A DNA stretch of 64,000 bases from Promicromonospora sp. MEB111. Lineage in GTDB: Bacteria > Actinomycetota > Actinomycetes > Actinomycetales > Cellulomonadaceae. This document shows, one piece after another, positions 1 through 64,000 of the stretch; within the stretch, counting starts at the first letter, position 1, and every line of letters begins with the position of its first letter. The notes beneath the pieces were generated by a model. That model did not search any database. It was not told the origin of the DNA and saw only the letters and a program-made list of their open reading frames with translations. A program made the translations under genes and the position numbers. Where the stretch lies: contig NZ_JARVSD010000007.1 of the NCBI RefSeq assembly GCF_030209445.1, forward strand, positions 248,001 through 312,000. The letters run 5' to 3'.

Positions 1-552
1 GTGCACGACGTAGGCCAGGTGCGTGGGCCAGGGCCCGAACTGGGCGAGCATGGCGGCCACGCCCGCGCCGAGCAGGAAGCCGACGGTGAGCGACAGGGAG
101 CCTCGGCGTGGGCCGGCGGCGCGGTCGCCCGTGCGGGCGCTGAGCTCGGTGATCCAGGTGCTGCCCACTGCCATCACCAGCCCGAGCGCGACGCCGCACA
201 GCACGCGGCCGGCGGCGAGCAGGAGCGGGCTGGTCGGGTCGAGGGCGAGCACGAGGGAGCCCAGGGCTCCCACGGGCGCGGCGGGCAGCAGGAGCGGACG
301 ACGGCCGTGCCGGTCGGACAGCGGCCCGCCGAGCAGCAGCGCCGGGACGATGCCGAACACGTAGGCGGCCAGCAGCGCGTCGACCGTCACGTCGCCGAGG
401 TGCCCCTGCTCGCGGTACATCACCAGCAGCGGGGTGAACTCGTTGCCGCCCCAGGCGATGGCCAGCAGCACGGCGGCGACGGGCCACCAGGTACGCGGTC
501 CCACGGGGAGGTGTTCGGACGCAGGCGTGTCCCCGGGGAGCGAGTGTGGCAT
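1..552 (-). CDS. MFS transporter, N-terminal part (runs off window)
   Basis: An open frame reads from an ATG at 550-552 leftwards to the window edge without a stop, giving 184 residues. It has the hallmarks of a major facilitator superfamily N-terminal half: hydrophobic helices and the loop 2-3 signature GGPLSDRHGRRPLL, which matches the family GxLaDrxGrr motif. A GGAGG Shine-Dalgarno sits 8 nt before the ATG at 552; an in-frame-unrelated ATG at 560 abuts the same GGAGG and is less likely. The substrate cannot be told from this half. It lies downstream of lgt, separated from it by a strong hairpin, so it probably has its own promoter. Confidence 0.8.
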   Translation of the reverse strand, partial: MPHSLPGDTPASEHLPVGPRTWWPVAAVLLAIAWGGNEFTPLLVMYREQGHLGDVTVDALLAAYVFGIVPALLLGGPLSDRHGRRPLLLPAAPVGALGSLVLALDPTSPLLLAAGRVLCGVALGLVMAVGSTWITELSARTGDRAAGPRRGSLSLTVGFLLGAGVAAMLAQFGPWPTHLAYVVH

Positions 553-637
553 GACCACATCCTCCGTAATGGATGCCCGGGTGAACAACCTGAGGAGCTG
601 TGAGGGTGCGCACAGGTGCCTCTGGGGGGCGACGACG

Positions 638-694
638 CAGCGGGGAGGGTTACGGAGAGGTAGCACTGCTAGCTCTCCGTAACCCTCCCCGCTG
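638..694. terminator. Very long inverted repeat, probable lgt terminator
   Basis: The arms 638-659 and 673-694 are perfectly complementary over 22 bp. The 13-base interval holds a second small palindrome (TAGCA-C-TGCTA, 661-671) flanked by a G/G mismatch at 660/672. It lies 28 bp downstream of the lgt stop and upstream of the MFS gene. There is no U-tract, which is common for actinobacterial terminators. It could also protect the lgt mRNA 3' end or be an operator for the MFS gene. Confidence 0.65.
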
Positions 695-721
695 AGTGGG
701 CTTCACCCCGCCTCGGACGGG

Positions 722-1714
722 CTACTTGCTCCCGGCCGGGTCCACCGGGCTCGCGTTCGCGTCCGCGTCGGCCTCAGCGGCCTTGTCGACGTCGCCCGCC
801 TCGGCGTCCTCGTCCGCGGGCTCGCGGCCCGGCGCGTAGACCGACAGCTCGGGCTCCGGGTGGCGGCGGCCCTGCACCACGATGATGACGATGCCCAGCA
901 GCACCGCGACACCCGACGTCCAGATGTTCGCCGGGACCCCCAGGGGCGCGTCGCTCGTGGGGTCGATCCGGATGGACTCGAGCCAGCTCCGGCCCAGGCC
1001 GTACCAGATGAGGTAGAGACCGAACATGCGGCCCCAGCGCAGGCCGGCCCCGGGGGTGCCGCCGTCGGCCGCGAGGGCCTCGTTCCGGCGCACCACGCGC
1101 CGCTCGACGTACAGGAGCACCGCCACCCCGATGAGGTTCCAGATCATCTCGTACAGGAACAACGGGTGGAACAGCGTCCCCGCGGGCGTGCCGTCGGGGA
1201 ACATCGGCGCGTCGGAACGGATCTCCAGGCCCCAGGGCAGCGTGGTCGGCAGGCCGAACAGCTCCTGGTTCACGTAGTTGCCGAGGCGGCCGATCGCCTG
1301 GGCCACCAGCAGGCCGGGCGCGAGGGCGTCGGCGAACGACCAGAAGCGCAGGCCGGAGATGCGGCACGCGATCAGGACGCCGACCGCGCCGCCGAGCAGC
1401 GAGCCGAACAGCGCGTTGCCGCCCTCCCAGATGCGCACCCAGGCCCAGGCGTCGACCTCGGGACCGGTGAAGTCGTCCAGGTGGGTGAGCACGTGGTAGA
1501 TCCGCGCGCCGACGATGCCGATCGGCACCGCCCACATCGCGACGTCGACGGCGAGCCCGGGGGCGGCTCCGCGCGCGCGGAGCCGCCGGTCCGTGATCCA
1601 CGCGGCGGCGACGATGCCCGCCAGGAGACACAGGGCGTAGGTGTGGATGGTGAGGGGGCCCAGGCTGAACTGGGACCACACCGGGTCAGGGCTGGGGATA
1701 CTGGCCGGAAGCAC
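722..1714 (-). CDS. lgt: Prolipoprotein diacylglyceryl transferase
   Basis: Lgt transfers diacylglycerol from phosphatidylglycerol to the lipobox cysteine of prolipoproteins in the cytoplasmic membrane. The 330-residue protein has seven or so hydrophobic segments, the family signature around IGRLGNYVNQE (about residues 141-151) and the conserved HPLFLYE motif near residue 187. The acidic Ala/Asp-rich C-terminal tail after about residue 285 is not conserved and is typical of actinobacterial Lgt. The start is a GTG at 1714. There is only a weak SD, but a TACCTT hexamer lies exactly 6 nt upstream, so the message may be leaderless. Substrates in this window include the two solute-binding lipoproteins at 29.4-30.4 and 37.4-39.0 kb. 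Confidence 0.95.
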   Translation of the reverse strand: MLPASIPSPDPVWSQFSLGPLTIHTYALCLLAGIVAAAWITDRRLRARGAAPGLAVDVAMWAVPIGIVGARIYHVLTHLDDFTGPEVDAWAWVRIWEGGNALFGSLLGGAVGVLIACRISGLRFWSFADALAPGLLVAQAIGRLGNYVNQELFGLPTTLPWGLEIRSDAPMFPDGTPAGTLFHPLFLYEMIWNLIGVAVLLYVERRVVRRNEALAADGGTPGAGLRWGRMFGLYLIWYGLGRSWLESIRIDPTSDAPLGVPANIWTSGVAVLLGIVIIVVQGRRHPEPELSVYAPGREPADEDAEAGDVDKAAEADADANASPVDPAGSK

Positions 1715-1807
1715 GACCTGAAGGTACCGCGATCCGGCCCCGACGTGGGCATCGACCGGCGTGCCGCGCCTCGCGCCGCACCCCGAGCCGTACGCCGGGC
1801 CGGCGGC

Positions 1808-3352
1808 TCAGCGCTTGCGCTTCTCGCGCACCCGCACCGAGATCTCGATGGGCGTGCCCTCGAAACCGAACGTCTCGCGCAGGCGGCGCTCGATGAACCG
1901 GCGGTAGCCGGCCTCGATGAACCCCGTGGCGAAGATGACGAACCGCGGCGGACGCGTCGAGGCCTGCGTCGCGAACAGGATGCGCGACTGCTTGCCACCA
2001 CGCAGCGGGTGCGGGTGCGCGGCCACGAGCTCACCGAGGAACGAGTTGAGCTTGCCCGTGGGCACCCGGCGGTCCCAGGACGCGAGCGACCGCTCGATCG
2101 CCGGCACCAGGCGCTCGCTGTGCCAGCCCGTGCGGGCCGACAGGTTGACGCGCGGCGCCCACTGGATCTGCACCAGCTCCTTCTCGATCTCGCGCTCGAG
2201 GTAGGGGCGGCGGTCCTCGTCCATGAGGTCCCACTTGTTGTACGCGATCACCAGCGCGCGACCGGAGTCCACGACCTGCTGGATCACGCGGATGTCCTGC
2301 TCGGTCAGCGGGGCGGACGCGTCCACCAGGACGACGCCGACCTCGGCCTTCTCGATGGCGGCAGCCGTGCGCAGCGACGCGTAGAAGTCGGCGCCCTTGG
2401 TCTGGTGCACACGACGGCGGATGCCGGCGGTGTCGACGAACCAGTACGGGATGCCGCGCAGCTCGATCAGCTCGTCGACCGGGTCCCGCGTGGTGCCGGC
2501 GACCTCGTCGACGACGACGCGCTCCGCGCCGGCGATCTTGTTCAGCAGCGACGACTTGCCGACGTTCGGCCGGCCGACGAGCGCCACGCGGCGCGGACCC
2601 GAGGGCCGCAGCGTGCCGTGCGCCGACTTCGTGGGCAGGGCCTTGACCGCGGCGTCGAGCAGGTCGCCCGTGCCGCGACCGTGCAGGGCCGAGACCGGGT
2701 ACGGCTCCCCCAGGCCCAGGGCCCAGAGGTAGGTCGCGTCCGCCTCGCCCGAGGCGCCGTCCACCTTGTTGGCGCACAGCACGACGGGCTTGCCGGAGCG
2801 GCGCAGCAGCTCCACGACCCGCTCGTCGGTCGCGGTGGCGCCCACGGCGGCGTCGACGACGAAGACGACGGCGTCGGCGAGGGAGATCGCGACCTCGGCC
2901 TGCTCCGCCACCTTGGACTCGATGCCGGCGACGTCGACCTCCCAGCCGCCCGTGTCCACGAGCATGAACCGGCGGCCGGCCCACTCGGCCGGGTAGGAGA
3001 CGCGGTCGCGCGTCACACCCGGCTTGTCCTCCACGACCGCCTCGCGGCGGCCGAGGATGCGGTTCACCAGGGTCGACTTGCCGACGTTCGGCCGCCCGAT
3101 GATCGCGAGCACCGGCAGGATCTGCTCGGCCTCGGACTCCTCGTCGGACCACTCGGAGTCCAGGAGCGCCTGGTCCTCCTCGTCGAGCTCGAACTCCTCG
3201 AGGCCGACGCGCAGGGCGCGCTCGCGCGCGACGTCGTCCTCGGTCTCGGTGAGGTCGAGGTCGGGTGCGACCGGGGCGGCAGCGTCCAGGGCAGCATCGT
3301 CTCGGGCCGCCGCGTCCAGGGCAGCCTCAGATGCAGAGGAGTCGTGGGTCAT
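1808..3352 (-). CDS. der: Ribosome biogenesis GTPase Der (EngA)
   Basis: Der is a double-GTPase that assists maturation of the 50S ribosomal subunit. Two G domains are visible, each with a P-loop GRPNVGKS (first at about residues 86-93, second near 250) and NKxD motifs (ANKVD, YNKWD), followed by the C-terminal KH-like domain ending in a basic REKRKR tail. The 514-residue length exceeds the usual 440-490 because of an 80-residue acidic N-terminal extension with an Ala/Asp repeat ([16 protein letters not shown]). It sits 64 bp downstream of cmk, the normal actinobacterial order. The ATG at 3352 is preceded by a GGGGG run. Confidence 0.97.
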
Positions 3353-3416
3353 GCCCCCATTGTCGCAGGCCCCGCGCGCTCAGGCCGACCCGCGGGCATA
3401 TGACCTGCGTCGCTCC

Positions 3417-4154
3417 TCAGGCGGAAGGCGCGACCTCGCGTCCCGTCACCTGGGTGACGACCGCCAGCACGGCGTCGACCGTCTGCTCGAAGTCGAGGTC
3501 GCTGGAGTCGACGGTCACGACGCCGTCCGCGGCGACGAGGAACTGCGTCACCTTCGCGTCGTCCTGGTCGCGGCGCAGCACCTGGTCCTTCGTGGCCTCG
3601 ACGGCGCCGGCGTCGGCGGCGCCGTGCACCTCCAGGGAGCGGCGGCGCAGGCGCGCCTCCTCCGAGGCGGTGAGCAGCACGCGGACGTCGGCGTCGGGCG
3701 CCACGACCGTGGTGATGTCGCGGCCCTCGGCCACGATCCCCCGGCCGGCGGCCTGCACGGCCCGGGTCACGTCGGACTCCTGGTCGATGATCGCGCGCTG
3801 GAGCCGCTTGAGCTCGGCCCGCACGTCGAGGTTGGACGCCACCTTCGACACATTGGTCGTGACCTCGGTGCTGCGGATCGTCACGGCGACGTCCCGGCCG
3901 TCCAGCTCGACGCCCGGCGCGGCCGGGTCCAGCCCCATGACCAGCGGCATCGCCCGGACCGCGGTGGTGACCGACGCGGCGTCCGCCAGGTCCGCCGTCT
4001 CCATGCTCCACACCGTGGCCGCCCGGTACATGGCCCCCGTGTCGAGGTAGGCCAGGCCGAGCCGCGCGGCGACCGCCTTCGACACGCTCGACTTGCCGGA
4101 GCCCGACGGTCCGTCGATGGCGATCACTACAGGGCTGGTCACAGGTTCGCTCAC
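3417..4154 (-). CDS. cmk: (d)CMP kinase
   Basis: Cytidylate kinase phosphorylates CMP and dCMP with ATP. The 245-residue protein opens with the P-loop DGPSGSGKSSVSK, followed by the substrate-binding YLDTGAMYRA and the lid region GRDITTVVAPDADVRVLLTAS, all typical of the family. It is followed by der and preceded by rluB, the conserved order. The annotated start is a GTG at 4154; a second GTG four codons in is possible because neither has a clear SD. Confidence 0.95.
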   Translation of the reverse strand: MSEPVTSPVVIAIDGPSGSGKSSVSKAVAARLGLAYLDTGAMYRAATVWSMETADLADAASVTTAVRAMPLVMGLDPAAPGVELDGRDVAVTIRSTEVTTNVSKVASNLDVRAELKRLQRAIIDQESDVTRAVQAAGRGIVAEGRDITTVVAPDADVRVLLTASEEARLRRRSLEVHGAADAGAVEATKDQVLRRDQDDAKVTQFLVAADGVVTVDSSDLDFEQTVDAVLAVVTQVTGREVAPSA

Positions 4155-4227
4155 TTCCGTTGAGTGCTGGGTATCTGCGCTTCGGAGTGCTCGTCAGCCA
4201 CAAACAGCCAGCACTCAGCGGGAGAGG

Positions 4228-5190
4228 TTACAGGTCGACCGCGTTCATCAGGGTGCCGAGCTCCGTGCGGCCGAGCACGCGGGTGCGGCCGGCCTTCAGG
4301 TCGCCCAGCGGGATCGGGCCGATCCGGGTGCGCACCAGCCGCGTCACGGGGTGCCCGACGGCGTCGAACATCCGGCGCACGATCCGGTTGCGGCCCTCGT
4401 GCAGGACGACCTCCAGCATCGCGAAGCCGTCGATCTGCTGGAGCACGTGCACGGCGTCCATCTTGGCCGTGCCGTCCTCCAGCTCCACACCCTTCAGGAG
4501 CTCGCGGCCGATGCGCGGGTACACCTCGCCCTCGACCGTCACGAGGTACGTCTTGGCGATCTCGTACTTCGGGTGCGACAGGCGGTTGGCGAGCTCGCCG
4601 TCGTTCGTCAGGAGCAGCAGGCCCTCGCTGTCCGCGTCGAGCCGGCCCACGTGGAACAGGCGCTCCTCGCGGTTCCTGATCAGGTCCGCGACCGTCGGGC
4701 GGCCCTTGGGGTCGTCCATCGTGGACACCACGCCCAGGGGCTTGTTCAGCGCGATCGTCACCTTGGCCTGGTCGAGCTGGATGCGCAGCCCGTCCACGTG
4801 GATGACGGCGGTGGCGGGGTCCACCCGCACGCCCAGCTCGGTGACGAGCTGGCCGTCCACCTCGACGTGCCCGTTCGCGATCAGCTCCTCGGACGCGCGG
4901 CGCGAGCCCAGCCCCGCCTGCGCGAGCACCTTCTGCAGGCGCACACCGTCCTCGACGTGCACGTCCCGGGCCGGCTCCGTGGGCTTCGCGGGCCGACGGC
5001 GCGGCTGGTTCGCCTGCGCGCGGCTCTTCGCGGAGCTGCCCCCACGGAAGTTCTGGCCCTGCCGTCCACCCTGCTTGCCGGACTGGCCACCGGATCGGTT
5101 GCCGGACTGGCCGCCCGATCGGGCGGGACGGCGGGGCTGCTGCCCGTCACCGGACTCGCGGCGGCTCCCGCCGCGGCGTTCGTTGCTCAT
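4228..5190 (-). CDS. rluB: Large-subunit rRNA pseudouridine synthase (RluB family)
   Basis: This enzyme isomerises a specific uridine of 23S rRNA to pseudouridine. The C-terminal 230 residues carry an S4 RNA-binding domain (RLQKVLAQAGLGSRRASEELI) and the catalytic motif GRLDADSEGLLLLTNDG with the essential Asp. The first 85 residues are a basic, Gly/Gln/Arg-rich low-complexity tail with repeats of GNRSGGQSGK type, probably disordered and RNA-binding. The gene lies between scpB and cmk, as in most Actinobacteria. The choice of RluB over RluE/RluF rests on this context. Confidence 0.92.
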   Translation of the reverse strand: MSNERRGGSRRESGDGQQPRRPARSGGQSGNRSGGQSGKQGGRQGQNFRGGSSAKSRAQANQPRRRPAKPTEPARDVHVEDGVRLQKVLAQAGLGSRRASEELIANGHVEVDGQLVTELGVRVDPATAVIHVDGLRIQLDQAKVTIALNKPLGVVSTMDDPKGRPTVADLIRNREERLFHVGRLDADSEGLLLLTNDGELANRLSHPKYEIAKTYLVTVEGEVYPRIGRELLKGVELEDGTAKMDAVHVLQQIDGFAMLEVVLHEGRNRIVRRMFDAVGHPVTRLVRTRIGPIPLGDLKAGRTRVLGRTELGTLMNAVDL

Positions 5191-5265
5191 GATTCGTCTC
5201 TCGGTACGTCGGAAGATCTCGGAAAGGGGCGCGCGCGAAACCCGTCGTGCAGGCCTCGGGCAGGA

Positions 5266-5925
5266 CTAGGAGTCCAGCCCGTCGAGGCCGTCGATCATGT
5301 CGAGATCCGGCAGGTGCGGCGCCAGCGGGGGCAGCTCGTCGAGCGACGAGAAGTCCATCCGCTCCAAGAAGTATCCCGTGGTTCCGAACAGAACCGCACC
5401 CGAGCTCGGGTCCTGACCGATCTCGGCGATCAGCCCGCGGGTCAGCAGGGTGCGCACGACGCCGTCGACGCTCACGCCGCGCACCGCGCTCATCTGGCCG
5501 CGCGACACCGGCTGACGGTACGCGATCACGGCGAGCGTCTCCAGCGCGGCCTGGCTCAGCTTGGCCGACTGGCCGTCCAGCACGAAGCGCCCCACGGGGT
5601 CCGCGTGGGCGGTGGACGAGTAGATGCGCCACCCGTCCACCGTGCGGCGCAGCTCGAACCCGCGCGGGCGGGAACCGAGGTGGCCCGCGTACTCGTCGGC
5701 CAGCTCGTGCAGGATGTCGTCGGTCTCGTCCTGCGTCAGGTTCAGCGCCGCCGCGATCCGGTCCGCGCCGATCGGGGCGTCGGCCACCATGAGCACGGCC
5801 TCGACCGCCGCGTGCGCGCCGCCCGGGAGCGTGTGCACGTCGACGACGGGCTGCTCCTCGGCCGCGGGTGGCGCGGGGGCCTCAGGGGCGGCGTCCGCCG
5901 GCGGGGCCTGTTCCTCGACCGTCAT
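5266..5925 (-). CDS. scpB: Segregation and condensation protein B
   Basis: ScpB forms the winged-helix part of the SMC-ScpAB condensin complex. The 219-residue protein shows the family core: EAVLMVADAPIG near the start, then the ALETLAVIAYRQPVSR motif and the VDGVVRTLLTRGLI winged-helix segment, ending in an acidic tail (DMIDGLDGLDS). The ATG at 5925 overlaps the scpA stop in an ATGA arrangement, so the two subunits are translationally coupled. The N-terminal 35 residues are Ala/Pro/Glu-rich and not conserved. Confidence 0.95.
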   Translation of the reverse strand: MTVEEQAPPADAAPEAPAPPAAEEQPVVDVHTLPGGAHAAVEAVLMVADAPIGADRIAAALNLTQDETDDILHELADEYAGHLGSRPRGFELRRTVDGWRIYSSTAHADPVGRFVLDGQSAKLSQAALETLAVIAYRQPVSRGQMSAVRGVSVDGVVRTLLTRGLIAEIGQDPSSGAVLFGTTGYFLERMDFSSLDELPPLAPHLPDLDMIDGLDGLDS

Positions 5926-6932
5926 GCTGTCGCCTCCGTTCCGGGCTGTGCGGTGTCCATCTGGCCGTCCTCGTCGAACTCGCTCGGGCCCGCCTCCGGG
6001 TCGAGGTACTTCCCGCCGTCGTCGGGCCCGGCCGTCCACCGGACCGTCAGCTCGCCCAGCGGGCTGACCTGCTCGAACCCGACCAGCGCGTCGCGGAACA
6101 GCTCCAGCAGCGCCAGGAACCGGGCGACGGTCACGAGGCGCTCCGTACCGGCGGTGAGCGACCGGAACGTGACCGAGTGCTCCTCCCGCAGGCGCCGGAC
6201 GATCACGCCGGCCTCCTCGCGCACGCTCACCGCGGAGCCGTGCAGGTGGGCCAGGCCCACCACGGGCGGCGGCTTGGGCGCGAGCACCTTCGCGGCCAGC
6301 TCCGCGAGCCGCTCCCCCGTCGTGTCCCAGACCAGCTCCGGCAGGATCGCGGCCAGGTGCGGCTCGAGCGGCGCCAGGCGAGGCACGCGGCGTCCGGACG
6401 ACGCCATCTGCTCCGCGAGGACCTTCGAGACCTCCTTGTAGGCGCGGTACTGCAGCAGCCGCGCGAACAGCAGGTCGCGCGCCTCGAGCAGCTCCAGGTC
6501 CTCCGCGTCCTCGTCGACGACGCCGGGCAGCAGGCGCGCGGCCTTGAGGTCCAGCAGGGTCGCGGCGATGACCAGGAACTCGCTGGCCACGCCGAGGTCC
6601 CACGACTCGTGCACCTCGCCGCGCTCGGCTGCCTCGCGGGAGGCCCGCTCCGCCTCGCGGATGTGCGCGACGAACTCGTCGGTCACCACGGCGAGCGCCA
6701 CCTCGGTGACGTCCATCTGGTGCTTCGCGATGAGCGACAGCAGCAGGTCGAACGGGCCCTCGAAGTTGTGCAGCCGCACCTGGAACATGCGGGACGACGA
6801 CCGCTCGGCGGGCTGCTCCTCGGGCGCCGGTGCCTGCTCGGCCGTCAGCGCCCCGGGCTCCGCCTCCGGGGCGGAAGCGGCCTCCAGTACCTCGGGCACC
6901 ACGGCGGGCAGCACCTCAGGCAGCGTCGCCAC
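5922..6932 (-). CDS. scpA: Segregation and condensation protein A
   Basis: ScpA is the kleisin that bridges the SMC heads. The conserved start of the domain is FQVRLHNFEGPFDLLLSLI, and the C-terminal winged-helix region contains TFRSLTAG and VARFLALLELFRD. I place the start at GTG 6932, which overlaps the parA 3' end by 17 bp and has a GGGAG about 10 nt upstream. An upstream start in the parA gene would read an unlikely Pro/Arg-rich peptide, and the later Met before FQVRL would shorten it by about 50 residues. Confidence 0.9.
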   Translation of the reverse strand: MATLPEVLPAVVPEVLEAASAPEAEPGALTAEQAPAPEEQPAERSSSRMFQVRLHNFEGPFDLLLSLIAKHQMDVTEVALAVVTDEFVAHIREAERASREAAERGEVHESWDLGVASEFLVIAATLLDLKAARLLPGVVDEDAEDLELLEARDLLFARLLQYRAYKEVSKVLAEQMASSGRRVPRLAPLEPHLAAILPELVWDTTGERLAELAAKVLAPKPPPVVGLAHLHGSAVSVREEAGVIVRRLREEHSVTFRSLTAGTERLVTVARFLALLELFRDALVGFEQVSPLGELTVRWTAGPDDGGKYLDPEAGPSEFDEDGQMDTAQPGTEATA

Positions 6933-7815
6933 GGGCCACGAGCTCCCGGGCGAGCTGACGGTACGCGGCGGCACCCGGGTGACCCGGGGCGTACGCGGTG
7001 ATGGGCTCGGCGGCGACCGTGGCATCGGGGAACTTCACCGTGCGCCCGATGATCGAGTGCAGCAGCGTGTCGCCGAAGGCCTCGTGCACCCGGGCCACGA
7101 CCTCCCGGGAGTGGAGGGTGCGCGAGTCGTACATGGTGGGGAGGATACCGTCGATCTCCAGGGCGGGGTTGAGCCGGTCCCGCACCTTCTCGATGGTCTC
7201 CACCAGCAGCGCGACGCCGCGCAGCGCGAAGAACTCGCACTCCAGCGGGATCAGCACGCCGTGCGCCGCCGTCAGGGCGTTGACGGTGAGCAGGCCGAGG
7301 CTCGGCTGGCAGTCGATGAGGATCACGTCGTAGTCGTCGATCACCGGACGCAGCGCACGCGCGAGCACCGACTCCCGGGCGACCTCGCCCACGAGCTGCA
7401 CCTCCGCGGCCGACAGGTCGATGTTCGCCGGCAGCACGTCGAGGTTCTCGATGCCGGACGGGATCAGCACGTCCTGGACGTCCACGCCCCGCTCCATGAG
7501 CAGGTTGTAGATCGTCAGGTCGAGCTCGTGCGGGTTGACCCCGATGCCGACCGACGCGGCGCCCTGCGGGTCGAAGTCGACCAGCAGCACCTTGCGGCCG
7601 TACTCGGCCAGGCACGCGCCGAGGTTGATCGTGGTCGTGGTCTTGCCGACCCCGCCCTTCTGGTTGCACATCGCGATGATGCGCGCCGGGCCGTGACTCG
7701 CCAGGGGCGCCGGCACGGGCAGGTCGGGCATGACCCGCCCCACGACGTCGCGCACGATCTCCGAGTCCGTGGGTGCACCGCCGACGACCGTCTTGCCGAG
7801 AAGAATGTCGGTCAT
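6916..7815 (-). CDS. parA: ParA-family ATPase of the scpAB operon
   Basis: A 299-residue deviant Walker ATPase of the ParA/Soj family. It has the signature lysine motif NQKGGVGKTTTTINLG, a Walker A' DFDPQGAAS and a Walker B ILIDCQPSLG. This paralogue sits between xerD and scpA throughout Actinobacteria, so it probably acts with condensin or the recombinase rather than as the main parAB partner; that is inference from context. The ATG at 7815 has a GGAGGGAG Shine-Dalgarno 8 nt upstream, which rules out the longer upstream frame. Confidence 0.93.
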   Translation of the reverse strand: MTDILLGKTVVGGAPTDSEIVRDVVGRVMPDLPVPAPLASHGPARIIAMCNQKGGVGKTTTTINLGACLAEYGRKVLLVDFDPQGAASVGIGVNPHELDLTIYNLLMERGVDVQDVLIPSGIENLDVLPANIDLSAAEVQLVGEVARESVLARALRPVIDDYDVILIDCQPSLGLLTVNALTAAHGVLIPLECEFFALRGVALLVETIEKVRDRLNPALEIDGILPTMYDSRTLHSREVVARVHEAFGDTLLHSIIGRTVKFPDATVAAEPITAYAPGHPGAAAYRQLARELVARGDAA

Positions 7816-7926
7816 CGTGCTCGCTCCCTCCTGGCTGGGTGCCTCGCTCACGCCCGCCACGCTATACCAGAGTGTGGGCACCGCCCGGCTCGGAGCCCCG
7901 GCGTGGCGTGGTTCGGTACCGGGCGG

Positions 7927-8913
7927 TCAGCGGGCCCGCGGGTGTGCAGCGGCGTAGACCTCGCGCAGGGCGTCGGGCGTGACCATCGTGTAGATCTGCG
8001 TGGTCGTGACCGACGCGTGCCCGAGCAGCTCCTGGACCACGCGCACGTCGGCACCGCCGGACAGCAGGTGGGTCGCGAACGAGTGCCGCAGGGTGTGCGG
8101 CGAGACGTGCTCCGTCAGGCCGGCCCGGCCGGCCGCGGCCTGCAGGGCGGCCCACGCCGTCTGCCGGGACATGCGGGCGCCGCGCGTGTTGAGGAACAGG
8201 GCGGGCGTGCCGCGGCCCGCGGCGGCCAGCGCAGGGCGGGCCCGCACGAGGTAGGCCTCCAGGGCGTCGCGCGCGAACGACCCCACGGGCACCACCCGCT
8301 CCTTGGAGCCCTTGCCGAGGAGCCGGACGGCGGTGGAGTCCCCCACGCCGTCGACGTCCAGCCCGACGATCTCGGAGATCCGCGCCCCGGTCGCGTACAG
8401 CAGCTCCAGCAGGGCCCGGTCGCGCAGGGGCAGCGGCCCGTCGCCCGCACCGGCGGCGTCGAGCAGCCCGGCGACGTCGTCCACGGACAGCGCGTGCGGC
8501 AGCCGCCGCAGCTGGGTGGGCGCCCGCACGTCGGCGGACGGGTCCTCGACCGCCAGGCCCTCCGCCTGCGCGAACCTGTGCCAGCCGCGCACGGCGGCCA
8601 GGGCGCGGGCCGTGGACGACGGAGACAGCGGCCGGCCGCCGTCGGACCCCTCGCGCACGGCCTCGACGAAGCTCGTCACGTCGGACTCGGTGATCCCCGC
8701 CAGGCCGCCCCGGCCCGCCGCGTCGAGGAACGCCGCGTACCGCACGAGGTCGCGCCGGTAGGCCGCGACGGTGTTGGCCGAGAGGCCCCGCTCCACGCTC
8801 AGGTGCGCGAGGTAGTCCCGCAGCGCGCGGTCGAGCCGGCCGCCCTCGACCGGGGCGGACGGGGTGGCAGGCTGGTTCTCGCGGGACGACAGATGGGCCA
8901 GTGCGGTGGACAC
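7927..8913 (-). CDS. xerD: Site-specific tyrosine recombinase XerD
   Basis: XerD resolves chromosome dimers at dif with XerC and FtsK. The 328-residue protein has the N-terminal SAM-like core-binding domain and the catalytic domain. The Arg of [12 protein letters not shown], the [12 protein letters not shown] box, the [13 protein letters not shown] box and the nucleophilic Tyr in IYTMV are all present, so it should be active. It begins the conserved xerD-parA-scpA-scpB-rluB-cmk-der series. The XerD rather than XerC label rests on this context. Confidence 0.95.
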
Positions 8914-8929
8914 CGGCCCATCATGCCGA

Positions 8930-8958
8930 GCGTGGCCCGCCCCACGGGCGGGCCACGC
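8930..8958. terminator. Perfect GC hairpin upstream of xerD
   Basis: A 13-bp perfect stem (8930-8942 with 8946-8958) closes a 3-nt loop (CAC). It lies 17 bp upstream of xerD and 66 bp downstream of the CitE-like gene, so it probably ends that gene's transcript and isolates the xerD operon. Confidence 0.7.
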
Positions 8959-9023
8959 CGGGCGGCGGCGACGCGAGGCCGAACCCGCCGACGGCTCAGG
9001 CGGGATCGCTCACCCGCGGGAGG

Positions 9024-9989
9024 TCACGCCGGGTTGATGCCGAACAGCTCGGCGCGCGAGCGGATCACCTGGGCGCGGGCCAGGCGGGGCTTGTCGCTGC
9101 CGTCGCGGATCACGGAGCCCGCGGCCTCGAACTCGGCGAAGAAGTCGACGGCCCAGGCCACGTCGGACGACGTGGGCGCGAAGGACTCGTTGATGACGCC
9201 CGACTGCTCGAAGTCCAGGCAGAGCTTGCCGGTCATGCCGAGGTTGACGGCGTCGGCCGACTGCTCGCGCAGCAGCGCGTGGGACGAGCCGACCGTGGGG
9301 CCGTCCACCGGGCCCGGCAGGCCGCCGATGCGGCTGGCGACCACGAGGCGCGTGCGCGGGTAGGCCATGGCCATGGGCTCGTTGGCGGCGCCGGTGTCGC
9401 GGCGGTAGTCGCCGGAGCCGAACGCGAGCCGGAACGCGCCGCGCGCCCGGGCGATGTGCACGGCCTCCTCGATGCCGAGGGCCGACTCCACGAGCGGGAT
9501 GACGGGCACGTCGCCGCCGAGCCGCTGCGCGGTGTCGATGACGTCGTCCGCGCTCTCGGTCTTGGCGAGCATCACGCCGTTGAGGCCCTCGAGGCCGCGC
9601 AGGTAGGCCACGTCGTCGGCCCAGGACGGCGCCTTGCGGTCGTTGATCCGGACCCAGGCGCTGCCGCCGCTCTTGATCCAGCGGATGACGTTCTCGCGCG
9701 CCTCGTCCTTCAGGGAGTCGTCGATCGCGTCCTCGCAGTCGAGGATCACCTGGTCCGCCCGGGAGAGCTGCGCCTTGTCGAAGAGCTCGGTCCGCATCGC
9801 GGAGAGCAGGAGCCAGGCACGCGCGTAGTCGGGGGCGACGCGCGACTTCTCGCGGGCCGCCCGGCGCGGCGCCAGGTCGGCCTCGGGGACGACGGCGGAC
9901 GCCGTCGGCAGGCCCGAGGAGTAGCCCGCGGACTGCGCGGCCGGCTGTTCGGCAGGGTCGGTGGTTCGGTCGGCTGGGGTCTCGGTCAC
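9024..9989 (-). CDS. HpcH/HpaI aldolase - citrate lyase beta-like protein
   Basis: A 321-residue TIM-barrel protein of the CitE/HpcH-HpaI family, whose members cleave or condense CoA thioesters or cleave 2-oxo acids. Family landmarks are the substrate Arg segment, the metal-ligand motif LDCEDAIDD, the VRIND strand, ESALGIEEAV and the AFGSGDYRRDTG segment. No other citrate lyase subunit (CitF, CitD) is nearby, so it is a stand-alone CoA-ester lyase of unknown substrate. The start is GTG 9989. It lacks a clear SD, but a TAGGCT hexamer sits 6 nt upstream, compatible with a leaderless message. It lies between xerD and ctaB. Confidence 0.82.
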   Translation of the reverse strand: MTETPADRTTDPAEQPAAQSAGYSSGLPTASAVVPEADLAPRRAAREKSRVAPDYARAWLLLSAMRTELFDKAQLSRADQVILDCEDAIDDSLKDEARENVIRWIKSGGSAWVRINDRKAPSWADDVAYLRGLEGLNGVMLAKTESADDVIDTAQRLGGDVPVIPLVESALGIEEAVHIARARGAFRLAFGSGDYRRDTGAANEPMAMAYPRTRLVVASRIGGLPGPVDGPTVGSSHALLREQSADAVNLGMTGKLCLDFEQSGVINESFAPTSSDVAWAVDFFAEFEAAGSVIRDGSDKPRLARAQVIRSRAELFGINPA

Positions 9990-10062
9990 GCGCTCAGCCT
10001 AGGTGGCCACCAGGGTGCAGGCCGAATCATGACCACCGCTATGCAGAGGTCTGGTCCGGAGC

Positions 10063-11040
10063 TCAGAAGGGCAGGAAGACGTCCACCGCGACCGCCACGA
10101 AGAGCAGCGACAGGTAGGTGATGGAGCCGTGGAACACCTTCATGGCGCCCAGCTTGCCGCTGGCCTTGCCCTGCGCCCGGCGCAGCATCGCGATCGTGGA
10201 CCAGAGGAACCAGCCACCCAGCACGGCGGCCACCACGGTGTACACCCACGACATGCCCGCGAGCGGGGTCAGCGCCAGCGAGCAGGCGATCATCGCGATC
10301 GTGTAGCCCACCATCTCGGCCGCGACGCGCTTGTCGTCGCTGACCACGGGGAGCATCGGCACGTTGGCGTTCGCGTAGTCCTTCTTGAACTTGATCGACA
10401 GCGGCCAGTAGTGCGGCGGCGTCCAGAAGAAGATGATGCCGAACAGCGCCAGCGCGGCCCAGCTCAGCCCGCCGGTGACCGAGGCCCAGCCGATGAACAC
10501 CGGCATGCAGCCGGCGATGCCGCCCCACACGATGTTCTGCGGGGTGCGGCGCTTGAGGATCATCGTGTAGCCCACGACGTAGATCGCGATGGCGCCCAGC
10601 GTGAGCCACATCGCGGCCCAGTTGATGACGAGCGCGAACCACGCGAGCGACAGCAGGCCGAGGATCGAGGCGAACACCAGGCCGGCGCGCGGCGTGATCT
10701 CCCCCGTGGCCAGCGGACGCTTCTTCGTCCGGTTCATGACCTGGTCGATGTCCCGGTCCCACCACATGTTGAACGCGTTCGCGCTGCCCGCGGCGCCGGC
10801 GCCGCCGATCAGCGTGGCGACGATCAGCCAGAAGCTGGGCAGGCCGTCGGCCGCCAGGATCATGGTCGGCACGGTCGTCACGAGCAGCAGCTCGATGACG
10901 CGCGGCTTGGTCAGGGCGACGTACGCGCCCGCGCGGCGCATGAACCATCCCCCGGGACGCTGCTCGACGCCGGCCGCGGCCTCGGGGGCGGACGTCTGGG
11001 GACGCGCGGTCTGGCCGTTCGTCAGGTGGCTCGTTCTCAC
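10063..11040 (-). CDS. ctaB: Protoheme IX farnesyltransferase (heme O synthase)
   Basis: CtaB farnesylates heme B to heme O for cytochrome oxidases. It is a polytopic UbiA-family membrane protein with the diagnostic aspartate motif [20 protein letters not shown] and the second Asp-rich loop [19 protein letters not shown]. The conserved region begins [17 protein letters not shown] at about residue 40. I chose GTG 11040 (325 aa); an ATG 33 codons further in (before [11 protein letters not shown]) is the alternative, and no strong SD decides between them. It is divergent from tkt, as in many Actinobacteria. Confidence 0.93.
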
Positions 11041-11373
11041 GCGCGTCGCAGTTCCGTTCGGGAGAGGCAGGAAGTCGATGACGCACCTGGTCGGCGCTGT
11101 TGCCGGTCGGGTGCGTGCCCATGGTACGTCGCGGGGTGACCGGGTCGCGCACCGCGCTCCCGGACGAGCGTGTGAGATTTGTCCACCGCATCCTGGGACG
11201 AACAGTCCGTGGACAGCCCTGCGCAACGGATTACGCGCGCGTATAGGGTTGTTGACGCCATCGAACGAAGGGCGGCCGGCATCCCGCCGCCGCCGCACGC
11301 ACGCTGCGCGGCTCTCCAGCGCGTCCGCTCTCCGGACAAGGACGAGGGTCGACGGCGGAGAGAAAGAGGACTC
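11041..11373. promoter_or_regulatory. Divergent ctaB / tkt control region
   Basis: This 333-bp gap has no convincing gene. On the plus strand a TATAGG at 11242-11247 is a likely tkt -10 box without a recognisable -35. Upstream is a nested inverted repeat: TGTCCAC at 11180-11186 with GTGGACA at 11209-11215, and inside it GGAC-N5-GTCC at 11196-11208. This could be an operator shared by the two divergent genes. A purine-rich AGAAAGAGGA gives the tkt ribosome-binding site. Confidence 0.45.
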
Positions 11374-13479
11374 GTGAACGCTTTCGACCCCGTGCTGAAG
11401 CCCCTGGAGTGGTCGGAGCTCGACGAGCGAGCGGTCAAGGCCATCAAGGCGCTGGCCGCGGACGCCGTCGAGAAGGTGGGCAACGGACACCCCGGTACCG
11501 CGATCTCGCTCGCGCCGGCCGCGTACCTCCTCTTCCAGAAGGCCATGCGCCACGACCCGTCCGACCCGCACTGGCAGGGTCGCGACCGGTTCGTGCTGAG
11601 CGCCGGCCACTCGTCGCTGACGATCTACCTGCAGCTCTTCCTCGCCGGCTACGGCCTCGAGATGGAAGACCTCGCCGCTCTGCGCACCTGGGGCTCCAAG
11701 ACCCCGGGCCACCCGGAGTTCGGCCACACCGCGGGCGTCGAGATCACGACGGGCCCGCTGGGCCAGGGCCTCGCCTCCGCCGTCGGCATGGCGTTCGCCT
11801 CGCGCCGCGAGCGGGGCCTGCTCGACCCGGCCGCCGCCCCCGGCGAGTCGCCCTTCGACCACCACGTGTACGTCATCGCCTCCGACGGCGACCTGCAGGA
11901 GGGCGTGACCTCCGAGGCCTCGTCCCTCGCGGGCCACCAGCAGCTCGGCAACCTCATCCTGATCTGGGACGACAACAAGATCTCGATCGAGGACGACACC
12001 AACATCGCGTTCACCGAGGACGTGCTGAAGCGCTACGAGGCCTACGGCTGGCACACCCAGCGCGTGGACTGGACCTCGGGCGGCGAGGGCTACGCGGAGG
12101 ACACCGACGCGCTGGCCGCGGCGATCGACGCCGCCAAGGCCGAGACCGGCAAGCCGTCGATCATCGCGCTGCGCACCATCATCGGCTGGCCGTCGCCCAC
12201 CAAGCAGAACACGGGCGGCATCCACGGCTCGGCCATGGGCGCCGACGAGGTCAAGGGCCTCAAGTCCGCGCTCGGCCTGGACCCCGAGGCCACCTTCACG
12301 ATCGACGACGAGGTGCTCGCGTACACGCGTTCCGTCGGCGAGCGTCAGGCCACGGAGCGCGAGGCCTGGGACACGGCCTTCGCGGCCTGGTCCGAGGCGA
12401 ACCCGCAGCAGGCCGCGCTCCTGGAGCGCCTGCGCTCGTCCGAGCTGCCCGAGGGCTGGACGGACGCCCTGCCGGAGTTCGAGGCGAGCGAGAAGGGCGT
12501 CGCGACCCGTGCGGCGTCAGGCAAGGTCCTGACCTCGCTCAAGGACGTGCTGCCCGAGCTGTGGGGCGGCTCGGCCGACCTCGCCGGCTCGAACAACACG
12601 ACCATGGACGGCGTGCCGTCGTTCGTGCCGACCGAGCACGCGACCAAGAAGTTCCCGGGCGACCCCTACGGCCGCACCCTGCACTTCGGCATCCGTGAGC
12701 ACGCCATGGGCTCGATCCTGAACGGCATCGTGCTGCACGGCCTGACGCGCCCCTACGGCGGCACGTTCCTGCAGTTCGCCGACTACATGCGCGCCTCGGT
12801 GCGCCTCGCCGCGCTCATGAGCATCCCGACCACGTTCGTGTGGACGCACGACTCGATCGGCCTCGGCGAGGACGGTCCGACCCACCAGCCGGTGGAGCAC
12901 CTCGCGGCGCTGCGGGCCATCCCGAACCTCGACGTCGTCCGCCCGGCCGACGCGAACGAGACCGCCTGGGCCTGGCGCGGCATCCTGGAGAACACGAAGA
13001 ACCCGGCCGGCCTCGTGCTGACCCGGCAGAACGTGCCCACCTACCCGCGCGGCACCGACGGCTTCGCCGGCGCCGAGGGCACCCTCAAGGGCGGCTACGT
13101 GCTCCTGGACACCGAGGGCACGCCCGACGTCGTCCTGGTGGGCACCGGCTCCGAGGTGCAGCTCGCCGTCGAGGCGCGCGAGATCCTCGCGGCCGACGGC
13201 GTGCGGGCCCGCGTGGTCTCCATGCCCTCGCGCGAGTGGTTCGACAAGCAGGACGAGGCGTACCGCGAGTCGGTCATCCCGTCCGGTGTGAAGGCCCGTG
13301 TCTCGGTCGAGGCGGGCGTGGCGCAGGGCTGGCGCGAGGTGGTCGGCGACGCCGGCCGCATCGTCTCGCTCGAGCACTACGGCGCGTCGGCGGACTACAA
13401 GACGCTCTACGCCGAGTACGGCATCACCTCCGAGGCGGTCGCCCAGGCCGCCAAGGAGTCGATCGAGGCGGCGTCCTGA
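11374..13479 (+). CDS. tkt: Transketolase
   Basis: Transketolase moves two-carbon ketol units between sugar phosphates in the pentose-phosphate pathway, using thiamine diphosphate. The 701-residue protein has the N-terminal signature [19 protein letters not shown], the ThDP/Mg motif [18 protein letters not shown] through WDDN, the pyrimidine-domain [18 protein letters not shown] and a complete C-terminal domain. The start is GTG 11374 with AGAGGA just upstream. It is the first gene of tkt-tal-zwf-opcA-pgl. Confidence 0.97.
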
Positions 13480-13519
13480 ACCGCGCCGGAACACCTGGAC
13501 ACGAGAGAGGAAGGGCACG

Positions 13520-14668
13520 ATGACTGACAGCACCAGCGACAGCGGCGAGAACGTCAGCCCCACCGAGCGGCTGTCCGAGGCGGGTGTCGCCATCTGGCTC
13601 GACGACCTGTCCCGTGAGCGCCTGCGCACCGGCAACCTCGCCGAGCTCATGACCAGCAGGAACGTCGTGGGCGTGACCACCAACCCGACGATCTTCGCGG
13701 CGGCGCTCGCGCACGGCGACGCCTACGCGGAGACGCTGGCCGAGCTGGCCGGGTCCGACGTGGAGTCGGCCGTGGAGCGCATCACCACGGACGACGTGCG
13801 GGACGCGGCGGACCTGCTGCGCCCCGTCTACGACGCCACCGCCGCCGTGGACGGCCGCGTGTCCATCGAGGTGGACCCGCGGCTGGCCCGCGACACGGCG
13901 GCGACGGAGACCACGGCCGTCCGGCTGTGGGAGACCGTCGCGCGGCCGAACGTGATGATCAAGATCCCCGCCACGGTCGAGGGCCTGCCGGCCATCACGT
14001 CGACCCTGGCCAAGGGCATCAGCGTCAACGTGACGCTGATCTTCTCGATCGAGCGGTACCGGGCGGTCATGGACGCGTTCCTGACCGGCCTGGAGCAGGC
14101 CAAGGAGGCGGGCCACGACCTGTCCGTGATCGGCTCGGTCGCGTCGTTCTTCGTGTCCCGCGTGGACGCCGAGGTTGACAAGCGGCTGAACGCCGTCGGC
14201 ACGGACGAGGCGCTCGCGCTGCGCGGCCAGGCCGCCATCGCGAACGCCCGGCTGGCGTTCGCCGCCTACGAGGAGGTCTTCGCCGGTGAGCGCTGGGCCG
14301 CCCTCGCGGCGGCCGGCGCCCAGCCGCAGCGCCCGCTGTGGGCGTCGACCGGAGTCAAGGACCCCTCCTACCGCGACACGATGTACGTCGACGAGCTGGT
14401 CGTCGCCGGCGTCGTCAACACGATGCCGGAGAAGACGCTCGACGCCTTCGCCGACCACGGCATCGTGCTGGCCGACACCGTGACCGGCTCGGCCGAGCAG
14501 GCGGCCGCGACCATCGCGGCCGTCGAGGCGCAGGGCATCTCGATCGACGAGGTGACCGCACAGCTGGAGGACGAGGGCGTGACGAAGTTCGAGGTCAGCT
14601 GGGACGAGCTCCTGACGACCACCAAGGCCGGTCTCGACGGGGCCGGTGCAGAGGCCGGCGAGCGGTGA
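13520..14668 (+). CDS. tal: Transaldolase
   Basis: Transaldolase exchanges a dihydroxyacetone unit between sedoheptulose-7-P or fructose-6-P and an aldose phosphate acceptor. The 382-residue protein is of the actinobacterial/TalB type, with [12 protein letters not shown] near residue 50, the Schiff-base lysine in NVMIKIPAT and the [17 protein letters not shown] segment. AGAGAGGAAGGG precedes the ATG at 13520. Its stop overlaps the zwf start (GTGA). Confidence 0.96.
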
Positions 14669-16227
14669 GGCCGGCCAAGATCGCGCAGGGGGTCAACCCC
14701 CTGCGCGACCCTCTCGATCTGCGACTGCCCCGCATCGCGGGCCCCAGCGGGCTCGTGATCTTCGGCGTGACGGGTGACCTGTCGCGCAAGAAGCTCATGC
14801 CCGCCGTCTACGACCTGGCCAACCGCGGTCTGCTCCCGCCGGGCTTCGCCCTGACGGGCTTCGCCCGCCGGGACTGGGACGACCAGGACTTCGCCCAGGT
14901 CGTGCACGACGCCGTCAAGGAGCACGCCCGCACTCCCTTCCGGGAGGCGACGTGGCGTCAGCTCGCCGAGGGCATCCGGTTCGTGCACGGGTCCTTCGAC
15001 GACGACGCCGCGTTCGAGCGGCTGCGGGAGACCGTCGAGACGCTCGACAAGGAGCGCGGCACCGGCGGCAACCACGCGTTCTACCTGTCCGTCCCGCCGG
15101 CCGCGTTCCCCGTGGTGTGCGAGCAGCTCTCGAAGCACGGGCTGTCGCGTCCCGACGACGACGCGGACGGTGACGGCGTGCACGCCTGGCGGCGCGTCGT
15201 CATCGAGAAGCCGTTCGGGCACGACCTGGCCAGCGCCAAGGAGCTCGACGCCGTGGTGTCGAAGGTCTTCGACCCGGACTCGGTGTTCCGCATCGACCAC
15301 TACCTGGGCAAGGAGACCGTCCAGAACCTGCTGGCGCTGCGCTTCGCGAACACGATGTTCGAGCCCATCTGGAACTCGAACTACGTGGACCACGTGCAGA
15401 TCACCATGGCCGAGGACATCGGCATCGGTGGCCGTGCCGGCTACTACGACGGGATCGGCGCCGCACGCGACGTCATCCAGAACCACCTGATCCAGCTCCT
15501 GGCGCTGGTGGCCATGGAGGAGCCCGTCAACTTCGACGCCGCCGAGCTGCGTGCCGAGAAGATCAAGGCGCTCTCGTCCGTGCGTCTGCCCCGTGACCTC
15601 GGCAAGCACACGGCCCGCGGCCAGTACGAGGCCGGCTGGCAGGGCGGCGAGGAGGTGCCCGGCTTCCTCGAGGAGGACGGCATCGCGAAGGACTCCACCA
15701 CGGAGACCTTCGCCGCGATCCGGGTCGACGTCGACAACCGCCGCTGGGCGGGCGTCCCGTTCTACCTGCGGCACGGCAAGCGCCTGGGCCGCCGCGTCAC
15801 CGAGGTGGCCGTGGTGTTCAAGAAGGCGCCGCACCTCCCGTTCGAGACGTCGCTGACGTCCGAGCTCGGCAACAACGCCCTGGTCATCCGCGTGCAGCCC
15901 GACGAGGGCGTCACCATGCGGTTCGGCGCCAAGGTGCCGGGCACGGCGATGCAGGTGCGCGACGTGACGATGGACTTCGGGTACGGGCACTCGTTCACCG
16001 AGTCCTCCCCCGAGGCCTACGAGCGGCTCATCCTCGACGTGCTGCTCGGCGACCCGCCGCTGTTCCCGACGCGCGAGGAGGTCGAGCTGTCCTGGAAGAT
16101 CCTCGACCCGATCACGTCCTACTGGGCGCGCAAGGGTCAGCCGGAGCCGTACGCCTCCGGCACCTGGGGTCCGCCGTCGGCCGACGCCATGATGGAGCGC
16201 GACGGCAGGACCTGGAGGAGGCCCTGA
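14665..16227 (+). CDS. zwf: Glucose-6-phosphate 1-dehydrogenase
   Basis: Zwf oxidises glucose-6-P to 6-phosphogluconolactone, making NAD(P)H. The 520-residue protein carries the nucleotide-binding [19 protein letters not shown] near residue 32 and the active-site [13 protein letters not shown], plus the EKPFGHDL substrate loop. The GTG at 14665 overlaps the tal stop by four bases, so it is probably translationally coupled. The length fits the family. Confidence 0.97.
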
Positions 16228-17156
16228 TGATCATCGACATGCCGGACACCACGACCAACGACGTCAACAAGCGTCTGGTGCGCCTGCGCGACGAGGGCGG
16301 TGCGGTGGCCCTCGGCCGCGTGCTCACCCTCGTGGTGCTGGCCGACGAGCGTGACGTCGAGGAGTCGGTCGAGGCCGCGAACGACGCCAGCCGGGAGCAC
16401 CCGTGCCGCGTCATCGTCGTCGCACCGGCGGCGCGCGGTACCAGTTCCCGGCTCGACGCGCAGATCCGCGTGGGCGGTGACGCCGGCGCCTCCGAGGTGG
16501 TGGTGCTGCGCGCCTTCGGCCCGCTCCTGGAGCGGACGGACACGCTGGTGATGCCGCTGCTGCTGCCTGACGCACCGATCGTGGCCTGGTGGCCGCGGGA
16601 GGCGCCGGCGGTGCCGTCGCAGGACCCGGTGGGCGCCATGGCGACCCGCCGGATCATCGACAGCACCACCGCGAAGAACCCGGAGGAGATGCTCGGCAAC
16701 CTCGCCGGGACCTACGCCCCCGGCGACACCGACCTCGCGTGGGCGCGCGTCACCCTGTGGCGGGCGCTCATCGCGGCGGCCGTGGAGCAGCCGCCCTTCG
16801 AGCCCGTGCTCTCCGTGACGGTCGAGGGGCAGAAGGAGCACACGTCGCTCGACCTGCTCGCGGCCTGGCTCGGCGCCCGGCTGAACTGCCCGGCCGAGGT
16901 GGTGCGCACCGCCAGCGACGACGCGATCACGCGGGTGGTGCTGGAGCGCAAGAGCGGCCCCATCGTGCTCGACCGGCCGGACGGCCGCACCGTCACGATC
17001 ACCCAGCCGGGCAAGCCCGCACGCCGGATCGCCCTGCCGATCCGCGCGCTCAACGAGGCCCTGATCGAGGAGCTGCGCCGGCTCGACCCGGACGAGGTCT
17101 TCGAGGAGGTCCTCACGCGGGGTCTGGGCCAGGTCACCAACCGGACGGCGGCCTGA
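16227..17156 (+). CDS. opcA: Glucose-6-phosphate dehydrogenase assembly protein OpcA
   Basis: OpcA is an accessory protein needed for assembly or redox activation of glucose-6-phosphate dehydrogenase in Actinobacteria and Cyanobacteria. The 309-residue sequence has the family motifs LVVLADERDVEESVEAANDA, the central PDAPIVAWWP and SSRLDAQIRVGG. The ATG shares one base with the zwf stop (TGATG), and its own stop overlaps pgl the same way, consistent with stoichiometric production. Confidence 0.95.
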   Translation: MIIDMPDTTTNDVNKRLVRLRDEGGAVALGRVLTLVVLADERDVEESVEAANDASREHPCRVIVVAPAARGTSSRLDAQIRVGGDAGASEVVVLRAFGPLLERTDTLVMPLLLPDAPIVAWWPREAPAVPSQDPVGAMATRRIIDSTTAKNPEEMLGNLAGTYAPGDTDLAWARVTLWRALIAAAVEQPPFEPVLSVTVEGQKEHTSLDLLAAWLGARLNCPAEVVRTASDDAITRVVLERKSGPIVLDRPDGRTVTITQPGKPARRIALPIRALNEALIEELRRLDPDEVFEEVLTRGLGQVTNRTAA

Positions 17157-17929
17157 TGACCGAGGCGTCCGGGGCGCGGCTCGTCGTGGTGCACCCCGAC
17201 AAGGAGGTGCTCGCGCAGGCCGCGGCCGCACGCCTGCTGACGCGCGTCCTGGACGTGCAGTCGGTGCGCTCCCCCGTGCACGTCGTGCTCACGGGTGGCA
17301 CGGTCGGCATCGCGACGCTCGCGGCGGTGGCCGCGAGCCCGCTCGTGCCGGCGATCGACTGGTCGGGCGTGCACCTGTGGTGGGGCGACGAGCGGTTCCT
17401 GCCGGACGGCGACCCGGACCGCAACGAGACGCAGGCCCGGGAGGCCCTGCTCGACGGCCTGGTCGCCGAGCACGGGCTCCCCGAGGCCAACGTCCACGCG
17501 ATGCCCGGGCCGACGTCGGTCGCCACGCCCGAGGAGGGCGCGGCGGCCTACGCGGCGCTGCTCGCCGAGCACGCGCAGGGCGAGACGGGCGGTGTCCCGG
17601 CGTTCGACGTCCTGCTGCTCGGCATGGGCCCGGACGGCCACGTCGCGTCCCTGTTCCCCGGCCACGAGGGACTGGACGCGCAGGGCACGACGACGGGCGT
17701 GCACGGCTCGCCCAAGCCGCCGCCGGAGCGGGTCTCGCTGACGTTCGACGCGATCCGGTCCGCCCGTGAGGTGTGGGTCGTGGCGGCGGGCGCCGAGAAG
17801 GCGGAGCGCGTGGCGGCGGCCCTGGCCGGCGACCCGGTCACGGAGGTGCCCGCCGCGGGCGCCGTCGGGCAGGCACGGACGCTGTGGCTGCTGGACCTGG
17901 AGGCCGCGGGCGCGACGACGGCGACGTAG
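17156..17929 (+). CDS. pgl: 6-phosphogluconolactonase
   Basis: Pgl hydrolyses 6-phosphogluconolactone to 6-phosphogluconate. The 257-residue protein has the NagB-like fold signatures LTGGTVGIATLAAV, HLWWGDERFLPDGDPDRNE and LLLGMGPDGHVASLFPGH. It is the last gene of the pentose-phosphate operon, with its ATG overlapping the opcA stop. No gnd gene is present in the window. Confidence 0.96.
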   Translation: MTEASGARLVVVHPDKEVLAQAAAARLLTRVLDVQSVRSPVHVVLTGGTVGIATLAAVAASPLVPAIDWSGVHLWWGDERFLPDGDPDRNETQAREALLDGLVAEHGLPEANVHAMPGPTSVATPEEGAAAYAALLAEHAQGETGGVPAFDVLLLGMGPDGHVASLFPGHEGLDAQGTTTGVHGSPKPPPERVSLTFDAIRSAREVWVVAAGAEKAERVAAALAGDPVTEVPAAGAVGQARTLWLLDLEAAGATTAT

Positions 17930-17950
17930 TCGCACGAGCTGGTCGTGCAG

Positions 17951-17992
17951 AAAGAGGTAGCCACCCGGTGCGAACCGGGTGGCTACCTCTTT
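17951..17992. terminator. Bidirectional terminator between pgl and rbpA
   Basis: A perfect 19-bp stem (17951-17969 with 17974-17992) closes a GCGA tetraloop and starts with AAA and ends with TTT, so it can act in both directions. It sits between the convergent pgl and rbpA genes. A smaller 6-bp hairpin (17932-17937 with 17943-17948) immediately precedes it. Confidence 0.92.
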
Positions 17993-18021
17993 GTGTACGA
18001 CTGCTTCGCCGCGAAAAACTC

Positions 18022-18384
18022 TTAGCGTGCTACGCGGCCACCACGGCGGACCCGCAGTGCCTCCAGCGCCTCCTCCAGGAGGGCCGCGCCGTCCTCGTCG
18101 GACCGGCGTTCCTTCACGTAGGCGAGGTGCGTCTTGTACGGCTCGTTCCGCACGGGAGCCGGCGGGTTCACCGGGTCCATCCCCGCGGGGAAGCCGCACC
18201 GCGGGCAGTCCCACTGCGTGGGCGCCTCGACGTCCTCGCCCACCGAGAAGCTCGGTGCCGTCTCGTGCCCGTTTGCACACCAGTAAGAAACTCGGATGCG
18301 CGGGGCGGTGTCGCCCCGCTCCGTCTCCCCGAGGGGGCCGGCGCCTACCCGGCTCCCCCGAATCGCATGACCGCCTGATGCCAC
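18022..18384 (-). CDS. rbpA: RNA polymerase-binding protein RbpA
   Basis: RbpA is an actinobacterial transcription factor that binds the primary sigma factor and stabilises the open complex. The 120-residue protein has the disordered N-terminal SGGHAIRGSRVGAG segment, the core RVSYWCANGHETAPSFS with a zinc-type Cys/His set completed by WDCPRCGFPAG, and the sigma-interacting C-terminal part KTHLAYVKERR. The start is GTG 18384, with AGAGGGGA as Shine-Dalgarno. Its presence firmly places the organism in Actinobacteria. Confidence 0.96.
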   Translation of the reverse strand: MASGGHAIRGSRVGAGPLGETERGDTAPRIRVSYWCANGHETAPSFSVGEDVEAPTQWDCPRCGFPAGMDPVNPPAPVRNEPYKTHLAYVKERRSDEDGAALLEEALEALRVRRGGRVAR

Positions 18385-18438
18385 GTCTGTCGTCCCCTCT
18401 GTGTGTGGCCGTCAGCTGCTAGGCGCTTGGCGACCGGG

Positions 18439-18681
18439 TCAGCTGACCTTCTGGATGAGTCCGAGCAGGACGATCACCACGGCCCACACGAGGGCGAAGG
18501 CGATTGTGATGCGATTGAGGTTCCGCTCGGCCACGCCGGACGAACCGGCGCCCATCGAGATACCGCCACCGAACATGTCGGACAGACCGCCACCCTTGCC
18601 CTTGTGGAGCAGGATGAGCATGGTGAGAAAGCCACTGGTCAGGACCAGCAGGACTTCCAGGATGATGCGGAGCGCGTCCAC
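18439..18681 (-). CDS. secG: Preprotein translocase subunit SecG
   Basis: SecG is the small accessory subunit of the SecYEG channel. The 80-residue protein has two membrane segments (about residues 3-20 and 58-76) and the conserved cytosolic loop LLHKGKGGGLSDMFGGG. The start is GTG 18681, with GAGGA 7 nt upstream. It lies between tpiA and rbpA, the standard actinobacterial order. Confidence 0.95.
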   Translation of the reverse strand: MDALRIILEVLLVLTSGFLTMLILLHKGKGGGLSDMFGGGISMGAGSSGVAERNLNRITIAFALVWAVVIVLLGLIQKVS

Positions 18682-19039
18682 GGTTCACGTCCTCGGTTGT
18701 AGATGTGCCAGGGCGATCCCCGGCGGCGGATTCGGTCAAGAATAAGCGAGACGTACCTCACATTGCGAACCCCCTGATCAGGCCTGGGAAAGCCCCGAAA
18801 AGGGAGTGGCACCTGGAACGTCACGCCCGTGTGAGGGTACCTCAGGCAGGTTGCGGGAAACGTGCGCCCTGCCCGACGTGTCAGACCCACAGGTCACCGG
18901 GGTGAGCTGTGGGTCTGACATGTCAGGGAGGGTGCTCAGCGATCAGGTCTCAGACTGTATTTTCTGTCGCCTGAGACCGCCGCTCCGCTCCGGGCGAGTG
19001 CCTCGTTCCTCGGCCCTCACCCTGCGCTGCGCTCTGGTC
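18682..19039. other. secG-tpiA intergenic region with two hairpins
   Basis: No gene is visible in this 358-bp gap. Going down from the tpiA stop it holds a GGTCTCAG...CTGAGACC hairpin (18946-18978), then a larger hairpin (18879-18920, listed separately), then the secG leader. A possible secG promoter on the minus strand has a TTATTC-like -10 about 50 bp before the start; the -35 is poor. Confidence 0.5.
18879..18920. terminator. Terminator hairpin downstream of tpiA
   Basis: The arms 18879-18892 and 18907-18920 pair perfectly over 14 bp. After one G/G mismatch, an inner TCACC-gg-GGTGA stem (18894-18905) continues. It lies downstream of the tpiA stop and upstream of secG, so it should separate the glycolytic operon from secG. 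The layout (long outer stem, G/G mismatch, short inner stem) matches the hairpin at 638-694. Confidence 0.75.
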
Positions 19040-19834
19040 TCAGGCGACGACGTGGGACTGGTAGCGGGCGATCTTCGCGAACTCCTCGGGGTCGAGGCTC
19101 GCGCCGCCCACCAGCGCGCCGTCGACGTCGGGCTGCGCCATGATCTGCGCGACGTTGCCCGACTTCACGGAGCCGCCGTACAGGACGCGGACGCCGTCGG
19201 CGACACCCGGGTCGCACAGCTCGCCCAGCACCCGGCGGATCGCGCCGCAGACCTCCTGCGCGTCGTCGGGGGTCGCGACCTCGCCGGTGCCGATGGCCCA
19301 GACGGGCTCATAGGCGATGACGATCTTGGCGACCTGCTCGGCCGGCACGTCGGCCAGCGCGGCCTCGACCTGCGCGAGGGTGTACGAGACCTGGTTGCCC
19401 GCCTTGCGGACCTCCAGGCCCTCGCCGACGCACAGGATCGGCGTCAGGCCGTGCGCGAACGCGGCACGCACCTTGTCGTTCACGACGTCGTCGGACTCCG
19501 CGTGGTACTCGCGGCGCTCCGAGTGGCCGATCACCACGTAGGTGCAGCCCAGCTTCTTCAGCATCGTGCCGGAGATCTCGCCCGTGTAGGCGCCGGACTC
19601 GTGCTTGGACACGTCCTGGGCACCGTAGACGATCTCCAGCTTGTCGGCGTCGACGAGCGTCTGCACCGAACGCAGGTCGGTGAACGGCGGGATGACCGCC
19701 ACCTCCACCGCCGCGTAGTCGTGCTTGGCGTCCTTCAGGGTCCAGGAGAGCTTCTGGACCGTGCTGATCGCCTGCTGGTGGTCCAGGTTCATCTTCCAGT
19801 TGCCCGCCATCAGCGGCGTGCGGGTGGTAGCCAC
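19040..19834 (-). CDS. tpiA: Triosephosphate isomerase
   Basis: TpiA interconverts dihydroxyacetone phosphate and glyceraldehyde-3-phosphate. The 264-residue TIM barrel has the substrate Lys in GNWKMN, the catalytic His in GHSERR, the catalytic Glu in [11 protein letters not shown] and the phosphate loop [10 protein letters not shown]. It follows pgk by 33 bp in the gap-pgk-tpiA operon. Confidence 0.97.
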
Positions 19835-19867
19835 GTGCTTCTTCTTTCTCTTCAGAGGTACGTCAGG

Positions 19868-21067
19868 TCAGTCGGCGAGGACGGTCAGGCCGGGGAGCTC
19901 CTTGCCCTCCAGCAGCTCCAGGCTCGCGCCGCCACCGGTCGAGATGTGGCTGAACCCGGCCTCGTCGAAGCCCAGCACCCGCACCGCGGCCGCGGAGTCG
20001 CCGCCGCCCACGATGGAGAACCCGCCGGCCGCCGTCGCGTCGACGATGCCCTGCGCCACGGCCTTGGTGCCGTCGGCGAACGCCTCGAACTCGAACACGC
20101 CCATGGGGCCGTTCCAGGCGATGGTCTTCGCGTCCGCCAGCTTGCCGGCGAACAGCTTGCCGGACTCGGGGCCGATGTCCAGGCCCATGGTGCCGTCCGG
20201 GATCGCGTCGGCCGCGACCACCTGGTGCGGCGCGTCCGCGGCGAACGAGTCCGCCGCGACGATGTCCACCGGCAGCACGATCTCGACGCCGTTGGCCTCG
20301 GCCGTGGCCAGGTAGCCCTTGACGGTCTCGATCTGGTCGGCCTCCAGCAGGCTGTTGCCCACCGACTGGCCCTTGGCCGCGAGGAACGTGAAGACCATGC
20401 CGCCGCCGATGAGCAGGCGGTCCGCCTTGGTCAGCAGGTTCGCGATGACGCCCAGCTTGTCCGACACCTTGGAGCCGCCGAGCACCACCGCGTAGGGGCG
20501 CTCCGGGTCGCCGGTCGCCTTGGACAGCGACTCGACCTCGTTCAGCACCAGGTCGCCGGCCGCGGCGGGCAGCACCTGCGCGATGTCGTACACGGAGGCC
20601 TGCTTGCGGTGCACCACGCCGAAACCGTCGGAGACGAACGCGTCCGCGAGCTGCGCGAGCTCACCGGCGAGCTCGGCGCGCTCCGCGTCGACCTTGGAGG
20701 TCTCGCGCGCGTCGAACCGCACGTTCTCCAGGAGGGCGACCTGGCCGTCGGCCAGGGCCTCGACCGTGGCCTTCGCCGAGGGACCCACGAGGTCCTGCGC
20801 GAGGGCGACGTCCTGGCCGAGCAGCTCGCCCAGGCGGGCGGCGACGGGCGCCAGGGAGTACTGCGGGTCCGGCGTGCCCTTGGGGCGCCCCAGGTGGGCC
20901 AGGACGACGACGCGCGCACCGGCGTCGGTCAGCCGCGTCAGGGTGGGGAGGGCGGCGCGGATGCGGCCGTCGTCGGTGATCTTCGTACCGTCCAGCGGCA
21001 CGTTGAAGTCGGAGCGGACCAGGACGCGCTTGCCGCGCAGGTCGCCGAGGGAGTCGATGGTCTTCAT
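19868..21067 (-). CDS. pgk: Phosphoglycerate kinase
   Basis: Pgk makes ATP from 1,3-bisphosphoglycerate. The 399-residue protein starts [25 protein letters not shown], carries the substrate basic-patch motif LAHLGRPKG and ends with the nucleotide-binding [12 protein letters not shown] and [13 protein letters not shown] segments. The ATG at 21067 has GGAG 5 nt upstream, so the longer frame beginning 18 codons earlier is rejected. Confidence 0.97.
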
Positions 21068-21193
21068 GAGCACTCCAGGTCGGGGACCGGCCGCCAGGAG
21101 GCCGGTCGGGGTTTCCGTCACATGACGACGTCCGCGTGCGCCGGCTGGCCGATGCGCACGCGGACGTCGGAGTTCACGCTGGTGAGAAAGCGG

Positions 21194-22455
<1,262 letters not shown>

Positions 22456-23436
22456 TCACAGATCGAGCAGGTCCGCCGACAGCCCCGCCTCGGTGTCCGG
22501 GATGCCCAGCTCCAGGGCGCGCTTGTCCGCCGTCGACAGCAGCCGGCGGATCCGGCCCGCCACCGCGTCCTTGGACAGCTGCGGCTCGGCCAGCCGGCCC
22601 AGCTCCTCCAGCGACGCCTGCTTGTGCGCCAGGCGCAGCTCACCCGCCTGCCGCAGGTGCTCCGGCAGCTCGTCACCCAGGATCTCGAACGCCCGCTGCA
22701 CGCGCGCCCCCGCGGCCACCGCCGCTCGCGCGGACCGGCGCAGGTTCGCGTCGTCGAAGTTGGCCAGCCGGTTCGCCGTGCCGCGCACCTCGCGGCGCTC
22801 GCGGCGCTCCTCCCAGACCTTGAGCGTCTCGGGCGCGCCGATCCGCTCCAGCATGCGGCCGATGGAGTCGCCGTCGCGGATCACGACGCGGTCGATGCCG
22901 CGCACCTCGCGGGACTTGGCCGCCACGCCCAGGCGGCGGGCCGCGCCGACGAGCGCGAGCGCGGCCTCCGGCCCGGGACTGGTCACCTCGAGCGCCATGG
23001 ACCGGCCGGGCTCGGTCAGGGATCCGTGCGCCAGGAACGCGCCGCGCCACACGGCCTCGGCCTCCGGGACACCGGCGGACACGACCTCGGGTGCCAGGCC
23101 ACGCACGGGGCGGCCGCGGGCATCGAGCAGGCCGGTCTGGCGGGCGAGCGACTCGCCCTCGCGCACCACGCGCACCACGAACCGCGAGCTCTTCCGCAGG
23201 CCGCCGGCCTGCACCACGATGAGCTCGCTCGTGTGCCCGTACAGGTCGTGGATGGCATGCCGCAGCCGGGTCGCCGCCGACTCCGTGTCGAGCTCGGCCT
23301 CGATCACGACCCGACCGGAGATGATGTGGAGGCCGCCCGAGAACCGCAGCGTCGCGGAGACCTCTGCCTTACGGCACGACGTCTTCGCCACCCGCACCCG
23401 CGCGAGCTCCTCCTTGACCTGTCCCGTGAGCGCCAT
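22456..23436 (-). CDS. whiA: Sporulation/cell-division transcription regulator WhiA
   Basis: WhiA is a conserved Gram-positive DNA-binding protein, required for developmental division gene control in Streptomyces. The 326-residue protein has an N-terminal LAGLIDADG-homing-endonuclease-like domain ([14 protein letters not shown]-like segment near residue 130) and a C-terminal helix-turn-helix ([25 protein letters not shown]). AGGA lies 8 nt before the ATG at 23436. Its usual neighbours yvcK and rapZ are here 16 kb away, beyond an accessory block. Confidence 0.96.
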
Positions 23437-23548
23437 GGCGTCATCCTGCCATGGTCATGTGCACGGTAACCCGGTGGAATCGCGGAAACTCGGGCGAATT
23501 GTCCCGGCGTGTCGCCTCATCGGTAGATCCGCTTTCCACGAGATGCCC

Positions 23549-24448
23549 TCATCGCGGCGCCTTCTCCCCGGCGGTGACCGCGAACGGCAGGTGGTTGCCC
23601 GCGAGCGGCGCGGCACCCGTGCCGAAGTCCGTGAAGGCGTGCGGCAGGTTCACCGCCCGGTTCAGGTCCAGGCGCAGCGTGCCCGACGGCGCCGGGGCCG
23701 GCTCGTCCTGCGCCGTCCCGTCGGTCGTCGTGACGTCGGTCGTCGAGACCTGGAGCGCCCGCCAGGGCGCCACGCCGTCGGCCTCGTCGCTGAACAGCAC
23801 GGTGGGCGACGTGAGGGTGCCGGTCAGCGCGAGCGTGGCCGACCGGCCGCCGTGCACGACGTCGACCTCGCCGAGCACCTCGACGTGGTGCACCAGGCCG
23901 GGCCGGGCCGCACCGACCGTGACAGGCTCGGGCTCGTCGTACCAGCGCACGGGCACGTCGAGCACCCAGGCGGGGTCGTAGTCGAACGCGGGGACGCCCG
24001 CGAAGGCAGTGCGCGTGGCGGCCTGCGGGTCGCGCAGCCGCACGCCGTAGCGGCCCGTGCGCACGATCACCTCGACGGCGACCTTCGCGTCGTCCGGCCC
24101 GGCGGAGCCGTCCCGGCCCTCGGGCAGGAAGGTGCCCACGACGCGGCCGCGGCCCTCGCCGACGCCGACCACGGTCGGACCGTCGGGCTCGATGTCCTCG
24201 CCCACCAGCACCGTCGTGTCCCCCGGGACCGGCTGGGTGCGCAGCACACCGTCGGCGACCCACCACTCGCCGGGCACCCCGGGCAGGCGCGACGGCGTCG
24301 CGGTGGGCCACAGCAGCGCCGTCGGGCTCAGCCAGCCGTGCGGCTCGCGCAGCTCACGCTCCCGGTCCGCACGCCAGGCGGCGTGCTCACGAACGGCCTC
24401 CTCGGCGACGTTCGTGCCGGACGTGGCGGCCTGCAGAGCCTCGGTCAT
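23549..24448 (-). CDS. DUF1684 protein, second (duplicated) copy
   Basis: A 299-residue protein of the DUF1684 family. It has the N-terminal EHAAWRADRERELREPHGWLS segment, a beta-rich centre and the C-terminal signature LRLDLNRAVNLPHAFTDFG followed by NHLPFAVTAGEK. Its function is unknown. It is closely similar along its whole length to the protein at 32946-33803. It differs at one notable position: the family ATC-P-like motif reads GTGAAPLAGN here but GTCPAPLAGN in the other copy, so a conserved Cys is lost. It has its own promoter, and its upstream flank carries a remnant of an ABC ATPase gene. GGGAGG precedes the ATG at 24448. Confidence 0.85.
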   Translation of the reverse strand: MTEALQAATSGTNVAEEAVREHAAWRADRERELREPHGWLSPTALLWPTATPSRLPGVPGEWWVADGVLRTQPVPGDTTVLVGEDIEPDGPTVVGVGEGRGRVVGTFLPEGRDGSAGPDDAKVAVEVIVRTGRYGVRLRDPQAATRTAFAGVPAFDYDPAWVLDVPVRWYDEPEPVTVGAARPGLVHHVEVLGEVDVVHGGRSATLALTGTLTSPTVLFSDEADGVAPWRALQVSTTDVTTTDGTAQDEPAPAPSGTLRLDLNRAVNLPHAFTDFGTGAAPLAGNHLPFAVTAGEKAPR

Positions 24449-24483
24449 GTCATGTCCTCCCGGTCGGGGTGCCGGCGTGCGCC
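24445..24483 (-). pseudogene. Fossil of an ABC-ATPase 3' end
   Basis: In the frame that stops at 24445-24447, the last codons read GARRHPDREDMT-stop. The dipeptide ABC ATPase upstream of the other DUF1684 gene ends GARTAAQHPDRKDLT-stop, with the same ATGA overlap of its stop and the DUF1684 start. This short remnant therefore shows that the duplicated unit included the end of an ABC ATPase gene. Confidence 0.7.
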
Positions 24484-24568
24484 GGCGAGGGCCCCCACCG
24501 CACATGACGAACTGGAGGCCGCACTGGTTGTCCCGCACCGCGGGTGAAGTCGCGGCACGCGATAACCA

Positions 24569-24594
24569 ACCGGTCGAATCGACATTCGATCGGT
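24569..24594. repeat. Inverted repeat in the leader of the second DUF1684 gene
   Basis: Arms of 11 bp (24569-24579 and 24584-24594) match at 10 of 11 positions around a CGAC centre; the core is TCGAAT/ATTCGA. It lies about 12 nt downstream of the predicted transcription start. It is a candidate operator or RNA hairpin. Confidence 0.5.
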
Positions 24595-24612
24595 CGGAGA
24601 TCGCCGCGCACG

Positions 24613-24641
24613 AAATTACGTCGCTCCTCCAGGAGTGTCAA
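24613..24641 (-). promoter_or_regulatory. Sigma-70-type promoter for the second DUF1684 gene
   Basis: On the minus strand a perfect TTGACA (24636-24641) is separated by 17 bp from TAATTT (24613-24618). The -35 box overlaps the stop codon of the upstream monooxygenase gene. The predicted 5' leader is about 160 nt long and contains the inverted repeat and the ABC fossil. Confidence 0.75.
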
Positions 24642-25831
24642 CGAAGCACACCGCGCACGGCACCCGCCGGCGCGGCCGGCGCCGTGATGCCCCGGGCGTC
24701 CAGGAGCGGGCGCACCCCCTCGGCGAACCAGTACGCCTCCTCCAGGTGCGGGTAGCCGGACAGCACGAACTCGTCGAAGCCGGCGTCGTGGTACTCCGCC
24801 ACCAGGTCGGCGACCTCCTCGTGGCTGCCCACGAGCGCGGTCCCCGCGCCGCCGCGTACCAGCCCGACGCCGGCCCACAGCCCCGGGTGGATCTCCAGGT
24901 CCCGGGCGTCGCCCGTGGCGGCGAGCCGGCCGCCGTCGTGCAGCGCGGCCATCCGCCGCTGCCCCACGGAGCCCGAGGTGGTCAGGACGCGCTGGGCGTC
25001 GGCGACCTGCTCCGGGGCCAGCTCGTCGAGCCAGCGCTGCGCGACCGCCCACGCGTCGGCCGACCGGTCCCGCGTCAGCACGTGCAGCCGCACGCCGAAC
25101 CGCAGGGTGCGTCCGCGCGCGGCGGCCAGCTCGCGGACCCGCTCGATCTTGCGGCGCGCCTGGTCCGGCGGCTCGCCCCAGGTCAGGTAGACGTCCGCGT
25201 GCTCGGCGGCGACCGGGAGCGCGGCGTCGGACGAGCCGCCGAACCAGATCTCCGGCGTCGGGTCGGGCGGCGCGAGGCTCCGCGCGCCCTCGATGCGGTA
25301 GTGCCGCCCGGTGTGGTCGAACGACGCCGGGCCGCCGGGCGACCCCACGGACCAGACGCCGCGCAGCACGCTCAGGAACTCGGCCGTGCGGGCGTACCGC
25401 TCGTCGTGGTCGAGCCAGTCGCCGAACCGCCGCATCTCGACCTCGTCGCCGCCCGTGACGACGTTGAGGAGCACCCGCCCGCCCGCGAAGCGCTGCAGGG
25501 TGGCCGCCATCTGCGCGGCGAGCGTGGGCGAGACGAGCCCGGGCCGCAGCGCGACCAGGAACCGCAGCCGCTCCGTCTGCTGCGCCAGGGCGGCCGTGGT
25601 GAGCCACGCGTCCTCGCACCAGGTTCCGGTCGGGGTGAGCACGGCGTCGTACCCGAGGCGGTCCGCGGCCCGCGCGACCTCGCCGAGGTACTCCACGGTG
25701 GGCGACCGCAGGCCGGTGACGCCCGTGCCGCCGTGCGACTCCTTGGCGTGCGCGCTGCCGACGATGCCGCGGGCGTCGCCGTTGGTGGGCAGGAACCAGT
25801 GCACGCCGGCCGGGCGGCGCTCCGCCGTCAC
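24638..25831 (-). CDS. SsuD-like FMNH2-dependent monooxygenase (LLM family)
   Basis: A 397-residue bacterial-luciferase-like monooxygenase, closest in layout to alkanesulfonate monooxygenase SsuD. Motifs are the FLPTNGD start, LEYLGEVARAADRLGYDAVLTPTG-type barrel strand 1, RFLVALRPGLVSPTLAAQMAAT, VTGGDEVEMRRFGDWLDHDERYARTAEFL and the WFGGSSDAA strand. Such enzymes use reduced FMN and O2 to break C-S or C-N bonds. The GTG at 25831 overlaps the preceding monooxygenase stop (GTGA). It is the last gene of the cysteine-leader operon. The exact substrate is unknown. Confidence 0.85.
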   Translation of the reverse strand: MTAERRPAGVHWFLPTNGDARGIVGSAHAKESHGGTGVTGLRSPTVEYLGEVARAADRLGYDAVLTPTGTWCEDAWLTTAALAQQTERLRFLVALRPGLVSPTLAAQMAATLQRFAGGRVLLNVVTGGDEVEMRRFGDWLDHDERYARTAEFLSVLRGVWSVGSPGGPASFDHTGRHYRIEGARSLAPPDPTPEIWFGGSSDAALPVAAEHADVYLTWGEPPDQARRKIERVRELAAARGRTLRFGVRLHVLTRDRSADAWAVAQRWLDELAPEQVADAQRVLTTSGSVGQRRMAALHDGGRLAATGDARDLEIHPGLWAGVGLVRGGAGTALVGSHEEVADLVAEYHDAGFDEFVLSGYPHLEEAYWFAEGVRPLLDARGITAPAAPAGAVRGVLR

Positions 25832-26946
25832 GCCACGGCCTCCGCCGGCTCGCCGGCCGTGAAGCCCGCCGCCCGCCGCTCGTCGCGCGGGCCCCACAGG
25901 TCGGTGGTCACCTCCGCCCGGACCAGCGGCACCACCTCGGCCGCGAACCGCCGCAGCACGTCCTCCTGGCGCGCCGGCTCGAGCAGGTGGTTCACCGACA
26001 CCGCCTGCAGCACGTGCCCGAACGAGCCGTGGTAGTCCAGGATCTTCTCGGCCACCCGCTCGGGCGAGCCCACGAGGGCCGGCCCGCGCTCCACGGCGTC
26101 CTCCAGCGTGCGGAAGCTGGTCACCTTGCCGACGGCGCCCGGCGCGTGCTTGCGCGCGTCCTGCTGGCGCACCTGGCCCTCGTAGATGGGCCGGTACTGC
26201 TCGACGGCCTCCTCGGTGGTGTCGGCCAGGAACAGGCCGCCCGAGCCGGCACCCACGAACCCGTACGCCGGGTCGTGCCCCGCGGCGGCATACCGCTCGC
26301 GGTACCGGTCGATGAGCACCGCGTAGTTCTCGCGGGGCTGCAGCGCGTTCGCGCTGACGATCGGGTCGCCGTGCTCGGCCGCCAGGTCGACGGCGAACTG
26401 CGACGTCGCCGAGCCGTGCCAGATGCGGAACGGCCCCGCGAACGGGCGCGGCAGCGTGGTCGCGTGCTCCAGCCGGTGGCGGTGCCGGCCCTCCCACGTG
26501 ACGTCCTCGGTGGACAGCAGCAGCCGCAGCAGCTCGTAGTTCTCCCGCAGGTACTCGTACTGCTTGGTGATGTCCAGGCCGAGCAGCGGGTACTGGAGGT
26601 CCTCGTTGCCCTTGCCGATGACGATCTCCAGCCGGCCGCGGCTGAGCTGGTCGACCGTCGAGAGGTCCTCGGCGAGCCGGATCGGGTCGTGCAGGGACAG
26701 CACCGTGACGCCGGTGGACAGCAGGATGCGGGAGGTGCGGGCGGCGATGGCGCCGAGCAGCACCGTCGGTGCCGACGACAGCACCGGGCCCGCGTGTCGC
26801 TCCCCCACGGCGAAGGAGTCGAAGCCGAGCTCCTCGGCGAGCACCGCCGTGTCCACGATCCGGTTCAGCCGGTCGGCGGGCGGCACCTCCCGGCCCGTGA
26901 CGGGGTGCGGCGGGTTGAACGCGATGTCCAGGACCTGGAAGCGCAT
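25828..26946 (-). CDS. Luciferase-like flavin monooxygenase
   Basis: A 372-residue LLM-class TIM barrel starting MRFQVLDIAFNPPHPVTG. Landmarks are LAEELGFDSFAVGERHAG, ISTGVTVLSLHDPIRLAEDLSTVDQLSRGRLE-type strands and a long C-terminal part. It belongs to a different subfamily from the SsuD-like neighbours, so it probably acts on a different substrate or step. The ATG at 26946 shares one base with the preceding stop (TGATG), and its own stop overlaps the next gene. Confidence 0.85.
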   Translation of the reverse strand: MRFQVLDIAFNPPHPVTGREVPPADRLNRIVDTAVLAEELGFDSFAVGERHAGPVLSSAPTVLLGAIAARTSRILLSTGVTVLSLHDPIRLAEDLSTVDQLSRGRLEIVIGKGNEDLQYPLLGLDITKQYEYLRENYELLRLLLSTEDVTWEGRHRHRLEHATTLPRPFAGPFRIWHGSATSQFAVDLAAEHGDPIVSANALQPRENYAVLIDRYRERYAAAGHDPAYGFVGAGSGGLFLADTTEEAVEQYRPIYEGQVRQQDARKHAPGAVGKVTSFRTLEDAVERGPALVGSPERVAEKILDYHGSFGHVLQAVSVNHLLEPARQEDVLRRFAAEVVPLVRAEVTTDLWGPRDERRAAGFTAGEPAEAVA

Positions 26947-28061
26947 CAGGCGGCCACCTCCTGCGCCGCCGCCCGGTCGCGCTCGGCCACGCCCTCCTTG
27001 ACCAGCGGGATGACGTATCGGCCGAAGTCGATCGCGTCGTCCAGCAGGTCGTAGCCGCGGGCCGAGATGACCCGCACGCCCAGGTCGTAGTACGCCAGCA
27101 GCGCCTGCGCGACCTGCTCCGGCGTGCCGACCAGCGCGTTGGAGTTCCCGGCGCCGCCCGTGGCCTTCGCGGTGGCGGTCCACAGCGCGGTGTCGAACCG
27201 CTCACCCTGGGCGGCGATCTCCAGCAGGCGCTGGGAGCCCGCGTTCTCCGGCTTGTCGATCGGGTGCCGGCGGCTCAGCACGCCGCCCTGAGCCGCCTTG
27301 CGCGCCTCGATCCGGCCCAGGATGCCGTGCGCCTTCTCCCAGGCCAGCTCCTCGGTCGGCGCGATGATCGGCCGGAACGCCGCGTGGATGCGCGGCGGCG
27401 TCGCCCGGCCCGCCGCGGCGGCCTCGGCGTGCACGCGGGCGATCTGCTCCGCGGTGCGGTCCAGCGGCTCGCCCCAGACGGCGTAGATGTCGGCCTCGGC
27501 GGCACCCACCGGGTAGGCCGCCTCGGACGATCCGCCGAACGAGATGGTGGGCACGTGGCCGTCGACCGGCTTGGCGTCCAGCACGAAGTCGTCAAGGTCG
27601 TAGAACTCGCCGTGGTGGTCGAACGGCTCCGCGCTGGTCCAGGCCCGCCTCACGATCTGGATGTACTCGCGGGTGCGGGCGTACCGCTGGTCCTTGGTGA
27701 GGGTGTCGCCCTCCCGGCCCTGCTCGTGGTCGTTGCCGCCCGAGATGAAGTGCACCGACAGCCGCCCGCCCGAGAGCTGGTCCAGGGTCGCGAACGTCTT
27801 GGCCGCGTACGTCGGGTAGGAGACGTTGGGCCGGTGCGCCAGCAGCAGCTCGATCCCCGGCACGTGCGCGGCGACGTGCGCGGCGAGCGCCGCCGGCTCG
27901 GGCCCGGAGGAGCCGTAGGCGAACAGGATGCGGGTCCACCCGTTGTCCGCGTGGGCGCGCGCGATGCGGACCAGGTACTCGGGGTCAAAGGGCTTGGTGG
28001 TGCGTGCGGTGGTCTCGGAGGCGTCGCTGGTCGCGGCGATGCCGAGGAACTCGACGGGCAT
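26946..28061 (-). CDS. SsuD-like FMNH2-dependent monooxygenase (LLM family)
   Basis: A 371-residue LLM protein with the SsuD-type motifs VHFISGGNDHEQGREGDTLT, RYARTREYIQIVRRAW, PTISFGGSSEAAYPVGAAEADIY and WGEPLDRTAEQI. It is distantly similar to the enzyme at 24638-25831 but has its own features, such as the long GILGRIEARKAAQGGVLSRR insert. It is placed 32 bp after the preceding monooxygenase gene and overlaps the following one. The role is inferred to be C-S bond oxidation of an imported organosulfur compound. Confidence 0.85.
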   Translation of the reverse strand: MPVEFLGIAATSDASETTARTTKPFDPEYLVRIARAHADNGWTRILFAYGSSGPEPAALAAHVAAHVPGIELLLAHRPNVSYPTYAAKTFATLDQLSGGRLSVHFISGGNDHEQGREGDTLTKDQRYARTREYIQIVRRAWTSAEPFDHHGEFYDLDDFVLDAKPVDGHVPTISFGGSSEAAYPVGAAEADIYAVWGEPLDRTAEQIARVHAEAAAAGRATPPRIHAAFRPIIAPTEELAWEKAHGILGRIEARKAAQGGVLSRRHPIDKPENAGSQRLLEIAAQGERFDTALWTATAKATGGAGNSNALVGTPEQVAQALLAYYDLGVRVISARGYDLLDDAIDFGRYVIPLVKEGVAERDRAAAQEVAA

Positions 28062-28093
28062 GGGGTTCTCCTTGGTTCGGTACGGGTACGTCG

Positions 28094-29368
28094 TCAGACC
28101 CCGCTGGCCACCCGTCCGGTGTCCGGGGCGGAGGCCCGGTCGGCGCCGCCCCAGGCGTGGGCCAGCAGCTCGAAGGAGCGGCGCGTCTCGGCGGGGTCGT
28201 GGGTCGCGGTGGTCACGAGCAGCTCGTCGGCGCCCGTGACGCGCACGAGCGTCTCGAGGCGTTCGACGACGGTCTCCGGGTCGCCCACGATCCGCGTGTC
28301 GACCCGGTCGGCCACCAGCGCGCGCTCGGAGTCGGGCCGGTCGGTCCAGGCGGTGGCGGCCGACGGCGACGGGTAGGCGATGGCGCCGCGCTCGCCGCGC
28401 CGGATGGACAGCACCCAGTCGGCGAACGGCTCGGCGAGCACGCGGGCGCGTTCCAGGGTCTGCGCCACGAGCACGTCGGCCGAGACGATGACGTACGGCT
28501 CCTCCAGCACGCCGGGCCGGAACGCCTCCCGGTAGGCGGCGACGGTGTCGAGCACCGTGGCGGGGCTGACGTGGAAGTTGGCCGCCAGCGGCAGGCCGAG
28601 CTCGCCCGCCACCCGGGCGCTCTCGCCCCCGCTGGACGCGAGGAGCCAGAGGTCGAACTGCGCCCCCTCGACGGGCGGGCTCGTGTAGGCGCCGCCGTTC
28701 CGGTCCCGGTAGGTGCCGCGCCGCACGTCGAGCACGAGCTCGACCTCCTCGCGGAAGTCGGCGGGCTGGCGCTGCACGCCGATCACCTCCTGCTGGGCGA
28801 GGATCCGCTCGCGCAGCGCGGGGTCGTTGAACCCGTTCGGCGGCGCGGGCGGCACGTAGAGCCCGTCCACGAGCCGCGGTACGTCCCCGGCTCCGGCCGC
28901 TGCCCGTCCGCCGTCGAACGTAGATCTGATCGGGTTCTCGGCCGCCTTGGCGCGACTGTTCCTACGTTCGTCGCCCCCGGTCGCGGCGGCGGCCGACGGC
29001 GGCACCGTGAACGAACGGCCCAGCCCCAGGTCGACCCGCCCGGGGTGGAGGGCCGCGATGGTGCCGAACTGCTCGGCGGCGATCAGGGGCGACGTCGTGG
29101 ACAGCAGCACCGCCCCGGAGCCGACGCGGATGCGTGAGGTGCGTGCCGCGACGGCGGCCGCGAGGACCGCCGGCGACGCCGAGGCGACGCCGGGCGCGAG
29201 GTGGTGCTCGGCGTACCAGACCCGGTGGTAGCCCAGGGCGTCGAGGTCGGTCGCGAGCGCCACGGCCCGCTGGATCGCCTCGACGCCGGTCGAACCGTCG
29301 GCGACGAGGGCGAGGTCGAGGACGGACAGGGGCACCCGGGTGGTGCGGTCGGTGGTCGGTTCGGTCAT
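28094..29368 (-). CDS. Luciferase-like monooxygenase with an internal insertion
   Basis: A 424-residue LLM protein of the MsnO8-like type, with HRVWYAEHHLAPGVASASPAV, RIRVGSGAVLLSTTSPL and FGTIAALHPGRVDLGLGR. After GLGR (residue 118) there is a low-complexity Ala/Gly stretch (about 125-160) not expected in the family, and residues 134-152 are encoded by a 57-bp in-frame segment with rare codons (AGG, AGT, AGA, TCT) and inverted-repeat ends. The remaining fold continues with FDLWLLASSGGESARVAGELGLPLA. Start ATG 29368 lies 5 nt after the solute-binding-protein stop and uses a GAGGAG within that gene. Confidence 0.82.
   Translation of the reverse strand: MTEPTTDRTTRVPLSVLDLALVADGSTGVEAIQRAVALATDLDALGYHRVWYAEHHLAPGVASASPAVLAAAVAARTSRIRVGSGAVLLSTTSPLIAAEQFGTIAALHPGRVDLGLGRSFTVPPSAAAATGGDERRNSRAKAAENPIRSTFDGGRAAAGAGDVPRLVDGLYVPPAPPNGFNDPALRERILAQQEVIGVQRQPADFREEVELVLDVRRGTYRDRNGGAYTSPPVEGAQFDLWLLASSGGESARVAGELGLPLAANFHVSPATVLDTVAAYREAFRPGVLEEPYVIVSADVLVAQTLERARVLAEPFADWVLSIRRGERGAIAYPSPSAATAWTDRPDSERALVADRVDTRIVGDPETVVERLETLVRVTGADELLVTTATHDPAETRRSFELLAHAWGGADRASAPDTGRVASGV
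28917..28973. mobile_element. Candidate 52-bp mini-insertion with 5-bp duplication
   Basis: The segment is bounded by CGTCG direct repeats (28912-28916 and 28969-28973). Just inside them are perfect inverted ends AACGTAG / CTACGTT (9 bp if the shared CG is counted: 28915-28923 and 28962-28970). One element plus one repeat is 57 bp, exactly 19 codons, so the reading frame is kept. It contains several codons rare in this genome. No transposase or second copy is seen, so this may be a footprint or chance. Confidence 0.4.
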
Positions 29369-29373
29369 GCGGC

Positions 29374-30387
29374 TCACTCCTCGGTCTTGGGCAGGCCGGG
29401 CGGGTTGGTCTCGGAGCGGTCCACGGCCTCGACCTCGAGGCCCCAGCGCTCCAGCACCTGCTGGTAGGACCCGTCCTCGATGGCGTGGTTGAGGGCAGCG
29501 GTGACCGCCTCGGCGGCGCCGGCGCCCTTCTTGGTGGCGACCGCGATCTGCGCCGTGTCGGGCCAGCCGCCGTTCAGGGTGCCGACCACCTTGAAGTCCT
29601 CCGGGGAGACCGCGGCCTGGTAGGCGAGCACGGCGTTGGGCCCCACGTAGGCCTCGACGCGGCCCGACTGGAGGGCGAGCAGCACGTCGGAGAGCTGCTC
29701 GTAGTACTCGGGTCCCTGGATGGGCTCCAGGCCGTCGGCCTGGTTGAGGCGGTCCCACTCGAGCAGGATCTTCTCCTGGTTGGTCCCGGAGCCGACGCCG
29801 ACGACCTTGCCCGCGATGTCCTCGCGCTTCTCGATCGTCAGGTCGGAGTCGGCGGCCGTGAGCCAGCCGAGCTCGTCGACGCGGTAGCTGGAGAAGTCGA
29901 TGGTCTCCTTGCGCTCCTCGGTCACGGTGATGTTGGAGATGACGGCGTCGACGTCGCCCGACTGGAGGGCGAGCGGCCAGTCGGCCCAGGCCTTCACCTC
30001 GAGCTTCACGTCCTTGCCGAGGGCGTCGGCGACGAGCTGCGCGATGTCGGTCTCGTGGCCGATCGGCGTCTTGTCGTCGTCGGCGAGGAAGACCAGGGGC
30101 GGGGAGCCGCTGGCGCTCACGGCGACGGTGATCTCGTCCTTGTCGGCCCACTCGTCCGGCAGCAGCGCGACGGCCTCGGCGGACTCGGTGGTGCGGACGC
30201 GGTCCTGGTCGGGGCTGGTGCTGACCTGCAGGCCGGCCGACTCGGGGGCGTTCTCGGCGAGGCCGGCGGCGTCGTCCGCCTCGGGCCGTTCGGTGCTGGC
30301 GGCCGAGCAGGCGGCCGTCAGGGCGAGCAGCGGTACGGCGGCCAGGGCGAGCAGACGGGTGCGGACGGCTCGTCGGGAGACGGTCAC
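29374..30387 (-). CDS. Amino-acid-type ABC transporter solute-binding lipoprotein
   Basis: A family-3 periplasmic-type binding protein (337 aa). It has a lipoprotein signal peptide with basic start, hydrophobic core and lipobox LTAAC (Cys27). The family-3 domain shows IGHETDIAQLVADALG, the ALQSGDVDAVISNITVTEERKETIDFS motif and a second lobe ending in NHAIEDGSYQQVLERWGLE. Its likely ligands are polar or sulfur amino acids. The start is GTG 30387, with AGAGGA 6 nt upstream; the longer frame upstream is Pro/Thr-rich and rejected. It lies 98 bp after the ATPase gene. Confidence 0.9.
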   Translation of the reverse strand: MTVSRRAVRTRLLALAAVPLLALTAACSAASTERPEADDAAGLAENAPESAGLQVSTSPDQDRVRTTESAEAVALLPDEWADKDEITVAVSASGSPPLVFLADDDKTPIGHETDIAQLVADALGKDVKLEVKAWADWPLALQSGDVDAVISNITVTEERKETIDFSSYRVDELGWLTAADSDLTIEKREDIAGKVVGVGSGTNQEKILLEWDRLNQADGLEPIQGPEYYEQLSDVLLALQSGRVEAYVGPNAVLAYQAAVSPEDFKVVGTLNGGWPDTAQIAVATKKGAGAAEAVTAALNHAIEDGSYQQVLERWGLEVEAVDRSETNPPGLPKTEE

Positions 30388-30485
30388 GGTAGTTCCTCTC
30401 GGGGCAGTTTCCGGGGCGGGCTCCCGGGCTGGGGTGGGGGTCGGGAACGGGGTCTGGGACGGAACGGGGGTCGGGTGCCTGCGGG

Positions 30486-31250
30486 TCACAGGACCTTCTC
30501 CAGGAAGGCTCTGGTCCGGTCGCTGGCGGGGTTGTCGAGCACGGCGTCGGGCGGTCCCTGCTCGACCACGACGCCCTCGTCCATGAAGACGACGGTGTCC
30601 GCGATCTCGCGGGCGAAGCCCACCTCGTGGGTGACGACGACGAGCGTGGTGCCGGTGCCGGCGAGCTCCTTGATCACGCCGAGCACCTCGCCGACGAGCT
30701 CGGGGTCGAGCGCGGAGGTGGGCTCGTCGAAGAGCACGACCGCGGGCCGCAGGGCCAGGGCGCGGGCGATGGCCACCCGCTGCTGCTGACCACCGGAGAG
30801 CTGCCGGGGCCGGGCGTCGGCCCGGTCGGCCAGCCCGACCCGGGCCAGCAGCTCGCGCGCCTCCGCCTCTGCCTCGGCGCGCGGCCGGCCCTGCGCGTAG
30901 ATCGGCGCCTCGACGACGTTCTCCAGCACGGTGAGGTGCGGGAACAGGTTGAAGTTCTGGAACACGAACCCGATCCGGGTGCGCCGGCGCAGGATCTCGC
31001 GCTCGGTGAGCTCCCGGAGGGTGTTGCCGTGCCGGGCGTACCCGATGAGCTCGCCGTCCAGGGAGACGAAACCGCGGTCCACCTTCTCCAGGTGGTTGAT
31101 GGCGCGCAGCAGGGTCGACTTGCCCGACCCGGACGGCCCGATGACGGCGGCAACCTCACCCGGCCGGACGGTCAGGTCCACGCCGCGCAGGGCCTCCAGC
31201 AGGCCGAACGACTTGTGCACACCCCGGATCTCCAGCAGTCCGCCGGTCAT
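30486..31250 (-). CDS. Polar amino-acid-type ABC transporter ATPase
   Basis: A 254-residue ATPase of the HisP/GlnQ class. It has Walker A GPSGSGKST, the Q-loop FQNFNLFPHLTVLENV, the signature LSGGQQQRVAIARAL, Walker B VVLFDEPTSALDPE and the switch His in VVTHEVGFA. The ATG at 31250 overlaps the permease stop (ATGA). Together with the adjacent permease and binding protein it forms one importer, comparable to cystine or S-methylcysteine transporters of the Tcy type; that substrate is inferred. Confidence 0.93.
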   Translation of the reverse strand: MTGGLLEIRGVHKSFGLLEALRGVDLTVRPGEVAAVIGPSGSGKSTLLRAINHLEKVDRGFVSLDGELIGYARHGNTLRELTEREILRRRTRIGFVFQNFNLFPHLTVLENVVEAPIYAQGRPRAEAEAEARELLARVGLADRADARPRQLSGGQQQRVAIARALALRPAVVLFDEPTSALDPELVGEVLGVIKELAGTGTTLVVVTHEVGFAREIADTVVFMDEGVVVEQGPPDAVLDNPASDRTRAFLEKVL

Positions 31251-32323
31251 GCGGCACCTCCTCGCGGAGCGACCCAGCGCCCCACCCGGACGCGCGCAGC
31301 GAAGGCGGGCGGGACGCCGTCGGGCACGGGGGCGCCGGTGAGGCGCGACCAGCCGACCTGGATCTCCCACCGCACGCGCTGGACGGGCGTGGGCGGCAGG
31401 GTGCGCAGGGCGCCCTTGGCGTAGTGCCGCTCCACGTAGTACTGGACCACCGTGATGAGCGTGGTCAGCGCGAGGTACCAGATGGCGGCGACGATGAGCA
31501 GCGGCACCACCCGGCCGTTGCGGCCGTAGATGACGCTCACGATGTAGAACAGCTCGCCGTACGCCAGCACGTACACGATCGAGGTGCCCTTGAGCAGGCC
31601 GATCACCTCGTTCACCGCGGTGGGCACGATGGACCGCATCGCCTGCGGCAGGATGATCCGCCGCACCTGGCGGTGGCGCGGGATGCCCAGCGACGCCGCG
31701 GCCTCGTGCTGGCCCTGGTCGACGCCGAGGATGCCCGCCCGCACGATCTCCGCGCTGTACGCCGCCTGCGACAGCCCGAGGCCCAGGATCGCGGCCCAGA
31801 ACTTGTCGATCAGGTCGAGCGTGTCGAAGAACAGGAACTCCGGCCCGAACGGGATGCCGAGGCTCAGCACCGGGTAGAGGTAGGCGAGGTTGTACCAGAG
31901 CAGGAGCTGCAGCAGCAGCGGCACCGACCGGAACACCCACGTGTAGGCCCACGAGACGGCCTGCAGCAGCGGCGATCGCGACAGCCGCATCAGGGCCAGC
32001 ACCGTGCCGAGCGCGAAGCCCACGACGGACGCCGTCGCCGTGAGCCGCACCGTGGCCCACGCCCCCTCCAGGATCGAGGGCCACGTGAGGTAGCGGGCCA
32101 CGACGTCCCACTCCCAGCGGTCGTTGGTGACCAGGGAGGAGACGACCATGGCCAGCAGCACGCCCACCACGGCGGTCGCGATCCAGCGGCCCGGGTGCCG
32201 GGCCGCGACCACGCGCAGGTCCTCGTCGGCGGGCCCTGCCTGCGCCGGACCGTCCCCGCCCGGCGGCAGGCCGGGTGGCGGGTACAGGAGGCGGGACTCG
32301 CCCTCGGCCAGGTCGGCGCTCAT
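31247..32323 (-). CDS. Polar amino-acid-type ABC transporter permease
   Basis: A 358-residue HisM/GlnP-class permease. A 60-residue cytosolic extension is followed by a membrane helix, the family start ILEGAWATVRLTATASVVGFALG and the EAA-loop EAAASLGIPRHRQVRRIILPQAMRSIVP. The C-terminal 50 residues after the last helix are basic and unusual. ATG 32323 overlaps the GNAT stop (ATGA) and fits the pattern of this operon; a GTG four codons upstream is possible but has no usable SD. Confidence 0.9.
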   Translation of the reverse strand: MSADLAEGESRLLYPPPGLPPGGDGPAQAGPADEDLRVVAARHPGRWIATAVVGVLLAMVVSSLVTNDRWEWDVVARYLTWPSILEGAWATVRLTATASVVGFALGTVLALMRLSRSPLLQAVSWAYTWVFRSVPLLLQLLLWYNLAYLYPVLSLGIPFGPEFLFFDTLDLIDKFWAAILGLGLSQAAYSAEIVRAGILGVDQGQHEAAASLGIPRHRQVRRIILPQAMRSIVPTAVNEVIGLLKGTSIVYVLAYGELFYIVSVIYGRNGRVVPLLIVAAIWYLALTTLITVVQYYVERHYAKGALRTLPPTPVQRVRWEIQVGWSRLTGAPVPDGVPPAFAARVRVGRWVAPRGGAA

Positions 32324-32949
32324 GTCGTCAGCCACTTCTCGAAGGGGAGCGGGCCGAACGGCTGCTCGACCGCGGGGTCGGCGGGCTCGCCGGCGGCGGC
32401 CGCGGTGAGCGGCGTGTAGCCCGTGGCGCGGTAGAGCCCGGCCGCCTCCGGCTGACGCGGGCCCGTGGTCAGGTAGAGCCGCGGGTAGCCCAGGTCGCGG
32501 GCCCGCGTCTCGAGCTCGGACAGCACCCGCCGGGCCAGACCGCGGCGCCGGTGCGCGTCGTGGGTCCAGATGCGCTTGAGCTCGGCCGTGGGGACGGCCG
32601 GGACGCCGTCCGCGTCCCGGGCGTCGGCGCGCGCCAGGCGCGCGGTCTCCCCCAGCTCGGGCTCCAGCCGACGGCGGAACGCGCCGCCCGCCACCGGCTC
32701 GCCGTGCTCCAGGAGCAGCACCAGGGCGCCCACCGGCGGGGCGAACTCGTCGGCCGCGTAGTGCGTCATCTCGGCCTGGTGCTGCTCCTCGGTCAGCAGG
32801 TCGTGGTACCGGGTGCGGTACTCGACCGACAGGCCCGCCAGCAGCGGCTCGACCAGCGGGTCGGACAGGCGCACGTCGCGGACCTCCAACCCGCTCGGTG
32901 CGTCCGGGGCGGTGGACGACGGGTGCGGCCCCGCGGAGAGGGCGGTCAT
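32320..32949 (-). CDS. GNAT-family N-acetyltransferase
   Basis: A 209-residue GNAT protein. The acetyl-CoA pyrophosphate-binding motif is RRRGLARRVLSELETRARDLGY, followed by LYLTTGPRQPEAAGLYRATGYTP. The N-terminal 25 residues are low-complexity. In Bacillus, GNAT enzymes of the SnaA/SnaB type N-acetylate S-alkylcysteines before an LLM monooxygenase acts, and a similar role is inferred here from the linkage to an amino-acid importer and four LLM enzymes. Its start and stop overlap its neighbours by 4 bp each. Confidence 0.88.
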   Translation of the reverse strand: MTALSAGPHPSSTAPDAPSGLEVRDVRLSDPLVEPLLAGLSVEYRTRYHDLLTEEQHQAEMTHYAADEFAPPVGALVLLLEHGEPVAGGAFRRRLEPELGETARLARADARDADGVPAVPTAELKRIWTHDAHRRRGLARRVLSELETRARDLGYPRLYLTTGPRQPEAAGLYRATGYTPLTAAAAGEPADPAVEQPFGPLPFEKWLTT

Positions 32950-33803
32950 CGTGGTGCCTTCTCGCCCGCGGTGACGGCGAACGGCAGGTGGTTGCCCGCC
33001 AGCGGGGCGGGGCACGTGCCGAACCGCGTGAACGCGTACGGCAGGTTCACCGCCCGGTTCAGGTCCAGGCGCAGCGTGCCGGAGGCTGGCCCGTCGGCGT
33101 CGTCCGCCGTCGTCCCCGGGACCGGGACCCGCAGGACCCGCCACGGCGCGACCTCGTCGGACTCGTCGGTGAACAGGAGGGCCGGCTCGGTGCTGCTGCC
33201 GGTCAGCGCCAGGGTGGTGACCGTCCCGGCGTGGGCGACGTCCACCTCGCCGAACACCTCGACGTGGTGCACCAGGCGGGGCTGCGCCGCGCCCACGGTC
33301 ACCGCGTCGGGCTCGTCGTACCAGCGCACGGGCACGTCCAGCACCCAGGCCGGGTCGTGGTCGAACGCGGGAACGCCGTCGAACTCCGCGCGGGTGGCCG
33401 CCTCCGGGTCTCGCGGCCGCACCCCGTACCGGCCGGTGCGCAGCACCACCTCGACCGCCACCTCGTGCTCGGCGCCGGCCGCGCGGCCCTCGGGCAGGAA
33501 CGTGCCCAGGATCTGGCTGCGGCCCTCGCCCACGACGATCGACGTCGGCCCGTCGGGCTCGACGTGCTCCCCCACCAGACTGGCCGTGTCGCCGGACGCC
33601 GGACGGGTGAACAGCGTCCGGTCGTCGACCCACCACTCGCCGGGCAGCCCCGGCAGGCGCGACGGCGTGGCCGTGGGCCACAGCAGCGCCGCCGGAGTCA
33701 GCCAGCCGTGGGGCTTGCGCAGCTCGCGCTCGCGGGCGGCCCGCCACGCGGCGTGCTCGCGCGCGGCGGCGTCGGCGTCGGGCGGGCTCAGTACCTCGGT
33801 CAT
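32946..33803 (-). CDS. DUF1684 protein, operonic copy
   Basis: A 285-residue DUF1684 protein with the complete family signature: LRLDLNRAVNLPYAFTRFGTCPAPLAGNHLPFAVTAGEK split over about residues 245-283, retaining the Cys that the second copy lacks. Its function is unknown; it is probably soluble and beta-rich with no signal peptide. It is sandwiched with ATGA overlaps between the dipeptide ATPase and the GNAT gene, so it should be made in step with the importers and enzymes. Confidence 0.88.
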   Translation of the reverse strand: MTEVLSPPDADAAAREHAAWRAARERELRKPHGWLTPAALLWPTATPSRLPGLPGEWWVDDRTLFTRPASGDTASLVGEHVEPDGPTSIVVGEGRSQILGTFLPEGRAAGAEHEVAVEVVLRTGRYGVRPRDPEAATRAEFDGVPAFDHDPAWVLDVPVRWYDEPDAVTVGAAQPRLVHHVEVFGEVDVAHAGTVTTLALTGSSTEPALLFTDESDEVAPWRVLRVPVPGTTADDADGPASGTLRLDLNRAVNLPYAFTRFGTCPAPLAGNHLPFAVTAGEKAPR

Positions 33804-35581
33804 GTCAGGTCCTTCCGGTCGGGGTGCTGCGCAGCGGTGCGGGCACCGGGGATCGCCGCGATCAGCTCCGCGGTGTACGGGTGGGCGGGGTGGTCGAACA
33901 CGCGGCCGACGGGTCCGGTCTCCACGAGCCGGCCGTCGCTCATGACGCCGACGTGGTCGGCGACCTGCCGCACCACCCCCAGGTCGTGCGAGATGAACAG
34001 GTAGGTGAGGCCACGCTCCGCGCGCAGCCGGGCCAGCAGCTCCAGCACCCGGGCCTGCACGGAGACGTCGAGCGCGGAGGTCGGCTCGTCCAGCACGAGC
34101 AGCTCCGGGTCGAGCGCCAGCGCCCGCGCGATGGCCACCCGCTGGCGCTGCCCGCCCGACAGCTCGGCCGGCCGCCGTCGGGCCAGGTCCGGCGAGAGGT
34201 GCACCTGCTGCAGGAGCTGCGCCACCCGCTCGCGCCGCTCGGCGCGGTCGCCCACGCGGTGCGCGCGCAGCGGCTCCTCCACCACGGCGGCGACCGTGAA
34301 GCGCGGGTCGAGGGACGAGTACGGGTCCTGGTGCACGAGCTGGGTACGACGGCGGGTCGCCCGGTCGGCGCCGACGGGCGCGCCGTCCAGCTCGACCGCG
34401 CCGGCGTCGGGCCGCTCCAGGCCGAGCACCAGGCGCGCCGTGGTCGACTTGCCCGACCCCGACTCCCCCACCAGGGCGAACGCGGAGCCCCGCGGGACGG
34501 CGAACGACACGTCGTCGACGGCGCGCAGCCGCTCGCGGCGGTCCAGGCGGAACTCCTTGACGAGCCCGCGGACCTCCAGGAGGGCGGGTGTGGCCCCAGG
34601 GCCCGGGTCGGTGCCTGGGTCGGTCCTGGCCACGGCGGTGCCGGTGGCGGTTCCTGCGACGGCGCCCGCCCCGCTCGGGGCTGTGTCGTCGGGCGCCCCG
34701 GGCTCCGGACCGGCGTCCGGCGCCGACGCGCTTGGCACATTATTTCTGCCGGGCACCGCCGCGACGAGCTCCCGCGTGTACGGGTGCTCGGGCGCGCCCA
34801 GCACCCGGGCGGCCGGCCCCTCCTCGACCACCACGCCGTCCTTGAGCACGACCACCCGGTCGGCCCGGTCGGCGGCCACGGCGAGGTCGTGCGTGATGAG
34901 CAGCACCGCCGTTCCAGCGCGGCCGGTGAGGTCCGCGAGCAGGTCGAGCACCCGCCGCTGCACCGTCACGTCCAGGGCCGACGTCGGCTCGTCCGCGATG
35001 ACCAGCTCCGGCTCGCACGCCATGGCGATGCCGACGAGCACCCGCTGCCGCATGCCGCCGGAGAGCTGGTGCGGGTACTGCCGGGCCCGCTCCCGCGGCC
35101 GGTCCAGCCCCACCTCGGCCAGGATCTCGACGGCCCGCTCCCGGGCGGCCCGCCGCGGCGTGCCGTGCACCACGAGCGCCTCGGCGACCTGCTCCCCCAC
35201 CCGCACCACGGGGTCGAGCGCGGTGCCCGGGTCCTGCGGCACGAACCCCACGCGCACGCCGCGCACGCGCCGCCACGCGTCGGGGAGCAGGCCGGTCAGC
35301 GGCGTGGGCCCCTCGCCGAGCGTCACCTCGCCCGCGGTGACGCGGCCGCCGTCGGGCAGCAGGCCGATCAGGGCGTGCGCCGTGGTGGACTTGCCGCTCC
35401 CGGACTCGCCGACCAGCGCGACCACCTCGCCGGGCCGCACGTCCAGGTCCACGCCGTGCACCACCTCGCGGTCGCCGTAGGCGACACGCAGGCCCCGCAC
35501 GCGCAGCGGGCCGCCCGACGGCGCGGGGTCGACCGGGCCCGTGGTGGTCGCGCCCGTGCCGGGCCGCGTCGTCAGCGTCAT
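33800..35581 (-). CDS. Dipeptide-type ABC transporter ATPase, two fused domains
   Basis: A 593-residue fusion of the DppD- and DppF-like ATPases. Domain 1 has Walker A GESGSGKST, signature LSGGMRQRVLVGIAMA and Walker B LVIADEPTSALD. Domain 2 has [24 protein letters not shown] and LLVLDEPTSALD. Both end in the oligopeptide-type zone HPYTREL / HPYTAEL. An Ala/Pro/Gly/Thr-rich linker of about 60 residues joins them. It energises the permeases encoded just upstream. The ATG at 35581 overlaps the DppC-like stop. Confidence 0.93.
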   Translation of the reverse strand: MTLTTRPGTGATTTGPVDPAPSGGPLRVRGLRVAYGDREVVHGVDLDVRPGEVVALVGESGSGKSTTAHALIGLLPDGGRVTAGEVTLGEGPTPLTGLLPDAWRRVRGVRVGFVPQDPGTALDPVVRVGEQVAEALVVHGTPRRAARERAVEILAEVGLDRPRERARQYPHQLSGGMRQRVLVGIAMACEPELVIADEPTSALDVTVQRRVLDLLADLTGRAGTAVLLITHDLAVAADRADRVVVLKDGVVVEEGPAARVLGAPEHPYTRELVAAVPGRNNVPSASAPDAGPEPGAPDDTAPSGAGAVAGTATGTAVARTDPGTDPGPGATPALLEVRGLVKEFRLDRRERLRAVDDVSFAVPRGSAFALVGESGSGKSTTARLVLGLERPDAGAVELDGAPVGADRATRRRTQLVHQDPYSSLDPRFTVAAVVEEPLRAHRVGDRAERRERVAQLLQQVHLSPDLARRRPAELSGGQRQRVAIARALALDPELLVLDEPTSALDVSVQARVLELLARLRAERGLTYLFISHDLGVVRQVADHVGVMSDGRLVETGPVGRVFDHPAHPYTAELIAAIPGARTAAQHPDRKDLT

Positions 35582-36402
35582 CGGTCCGTCCTCGTCTCGC
35601 GGGTGAGCGCCCGGCCGAGCACGCCGACGGCGAGCACGAACAGGGCGATGACCAGGCCCGGCAGCGTCGAGTACCACCAGGCGACGGCCAGGTAGTCGCG
35701 CCCCTCGGCCACCAGGGAGCCCCACTCGGGCGTGGGCGGCGTGGCGCCGTACCCGAGGAAGCTCAGGGCGGAGACCGCCAGGATCACCGCGCCGAGCTCG
35801 ACGGCCGCGAGCGCCAGCACGGGGCCGGCGGCGTTGGGCAGCACGTGCCGCAGCAGGACGGCGCCCCGGCCCGCCCCGGCGAGCCGGGCGGCCTCCACGT
35901 AGGTGGCGTGCCGTACCCGCAGCACCTGGCTGCGCATGACGCGGGCGAACGTGGCCACGGAGGCGACGCCCACGGCGATGGCCACCTTGACGGTGCCGAA
36001 GCCGAGCGCGGTCACGACGGCGAGCGACAGCAGCAGGCCGGGGATGGCGAGGAGCACGTCGGTGGCGCGCATGAGCGCGTCGTCGACGGGGCCGCCGAGG
36101 AAGCCGGCGAGCAGCCCGACGCCGGACCCGGCCACGAGGGCGACGCCGATCGCGAGCAGCGCGGCGCGTACCGACAGGCTCGTGCCGTGCACGGTGCGCG
36201 AGAACAGGTCGCGGCCGAGGTGGTCGGTGCCGAACCAGTGGGCGGCGCCGGGGGCCTGGAGCTTGTCCGCCGGGACGCCGGTGATCGGGTCCTGCCCCGT
36301 GAACAGACCGGGGACGAGCGCCCAGGCCAGGACGAGCACCACGATCACGAGCGCCACCAGCGCGGCGGGCCTCGTGCGCAGCAGGGCGAGCCCGCGGGTC
36401 AT
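35578..36402 (-). CDS. Dipeptide-type ABC transporter permease (DppC-like)
   Basis: A 274-residue permease. It has an N-terminal membrane helix, the conserved HWFGTDHLGRDLFSRTVHGTSLS loop that marks DppC/OppC proteins, and the EAA motif EAARLAGAGRGAVLLRHVLPNAAGP. Five further membrane helices follow. It starts at ATG 36402, overlapping the DppB-like stop, and ends overlapping the ATPase gene. Confidence 0.93.
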   Translation of the reverse strand: MTRGLALLRTRPAALVALVIVVLVLAWALVPGLFTGQDPITGVPADKLQAPGAAHWFGTDHLGRDLFSRTVHGTSLSVRAALLAIGVALVAGSGVGLLAGFLGGPVDDALMRATDVLLAIPGLLLSLAVVTALGFGTVKVAIAVGVASVATFARVMRSQVLRVRHATYVEAARLAGAGRGAVLLRHVLPNAAGPVLALAAVELGAVILAVSALSFLGYGATPPTPEWGSLVAEGRDYLAVAWWYSTLPGLVIALFVLAVGVLGRALTRETRTDR

Positions 36403-37364
36403 CGTGCGCCTCCCCCGGTGCGGCCGTGGGCGCCGGCGAGCACCCGCGGGTCGAGCAGGGGGTGCACGAGATCGACCAGGAGGCTGGTGAGCACGAACAC
36501 CGCTGCGGCGACGACCACGAGCCCCTGGACCACGGGGATGTCCTGCGTGGTCACGGCGTTCTCGACGAGCCGGCCGAAGCCCTGGCGGGAGAACACCGTC
36601 TCGACCACGACCGTGCCGCCGAGCAGGTTGCCCACGAGCACGCCGAGCACGGTGACGGTCGGCAGGGACCCGTTGCGCACCACGTGCGCGCCGAGCACCC
36701 GGGCCCGGCCGGAGCCCTTGGCGAACGCGGTCTCGACGTAGGGCGCGCGCCAGGCCTCGCGCAGGCCCTGGGAGAGCACCTGCGCGACGACGGCGGCGAG
36801 CCCGATCGCGAGCGTGACCGTGGGCAGCACCAGGGAGGCGAACCCCTCGTTGCCGACCGCCGGGAAGACGAACCAGGTGAACGAGAACAGGTGGAGCAGC
36901 ACGAGCCCGACCCAGAACCCGGGCACCGCGACACCGAGCGGCGGCAGGGCGAGCAGCAGGTCGCGCAGCCACGCGGCCCGGGTCCAGGACGCGAGCAGCG
37001 CGATCCCCACCCCGGCGACCAGGGCGAGCGCGAGCGCGAGGCCGGCGAGCTTCGCCGTCTCGGGGAACGCGTCCGCGATGAGGCCGGAGACGGGGGCGCC
37101 GCTGCTGATGGACGTGCCGAGGTCGCCCGTCAGCGTCCGGCCGAGCAGCGTGACGTACTGCTGGAGCGGGCCCTGGTCGAACCCGTAGCGCTCGCGCAGC
37201 TCGGCGACGCGCTCCGGGTCGACGCGCTCGCCCCCGGCGCCCTGGTCGAGCATGATCGCGACCGGGTCGCTGGGCAGCAGGTACAGGATCAGGTAGGAGA
37301 CGGTGAACGCCGCCCACAGGACCGCGACGGCGCCGGCGAGGCGGCGCAGCACGTAGGCGAGCAT
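36399..37364 (-). CDS. Dipeptide-type ABC transporter permease (DppB-like)
   Basis: A 321-residue DppB/OppB permease. It starts LAYVLRRLAGAVAVLWAAFTVSYLI and has the long extracytoplasmic region with LRERYGFDQGPLQQYVTLLGRTLTGDLGTS and the EAA loop YVETAFAKGSGRARVLGAHVVRNG. Start ATG 37364 shares a base with the binding-protein stop; a GTG immediately before it (37367) is equally possible. It pairs with the DppC-like protein. Confidence 0.93.
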   Translation of the reverse strand: MLAYVLRRLAGAVAVLWAAFTVSYLILYLLPSDPVAIMLDQGAGGERVDPERVAELRERYGFDQGPLQQYVTLLGRTLTGDLGTSISSGAPVSGLIADAFPETAKLAGLALALALVAGVGIALLASWTRAAWLRDLLLALPPLGVAVPGFWVGLVLLHLFSFTWFVFPAVGNEGFASLVLPTVTLAIGLAAVVAQVLSQGLREAWRAPYVETAFAKGSGRARVLGAHVVRNGSLPTVTVLGVLVGNLLGGTVVVETVFSRQGFGRLVENAVTTQDIPVVQGLVVVAAAVFVLTSLLVDLVHPLLDPRVLAGAHGRTGGGAR

Positions 37365-39007
37365 CACTCCTGCTCGATCCAGGCGTCGTGGAACAGCAGC
37401 CGGGAGGAGGCGTCGAAGGTGACGCCGTGCACGTCACCACGCACCCCGATCGACTGGGACAGCTCGAACAGCGGGACGGCGAGGCCCTGGTCGAGGATCG
37501 CCTCCTGCGCCTCGGCGGCGATCGCGTCGCGGGCGGCCGGGTCGGCCTCGCCGAGCTGCTCGTCGAGCAGCGGGTCCACGACGTCGTCGGGCTCGCGCAG
37601 GCTGAGGTTGCGCTGCGCGGTGGAGAACTGGGTGCGCAGGATGTCGGCGTCGGCCCGGGTGACGTTGTAGTAGTAGAAGTCGTAGTCGCCGGAGTCCTGG
37701 GCGACGGTCTGCTCGGGGGCGGTGAGCTGGCGGAGCGTGAGGTCCACTCCGACGGCGCGCAGCTGCTGGGCCACCAGCTCCAGCACCGGCCCGCTGCCGG
37801 TGAACACCGGGGTGTAGGTCACCTCGATCTCCAGCGGCTCACCGTCCTTCTCGCGGATGCCGTCCGGGCCGAGGGTCCACCCGGCGTCGTCGAGGATGCG
37901 GCCGGCCTCCTCGGGGTCGAACGCGAGCCGGTCGGACAGGTCGGCGTAACCGGGTGTGGTGGACGCGAGGATGCCCGTGGCCGGCTCGAACGCGTCCGAC
38001 AGCACGGTGTCGACCAGCTCCTGGCGGTCGATCGCCAGGAGGAGGGCGCGGCGCACCTCGACGTCGTCCAGGGGCGCGCGGGTCAGGTTGGGTTGCAGCA
38101 CGAACGGCACGCCCGGGTTGGCGCGGGTCAGCACCGCGCCGCCCGAGCCCTCGATCTGCGGCACGTCCTGCGGCAGCACGTCGCCGACGGCGTCGAACTG
38201 GTCGGACGCGAGCCCGCCGGCCCGCACCCCGGACTCCGGGACCACGGAGAACTCGACGCGCTCCAGGTAGGCGTCGCCGTCGTGCTCGGCCGACGCGGGT
38301 GCCCAGTCGTAGCCCTCGCGGCGCGTGATCACGGCGCCCTGGTCCTGCGTGTAGCTGTCCAGGACGAACGGCCCCGAGCCGACGACGTCGCCCTGCAGCC
38401 GCTCGGCCGGGTCCACGTCCGCCGTCTCCGCGGCCAGGATCGCGAGCGACACCGTCGAGGTGGCCTGCAGGAACTGCGCGTTCGGCTCGTCGAAGACGAC
38501 GGTCGCGGTGCTCTCGTCGGGCACCTCGGTCTGCTCGTAGCCCGCGAGGTAGCTCGCCGCGAGCGGGGCGCTCGCCCCGAGGTCGCCAGCGATGGCGTCG
38601 AAGCTGGCCTTGACGTCGGCGGAGTCCAGCGCGCTGCCGTCGGAGAAGGTCACGCCGTCGCGCAGGTGGAACGTGAACCGGGTCAGGTCGTCGCTGACGT
38701 CCCAGCTCTCGGCGAGCCACGGCTGGATCTCGCCGGTGGTCGGGTCCTGGTCGGTCAGCGAGTCCGCGAGCTGCCGCGCCACGTAGATGCTGACGTTCGA
38801 GCCGACCTGCTGCGGGTCCACGCCCTGCGGCGCGGCCCCGAGCGCGAACCGGAGCGTGCCGCCCGGCGTCGGCTCGGCGGACGCGCTGCCCGAGGCGGTG
38901 TCGGGTCCGGCGCAGCCGGTCAGGGCGAGCGCGGCGGCCAGGACCGTGGCGACGGCCGGGGCGGCGACTGCTGTGGACGGCGTGCGGCGGGGGTGGTTCG
39001 GGACCAT
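37364..39007 (-). CDS. Dipeptide-type ABC transporter solute-binding lipoprotein
   Basis: A family-5 (DppA/OppA) binding protein of 547 residues. The signal peptide ends in lipobox LTGC (Cys32), and the domain shows GGTLRFALGAAPQGVDPQQ, the LAESWDVSDDLTRFTFHLRDGVTFSDG signature and VRRALLLAIDRQELVDTV. Ligands for this family include peptides, glutathione and opine-like molecules; here a sulfur-containing peptide is inferred from the Cys-rich leader. Start ATG 39007 has AGAGGA 7 nt upstream. It is the first large gene of the operon, 259 nt after the leader ORF. Confidence 0.93.
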   Translation of the reverse strand: MVPNHPRRTPSTAVAAPAVATVLAAALALTGCAGPDTASGSASAEPTPGGTLRFALGAAPQGVDPQQVGSNVSIYVARQLADSLTDQDPTTGEIQPWLAESWDVSDDLTRFTFHLRDGVTFSDGSALDSADVKASFDAIAGDLGASAPLAASYLAGYEQTEVPDESTATVVFDEPNAQFLQATSTVSLAILAAETADVDPAERLQGDVVGSGPFVLDSYTQDQGAVITRREGYDWAPASAEHDGDAYLERVEFSVVPESGVRAGGLASDQFDAVGDVLPQDVPQIEGSGGAVLTRANPGVPFVLQPNLTRAPLDDVEVRRALLLAIDRQELVDTVLSDAFEPATGILASTTPGYADLSDRLAFDPEEAGRILDDAGWTLGPDGIREKDGEPLEIEVTYTPVFTGSGPVLELVAQQLRAVGVDLTLRQLTAPEQTVAQDSGDYDFYYYNVTRADADILRTQFSTAQRNLSLREPDDVVDPLLDEQLGEADPAARDAIAAEAQEAILDQGLAVPLFELSQSIGVRGDVHGVTFDASSRLLFHDAWIEQE

Positions 39008-39266
39008 GGGGTTGTCCTCTCGGGGCACGGCGAGGCGGACCTGCGCGAGGGTGCACGAAGGTCCGTCACCGGAGGTGACGCGGGGGGCGAGGTGTGAGGG
39101 CGGGGTCGCGGCGCCGGGGTGCGGCATGCCGGCCCGGGCGGGTACGACGAGGAAGGGGTACGAGGAAGGGGTACGAGGAACGCGTACGACGAGGAACAGC
39201 CGCGAGGGGCCGTTCAGCGGGGGCGCCGCGAGGCGTTCCCCGGGGGCTGCGAGGTGTCGGGGGCCG
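39008..39266 (-). promoter_or_regulatory. C-rich attenuator-like leader after the Cys ORF
   Basis: The 259 nt between the leader ORF and the first binding-protein gene hold no gene. As RNA (minus strand) it is C-rich and contains four copies of a TTCCTCGT(CGT)AC unit (39141-39197), then a CGTCACC-GGA-GGTGACG hairpin (39064-39080) and the AGAGGA Shine-Dalgarno of the next gene. The UCCUC units could pair with that Shine-Dalgarno, or the C-rich stretch could serve as a Rho loading site when the leader ORF is translated to its end. This is inference. Confidence 0.5.
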
Positions 39267-39353
39267 TCAGCAGCCGGCGGGACAACACTCCTGGGCACGA
39301 CACATGGGGCGGGCGTGCGCGAACTGCACCGTGCCGTACATCGCTCGTGCCAT
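39267..39353 (-). CDS. Cysteine-rich leader peptide (28 aa)
   Basis: A 28-codon ORF starts at ATG 39353 with a strong GGAGGGAG Shine-Dalgarno and stops at 39267. Residues 18, 23, 24 and 28 are Cys (C-terminal MCRAQECCPAGC), so the ribosome must decode four Cys codons in the last 11. It lies between a good promoter and the importer/monooxygenase operon. Polycysteine leader ORFs are known in mycobacteria as cysteine-responsive attenuators. The same role is inferred: low Cys-tRNA stalls the ribosome and opens the operon. Confidence 0.78.
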   Translation of the reverse strand: MARAMYGTVQFAHARPMCRAQECCPAGC

Positions 39354-39376
39354 GTCGGTCTCCCTCCGATTCGAAT

Positions 39377-39397
39377 TCCCTATCGGACTGATAGGGA
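39377..39397. promoter_or_regulatory. Perfect inverted repeat in the operon leader
   Basis: TCCCTATC (39377-39384) and GATAGGGA (39390-39397) form an 8-bp perfect inverted repeat with a 5-bp centre. It lies just downstream of the predicted transcription start and upstream of the leader ORF. It is a candidate repressor operator, for example for a sulfur regulator of the Rrf2/CymR or LysR type, though the regulator is unknown. Confidence 0.6.
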
Positions 39398-39411
39398 TTC
39401 GGTATGCGGGG

Positions 39412-39440
39412 AAGTTACGGCCGCCCACGGGGCATGTCAA
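39412..39440 (-). promoter_or_regulatory. Sigma-70-type promoter of the organosulfur operon
   Basis: On the minus strand TTGACA (39435-39440) is followed after 17 bp by TAACTT (39412-39417). Transcription would start near 39405, giving a leader of about 50 nt before the Cys-rich ORF. It lies in the gap after yvcK, which also has a small GGACGG...CCGTCC hairpin (39468-39489) that may end the yvcK transcript. Confidence 0.75.
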
Positions 39441-39526
39441 CGGTGTCCACGAAGGGTCTCGCATCGCGGACGGAGCCGGCTCGCCGTCCTGCCCCACCGA
39501 CGTCCGGCCCCGCGTCGAACCGCAGG

Positions 39527-40537
39527 TCAGACGTCGCCGTAGACGCCCTCGAACACGTCCCGGTACGCGGCGGCCAGGCGCAGCCCGTCGTGCCGGGCGG
39601 TGTCGTCGCCGCGGCGCACCTGGCGCATGATCACGCGCGCGCCCATCGACGCGGCCGCGGCCTCCAGCGCCGCGACGTCCTCGACCGCGGACGGGTCGGC
39701 CAGCACGGCGTCGATCCGCAGGCCGGGCGCGTGCTTGTGCAGGGCCTCCAGGTGGTCGACGGCGGTCAGACCCGCCGTCTCGCCGTTCTCGGCGGAGAGG
39801 TTGAGCGTGACGCAGCGGCGCGCCTTGGTGACGTGCAGGGCGTCCGCGAGGGCGGGCACCAGCAGGTGGACCAGCACCGACGAGTACCAGGACCCGGGGC
39901 CGAGGACCACCCAGTCGGCGTCGAGCACCGCCTGGACGGCCTCCGGGGACGCCGGCGGGTCGGCGGGCAGGAGGCGCAGCTGCTCGATCCGGCCCTCGGT
40001 CACGGCGACCTTGCTCTGCCCGATCACGGTCTCCAGCGGCGCCTCCGGCTCGCCGGGCACCGCGGTGTGCCGCACGTCGGCCTCGACCACCAGCGGCACC
40101 GACGCCATCGGCAGCACGCGCCCGCGCGCGCCGAGCAGGCGGCCCACCCAGTCCAGCCCCTCGACCGGGTCCCCGAGCAGCTCCCACAGCGCCACGATGA
40201 GCAGGTTGCCCATGGCGTGGTTGTCCAGCTCGCCCGACGACGAGAACCGGTGCTGCAGCATCGCGCTCCAGGTCCGGCCCCACTCGGAGTCGTCGCACAG
40301 GGCTGCGAGCGCCATCCGCAGGTCACCGGGAGGCAGCACGTCCAGCTCCTCGCGCAGCCGGCCGGACGAGCCGCCGTCGTCGGCCACCGTCACGACGGCC
40401 GTGAGGCGGTCCGACATGAGCCGCAGCGCGGACAGGCTGGCGGACAGGCCGTGGCCGCCGCCGAGGGCGACGACCGACGGGTTCTTGCTCCACTCCGGGG
40501 CGGGGACGTCGGGCACCCCCGGCGCGTGCGGGATCAT
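39527..40537 (-). CDS. yvcK: YvcK/CofD-like gluconeogenesis factor
   Basis: YvcK binds UDP-sugars and is needed for growth on gluconeogenic carbon and for cell-wall homeostasis in Gram-positives. The 336-residue protein has the nucleotide-binding VVALGGGHGLSASLSALR, the TVADDGGSSGRLREEL motif and WVVLGPGSWYSSVLVHLL. Its ATG overlaps the rapZ stop (ATGA). It is downstream of uvrC-rapZ as usual, but whiA, its normal next gene, is displaced by the accessory block. Confidence 0.95.
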   Translation of the reverse strand: MIPHAPGVPDVPAPEWSKNPSVVALGGGHGLSASLSALRLMSDRLTAVVTVADDGGSSGRLREELDVLPPGDLRMALAALCDDSEWGRTWSAMLQHRFSSSGELDNHAMGNLLIVALWELLGDPVEGLDWVGRLLGARGRVLPMASVPLVVEADVRHTAVPGEPEAPLETVIGQSKVAVTEGRIEQLRLLPADPPASPEAVQAVLDADWVVLGPGSWYSSVLVHLLVPALADALHVTKARRCVTLNLSAENGETAGLTAVDHLEALHKHAPGLRIDAVLADPSAVEDVAALEAAAASMGARVIMRQVRRGDDTARHDGLRLAAAYRDVFEGVYGDV

Positions 40538-41472
40538 TCGCGGCCCAGGTCACGCGCCGAGACGGAGACGAGCTGCCCGCGGGCGCGCAGGCGCTCGGCG
40601 ATGGCGTCGGACATGGCGACGGACCGGTGCTTTCCGCCCGTGCATCCCACGGCGATGGTCACGTAACGCTTCTCCTCGTTGAGGTAGCCGGCGAGCACCG
40701 GTGCCAGGGCCTCGACGTAGCGGTCCGCGAACTCGACGGCGCCCGGGCGGGCGAGGACGTAGTCGCGTACCGGCTGGTCACGCCCCGTCAGGTGCCGCAG
40801 CTCGGTGATCCAGTACGGGTTGGCCAGGAACCGTACGTCCACCACGTGGTCCGCGTCCAGAGGGATGCCGTACTTGAACCCGAACGAGATCACGTTGATG
40901 CGCAGCTGCTCGGTCGCGTCGTGCGCGAGCCAGGCGCGGATCTCCCGGGCGAGGTCGTGCACGGACAGGTCGGAGGTGTCGATCCGCAGGTCGGCGCGCT
41001 CGGCGAGGGTCGCGACCACGGAGCGCTCCTCGGCGATGCCGTCCAGGATCCGGCCGTCGCCCTGCAGCGGGTGCGGGCGGCGCACCTGCTCGAAGCGGCG
41101 CACCAGCACCTCGTCGCTCGCGTCCAGGAACAGGATCCGGTAGGCCACCCCGGCCTCCGTCATGTGCACGAGCACCTTGTCCAGCTCCGAGAAGAACTGG
41201 CGGCCGCGCACGTCCACGACCACGGCGACGCGCTCGATGCTGGACCCCTTGGCCATGAGGTCGACCAGGGGCACCAGCATCATGGGCGGCAGGTTGTCGA
41301 CCACGTACCAGTCGAGGTCCTCCAGCACCGCGGCGGCCCGGGACCGGCCGGCGCCGGACATCCCGGTGATCACCAGGACCTGCGGGTCGCTGCGCTCGGG
41401 GGTGTGCGTGGCGGCCTCGACCGCGGCGATTCCCTCGGGGGCCGTGGTGGGGGACGGCTCGGTGTTGCTCAT
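40534..41472 (-). CDS. rapZ: RNase adapter protein RapZ (YvcJ)
   Basis: RapZ-family P-loop nucleotidase (312 aa). The P-loop is VITGMSGAGRSRAAAVLED, in which the usual Lys of GxGKS is Arg, as is common in actinobacterial members. Other conserved parts are YVVDNLPP, FLDASDEVLVRRF, SFGFKYGIPLDADHVVDVRFLANP and GCTGGKHRSV. ATG 41472 (AGGTGCC before it) is preferred over an ATG 4 codons earlier. It lies 19 bp after uvrC. Confidence 0.94.
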   Translation of the reverse strand: MSNTEPSPTTAPEGIAAVEAATHTPERSDPQVLVITGMSGAGRSRAAAVLEDLDWYVVDNLPPMMLVPLVDLMAKGSSIERVAVVVDVRGRQFFSELDKVLVHMTEAGVAYRILFLDASDEVLVRRFEQVRRPHPLQGDGRILDGIAEERSVVATLAERADLRIDTSDLSVHDLAREIRAWLAHDATEQLRINVISFGFKYGIPLDADHVVDVRFLANPYWITELRHLTGRDQPVRDYVLARPGAVEFADRYVEALAPVLAGYLNEEKRYVTIAVGCTGGKHRSVAMSDAIAERLRARGQLVSVSARDLGRE

Positions 41473-41491
41473 GGCACCTAGCATGCCAGCG

Positions 41492-43483
41492 TCAGGCCTT
41501 GAGGGCGGCCACGACGGCCGCGGCCGTCGTGGTCCCCATGCCCCGCACGCTGGCGATCTCCTCGACGCTCGCCGCCTTGAGCCGCTTGAGCGACCCGAAG
41601 TGGGTGAGCAGCACCTTCTTGCGGGCCGGCCCGAGCCCCGGGACGTCGTCGAGCACGGAGGCGGTCATGCCCTTGCTGCGCCGGCGGCGGTGCTGCGTGA
41701 TCGCGAACCGGTGGGCCTCGTCGCGGACGCGCTGCAGCAGGTACAGGCCCTCGCTGGAGCGCTGCAGGATGACCGGGTACTCCTCGCCGGGCAGCCACAC
41801 CTCCTCCAGGCGCTTGGCCAGGCCGCAGAGCGCGACGTCGGTGATGCCGAGCTCGTCCATCGCCTTCTTGGCGGCGGCGACCTGGGGCGGCCCGCCGTCG
41901 ACCACCACGAGGCTCGGCGGATAGGCGAACCGGGCCTTCTCCTCCGGCGCGTCGGCGGCGACCTCGCCGCCCGGCAGCGCGCCGGGCAGGGCGCCGGCGG
42001 GATCCTCGTCCGCGCGGTCCTCCCCCGCCGAGATCTCGACGTCGTTGGCCTTGAGCCGGTCGGTCAGGTACCGCTTGAAGCGGCGCGTGATGACCTCGTG
42101 CATGGCCTGCGTGTCGTCGCGGGCGCCGTCGCCGTCCGACCCGCGGATGCTGAACGAGCGGTACTCGCTCTTGCGGGGCAGCCCGTCCTCGAAGACCACC
42201 ATGGACGCGGACTGGTAGGTGCCCTGGGTGTGCGAGATGTCGTAGCACTCGATACGCAGGGGCGCCGACTCCAGGTCGAGCGCCTCCTGGATCTCGCGCA
42301 GCGCCTGGCTGCGGGTCGTGAGGTCGCCCGCGCGGCGGGTGCGGTGCAGCACCAGCGCGTGCTCGGCGTTCTTGCGGACGGTCTCCGCGAGCTCCTTCTT
42401 GTCGCCACGCTGCGGCACGCGCACGTCCACGCGCGAGCCGCGCAGGCCCGTGAGCCACGCGCCCACCTGGTCCAGGTCGGGCGGCAGCACCGGGACGAGC
42501 ACCTCCCGGGGCACGGCGTCGCGGGCCTCGGGACCGCTCAGGTCCTGGTCGGACCCGTACACCTGCTGCAGCAGGTGCTCCACGAGCTCGCCGTCGCTGA
42601 TGTCCTCGACCTTCTCGACCACCCAGCCGCGCTGGCCGCGGATGCGGCCGCCGCGCACGTGGAAGACCTGGACGGCGGCCTCCAGCTCGTCGCCCACCAG
42701 CGCGAACACGTCGGCGTCCGTGGCGTCGCCCAGCACCACCGCGTTCTTCTCGGTGGCGCGCCGCAGCGCCTCGATGTCGTCGCGCAGGCGGGCCGCCTGC
42801 TCGTACTCCATCTCGGCGGCGGCCTCCTGCATGCGCTTGGTGAGCCGGCGCTCGAACTTGGCGGTGTCGCCCGCCATGAAGTCGCAGAAGTCCAGGACCA
42901 GCGCGCGGTGGTCGTCCACGCTGATGCGGCCCACGCACGGCGCCGAGCACTTGTCGATGTACCCGAGCAGGCACGGACGTCCCGACTGGCCCGCCCGCTT
43001 GTAGACCCCCGCGGAGCAGGTGCGGATGGGGAACACCCGCAGCAGCAGGTCGAGGGTCTCCCGGATGGCCCAGGCGTGCCCGTACGGCCCGAAGTACCGG
43101 GTGCCCTTGCGCTTGGCCCCGCGCATCACCTGGGCGCGTGGCACCTCCTCACCGAGGGTCACCGCGAGGTACGGGTACGACTTGTCGTCCCGGTACTTCA
43201 CGTTGAACCGCGGGTCGTACTGCTGGATCCAGGTGAACTCCAGGGCGAGCGCCTCGACCTCGGTGCCCACCACCGTCCACTCGACCGACGCCGCGGTGGT
43301 CACCATCCGCTGCGTGCGCTCGTGCAGGTGCGCCACGTCCTGGAAGTAGTTCGCCAGGCGCTGGCGCAGGTTCTTCGCCTTGCCCACGTAGATGACCCGG
43401 CCGTGCTCGTCGCGGAACCGGTAGACACCGGGCGACGTCGGGATCTCTCCCGCCTTGGGTCTATAGGTTGCTGGATCCGCCAT
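41492..43483 (-). CDS. uvrC: Excinuclease ABC subunit C
   Basis: UvrC makes both incisions in nucleotide excision repair. The 663-residue protein has the N-terminal GIY-YIG domain (PGVYRF...[14 protein letters not shown]), a Cys cluster ([10 protein letters not shown]), the UVR domain, the RNase H-like domain ([24 protein letters not shown]) and C-terminal helix-hairpin-helix repeats. There is no Shine-Dalgarno; the ATG lies exactly 6 nt after a TAGGTT -10 box of a DNA-damage promoter, so translation is probably leaderless. Confidence 0.97.
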
Positions 43484-43512
43484 GGCACCAACCTATGCGC
43501 TGCCACTGACAA
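43484..43512 (-). promoter_or_regulatory. RecA-NDp/PafBC-type promoter of uvrC, leaderless
   Basis: On the minus strand TTGTCAGTGG (43503-43512), 7 bp, TAGGTT (43490-43495) and 6 nt precede the uvrC ATG. The decamer is a perfect match to the LexA-independent DNA-damage promoter of Actinobacteria activated by PafBC. uvrA and uvrB have the same layout. Confidence 0.85.
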
Positions 43513-43579
43513 CCTGGACCGATGACGCGGACGACGACCCGGGCCGACGACGCCCGTGGCGCGGCCGGCGCCGCCCCGG

Positions 43580-44065
43580 TCAGGCGGGGACGGCGAGCGG
43601 CACGGGCGCGACGTGTATCGGGAAGTTGACCGAGCGCGCGATGAAGCACATCGCGTGCGCCTTGTGGTGCAGGGCGGCCACGTGCTCGTCCGTCGCGAGC
43701 TCGCCCGCGTCCGCCACGACCCGCGGGTGCAGCGTCACGTCCGTGAACGCGCCCTCGCCCCGCGACTCGACGCGCATCGTGCCCGTCGCCGCGTCCGAGT
43801 ACTCCCGCACGATCAGCCCCGACTCGGCCGCCAGGTGCAGGAACCACAGCATGTGGCACTGGCTCAGGCTGACGACGAACAGCTCCTCGGGGTTGTACCG
43901 GCCCGGGTCGCCCCGGAACGCCGGGTCGGCCGAGCCCAGGAGGGGCGGCTTGTGCGCCAGGTCGATCTCGTGGTCGCGCGAGTACGCGGTGTACGACGAC
44001 GTACCCGTGTCCCCCGCGCCCGTCCACCGCACCGTCACGGCGTAGTCATGCGTGGCTCCGCTCAT
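43580..44065 (-). CDS. OsmC/Ohr-family peroxiredoxin-like protein
   Basis: A 161-residue OsmC-fold protein, family of Cys-based organic hydroperoxide reductases. Both redox Cys are present: the first in LSQCHMLWFLHLAAESG and the second in AHAMCFIARSVNFP. The starting GDPGRYNPEELFVV matches the family. I use ATG 44065, with AGGG upstream; a GTG three codons earlier exists. It lies downstream of a small unknown gene and upstream of the uvrC promoter. Confidence 0.88.
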   Translation of the reverse strand: MSGATHDYAVTVRWTGAGDTGTSSYTAYSRDHEIDLAHKPPLLGSADPAFRGDPGRYNPEELFVVSLSQCHMLWFLHLAAESGLIVREYSDAATGTMRVESRGEGAFTDVTLHPRVVADAGELATDEHVAALHHKAHAMCFIARSVNFPIHVAPVPLAVPA

Positions 44066-44128
44066 GCTGCTCACCCTAGCCGTGCGGGGTGACGAGGGCC
44101 ACGCCTCTCGGGCGGCCGCGCCGGCCGG

Positions 44129-44428
44129 TCAGGCCGCCGGGACCTGGCGGACCGTGACCGCGCTCTGCTCCTTCGGCGTGCGCCCGCCCTCCACCCCGAC
44201 GAGCTCCAGCGCGCCCTCGCCGAACAGGTCCACGCGGTCGCCGACGACGGCGTCGACCGTGGCCCGCCGCCCGTCGTCGGACCGCACCAGGAGGCGCGCC
44301 GTCGGCACGCCGTCGCGCGGCCCGGCGACCATGACGCCCACGCGCGTGGCGCCGAACCGCGCCTGCGCGCTCTGCTTCACCCGCACGACGGGACCCGCGC
44401 CCGCGCCCGGGCCCGTGTCGTCGGCCAC
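44129..44428 (-). CDS. Small protein following the WXG100-calpain gene
   Basis: A 99-residue protein I do not recognise. It is predicted to be beta-rich (repeated VRVKQSAQARFG, VGVMVAGPRDG, ARLLVRSDDGR, VDAVVGDRVDLFG), with no signal peptide or membrane segment. GTG 44428 with GAGAGGGG upstream is the best start; a GTG at 44461 that overlaps the preceding stop would add 11 residues. Its close linkage to the predicted secreted protease makes an inhibitor, immunity or chaperone role possible, but nothing in the sequence proves it. Confidence 0.6.
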   Translation of the reverse strand: MADDTGPGAGAGPVVRVKQSAQARFGATRVGVMVAGPRDGVPTARLLVRSDDGRRATVDAVVGDRVDLFGEGALELVGVEGGRTPKEQSAVTVRQVPAA

Positions 44429-44457
44429 GGCAGCCCCTCTCCCTCGCTCGACGGCGG

Positions 44458-45552
44458 TCACTTCATCGACTCGCCGTAGGTCACGGAGTCGAAGTTCTCA
44501 TAGAACTCGTCCGCCGACATGGTGATGGTCCCCGGCTTGGTGTTGCCGTCCGAACCGGTACCGCCGTTCGGGCCCCACGGGTTGACCAGCGTGATCGTCT
44601 TGCCGTCGGACGAGACGCTGTCCACGACGTAGACGTGGTTGTTGACGACCTCCTTGTCCGGCGGGGGATCGCCGAACCAGCCGCCGCCGTCCGGGCTGGC
44701 GGCCACGACCGGCTCGCCGTTGCCCAGCCGGTCGCGGATCGACTCCAGGCTGGGCGGGTCCTCCCACGGCAGGACGGGGTCGAGCGACTCGCTGGACGTG
44801 TCCTTGCCCGTCATCATCTCCAGCGCCTTGGACGCGCTGTCGTACTCGATGTCGTCGTACTGGCCGCCCAGGTACTCGACGGCGGCCTTCTCGTAGATGG
44901 AGATCCACGACGGGTCGCCGCTCGGGTCCCCGGCCGCGTTCTCGTACACCTGCGAGTCCACGGTGATCTGCACCGGCTCGCCGTCGTCGTAGAACGTCAC
45001 CGTGTAGGTGCCGTCGTCGTTGGGCTTGATGTGCTCCCGGATCCAGTCCGGGTCCCGCTCGGCGATAGCGCCCGCCGAGGCGAGGAACCAGCAGTCCGCG
45101 AGGCTGCCCTGCTCGATCTGGCTCGCGTCGATCGCCTTGTCGTCGAGCGGCACCTTGCCGGCGTCCTCCAGCTTGCCGAGGTCGCCGGCCGCCTTGTCCT
45201 TGTCCCCCTGGCCGCCGGACGAGCTCTGGTCCGTGCCCTCCGGGCCGCGGCCGCCGCCGGTGACACCGCCGGCCGCGCCGTCGTACGTCTCGCTCGTGCG
45301 CTCCTGGGCGTCCGCGTTCGCGATGACCCGGCGGCCCACCTCCGCCAGGCCCAGCGCGACCGCGCGCAGGGCCCCGGAGTGCGTCGTGTGCCACTCGTCG
45401 AGGAAGCCCTCGTGGTCGGGTCCGGACCACGCCGTCGCGGAGACGGCCTGGTTGATCTGGCCGACGGCGGTCTCGAGCACGTCCCCCTGCTGAACCATGG
45501 TGTTTCCGAGCGTGCGAAGCGCGCTGATGTCCGCGCCGTACATCTCCGACAT
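44458..45552 (-). CDS. WXG100-like domain fused to calpain-type cysteine protease
   Basis: A 364-residue protein with two parts. Residues 1-92 are helical with a central W42-S43-G44 and resemble WXG100/ESX substrates exported by type VII secretion. After a Gly/Ser-rich linker (92-125), residues 140-364 form a C2 (calpain) peptidase domain: nucleophile C154 in QGSLADCWFLAS, H306 in NNHVYVVD and N324 in LVNPWG. The catalytic triad is complete, so it should be active. It has no Sec signal. GAGGGGG precedes the ATG at 45552. Roles could be an exported protease or antibacterial toxin. Confidence 0.85.
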   Translation of the reverse strand: MSEMYGADISALRTLGNTMVQQGDVLETAVGQINQAVSATAWSGPDHEGFLDEWHTTHSGALRAVALGLAEVGRRVIANADAQERTSETYDGAAGGVTGGGRGPEGTDQSSSGGQGDKDKAAGDLGKLEDAGKVPLDDKAIDASQIEQGSLADCWFLASAGAIAERDPDWIREHIKPNDDGTYTVTFYDDGEPVQITVDSQVYENAAGDPSGDPSWISIYEKAAVEYLGGQYDDIEYDSASKALEMMTGKDTSSESLDPVLPWEDPPSLESIRDRLGNGEPVVAASPDGGGWFGDPPPDKEVVNNHVYVVDSVSSDGKTITLVNPWGPNGGTGSDGNTKPGTITMSADEFYENFDSVTYGESMK

Positions 45553-45683
45553 ACCAGGCCCCCTCGTCGTCGAGATCACTGTAGAGCACCGCCACGCGGC
45601 GCCGCCACGATACTGCCCGGGTACCTCTCCCCATCCCGCCCGTCGTACGCAATGCCCGCAAGCACGCACGTCCGCGGCACGCA

Positions 45684-45727
45684 CGAGGGCCGGACCGGAC
45701 CCAGGTCAGGGTTCGATCCGGCCCTCG
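45684..45727. terminator. Hairpin terminator downstream of uvrA
   Basis: An 11-bp perfect stem (45684-45694 with 45717-45727), with an inner near-match GGACCC/GGGTTC, forms a 44-nt hairpin 25 bp after the uvrA stop. The rest of the 199-bp gap holds the WXG100-calpain gene's upstream region without a clear promoter. Confidence 0.75.
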
Positions 45728-45751
45728 GGCGAGAGGAGGGCGCCGGTCCGC

Positions 45752-48709
<2,958 letters not shown>

Positions 48710-48738
48710 AGAGGCATCCTAGGGCGGACCACCGACAT
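48710..48738 (-). promoter_or_regulatory. RecA-NDp/PafBC-type promoter of uvrA, leaderless
   Basis: On the minus strand ATGTCGGTGG (48729-48738), 7 bp, TAGGAT (48716-48721) and 6 nt precede the GTG. The decamer has one mismatch to the DNA-damage consensus. Immediately upstream lies CGCAC-GGGT-GTTCT (48740-48753), an 8-of-10 match to the actinobacterial LexA box CGAAC-N4-GTTCG, so dual control is possible. Confidence 0.78.
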
Positions 48739-48790
48739 TCGCACGGGTGTTCTACGAATCAACCTGGGAGACTCGTCACACCCGCGGGGT

Positions 48791-51619
48791 TCAGCGGATC
48801 GCGCGCCCGTCGACGGCGCCGGACCGGCGCACGCGGGCCTGCAGGTCCAGCGCCCGCAGGAGGTCCTGCTCGTGGGCGTAGGAGCCGTCGACGAGCCGGC
48901 GGCGCACGGTGACGACCTCCTGCGCGTACTCGGCCGCCGTGTCGGGCTTCCCGAGGTCGACGTGCACCGCGACGAGGTTGGTCAGCGCGGACGCCAGGCC
49001 CGGCAGGTGCACGTCGGGGCTGCGCCCGGCGAGCTCCCGGCGCAGGCGCACGGCCTCCGTCGTCGGCTCCACGCCCTCCTCGGCGCGGCCCGCGTCGAGG
49101 AGCGCGGCGCCGAGGTTGAGCAGGGCGTCGGCCAGCGGCGGCTCGAACCGGCCGGGATCCTCCACGGCGAGCTGCTGCAGCAGCCCCACCGCCTCCTGGG
49201 TGGGCGCCACGGCGTCGGCGGGCCGGCCGAGCTCGGCGTAGAGCACGCCCAGGTTGGAGAGCGAGTGCGCCAGGTGGTCCTCGCCGGGCTGGCCGTCCTT
49301 GGCCAGGGCACGCCGGATCGCGACCGCCTCCCGCTCGAGCGGCAGGGCCTCCTCCGGCTCGCCCGCCCGGGAGTGCGTGACCGCGAGGTTGGACAGGGAC
49401 GCCGCCAGCATGCGCCGGTACCGCGCCGGGTGCTCCCGGGCGAGCCGGCGGCGCAGCAGCACCGCCTCCCGCTCCAGCGAGATCGCCTCGTCGAGGTCGC
49501 CGAGCCGCGAGCGCACCGCGCCGAGCGACGCGAGGCTGTAGGCGAGCGTCCAGGTGTGCGTGGCCGGGTTCTCGCGGACCAGCTCGCGCCGCACGGCGAC
49601 CGCCTCGCCGAGCGGTTCGACCGCCTCGCGGTCCCGGCCCAGCGCGGCGTACGCGTTGGCCAGGTTCGTCAGCGCGAACCCGAGCTCGTTGCGGTGCCGC
49701 TTCGGTGCCTGCCGCACCATCTCGCGGCTGAGCGCCACCGCCTCCCGCGCGAACGGCACGGCCTCCTCCGGGCGGCTCTCGGTGAGCACCACCGACCGGT
49801 TGGACAGCGCCGTGGTCAGGAACACCGACCACTGCCGCGGGTCGCGCGCCACCAGGTTCCGCAGGATCGGGAGCTGCTCGGCGAAGGTCGCGTCCTCCTC
49901 CTGGGGCGCGCCGGCGTCGTTGAGCACCACGTTCAGGCTGATCAGGACGCGTGCCAGCTCGGCCTCGGCCCAGGCCCGGTCGCGCTCCGGGGCCGCCCGG
50001 CACAGCTCGACCGCCTCCTGGTGGGCGGCCAGCGACTCCCGGCTGTGCCCGGCCCGCCAGCGCGCGCTGCCCAGGGCGTTGATCGCCGAGACCAGCGCGG
50101 TGCGGTAGCGGTCCGGGTCTCCGGCGGCGATCTTGCGCCAGGCCTCGACCGCCGAGTCCAGCACCTCCAGCGACTCCGTCACCCGCGCCACGTCCCGCAG
50201 CGCCGTCCCGAGGTCGACCAGCGCCTCCGCCCGGCCCACGGCGTCCTTCGCCACCGCGACGGCCCGCTCGCCCCGGTACACGTCGTCGACCGAGGCGTCG
50301 ACGACCGACCGCTGCTTGAGCAGGAACGCGGTCCGCAGCGCGCGCGGGTCGTCGCCGTAGGAGTCGGCGGCCCGGCGCAGGAGCTCGCCCGCCAGCGCGG
50401 TCGCCTCCGGCGCCTCGGACAGCTCGACCTCCAGCCGCCGGGCGACCCGCACCACCCGCAGCGCCGCCTTGCGGGACAGCCCCCAGGTGCACGACCCGAC
50501 CAGCGAGACCGACCGGCCGAGCCGGTCCACGACCAGCAGGTCGCCGAGGCGGTCGGGCCCGGCAGGACTCGGCCCGAGCTCCGCGGTGGCGGCCGGCAGC
50601 CCGAGCAGCCAGCGCGCGCCCGCGCGCGCCGGCAGGCCCGGCACCACGCGGCGCAGCACGTCGCGCGCGCCCGCCGTGTCGTCCGCCCCGAGCAGGCAGG
50701 CCGCCGCGACGACGTCCTGGACCTCGTCGAGGCTCAGCTCCAGCCCGGCCTCCCGCGCCGACTCGGCCCACGAGACCGTGGCCACGTCCAGGAGCCCGCG
50801 CAACGGGTTCGGCTCGTCCGCCGGGACCGGCGCGCCGGCCACGGTGAGGGCGGCGAGCGCCGCGGCCGCGTGCAGGTCGACCACGCGGGTGCCATGGTCG
50901 GGCTCGTCGGTCGACAGGTCCCCGAGCTCGGGCGCCGTGACGCCGAGGTGCTCGGCGAACGCGGCGACCGCGGCCTCCAGCACCGCGACGTCCGTCAGGT
51001 CGGGGGCGAGCGAGACGTCCAGCGCCGTCTGCGTGGCGTCGCCCGGCCCGAGCTGCGTCCACAGCGTCGAGCCCCAGCGCAGCCGGCGCAGCCACTCCCC
51101 CGCGACCCGGGCGAGCATGAGCACCCGGGTGCGGCCGCGGGCGGGGCGGGCCAGGGCGTCGAGCATCGCGCCGAGGCCGCGCCGCGCCGCCGCGTCGTCG
51201 ACGACGAACAGCACGTCGCCGACGGGGCGGGCGCGGACCGTGGCGGCCTCCTTGCCGCGCGGCACCAGGACGACGGTCCAGCCGGACCCGCCCAGCCGGC
51301 CGCCGAGCTCGCTCGCGAGCCGGGTCTTGCCAAAGCCCGCGGGGGCGACGACCAGGCGCAGGCTGATCGGCACGTCCGTCTCCGCCCAGGAGCGGAGCTC
51401 ACCGAGCTCCCGCTCACGGCCCAGGAACGGGACCACGGCTCGGGCCGGGTCGAGCAGGACGGCCGGCCACCGGACGTCGTCGTGCGGGACGTCCGAGATC
51501 GCAGCGGGGAGCGGGCCGCGGCCCACCGCCGTACGGGCGGCCCGGACCGCGGCAGCCAGCCTGGTCGACACGTCCGAGACCACCACGAGGCCCAAGTCAA
51601 CCGGACGAACGTCCAACAC
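48791..51619 (-). CDS. Large P-loop ATPase with C-terminal TPR array
   Basis: A 942-residue protein of STAND-like build. A P-loop APAGFGKT (92-99) follows FLGRERELGELRSW, and a Walker B VLFVVDDA lies at 137-143. After a helical middle region, about residues 420-920 are tetratricopeptide repeats (SLSNLGVLYAELGRPADAV type) seen at least eight times. STAND proteins act as signal-sensing switches in regulation, defence or programmed death; no effector domain is recognisable here. The first Gly of Walker A is Ala. Start GTG 51619 has a weak SD, and a GTG 12 codons in is possible. Confidence 0.8.
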   Translation of the reverse strand: MLDVRPVDLGLVVVSDVSTRLAAAVRAARTAVGRGPLPAAISDVPHDDVRWPAVLLDPARAVVPFLGRERELGELRSWAETDVPISLRLVVAPAGFGKTRLASELGGRLGGSGWTVVLVPRGKEAATVRARPVGDVLFVVDDAAARRGLGAMLDALARPARGRTRVLMLARVAGEWLRRLRWGSTLWTQLGPGDATQTALDVSLAPDLTDVAVLEAAVAAFAEHLGVTAPELGDLSTDEPDHGTRVVDLHAAAALAALTVAGAPVPADEPNPLRGLLDVATVSWAESAREAGLELSLDEVQDVVAAACLLGADDTAGARDVLRRVVPGLPARAGARWLLGLPAATAELGPSPAGPDRLGDLLVVDRLGRSVSLVGSCTWGLSRKAALRVVRVARRLEVELSEAPEATALAGELLRRAADSYGDDPRALRTAFLLKQRSVVDASVDDVYRGERAVAVAKDAVGRAEALVDLGTALRDVARVTESLEVLDSAVEAWRKIAAGDPDRYRTALVSAINALGSARWRAGHSRESLAAHQEAVELCRAAPERDRAWAEAELARVLISLNVVLNDAGAPQEEDATFAEQLPILRNLVARDPRQWSVFLTTALSNRSVVLTESRPEEAVPFAREAVALSREMVRQAPKRHRNELGFALTNLANAYAALGRDREAVEPLGEAVAVRRELVRENPATHTWTLAYSLASLGAVRSRLGDLDEAISLEREAVLLRRRLAREHPARYRRMLAASLSNLAVTHSRAGEPEEALPLEREAVAIRRALAKDGQPGEDHLAHSLSNLGVLYAELGRPADAVAPTQEAVGLLQQLAVEDPGRFEPPLADALLNLGAALLDAGRAEEGVEPTTEAVRLRRELAGRSPDVHLPGLASALTNLVAVHVDLGKPDTAAEYAQEVVTVRRRLVDGSYAHEQDLLRALDLQARVRRSGAVDGRAIR

Positions 51620-51790
51620 TCAAGAGGTAGCTGACGACTCATTCACCCCGGTAACAAAGCGGGTTCCGACAGATCGGCGCCACTCAGACAATGCGGGCAA
51701 AAGTTGCATACCGCCCCCGATCGCGACATCCTTCCCTCGGCCGGGTGAGAATCCGGCCGATCCACGACCGCACGGACGAAAGGCAGGCAC
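51620..51790. promoter_or_regulatory. Divergent region between the TPR-ATPase and a small gene
   Basis: This 171-bp gap is AT-richer than its surroundings and should hold two divergent promoters, but I cannot identify convincing hexamers. A CGGCCGG...CCGGCCG hairpin (51738-51759) lies in the leader of the rightward gene. Confidence 0.4.
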
Positions 51791-52027
51791 GTGAGCCTGA
51801 ACCTGAACAAGCTCGTCGACAAGGCCTACAAGGACCAGAGCATTGCCGCGATCCTCGCGGCGCCGCCGTCGGCGCTGCTCGGCCTCACGCCGAAGCACGA
51901 CGAGATGCTCGCCGAGCTCAAGATCAAGACGGTCGCGGACCTGGGCAACTGGCAGCACGCCGTGCACGCCCAGGCGCTCGTGACCCTCGCGGACGCCGAG
52001 GTGCCCGCGATCGCCGGCGACAAGTAG
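51791..52027 (+). CDS. Small helix-hairpin-helix-like protein (78 aa)
   Basis: A 78-residue protein of mixed helices with a hairpin-type centre (ALLGLTPKHDEMLAELKIKTVADLGNW spanning residues 29-55) reminiscent of helix-hairpin-helix modules that bind DNA or proteins. I do not know its function. It starts at GTG 51791 with AAAGG upstream. It stands alone between the divergent ATPase gene and the convergent sthA, so it forms a monocistronic unit ended by a long hairpin. Confidence 0.7.
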   Translation: MSLNLNKLVDKAYKDQSIAAILAAPPSALLGLTPKHDEMLAELKIKTVADLGNWQHAVHAQALVTLADAEVPAIAGDK

Positions 52028-52054
52028 ACCTGCCGCACCGCCCGCTCAGCACGC

Positions 52055-52094
52055 CGAGGGCGCCCGTCCACCACATGGTGGGCGGGCGCCCTCG
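52055..52094. terminator. Bidirectional terminator between the small gene and sthA
   Basis: The arms 52055-52073 and 52076-52094 pair over about 18 bp with one T/G mismatch around a tiny loop. The hairpin lies between convergent genes. Confidence 0.85.
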
Positions 52095-52149
52095 CCGTCC
52101 GCCCGGCCGGGTCCCGGGGCGCCGGGTCGCGGGGCGCCAGGTCCCGGGA

Positions 52150-53568
52150 TCAGAGCCCGAACCGCTCCACGTCGCGCATCTTGTTCGTCGCGTCCAGCGC
52201 CGCGACCTTGTAGGCCTCCGCGAGCGTCGGGTAGTTGAAGACGGTGTCGACCAGGTGGTCCACGGTGCCGCCCGTGGTCATGATCGCCTGCCCGATGTGG
52301 ATTATCTCCGTGGCGCCCGTCCCGAACACGTGCACCCCCAGCACCTTGCGGTCCTCGGTGGAGACCAGCAGCTTGAGCATCCCGTAGGAGTCGCCCACGA
52401 TCTGCCCGCGCGCGAGCTCGCGGTAGCGCGCGACGCCCACCTCGTAGGGCACGCCCGCGGTGGTGAGCTGGTCCTCGGTGTCCCCGCAGTAGGAGATCTC
52501 CGGGATCGTGTAGATCCCGATGGGCTGCAGCTCCAGCACGGACGAGACGGGCTCGCCGAACGCGTGGTACGCCGCCAGGCGCCCCTGCTCCTGCGAGGTC
52601 GCCGCGAGCGCCGGGAAGCCGATGACGTCGCCGACGGCGTAGATGTGCTCGACGTCGGTGCGGAACTGCTTGTCGACCTGGAGGCGGCCGCGCTTGTCCG
52701 CCTCCAGGCCGGCCGCCGCGAGGTCGAGGCCGTCGGTGGACCCCTGGCGGCCGGCGGAGTACAGGACGCAGTCGGCGGGGATCCGCTTGCCGGAGGCCAG
52801 GGCGGTGACGGTGCCCTCCGCGCCGGCGGTGACCGACGCGACGGTCTCCCCCAGCCGGAACGTCACCGACAGGTCGCGGAGCTGGAACTTGAGGGCCTCG
52901 ACCACCTCGGAGTCGCAGAAGTCGAGGATCCGGTCGCGCGCCTCGACGACGGTGACCCGCGTGCCGAGCGCGGCGAAGAGGGAGGCGTACTCGATGCCGA
53001 TCACGCCGGCTCCGACCACGACCATGGTCCGGGGCACCTGGCTGACGTCGAGGATGCCGTCGGAGTCGACCACGCGGACGCCGTCGAACGCGATGTTGGC
53101 GGGCCGGGCGGGCGCGGTGCCGACCGCGATGACCACCTTGTCGGCGGTCAGCCGGCGCACGACGTCGCCCTCGGCGTCGGTCACCTCGATGTCGTGCGGG
53201 CCGGTGAACCGGGCGCTGCCCACGACGGTCTCGACGTGGTTGCGGGCGAGCTGGTTGCGCACCACCTCGATCTCCCGCCCGATGACGTGCTGCAGCCGGG
53301 CGAGCAGGTCGGGGACGGTGATGTGCTCCTTGAGCCGGTAGCTGGAGCCGTAGACGTCGCGCATCTGCAGGCCGGTCAGGTACAGCACCGCCTCGCGCAG
53401 GGTCTTGGACGGGATGGTGCCGGTGTGCAGGCTCACCCCGCCGACCTGGTCGCGCCGTTCCACCACCGCCACGCGCCTGCCGAGCTTGGCGGCGCCGATC
53501 GCGGCCTTCTGACCGCCGGGGCCGGAGCCGATCACGACGAGGTCGAAGTGGTTCTCACGTGCGTCCAT
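52150..53568 (-). CDS. sthA: Soluble NAD(P)+ transhydrogenase, Si-specific
   Basis: SthA is a flavoprotein that transfers hydride between NADPH and NAD+. The 472-residue protein has the FAD motif [20 protein letters not shown], a [15 protein letters not shown] segment lacking the redox Cys pair of disulfide reductases (the hallmark of this enzyme), an NAD motif [20 protein letters not shown] and the dimerisation domain with HIGQAIM. In a strain with an opcA-assisted zwf pathway it can drain excess NADPH. GGAGC lies before the ATG at 53568. Confidence 0.94.
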
Positions 53569-53657
53569 GCTCCGAGTGTGGCGGCCGACGGCGGCCCGTG
53601 ACGAGCGTCTTCATCAAGAATTAACCGGCTGCCCCGCGCGGATGGCAGGCTGCGCCC

Positions 53658-53939
53658 ATGAGCATCTTCGCCGTCAGCTACACCTACTCCGACGACGTCG
53701 CGACCCGCGACGAGGTCCGCCCCAGCCACCGCGCCTTCCTGCGCGCCCTCAACACGGACGGCGTCGTGCGCGCCTCGGGCCCGGTCGACGGCGGGGTCGG
53801 CGCCCTGCTGATCCTCGAGGCGGAGTCGGCCGACGCGGCGCTGGCGATCCTGGACGAGGACCCGTTCGCGCTCCGCGGGCTGGTCGCCGAGCGGGGCGTG
53901 CGGCAGTGGGACGTGGTGATCGGTGGCCTCGGCGAGTAG
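53658..53939 (+). CDS. YciI-family protein
   Basis: A 93-residue alpha-beta ferredoxin-fold protein of the YciI family. It has FAVSYTYSDDVATRDEVRPSHRAFLRAL, the GPVDGGVGALLILEAESADAALAILDEDPFA turn and a WDVVIGG end. Several members are dehalogenase-like or bind small ligands; the role is unknown. It is divergent from sthA, with an 89-bp gap that must hold both promoters. An ATG at 53658 is the only sensible start. Confidence 0.85.
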   Translation: MSIFAVSYTYSDDVATRDEVRPSHRAFLRALNTDGVVRASGPVDGGVGALLILEAESADAALAILDEDPFALRGLVAERGVRQWDVVIGGLGE

Positions 53940-54076
53940 CACCCGCCAAATTCACCCTATACCCATCCATACAGAGGTTTTTACTTAATAGTCACGTTTC
54001 GAGCATGGCGTGGCGCGCTCCATGGTGCACATGATGCCTGTTCGAACACTGCTGACTAGGTTCGGGGAGGCACTGC
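53940..54076 (+). promoter_or_regulatory. AT-rich leader of the hotdog-like gene
   Basis: This 137-bp gap contains a markedly AT-rich stretch (about 53946-54000, with a TTTTTACTTAATAGTC core) in a very GC-rich genome. A TTAATA at about 53985-53990 is the likely -10 box for the next gene. GGGGAGG at about 54064-54070 gives its Shine-Dalgarno. No terminator for the YciI gene is obvious. Confidence 0.5.
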
Positions 54077-54943
54077 ATGACCTCTGTCGACGGTACATCG
54101 GTGGGATACGACCAGATCGGCCCGCGCATCTGCGTGACGCCGCCCTACTACGCACTCAGCGAGCTGACCAGCCCGGAACCCGGGCTCACCAGCGCACGGG
54201 TCCCGGTCCAGTCGCCGACGGGACGGCAGGCCACGCCGGTCAACATCGCGGAGGCCGGCCGGCACCTCGCCATCCTCGGCCTGTGCGCGGCGGCCACGAC
54301 CAACCCGAGCTCCAGGCGGCACTACTACCTCGCGCACCGCGGCGTCGGCCGGATGTTTCCGGCCACCGGACCCCTGACCGCGCTCACCGGGACGGCGAGC
54401 GCGCAGATGACGGGCCGGCACCGTGCCGAGGCCCGGACCGAGCTGCGCGACGCCCACGGCAACCTCGTGGCACAGATGGACGTCGAGTACCTCGTCATGT
54501 CCGTGCCCGTCTTCCGCCGCATGATGGGCCCGCCCCGGGCACCCGACGCGGCGGAGCCGGCCAACCCCTACGGCCTGCCCGCCCCGCTCGTCGACGTCGC
54601 CACCGACACCCGGAGCGCAACGGCCAAGCTGGCGGTCGAGGCGTCGATGTGCCGGGGACACTTCGACAGCTATCCGGCGCTGCCCGTGTCCGTGGCCGGC
54701 TACGCCGCGTTCGCGCTCTTCGACCACGTGCTGGAGGCGGCCGCCGGCCCCGACTCCCGCTGGCTGCCGGGGCTCTTCCGGCTGCGGGCGGACAACCTGG
54801 CCGCGGCCGGCGAGCTCTGCACGGTGGACGTCGAGCCCTCTGCCCCGGCCGAGCCCGCCGTCCACGGCCGGGCGTTCACCGGGACCATCCGGTCCGGGGA
54901 CCGGGAGATCTTCTCGATCGAGGTCGACTACACGGTGGTCTGA
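54077..54943 (+). CDS. Predicted double-hotdog protein, unknown function
   Basis: A 288-residue protein I cannot assign with certainty. Two half-repeats of hotdog character are visible (RHLAILGLCAAATTN... then LTGTASAQMTGRHRAEARTEL in the first half; FDSYPALPVSVAGYAAFALFDHVLEAA then ELCTVDVEPSAP... in the second), as in thioesterase- or dehydratase-like proteins. No catalytic residue is certain. It has no signal peptide. It stands alone with an AT-rich promoter and a strong terminator, so it may be horizontally acquired or specially regulated. Confidence 0.6.
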   Translation: MTSVDGTSVGYDQIGPRICVTPPYYALSELTSPEPGLTSARVPVQSPTGRQATPVNIAEAGRHLAILGLCAAATTNPSSRRHYYLAHRGVGRMFPATGPLTALTGTASAQMTGRHRAEARTELRDAHGNLVAQMDVEYLVMSVPVFRRMMGPPRAPDAAEPANPYGLPAPLVDVATDTRSATAKLAVEASMCRGHFDSYPALPVSVAGYAAFALFDHVLEAAAGPDSRWLPGLFRLRADNLAAAGELCTVDVEPSAPAEPAVHGRAFTGTIRSGDREIFSIEVDYTVV

Positions 54944-54961
54944 CCAGCACCGAGAGCGAAC

Positions 54962-55001
54962 GGCCGGCGGCCGCGCCCCCTCAGGGACGCGGCCGCCGGC
55001 C
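54962..55001. terminator. Bidirectional terminator between hotdog gene and terC
   Basis: Perfect 14-bp arms (54962-54975 and 54988-55001) with a 12-nt loop lie between convergent genes ending at 54943 and 55034. Confidence 0.85.
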
Positions 55002-55033
55002 TGCCGTGCTGCTGCCCGGAGTCGCTCAGGCGG

Positions 55034-56062
55034 TCACTTCGTCGCGTCCTCCGGCTCGGGCGCCGGCTGGGCCGCCTCGATCCGCGCGTCGTGCGCGGAC
55101 TTGATCAGGCTCGCGACCGTGCCGACCGCGAGGGAGACCACGATCACCGTGAGCGAGAGCCAGATCGGGATCTCGGGCGCCCAGTGGAAACCCTCGCCGC
55201 CGTTGATCCAGGACAGCGAGTTGGTGTGCAGCGCCTCGAGGATCAGCTTGACGCCGATGAAGCCGAGGACGGCCGAGAGCGCGTAGGGCAGGTACACCAG
55301 CCGGTCGAGCAGGCCGCCCAGCAGGAAGTAGAGCTGGCGCAGGCCCATCAGCGCGAACAGGTTGGTGGCGAAAACGATGAACGGGTCCTTGGTGATCCCG
55401 AAGATCGCCGGGATCGAGTCGACCGCGAACAGCACGTCCGTCGAGCCGATCGCCAGGAAGACGATGATCAGCGGCGTGAACAGACGACGGCCGTCGACCG
55501 TGGTGGTCAGCCTGCCCTCGTTGTACTGGTGGTGCAGCGGCAGGACCCTGCGCATCACCCGGATGAGCGCGTTCTCCTTGTAGTCGTCGTGCTCGTCCTC
55601 CTTCTCCGGGATCGCCTGCTGGATCGCCGTGTAGATGAGGAACGCGCCGAAGAGGTAGAACAGCCAGGTGAACTGCTCGATCAGGGCGGCACCGGCGAGG
55701 ATGAACGCGGCACGGAAGATCAGCGCCATGATGATGCCCACCATGAGCACCTTCTGCTGCTGGTCACGCGGCACCGCGAACCGGGCCATGATGATGACGA
55801 ACACGAAGAGGTTGTCGACGCTCAGGGAGTACTCCATGAGCCAGCCTGCGTAGAACTCCGCCGCCGGGGTCACGCCGCCGACGGCCCAGACGATGACGCC
55901 GTAGACCAGGGCGAGGCCCACGTAGAAGCTCACCCAGACGGCGCTCTCCTTCATGGTCGGCACGTGCGGTCGCCGTCCGACGATGAGGAGGTCGGCGACC
56001 AGCAGCAGGACCATCGCGCCGAGCGAGATCAGTTCGAAGGTCACGGGCAGTTCGTGGACCAT
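55034..56062 (-). CDS. TerC/Alx-family integral membrane protein (Mn exporter)
   Basis: A 342-residue polytopic membrane protein of the TerC/Alx family, several of which export manganese or supply Mn to secreted proteins. Conserved acidic motifs in membrane segments are EYSLSVDNLFVFVIIMARF and LAIGSTDVLFAVDSIPAIFGITKDPFIVF. I use ATG 56062 (AAGGA before it), 22 codons inside the longest frame, because the extra region is riboswitch-like RNA. A Mn riboswitch candidate upstream supports a manganese role. Confidence 0.92.
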   Translation of the reverse strand: MVHELPVTFELISLGAMVLLLVADLLIVGRRPHVPTMKESAVWVSFYVGLALVYGVIVWAVGGVTPAAEFYAGWLMEYSLSVDNLFVFVIIMARFAVPRDQQQKVLMVGIIMALIFRAAFILAGAALIEQFTWLFYLFGAFLIYTAIQQAIPEKEDEHDDYKENALIRVMRRVLPLHHQYNEGRLTTTVDGRRLFTPLIIVFLAIGSTDVLFAVDSIPAIFGITKDPFIVFATNLFALMGLRQLYFLLGGLLDRLVYLPYALSAVLGFIGVKLILEALHTNSLSWINGGEGFHWAPEIPIWLSLTVIVVSLAVGTVASLIKSAHDARIEAAQPAPEPEDATK

Positions 56063-56104
56063 TGTTTCCTTCCGGAACAGGGAGGAACGCGCGATCGCAT
56101 CGAG

Positions 56105-56264
56105 CCTCCGGTGAGCACAGCAGGGCACCGGAGGTCTTCCTCGCCCGCCCGTGCACCAGCCTGGCCGAGACCACGCACCGGTGCACCACGAGCCGGCCAG
56201 GCCGAGCTGGCGTCATCGGCAGCTGTGATGACGACCGGGCCGTTCCGAGGTACTCCCCTCCAAC
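56105..56264 (-). promoter_or_regulatory. Candidate yybP-ykoY manganese riboswitch
   Basis: In the 5' leader of terC the RNA reads GGAGGGGAGUACCU, then a GGUCGUCAUCAC segment, then GAGGAAGACCUCCGG. These match the 5' and 3' conserved strands of the Mn-sensing yybP-ykoY RNA, which is typically placed before terC/alx genes. The P1 stem would be GGAGG (56257-56261) with CCUCC (56130-56134). The CCUCCGGUG strand can instead pair with CACCGGAGG downstream (56105-56113), forming a mutually exclusive hairpin that could switch expression. Confidence 0.7.
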
Positions 56265-56319
56265 GGAGGGAAAGCATACGGGACGTCAGGTTTGTTCCCG
56301 TACGTGATCTGCGGCACGT

Positions 56320-57291
56320 TCAGACGAGCGTGACCACGAGCTTGCCGCGCGCGTGGCCGTGCCCTGCCACCTGCCGGATCGCGTCCACCGCGCGCTCGAG
56401 CGGGTAGGTGGCGCTCACGATGGGCAGCAGCACGCCGTCGGCGACCATGCCGTCCAGCACGGCCAGGTCCTCGCCGCTCGTGGTCGCCGTGACGTTCACG
56501 ATCCGGTACGGACGCAGCCGCGACAGCAGCGGCGCCACCACCAGCCCGGGCATCGGACCGAGCAGCCCCTCCCGGCTCCCGTCGTTGGCGAGCAGCAGCC
56601 CGCCCGGCACGAGCACGCGGCCGAGCGCCCGCAGCGGGTACCGGCCGGCGTTGGTGAAGACGACGTCGAAGCGGGGCTCGCCCGCCGTGACGTCGTCCTG
56701 CGTGTAGTCGACGACCTCGGACGCACCCAGCTCGCGCACCATCGCGGCGTTGCGCGGGCCGCACACCCCGGTCACGTGGGCGCCCCAGGCAGCCGCGATC
56801 TGCACCGCGAAGTGCCCGATCCCGCCGCCCGCGCCCGTGATCGCGATGCGCTGCCCGGCCGTGAGCTCGGCGGCGCGCAGGAACTGCAGGGCCGTGACGG
56901 CGGCCATGGGCATCGCCGCCGCCTCGACGTGGGCGAGGTCGACCGGCCGGCGGGAGATGCTGTCGACGTCCGCGAGCGCCAGCTCCGCGAACGTGCCGCC
57001 CGTCCCGAAGCCGAACACCTCGTCGCCCGGCGCGAAAGCCGTGACGCCAGGTCCGGCCTCCACCACGACGCCCGAGAGGTCCGCGCCTCGCACCGCGGGC
57101 CGCGGCCCGCCCAGACCGCCGAGCGCCGGACGGGCGATCAGCGGCTGCCCGGCGGCGTAGTGCCAGTCGTAGGGGTTGACGCCGGCCGCGTGCACCTGGA
57201 CCAGCACCTGGCCCTCGCCGGGCACCGGGTCGGGGACGTCGCGCACCGCGAGAGCGTCCCAGCCGTACTTGTCCTGCGTGAGTGCCCGCAT
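56320..57291 (-). CDS. NADP-dependent quinone-oxidoreductase-like MDR dehydrogenase
   Basis: A 323-residue medium-chain dehydrogenase/reductase without structural zinc Cys, of the QOR type. It has VNPYDWHYAAGQP, GADLSGVVVEAGPGVTAFAPGDEVFG and the cofactor motif AITGAGGGIGHFAVQIAAAWGA. It would reduce quinones or enones with NADPH. It is a single gene that ends 258 bp before the terC start; its 5' flank adjoins the VOC gene. Confidence 0.88.
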   Translation of the reverse strand: MRALTQDKYGWDALAVRDVPDPVPGEGQVLVQVHAAGVNPYDWHYAAGQPLIARPALGGLGGPRPAVRGADLSGVVVEAGPGVTAFAPGDEVFGFGTGGTFAELALADVDSISRRPVDLAHVEAAAMPMAAVTALQFLRAAELTAGQRIAITGAGGGIGHFAVQIAAAWGAHVTGVCGPRNAAMVRELGASEVVDYTQDDVTAGEPRFDVVFTNAGRYPLRALGRVLVPGGLLLANDGSREGLLGPMPGLVVAPLLSRLRPYRIVNVTATTSGEDLAVLDGMVADGVLLPIVSATYPLERAVDAIRQVAGHGHARGKLVVTLV

Positions 57292-57383
57292 CCGGCCCCG
57301 CCACTTCTCCCGACGTGCGCTGCCACCCTGCGCGATCAGGGTCCACCGGGCCCCGGGAGCGGGTCAAGGATGAACTCGGCGCC

Positions 57384-57812
57384 TCACTGCAGGCAGAACT
57401 CGTTGCCCTCGGGGTCGCGCAGCACGATCCAGAACTCACCGAGCTCGGTGGCCTCGTTGACGACGCCGGCCCCGAGCGCCGTGACCCGCTCCGCCTCGGC
57501 GCGGATCTTCGCGACCCGTTCGTCGCCGGTCAGGCCGGCGGCCACGTCGACGTCGAGGTGCACACGGTTCTTGGCCGTCCTGGGCTCGGGCACCTTCTGG
57601 ATGAAGATGCGCGGGCCCACGCCGTCCGGATCGCTGACGGCGTTCTTGTCGTTCCACCGCTCCTCGGGCAGGCCCCAGGCGGTCAGGGCCTCCTCCCACG
57701 AGCCGAAGCCAGCGGGAGGTGCGTCGCGCACGTAGCCGAGCACCTCGCACCAGAAGTCGCCGAGCGCGCGGGGGTCGGCCGCGTCGAAGGTCACCTGGAA
57801 CGTCAGGGCCAT
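57384..57812 (-). CDS. VOC-family (glyoxalase/bleomycin-resistance-like) protein
   Basis: A 142-residue VOC-superfamily protein, with the beta-alpha-beta-beta-beta units starting FQVTFDAADPRALGDFWCEVLGY and ending LRDPEGNEFCLQ. The metal ligands are not all certain (H of NRVHLDVDV and E of GNEF are visible). Function unknown. A 13-bp tandem repeat lies just upstream of the start. Confidence 0.86.
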   Translation of the reverse strand: MALTFQVTFDAADPRALGDFWCEVLGYVRDAPPAGFGSWEEALTAWGLPEERWNDKNAVSDPDGVGPRIFIQKVPEPRTAKNRVHLDVDVAAGLTGDERVAKIRAEAERVTALGAGVVNEATELGEFWIVLRDPEGNEFCLQ

Positions 57813-57828
57813 GGCGCTGCACTCCGTC

Positions 57829-57876
57829 CGAGTCGTGGGTCCGAGTCGTGGGTCCGTGTCGTGGGTCCGTGTCGTC
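57829..57876. repeat. 13-bp tandem repeat upstream of the VOC gene
   Basis: A CGAGTCGTGGGTC unit occurs in three full copies (the third with one change, CGTGTCGTGGGTC) and a partial fourth, ending 16 bp before the VOC start codon at 57812. It may be slippage-prone or a regulator-binding array. Confidence 0.85.
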
Positions 57877-57946
57877 CTTGCTGTGCCGCCCGCCTTGCCG
57901 TCCTTGCCGTGCCGTCTGCCTGTCCCGCTCGCGGCCCGCGACGGCC

Positions 57947-60058
57947 TCAGGCCGTCGCCGCCTGCATCTGCCGCAGCTCCTTCTTGAGCCCCGAGATCTC
58001 GTCGCGCAGGCGCGCGGCGACCTCGAACTGCAGCTCCGCGGCCGCGGCGTGCATCTGGTCGGCGAGCTCCTGGATGAGCTCGGCCAGCTCGCTCGCGGCG
58101 GCACCCGCCAGCCGGTTGCCCGACGTCGCGGCCTCCTTGGGCGTGCCCGGCACCGGGGCCCGGCCCTCGCCCTTCGACCTGCGGCTGTTGCGGTACCCGC
58201 CGGCCAGCAGCTCGGCGGTGTCGAGGTCCTCGCGCGCGAGCATGTCCGTGACGTCGGCGATCTTCTTGCGCAGCGGCTGCGGGTCCAGGCCGCGCTCGGT
58301 GTTGTAGGCGATCTGCTTCTCGCGGCGCCGGTTCGTCTCGTCGAGGGCCATCTGCATGGCCGGCGTGATCTTGTCCGCGTACATGTGCACCTGACCCGAC
58401 ACGTTACGTGCCGCGCGGCCGATCGTCTGGATCAGCGACCGCCCGGACCGCAGGAAGCCCTCCTTGTCGGCGTCGAGGATCGCGACCAGCGACACCTCGG
58501 GCAGGTCGAGACCCTCGCGCAGCAGGTTGATGCCCACGAGCACGTCGTACTCGCCGAGCCGCAGCTCGCGCAGCAGCTCGACGCGGCGCAGCGTGTCCAC
58601 GTCGGAGTGCAGGTAGCGCACCCGGACGTTCCGCTCCAGGAAGTAGTCCGTGAGGTCCTCGGCCATCTTCTTCGTCAGCGTGGTCACCAGGACGCGCTCG
58701 TTGCGGTCCACCCGGTCGCGGATCTCGCCCAGCAGGTCGTCGATCTGGCCGGTCGTCGGCTTGACGACCACCTCGGGGTCGATCAGCCCGGTGGGGCGGA
58801 TGACCTGCTCGACGACACCGTCGGACAGCGAGCGCTCGTAGTCGCCGGGCGTGGCCGAGAGGTACACGGTCTGCCCGATGCGCTCGGTGAACTCCTCCCA
58901 CTTCAGGGGGCGGTTGTCCATCGCGCTCGGCAGGCGGAAGCCGTGGTCGACGAGCGCGCGCTTGCGGGACGCGTCGCCCTCGAACATCGCCCCGATCTGC
59001 GGCACCGTCTGGTGCGACTCGTCGATGACGAGCAGGAAGTCCTCGGGGAAGTAGTCGAGCAGCGTGTTGGGTGCGGTGCCCGGCTCGCGGCCGTCGATGT
59101 GCATCGAGTAGTTCTCGATGCCGGCGCAGGTGCCGATCGAGCGCATCATCTCGATGTCGTAGGTGGTGCGCATGCGCAGCCGCTGCGCCTCCAGCAGCTT
59201 GCCCTGCTTCTCCAGCTCGGCGAGCCGCTCCTCGAGCTCCTTCTCGATGCCGGCGATGGCGCGCTCCATGCGCTCCGGGCCCGCGACGTAGTGCGTGGCC
59301 GGGAACACGTAGATCGACTCCTCGCTGCGCACCACGTCGCCCGTGAGCGGGTGCAGCGTCTGGATCGACTCGATCTCGTCGCCGAACATCTCGATCCGGA
59401 TCGCGAGCTCCTCGTACACCGGGATGATCTCCACGGTGTCGCCGCGCACCCGGAACGTGCCGCGCGTGAACGACATGTCGTTGCGCGTGTACTGCATGGT
59501 GACGAACTGGCGCAGCAGGTCGTCGCGGTCCACGACGTCCCCGACGTCGAGCCGGACCATGCGGTCCACGTACTCCTGCGGGGTGCCCAGGCCGTAGATG
59601 CAGGACACCGAGGCCACCACGACGACGTCCCGTCGGGTCAGCAGCGACGAGGTGGCCGAGTGCCGCAGGCGCTCCACCTCGTCGTTGATCGACGAGTCCT
59701 TCTCGATATAGGTGTCCGTCTGCGCGATGTACGCCTCGGGCTGGTAGTAGTCGTAGTACGAGACGAAGTACTCGACCGCGTTGTTGGGCAGCAGCTCGCG
59801 GAACTCCGTGGCGAGCTGCGCGGCGAGCGTCTTGTTGGGCGCCATGACCAGGGTGGGCCGCTGGAGCTTCTCGACGAGCCAGGCCGTGGTCGCGGACTTG
59901 CCCGTACCCGTGGCGCCGAGCAGCACCACGTCCTTCTCGCCCGCCTGGACACGTTCGGTCAGCTCGGCGATGGCCGTCGGCTGGTCGCCGGCGGGCTGGT
60001 ACTCGGAGATGACCTCGAACGGGGCCACCGTGCGCTGCAGATCGGTCACGGGTCGCAT
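57947..60058 (-). CDS. uvrB: Excinuclease ABC subunit B
   Basis: UvrB is the central damage-verifying helicase-like ATPase of excision repair. The 703-residue protein has Walker [14 protein letters not shown], the beta-hairpin region [18 protein letters not shown] (motif II), helicase motifs ending GRAARN, and the C-terminal UVR domain that contacts UvrC ([27 protein letters not shown] in the last 45 residues). ATG 60058 lies 6 nt after TACGGT, in the same leaderless layout as uvrA and uvrC. Confidence 0.97.
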
Positions 60059-60087
60059 GTCACTACCGTACGGCGGACCACTGACAC
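60059..60087 (-). promoter_or_regulatory. RecA-NDp/PafBC-type promoter of uvrB, leaderless
   Basis: On the minus strand GTGTCAGTGG (60078-60087), 7 bp, TACGGT (60065-60070) and 6 nt precede the ATG. The decamer has one mismatch to the damage-promoter consensus. The 7-bp spacer (TCCGCCG) is nearly identical to that of uvrA (TCCGCCC). Confidence 0.82.
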
Positions 60088-60122
60088 TCCGGTGCGCGGG
60101 GCCCGTCCGGGCCCCGTCCGGG

Positions 60123-60155
60123 CCCGCTCAGCGCCCGCTCAGCGCCCGCTCAGTG
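60123..60155. repeat. 11-bp triple repeat overlapping the pcp stop
   Basis: Three consecutive copies of CCCGCTCAGCG (the last CCCGCTCAGTG) cover the end of pcp. On the coding strand each copy contains TGA, so the repeats place stop codons in successive frames. A shorter CCCGTCCGGG direct repeat lies just before it. Confidence 0.8.
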
Positions 60156-60836
60156 CAGCGTCCCCGCCGCCACGGCCGGCTCCGTGACCTCGCCGCGGGC
60201 CGCCGCGAGCGCCGTGCGCACCACGATCTCCAGGGCCCGGGCGAGCTCGCCGACCGGGAGGTGCGCCTCGCCGCCGTCCACGAGGGCGGACGCCGACGCC
60301 TCCGCGCCGACCTCCTCCGTGGTGCGCGGCACGTGGACGAAGCCCGAGAGCACGCCGGGCCGCCCGGCCAGCGCGTGCTGGAGGGCGTAGAAGGTGGCGT
60401 TGCAGACGTACGTGCCGGCGCTGTACGTGACGCCGGCGGGGATGCCCGCCGCCCGGACGGCGTCGGCCGCCGCCTTGACGGGGAGCGTGGCGAACCGGGC
60501 GGCGGGGCCGCCCTCGACCACCGGGGCGTCGACGGGCTGGGCGCCGCCGTTGTCGGGGATGCGCGCGTCCATCAGGTTGATCGCCACCCGCTCGACCCGC
60601 ACCTGGGTGACGCCGGCGGCCAGGCCCACGGCCACGACGACGTCGGGCACGTGCTCGTCCAGCAGGCTCAGCAGCGAGCCGTCCGCGCCGCGGACCTGGT
60701 CGAACTCGACCGGGAGGACGGCGGTGACCAGCTCCTCGGGTCCCGCCCAGCGCTCCGCGAGCGCCGCGACCGCCTCCGCGGAGGCGTTGACCGCGTCACC
60801 GCCGAACGGCTCGAACCCCGTGACCAGAACCTTCAT
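60150..60836 (-). CDS. pcp: Pyroglutamyl-peptidase I
   Basis: Pcp removes N-terminal pyroglutamate from peptides. The 228-residue protein begins VTGFEPFGGDAVNAS and has the catalytic Glu segment, the nucleophilic Cys in YVCNATFYALQH and the His in SGFVHVP, so the triad seems complete. It is placed 30 bp after coaE on the same strand and so may be cotranscribed with it. Confidence 0.94.
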   Translation of the reverse strand: MKVLVTGFEPFGGDAVNASAEAVAALAERWAGPEELVTAVLPVEFDQVRGADGSLLSLLDEHVPDVVVAVGLAAGVTQVRVERVAINLMDARIPDNGGAQPVDAPVVEGGPAARFATLPVKAAADAVRAAGIPAGVTYSAGTYVCNATFYALQHALAGRPGVLSGFVHVPRTTEEVGAEASASALVDGGEAHLPVGELARALEIVVRTALAAARGEVTEPAVAAGTLH

Positions 60837-60866
60837 CGTGGCTGCTCCTCCCCGGGGCGGCCCGGT

Positions 60867-61496
60867 TCACACGGTGTCCGCCTCCGCCTCCTGCGCGACC
60901 TCGCCGGCCACGCGCTGCCACAGCGTATCGACCTGGGAGCGCAGGTCGTCCTCGCTGCCCGAGCCGTCGAGGGTGACGTCCGCGGCGGCGAGCCGCTCGT
61001 CGTCGCCCGCCTGTGCCGCGATGCGGGCGCGGGCGGCGTCCTCGGTCAGGCCCCGGCCCTCCACGAGGCGGCGCACGCGCAGCTCCGCGGGGGTGTGCAC
61101 CACGACGACGAGGTGGAAGTGCTCGGCCTGCCCGGTCTCGACCAGCAGGGGGATGTCGTGCACCACGACGGCGGCGGGGTCGGCGGCGCCCGCCATGGCC
61201 TCGCGCTCCGCCGAGAGCCGACGCACCTCGGGGTGGACGATCTCGTTCAGGCGGCTGCGCGCGGCGGCGTCGGCGAACACGAGGGCCCCGAGGGCCGGCC
61301 GGTCGAGGCCGCCGTCCGGCGTCAGGACCCCCGGGCCGAACGCCTCGACGATCTCGGCCAGGCCGACCGAGCCGGGCGCGACGGCCTCCCGGGCCAGCAG
61401 GTCGTGGTCGACGACGACGGCGCCGAGCTCGGCCAGGCGCACGGTCGCGACCGACTTGCCGGCCGCGATCCCTCCGGTCAGTCCGATGCGGAACAT
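60867..61496 (-). CDS. coaE: Dephospho-CoA kinase
   Basis: CoaE performs the last step of coenzyme A synthesis. The 209-residue protein has the P-loop GLTGGIAAGKSVAT, the YxxD-like VVVDHDLLAREAV and the HPEVRRL and DIPLLVETG segments. ATG 61496 with GAGGA 5 nt upstream is the start; the much longer upstream frame is rejected because it is non-coding Arg/Pro-rich. It is divergent from the membrane hydrolase gene. Confidence 0.95.
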   Translation of the reverse strand: MFRIGLTGGIAAGKSVATVRLAELGAVVVDHDLLAREAVAPGSVGLAEIVEAFGPGVLTPDGGLDRPALGALVFADAAARSRLNEIVHPEVRRLSAEREAMAGAADPAAVVVHDIPLLVETGQAEHFHLVVVVHTPAELRVRRLVEGRGLTEDAARARIAAQAGDDERLAAADVTLDGSGSEDDLRSQVDTLWQRVAGEVAQEAEADTV

Positions 61497-61619
61497 GTGG
61501 TCCTCAGTGCCGGGATCGTTGGATTTCTGCCGCGGTCCCGGTCCGCACGTACGGTGTGACCGCACGTCCCGCGACCCGGACGGGCACGGGACCACAGTAC
61601 GCCAGGCAGAAGGAGCACG

Positions 61620-62612
61620 ATGATCGTCGACAGGGGCCGGCCGGCATGGCTCACCTGGACCGTCCGGGCGGTCGCGGCCGCCGGGCTGCTCGTCGTGCTG
61701 TGGGCCTGCCTGACCGCGTGGGGCGCGGTGGTGCACGGGCATCCCGCCTACGCGGTGCTGCTGGGCCTGACCGTCCTGGGCTGCGGGTGGGCGCTGTGGC
61801 CGGGCCGCCGGCCGCGTCCGGCCCGGCCGGCCGGACGCCGGGTCCTCGACGTGGCACTGGTCGTCGCGGGGCTCGTCTGGATCGCCGCCATGGCCTGGCT
61901 GCGCCTGTTCACGGCCGTGGAGCCGGCGCTGACCGCGATGTACTCGGACGAGTCCGTGACCGTCACCGAGTCCGCGACGCGCGTCGTGCTCGCGCCCGCC
62001 GGGGAGACGGACGGGGACGCTGCGGAGGACACGGCCTCCGACGGGGACGCAGCCGGGACCGCCGTCTTCTTCCGCCCCGGGGCCAAGGTCGAGGCACGGG
62101 CGTACGCCGCGGTCCTGCGCCCGCTGGCCGAGGCGGGGCACACGGTGGTGATCGCCAAGCAGCCGCTCGCCGTCGCGTTCCTCGCCGGCGGGGCGTTCGA
62201 CGCCGCGCGGGCCGAGGTGCCCGCAGCCGAGCGCTGGGTCGTGGGCGGGCACTCGCTGGGCGGCGTCGTCGCGTCCACGGACGCCGCCGGCGCGGCGGAC
62301 GACGCCGACGCGCCCGCCGTCGGCCTGCTCCTGTACGCGTCCTACCCGGCCGAGGACCTGAGCTCGCTGACGCCGGCGGTCGAGTCCGTCTCCGCCTCGC
62401 GGGACGGCCTCGCCACGCCCGCCACGATCGAGGCCTCGCGGGCGAACCTGCCGCCGTCCACCACGTACACCGTGGTGGGCGGCGCGGTCCACGCCTTCTT
62501 CGGCGACTACGGGCCGCAGCCCGGCGACGGCACCGCGACGATCACCCACGACGAGGCCCGGTCCCGGATCTCCGAGGTGAGCAGGACGTTCGTCGACTCG
62601 CTGGGCCGGTAG
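61620..62612 (+). CDS. Membrane-anchored alpha/beta hydrolase
   Basis: A 330-residue protein with three N-terminal membrane segments (about residues 12-32, 42-60, 76-95) and a C-terminal alpha/beta-hydrolase domain. The nucleophile elbow is VVGGHSLGGVVAS, and a late Gly-Gly-Ala-Val-His supplies the likely catalytic His. It resembles an alpha/beta hydrolase family of unknown substrate seen in Actinobacteria. A GAAGGAG Shine-Dalgarno precedes the ATG. It is divergent from coaE, with a 123-bp shared upstream gap. Confidence 0.82.
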   Translation: MIVDRGRPAWLTWTVRAVAAAGLLVVLWACLTAWGAVVHGHPAYAVLLGLTVLGCGWALWPGRRPRPARPAGRRVLDVALVVAGLVWIAAMAWLRLFTAVEPALTAMYSDESVTVTESATRVVLAPAGETDGDAAEDTASDGDAAGTAVFFRPGAKVEARAYAAVLRPLAEAGHTVVIAKQPLAVAFLAGGAFDAARAEVPAAERWVVGGHSLGGVVASTDAAGAADDADAPAVGLLLYASYPAEDLSSLTPAVESVSASRDGLATPATIEASRANLPPSTTYTVVGGAVHAFFGDYGPQPGDGTATITHDEARSRISEVSRTFVDSLGR

Positions 62613-62623
62613 GGCCGGGCGTC

Positions 62624-62643
62624 CCGGGTCCGCAGACCCGGGC
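62624..62643. terminator. Short GC hairpin after the membrane hydrolase gene
   Basis: Perfect 8-bp arms CCCGGGTC / GACCCGGG around CGCA lie 12 bp after the stop, in the 128-bp gap before the next gene. Confidence 0.7.
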
Positions 62644-62740
62644 CGGGTCACCGGGCTGTCGTGTCACAGAACCCGACCCCTGCCCGGTCGGTCGGTTGTG
62701 AGCGTGCCGTGCCGCGGCGCGCGAGACGAGAGGAACCTCG

Positions 62741-63673
62741 ATGACCCCCATCCAGCATGCCCTCACCGACGTCCTCGACATCGCGTACGTCGAGGACGGG
62801 CCGGTCGGCGGTCCGGCAGTGGTCCTGCTCCACGGATATCCCTACGACGTCCACAGCTACGTGGACGTCGCACCCCGGCTGGCGGCGCTCGGCTACCGGG
62901 TCGTCGTGCCCTACCTCCGCGGCCACGGTCCGACCCGGTTCCGCGACGACCGGACGCCGCGCTCCGGCCAGCAGGCGGCGCTCGGCGCGGACGTCCTCGG
63001 CCTGCTCGACGCCCTCGAGATCCCCGAGGCCGTGCTCGCCGGCTACGACTGGGGCGGCCGCGCCGCGTGCGTGGTGGCGGCACTGCGGCCCGAGCGGGTC
63101 ACGGGACTCGTCAGCGTCAACGGCTACCTGATCCAGGACGTCGCCGCGTCGGCGCGACCCATCCGTCCTGACCTCGAGGCCGGCTTCTGGTACTTCTACT
63201 ACTTCCTCACCGAGCGCGGACGGGCCGGCCTGACGGCCAACCGCCGTGAGATCGCCGAGGTGATCTGGCGCCGTAACTCGCCGGCGTGGGACTTCGACCA
63301 GGCGACGCTCGACCGAGCGGCGGCCGCGTTCGACAACCCCGACTACGTCGACGTCGTGCTGCACTCCTACCGGCACAGGCTGGGCGCGGCACCCGGCGCA
63401 CCGGAGTACGACGCCTTCGAGCACGCCCTCGCACCGTTGCCCCCGGTCGGGGTCCCGACGGTGACCCTGGCCGGCCTCGCCGACGGCAACTTCCCCGTGA
63501 TCGACGGGGTCCCCGACACCAGCCGCTTCACGGGCCCCCGCCTGCACCGTCGGGTGCCGGACGCCGGGCACAACCTCCCCCAGGAGGCACCGGACGCGTT
63601 CGTCCAGGCGGTGCTCGACGTGACCCGGCTGGCGGCCGGCCGTACCTCCCGTCGACCGGCATCGCCGCGCTGA
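62741..63673 (+). CDS. Alpha/beta hydrolase, epoxide hydrolase-like
   Basis: A 310-residue cytosolic alpha/beta hydrolase. The oxyanion HGYP and the nucleophile in AGYDWGGRAA (Asp, as in epoxide hydrolases and haloalkane dehalogenases) are visible; the catalytic His lies in PDAGHNLPQE. The lid carries FWYFYYFLTERGR. Substrate unknown. GAGAGGAA precedes the ATG. Its last codons form half of a terminator hairpin. Confidence 0.85.
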   Translation: MTPIQHALTDVLDIAYVEDGPVGGPAVVLLHGYPYDVHSYVDVAPRLAALGYRVVVPYLRGHGPTRFRDDRTPRSGQQAALGADVLGLLDALEIPEAVLAGYDWGGRAACVVAALRPERVTGLVSVNGYLIQDVAASARPIRPDLEAGFWYFYYFLTERGRAGLTANRREIAEVIWRRNSPAWDFDQATLDRAAAAFDNPDYVDVVLHSYRHRLGAAPGAPEYDAFEHALAPLPPVGVPTVTLAGLADGNFPVIDGVPDTSRFTGPRLHRRVPDAGHNLPQEAPDAFVQAVLDVTRLAAGRTSRRPASPR

Positions 63674-63700
63674 TGCGCGACGTGCCGGTCGACGGGAGGT
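63644..63700. terminator. Bidirectional hairpin containing a stop codon
   Basis: Perfect 17-bp arms (63644-63660 and 63684-63700) enclose a 23-bp interval that holds the TGA stop (63671-63673) of the hydrolase gene. The left arm is coding sequence. A further CCGGCC/GGCCGG pairing lies just outside, offset by 2 nt. It serves the convergent hydrolase and P450 genes. Confidence 0.8.
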
Positions 63701-63740
63701 GGCCGGAGTGGGGGGCAGCCGCCGGAGCGCGCCGCCGGGC

Positions 63741-64000
63741 TCAGACCCGGGCCGGCGTCCGCGCGACCTTGCGCTCGGGCGTGAACGCCACCGGCAGCAC
63801 GGCCGGGTAGCGCGACCACGGCGACGGCGCCCACGTGACCTGCGGGTCGGTCAGCCGCAGGTCCAGGCGCTCCATCAGGCTCTCCACGGCGATCTTCACC
63901 ACGAGCCGCCCCGGCCGGCGGGCGGGGCACGCGTGCGGCCCGACGCCGAACGACAGGTGCGACCGGTTGCCGGCCTCGAACAGGTCGTCCTCGGTGCGCA
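63741..64000 (-). CDS. Cytochrome P450, C-terminal part (runs off window)
   Basis: The last 86 or so codons of a P450. The heme-binding loop FGVGPHACPARRPGRL contains the proximal Cys ligand; the usual Gly two residues after Cys is Ala. The rest matches the P450 C-terminal strand region. The start lies beyond the window, so the full identity is unknown. It converges on the epoxide-hydrolase-like gene. Confidence 0.85.
   Translation of the reverse strand, partial: RTEDDLFEAGNRSHLSFGVGPHACPARRPGRLVVKIAVESLMERLDLRLTDPQVTWAPSPWSRYPAVLPVAFTPERKVARTPARV

Follow-up and report, generated by a model that had tools for sequence, protein, structure and literature searches.

A sulfur-poor Promicromonospora operon with a rare-codon cysteine leader and a probable role in organosulfur scavenging

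Within a 64,000-nucleotide stretch of DNA from the genus Promicromonospora (the window, that is, the whole stretch analysed), the minus strand between positions 24638 and 39353 carries a 28-codon cysteine leader followed by 13 closely packed genes, and we regard this unit as very probably a cysteine-controlled operon for organosulfur scavenging during sulfur starvation. It combines its gene set with a conserved TGT-Cys leader and sulfur-poor proteins. The operon is probably switched on at cysteine shortage, and it seems built for the import of organosulfur molecules and the removal of their sulfur; over 95% of soil sulfur is reported to be organic (PMC4267179). A reading made earlier from the sequence only had proposed sulfur scavenging by luciferase-like monooxygenases (LLMs) under cysteine control, and this proposal is now well supported by the leader codons, the sulfur sparing, an FMN reductase, and the SsuD-type and rhodanese partners described below. 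The kind of system is already known; what is new here is how far sulfur sparing goes, the TGT leader with its Shine-Dalgarno sequence, and the presence of DUF1684.

All 13 genes are minus-strand genes free of internal stop codons, and 10 of the 12 junctions overlap by 1–4 nt when ATG 29368 is taken as the start of gene J, in line with the mostly overlapping, single-strand arrangement that had been claimed. With this start, I and J are separated by 5 nt, and the alternative GTG 29377 would make them overlap; J and K lie 32 nt apart. The gene families also came out as previously named. The dipeptide-type importer consists of the SBP_bac_5 lipoprotein A (37364..39007), the Opp/Dpp-type permeases B (36399..37364) and C (35578..36402), both BPD_transp_1 proteins, and the fused double ABC ATPase D (33800..35581). 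It is followed by E (32946..33803), a DUF1684 protein with an N-terminal extension, and by the GNAT acetyltransferase F (32320..32949). The amino-acid-type importer comprises the permease G (31247..32323), the ATPase H (30486..31250), whose best NCBIfam match is TcyN, below the cut-off, and the SBP_bac_3 lipoprotein I (29374..30489). Four Bac_luciferase proteins complete the set: J (28094..29368), K (26946..28061), L (25828..26946) and M (24638..25831). The site of insertion of the operon lies between yvcK and whiA, and the operon is adjoined on the same strand by a second DUF1684 gene and putative member, N (23549..24505), 71% identical to E and with the motif Cys replaced by Gly. The earlier reading was silent on this second gene, on the insertion site and on the sulfur-poor composition.

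Among the 4776 residues of the 13 proteins there are only 5 Cys and 14 internal Met, roughly one fifth of the background level (Cys 0.105% vs 0.551%; internal Met 0.293% vs 1.394%), and none of 20,000 random 13-gene sets was as low. A, E and I have no internal Met, and J, K and L have neither Cys nor internal Met. For K, both were absent from 13/13 aligned sequences, and across genera this family showed 1 Met and 0 Cys in 13,373 residues. The five remaining Cys occupy functional-looking sites, as judged from alignments and motifs: the lipoboxes of A (Cys32) and I (Cys61), where they are the sole Cys, the position of M aligned with SsuD/MsuD, the TCP motif of DUF1684 and an A-C-x-P stretch of an ATPase. 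Proteins stripped of Cys and Met in this manner could be made when sulfur is lacking. Lowered Cys and Met have been reported for putative desulfonation gene products of Gordonia (PMC7661421), and sulfur sparing has been reported for Rhodococcus (PMC8557817).

The leader ORF (39267..39353, minus strand; MARAMYGTVQFAHARPMCRAQECCPAGC) is preceded by GGAGG and contains three TGT and one TGC codons for cysteine. The 28-aa frame is kept in four congeners, and across five Promicromonospora sequences, the window's included, TGT accounts for 19/20 leader Cys codons; TGT is used for 0/49 Cys codons in 35 window genes and for 17/245 in 106 background ORFs. The leader is therefore more than a chance ORF, and its earlier recognition as a Cys-rich leader was borne out. 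In 14 of 23 testable loci the cassette was preceded by a CC-containing short ORF carrying two or more TGT codons, and in these 42/49 Cys codons were TGT, compared with 42/266 in CC-containing short ORFs elsewhere on the same loci. The leader was missing in the other 9 of the 23, including P. citrea, where 8 of the 13 genes are retained, and also in the congener locus L038, which has F–L only. The mycobacterial polycysteine leaders, for which cysteine-responsive attenuation is described (Canestrari 2020, as cited by PMC9031893 and PMC13236596), likewise have contiguous Cys codons within a short ORF ahead of the genes. Unlike those leaderless ORFs, the one found here is Shine-Dalgarno-led, with a −10-like hexamer ending 58 nt upstream of its ATG, and spells Cys mostly with the rare TGT.

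A promoter-like TTGACA-17-TAACTT site lies at 39412..39440 on the minus strand; TTGACA is present in 5/5 aligned Promicromonospora sequences and the complete site in 4/5, the window's included, the fifth having TACCTT. The consensus scan called no promoter between 38950 and 39540 at its threshold, so that the single promoter proposed earlier is founded on conservation only; no intrinsic terminator was detected in the same interval. Directly downstream of this site, on the same strand, the inverted repeat CCCTATC-AGTCC-GATAGGG (39378..39396) is kept with changes in congeners. As a regulon operator it was rejected: no other genome site had 0–1 mismatch, and the 10 sites with two mismatches equalled the 10 of the reversed control. 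From this repeat to the leader stop, folding was no better than in shuffles (z −0.31). An Rfam scan at gathering thresholds gave no match. A conserved RNA stretch at 39008..39090, same strand, is predicted either to pair with the Shine-Dalgarno sequence of A (GAGAGGAC) or to form CGUCAC-CUCCG-GUGACG; its covariation was weak (both sides changed in 2/23 pairs) and the z-score of the switch fold was −1.69. A plausible course of events is that ribosomes would stall on the rare TGT codons when Cys-tRNA is scarce, and that the 5' leader RNA would then refold and free the ribosome-binding site of A.

The four PF00296 proteins are, by family prediction, FMN-dependent monooxygenases. M is close to SsuD/MsuD (350–364 bits) and aligns with these alkanesulfonate monooxygenases over most of its length, although its scores stay under the curated SsuD cut-offs (427.7 vs 518.2 for TIGR03565; 442.5 vs 510 for NF001939). 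Alignment to 7jv3 and 1nqk showed that M keeps the aligned Cys and the SsuD active-site stretches R-x-H, LVRGG and SGYPHLEEAY, certain residues of which we take to be catalytic. J is of the MsnO8 type, with a TIGR03558 score over the cut-off, and K (SsuD/SfnG-like) and L (CE1758/2I7G-like) remain below the cut-offs. The operon differs from ssuEADCB because its importers are of the SBP_bac_5 and SBP_bac_3 types, with no SsuABC-type importer, and because an SsuE-like reductase is encoded elsewhere in the genome (C33). The operon itself contains no importer of the sulfonate type and no gene for a deacetylase or an FMN reductase. Within the genus, the SsuE-like FMN reductase occurred in 8/8 genomes with the operon vs 1/5 without it, and among the additional proteins of relatives are rhodanese, NtaA/DmoA LLMs and flavin reductases. 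The SsuE-type enzyme would feed FMNH2 to the four LLMs, which may break C-S bonds and thereby set free sulfite or a thiol, M being the candidate for alkanesulfonates. For many LLM enzymes, J, K and L included, no substrate has been assigned.

The two ABC importers would take up sulfur-containing amino-acid-like and peptide-like compounds, in line with the earlier prediction that both modified amino acids and peptides are imported. The best NCBIfam match of A is TIGR04028. The names of TIGR04028 and TIGR04027 (SBP_KPN_01854 and LLM_KPN_01858) suggest the SBP and LLM of one Klebsiella locus; A stays below the TIGR04028 cut-off (357.9 vs 468.5), and TIGR04027 is passed by no operon gene. The gene set had been thought not to be a described system, and we found no published description in the literature searched, but the combination is not unique, since an Agrobacterium plasmid carries both importers and two LLMs in a row. 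In Rhodococcus qingshengii IGTS8 grown sulfate-free on dibenzothiophene, the raised proteins reported in PMC8557817 include a TcyC/TcyA/sarcosine-oxidase trio (peg5783-5785), which by annotation only is similar to part of the cassette, and LLM-type enzymes. Searched for these terms, the main text of PMC8557817 mentions neither DUF nor leader.

The operon might instead be the actinobacterial counterpart of the scm/ytn route of Bacillus, in which S-alkylcysteine is N-acetylated, cleaved oxygenolytically to N-acetylcysteine and deacetylated to cysteine; we consider this unlikely. The pathway logic is taken from PMC9706529 and PMC12757645, which report that the scm (yxe), ytn and yha clusters of Bacillus subtilis each pair an acetyltransferase with a monooxygenase, with an ABC importer in scm. 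At the gene-family level the operon is similar, uniting a GNAT, an amino-acid importer with a TcyN-like ATPase and LLM enzymes, and relatives have NtaA/DmoA LLMs and a second GNAT. It nevertheless differs by adding a dipeptide-type importer, DUF1684, an SsuD-type LLM and a Cys leader. F matches PF00583 (52.1 bits) and generic families only, none of the four operon LLMs passes the NtaA/DmoA model, and the NtaA-type LLMs of this genome lie in a second cluster elsewhere. There is no N-acetylcysteine deacetylase gene among the 13, and an HMM scan of unassigned ORFs found an M20 peptidase, the family to which we take these deacetylases to belong, in 1/50 related loci (L093). Three deacetylases are described as redundant in Bacillus (PMC12757645), and a deacetylase elsewhere in the genome could therefore serve. 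N-acetyl-S-methylcysteine had no match in the literature searched. The Bacillus acetylate-cleave-deacetylate route, to whose N-acetylation step the sequence-only reading had pointed, was not supported, nor was any specific substrate; the GNAT may N-acetylate some of the imported compounds.

A division into two adjacent units, with A–D for peptide or nickel-type uptake and only E–M acting on organosulfur, appears improbable. The matches of A to NikA-type and DppA models, below cut-off, would fit such a division, as would the relatives without one or the other importer: A–E are missing in L038, and G–I in L035 and L041. However, A–D are poor in Cys and Met like the rest. Moreover, plasmids of Streptomyces and Agrobacterium, and other actinomycetes (L192, L198), have genes of the A–D type next to LLM genes. 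Another explanation of the composition is that sulfur residues are avoided because leaky hydroperoxyflavin or peroxide would oxidize them, the operon serving oxidative carbon or nitrogen catabolism. LLM enzymes generate peroxyflavin, and nitrilotriacetate gave its name to the NtaA family, to which the extra LLMs of relatives belong. Yet the depletion extends to the importers and binding proteins but not to 21 LLM paralogs encoded in the same genome (Met 1.80%), and the Cys leader with its rare TGT codons before the genes and the rhodanese of relatives also speak against this explanation, which we judge very improbable. For the preferred reading of sulfur-starvation scavenging, near-zero Cys/Met together with a TGT-Cys leader provides a sequence-only marker that could find such operons in other genomes.

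E exceeds the DUF1684 (PF07920) cut-off (99.5 bits vs 25), and both its model and its profile match haloarchaeal proteins of solved structure. The six fold matches at E values up to 0.001 correspond to two haloarchaeal proteins of unknown function, and nothing is thus learned about the function of DUF1684. For HVO_1043, a Cx7C form of DUF1684 has been proposed to act in a thiol relay (PMC9426492). E lacks this motif, having Tyr256 at the first position and its single Cys, Cys264, at the second; both Cys occur in 4/28 aligned sequences. DUF1684 retains a conserved Cys while the operon is otherwise purged of this residue, and its most likely role is in handling a thiol, either as product or as intermediate. 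A family of unknown function is thereby placed in a context open to experiment, with one residue as the candidate for function. More tentative, and somewhat doubtful as a whole, is a wider proposal in which DUF1684 would generally assist LLM desulfurases by handling thiols or sulfite through the Cys spared by the purge. The operon would then be a self-sparing module in which whole families (K and nearly J) dispense with Cys and internal Met, and the rare TGT codon would be the sensor of a Cys-codon translational switch. An exclusive partnership with LLMs was rejected, as 14/24 regions outside the family had no LLM over 150 bits, and no LLM was annotated near the two plasmid homologs examined of nine, from Arthrobacter and Nitratireductor. 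Independent support for the sulfur reading comes from the same comparison outside the family, as LLM genes lay near DUF1684 in 10 of the 24 regions, compared with 1 of 20 in the control.

By far the most probable function of the operon is to scavenge organosulfur compounds under cysteine control. Its architecture as proposed in the sequence-only reading was borne out: a 28-codon leader and 13 genes (A to M) occupy 39353-24638 of the minus strand, and profile matches to the claimed families were obtained for all the genes. A is an SBP_bac_5 protein, B and C are permeases, D is a fused double ATPase, E a DUF1684 protein, F a GNAT, G and H an amino-acid-type permease and ATPase, I an SBP_bac_3 protein, and J, K, L and M are luciferase-like monooxygenases (LLMs; Bac_luciferase). 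J is of the MsnO8 type (TIGR03558, 284.3 bits, above cut-off), K is SsuD/SfnG-like but scored under cut-off with all listed models, L came nearest to TIGR04036 (CE1758) and structure 2i7g, again under cut-off, and M is of the SsuD/MsuD type, with 442.5 bits against a cut-off of 510. In alignments, M retained the Cys, R-x-H, LVRGG and SGYPHLEEAY stretches of SsuD/MsuD, which we take to hold the catalytic residues, and alkanesulfonates are its likely substrates. The R-x-H His and the LVRGG Arg were missing from K, suggesting that this enzyme should act on something other than M does.

The products of A to M contain only 5 Cys and 14 internal Met per 4776 residues (0.105% and 0.293%), against 0.551% and 1.394% in 106 background ORFs, which were picked by GC3 with the first start codon taken and may thus carry spurious N-terminal residues, and 0.530% and 1.202% in 30 other ORFs of the window. 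None of 20,000 random 13-gene sets from these 136 ORFs reached the operon value for Cys or for Cys plus Met. Two of the five residual Cys belong to the lipoboxes of A and I; the others are Cys189 in D, Cys264 in E and Cys72 in M, the last aligning with the SsuD/MsuD Cys. Across the loci with J of at least 57% identity, among the best 80 of 94, K showed 1 Met and no Cys per 13,373 residues (37 segments), J showed 4 Cys and 13 Met per 18,586 residues (51 segments), and A to N pooled, N being the second DUF1684 gene, gave 0.10% Cys and 0.32% Met. This genome gave 33 LLM matches; after exclusion of the 4 operon LLMs, 5 on contig C33 and 3 without a locus, the remaining 21 had 0.216% Cys and 1.80% Met. 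In excerpts of earlier reports, sulfur sparing is described for Rhodococcus IGTS8 (PMC8557817) and, in Gordonia, for proteins encoded by putative desulfonation genes (PMC7661421); enzymes wholly devoid of Cys and internal Met were not met in the excerpts of this literature.

TGT makes up 3 of the 4 Cys codons of the operon leader and 19 of 20 in the leaders of five Promicromonospora sequences, the window's included, against 0/49 in 35 window genes (2/67 with looser ORF calls) and 17/245 in 106 ORFs from 13 other genome regions. For a wider survey, 49 loci (L062-L110) were reduced to 47 by removing two with J below 57% identity, and to 23 testable ones by removing 24 in which the first cassette gene is preceded by less than 600 nt. 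A short upstream ORF that has CC within the 22 C-terminal residues and two or more TGT codons was found in 14 of the 23, several of them closely related strains and thus not independent, and was absent from nine, P. citrea included; no upstream short ORF with CC of any other kind was found among the 23. TGT accounted for 42/49 Cys codons in the 14 leaders vs 42/266 in 80 CC-containing short ORFs elsewhere on the same loci. Outside Promicromonospora the peptides diverge, and the Cys run is their main common feature. Between leader and A, six Promicromonospora sequences retain a stretch able to pair from upstream with the Shine-Dalgarno sequence (SD) of A (GAGAGGAC) or else to form an alternative hairpin, CGUCAC-CUCCG-GUGACG. 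Predicted pairs were altered on both sides in 2/23 cases, and the window's fold had z = -1.69, with 12/200 shuffles equal or better. This is only suggestive of translational attenuation, in which, according to part of PMC13236596, stalling within an upstream ORF frees an SD.

The sequence-only reading had likened the operon to the Bacillus pathway that works through N-acetylation, and here the analogy failed at one defining step tested, deacetylation: Bacillus has a deacetylase, whereas none is encoded within the 13 genes. An M20-family peptidase lay near the cassette in 1/50 related loci, one Cellulomonas (L093, 16081-17424), and is possibly an N-acetylcysteine deacetylase. The Bacillus deacetylases are redundant, according to an excerpt of PMC12757645, so an enzyme encoded elsewhere in this genome could supply the missing step.

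Relatives were gathered by scanning with a J alignment. Among the best 80 of 94 loci, core-gene cassettes were found in Promicromonospora, Cellulosimicrobium, Cellulomonas, Oerskovia, Sanguibacter, Krasilnikoviella and Puerhibacterium; in most of L111-L141, J was present and the other operon genes were not. The importers are separable, with A-E missing from L038, G-I from L035 and F-I from L041. Extra genes in relatives encode two NtaA/DmoA LLMs, both above the TIGR03860 cut-off, an FAD amine oxidase, a nitroreductase, a rhodanese, a second GNAT, a flavin reductase and an SsuE-like FMN reductase. A second cluster of this genome, on contig C33 (228000-247900 and 245000-262000), holds NtaA-like LLMs, likewise poor in Cys and Met, a rhodanese (74% identity over 97 residues to that of relative L045), a GNAT, two A-D-type importers, a nitroreductase, and flavin and FMN reductases, and has its own TGT-Cys leader (4 TGT, 0 TGC). 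The theme extends beyond the host's family, since A-D-type importers adjoin LLMs on a Streptomyces plasmid, LLMs lie close to an amino-acid importer on a Tsukamurella plasmid, and on Agrobacterium plasmid pAt (L231, 8929-19512) genes for an SBP5-type importer, two LLMs and an amino-acid importer follow one another, an alphaproteobacterial parallel to this operon.

The operon is flanked upstream by uvrC, rapZ and yvcK, and downstream by N, whiA and gapA. whiA comes directly after yvcK in three congeners that lack the operon and in four other genera (one genome each), and a 16-kb insertion at 23437-39526 parts the pair here, indicating from gene order that the operon is an insertion inside a conserved housekeeping block. 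The same site holds only a DUF1684 gene in L040, and a DUF1684 gene plus an SsuE-like reductase in L042. In P. kroppenstedtii (L039, 2691-3352), nothing but pieces of I and J comes after DUF1684, and K lies on a different contig, the result of either decay or a draft-assembly break. An inverted repeat, CCCTATC-AGTCC-GATAGGG (39378-39396), stands directly 3' of the promoter-like site and is retained in congeners; no further copy was found in the genome at 0-1 mismatch.

The predicted structure of E was confident (pLDDT 93.6), and its six PDB matches at E <= 0.001 represent two haloarchaeal proteins of unknown function, which the DUF1684 profile also found from sequence. Part of PMC9426492 places a Haloferax DUF1684 protein among thiol relay proteins for a conserved Cx7C, whereas E has Tyr at the first position and Cys264 at the second. 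Among 28 aligned DUF1684 proteins, four had both Cys, 21 had just the second and three had neither, N (23549-24505, minus strand) being among the last. Being the one Cys that E retains despite the purge of Cys from the operon, Cys264 probably has a function; the motif Cys of N is replaced by Gly, and by Ser in two congeners, as if thiol chemistry had been lost. Around the 24 highest-scoring DUF1684 matches outside the host's family (within roughly 10 kb or as far as the contig reached), an LLM above 150 bits was found in 10/24 regions, not independent because some share one genome, vs 1/20 hand-picked control regions of those genomes (one-sided Fisher test, p = 0.005); an initial tally over 20 of the 24 regions had given 9. 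L192, which reads A-B-C-D-J-X1-X2-E-L consecutively, and L189, L198, L202 and L204 are the clearest cases.

As to FMN supply, an SsuE-like reductase was found in 8/8 operon-bearing vs 1/5 operon-free genomes among the 13 of the genus (p = 0.007, kinship ignored), and in that single operon-free genome the gene adjoins DUF1684. K was present in 7/13 genomes, G006 having the operon without it. The reductase gene comes after L in P. soli and P. citrea, and in this genome it is located at C33:253187.
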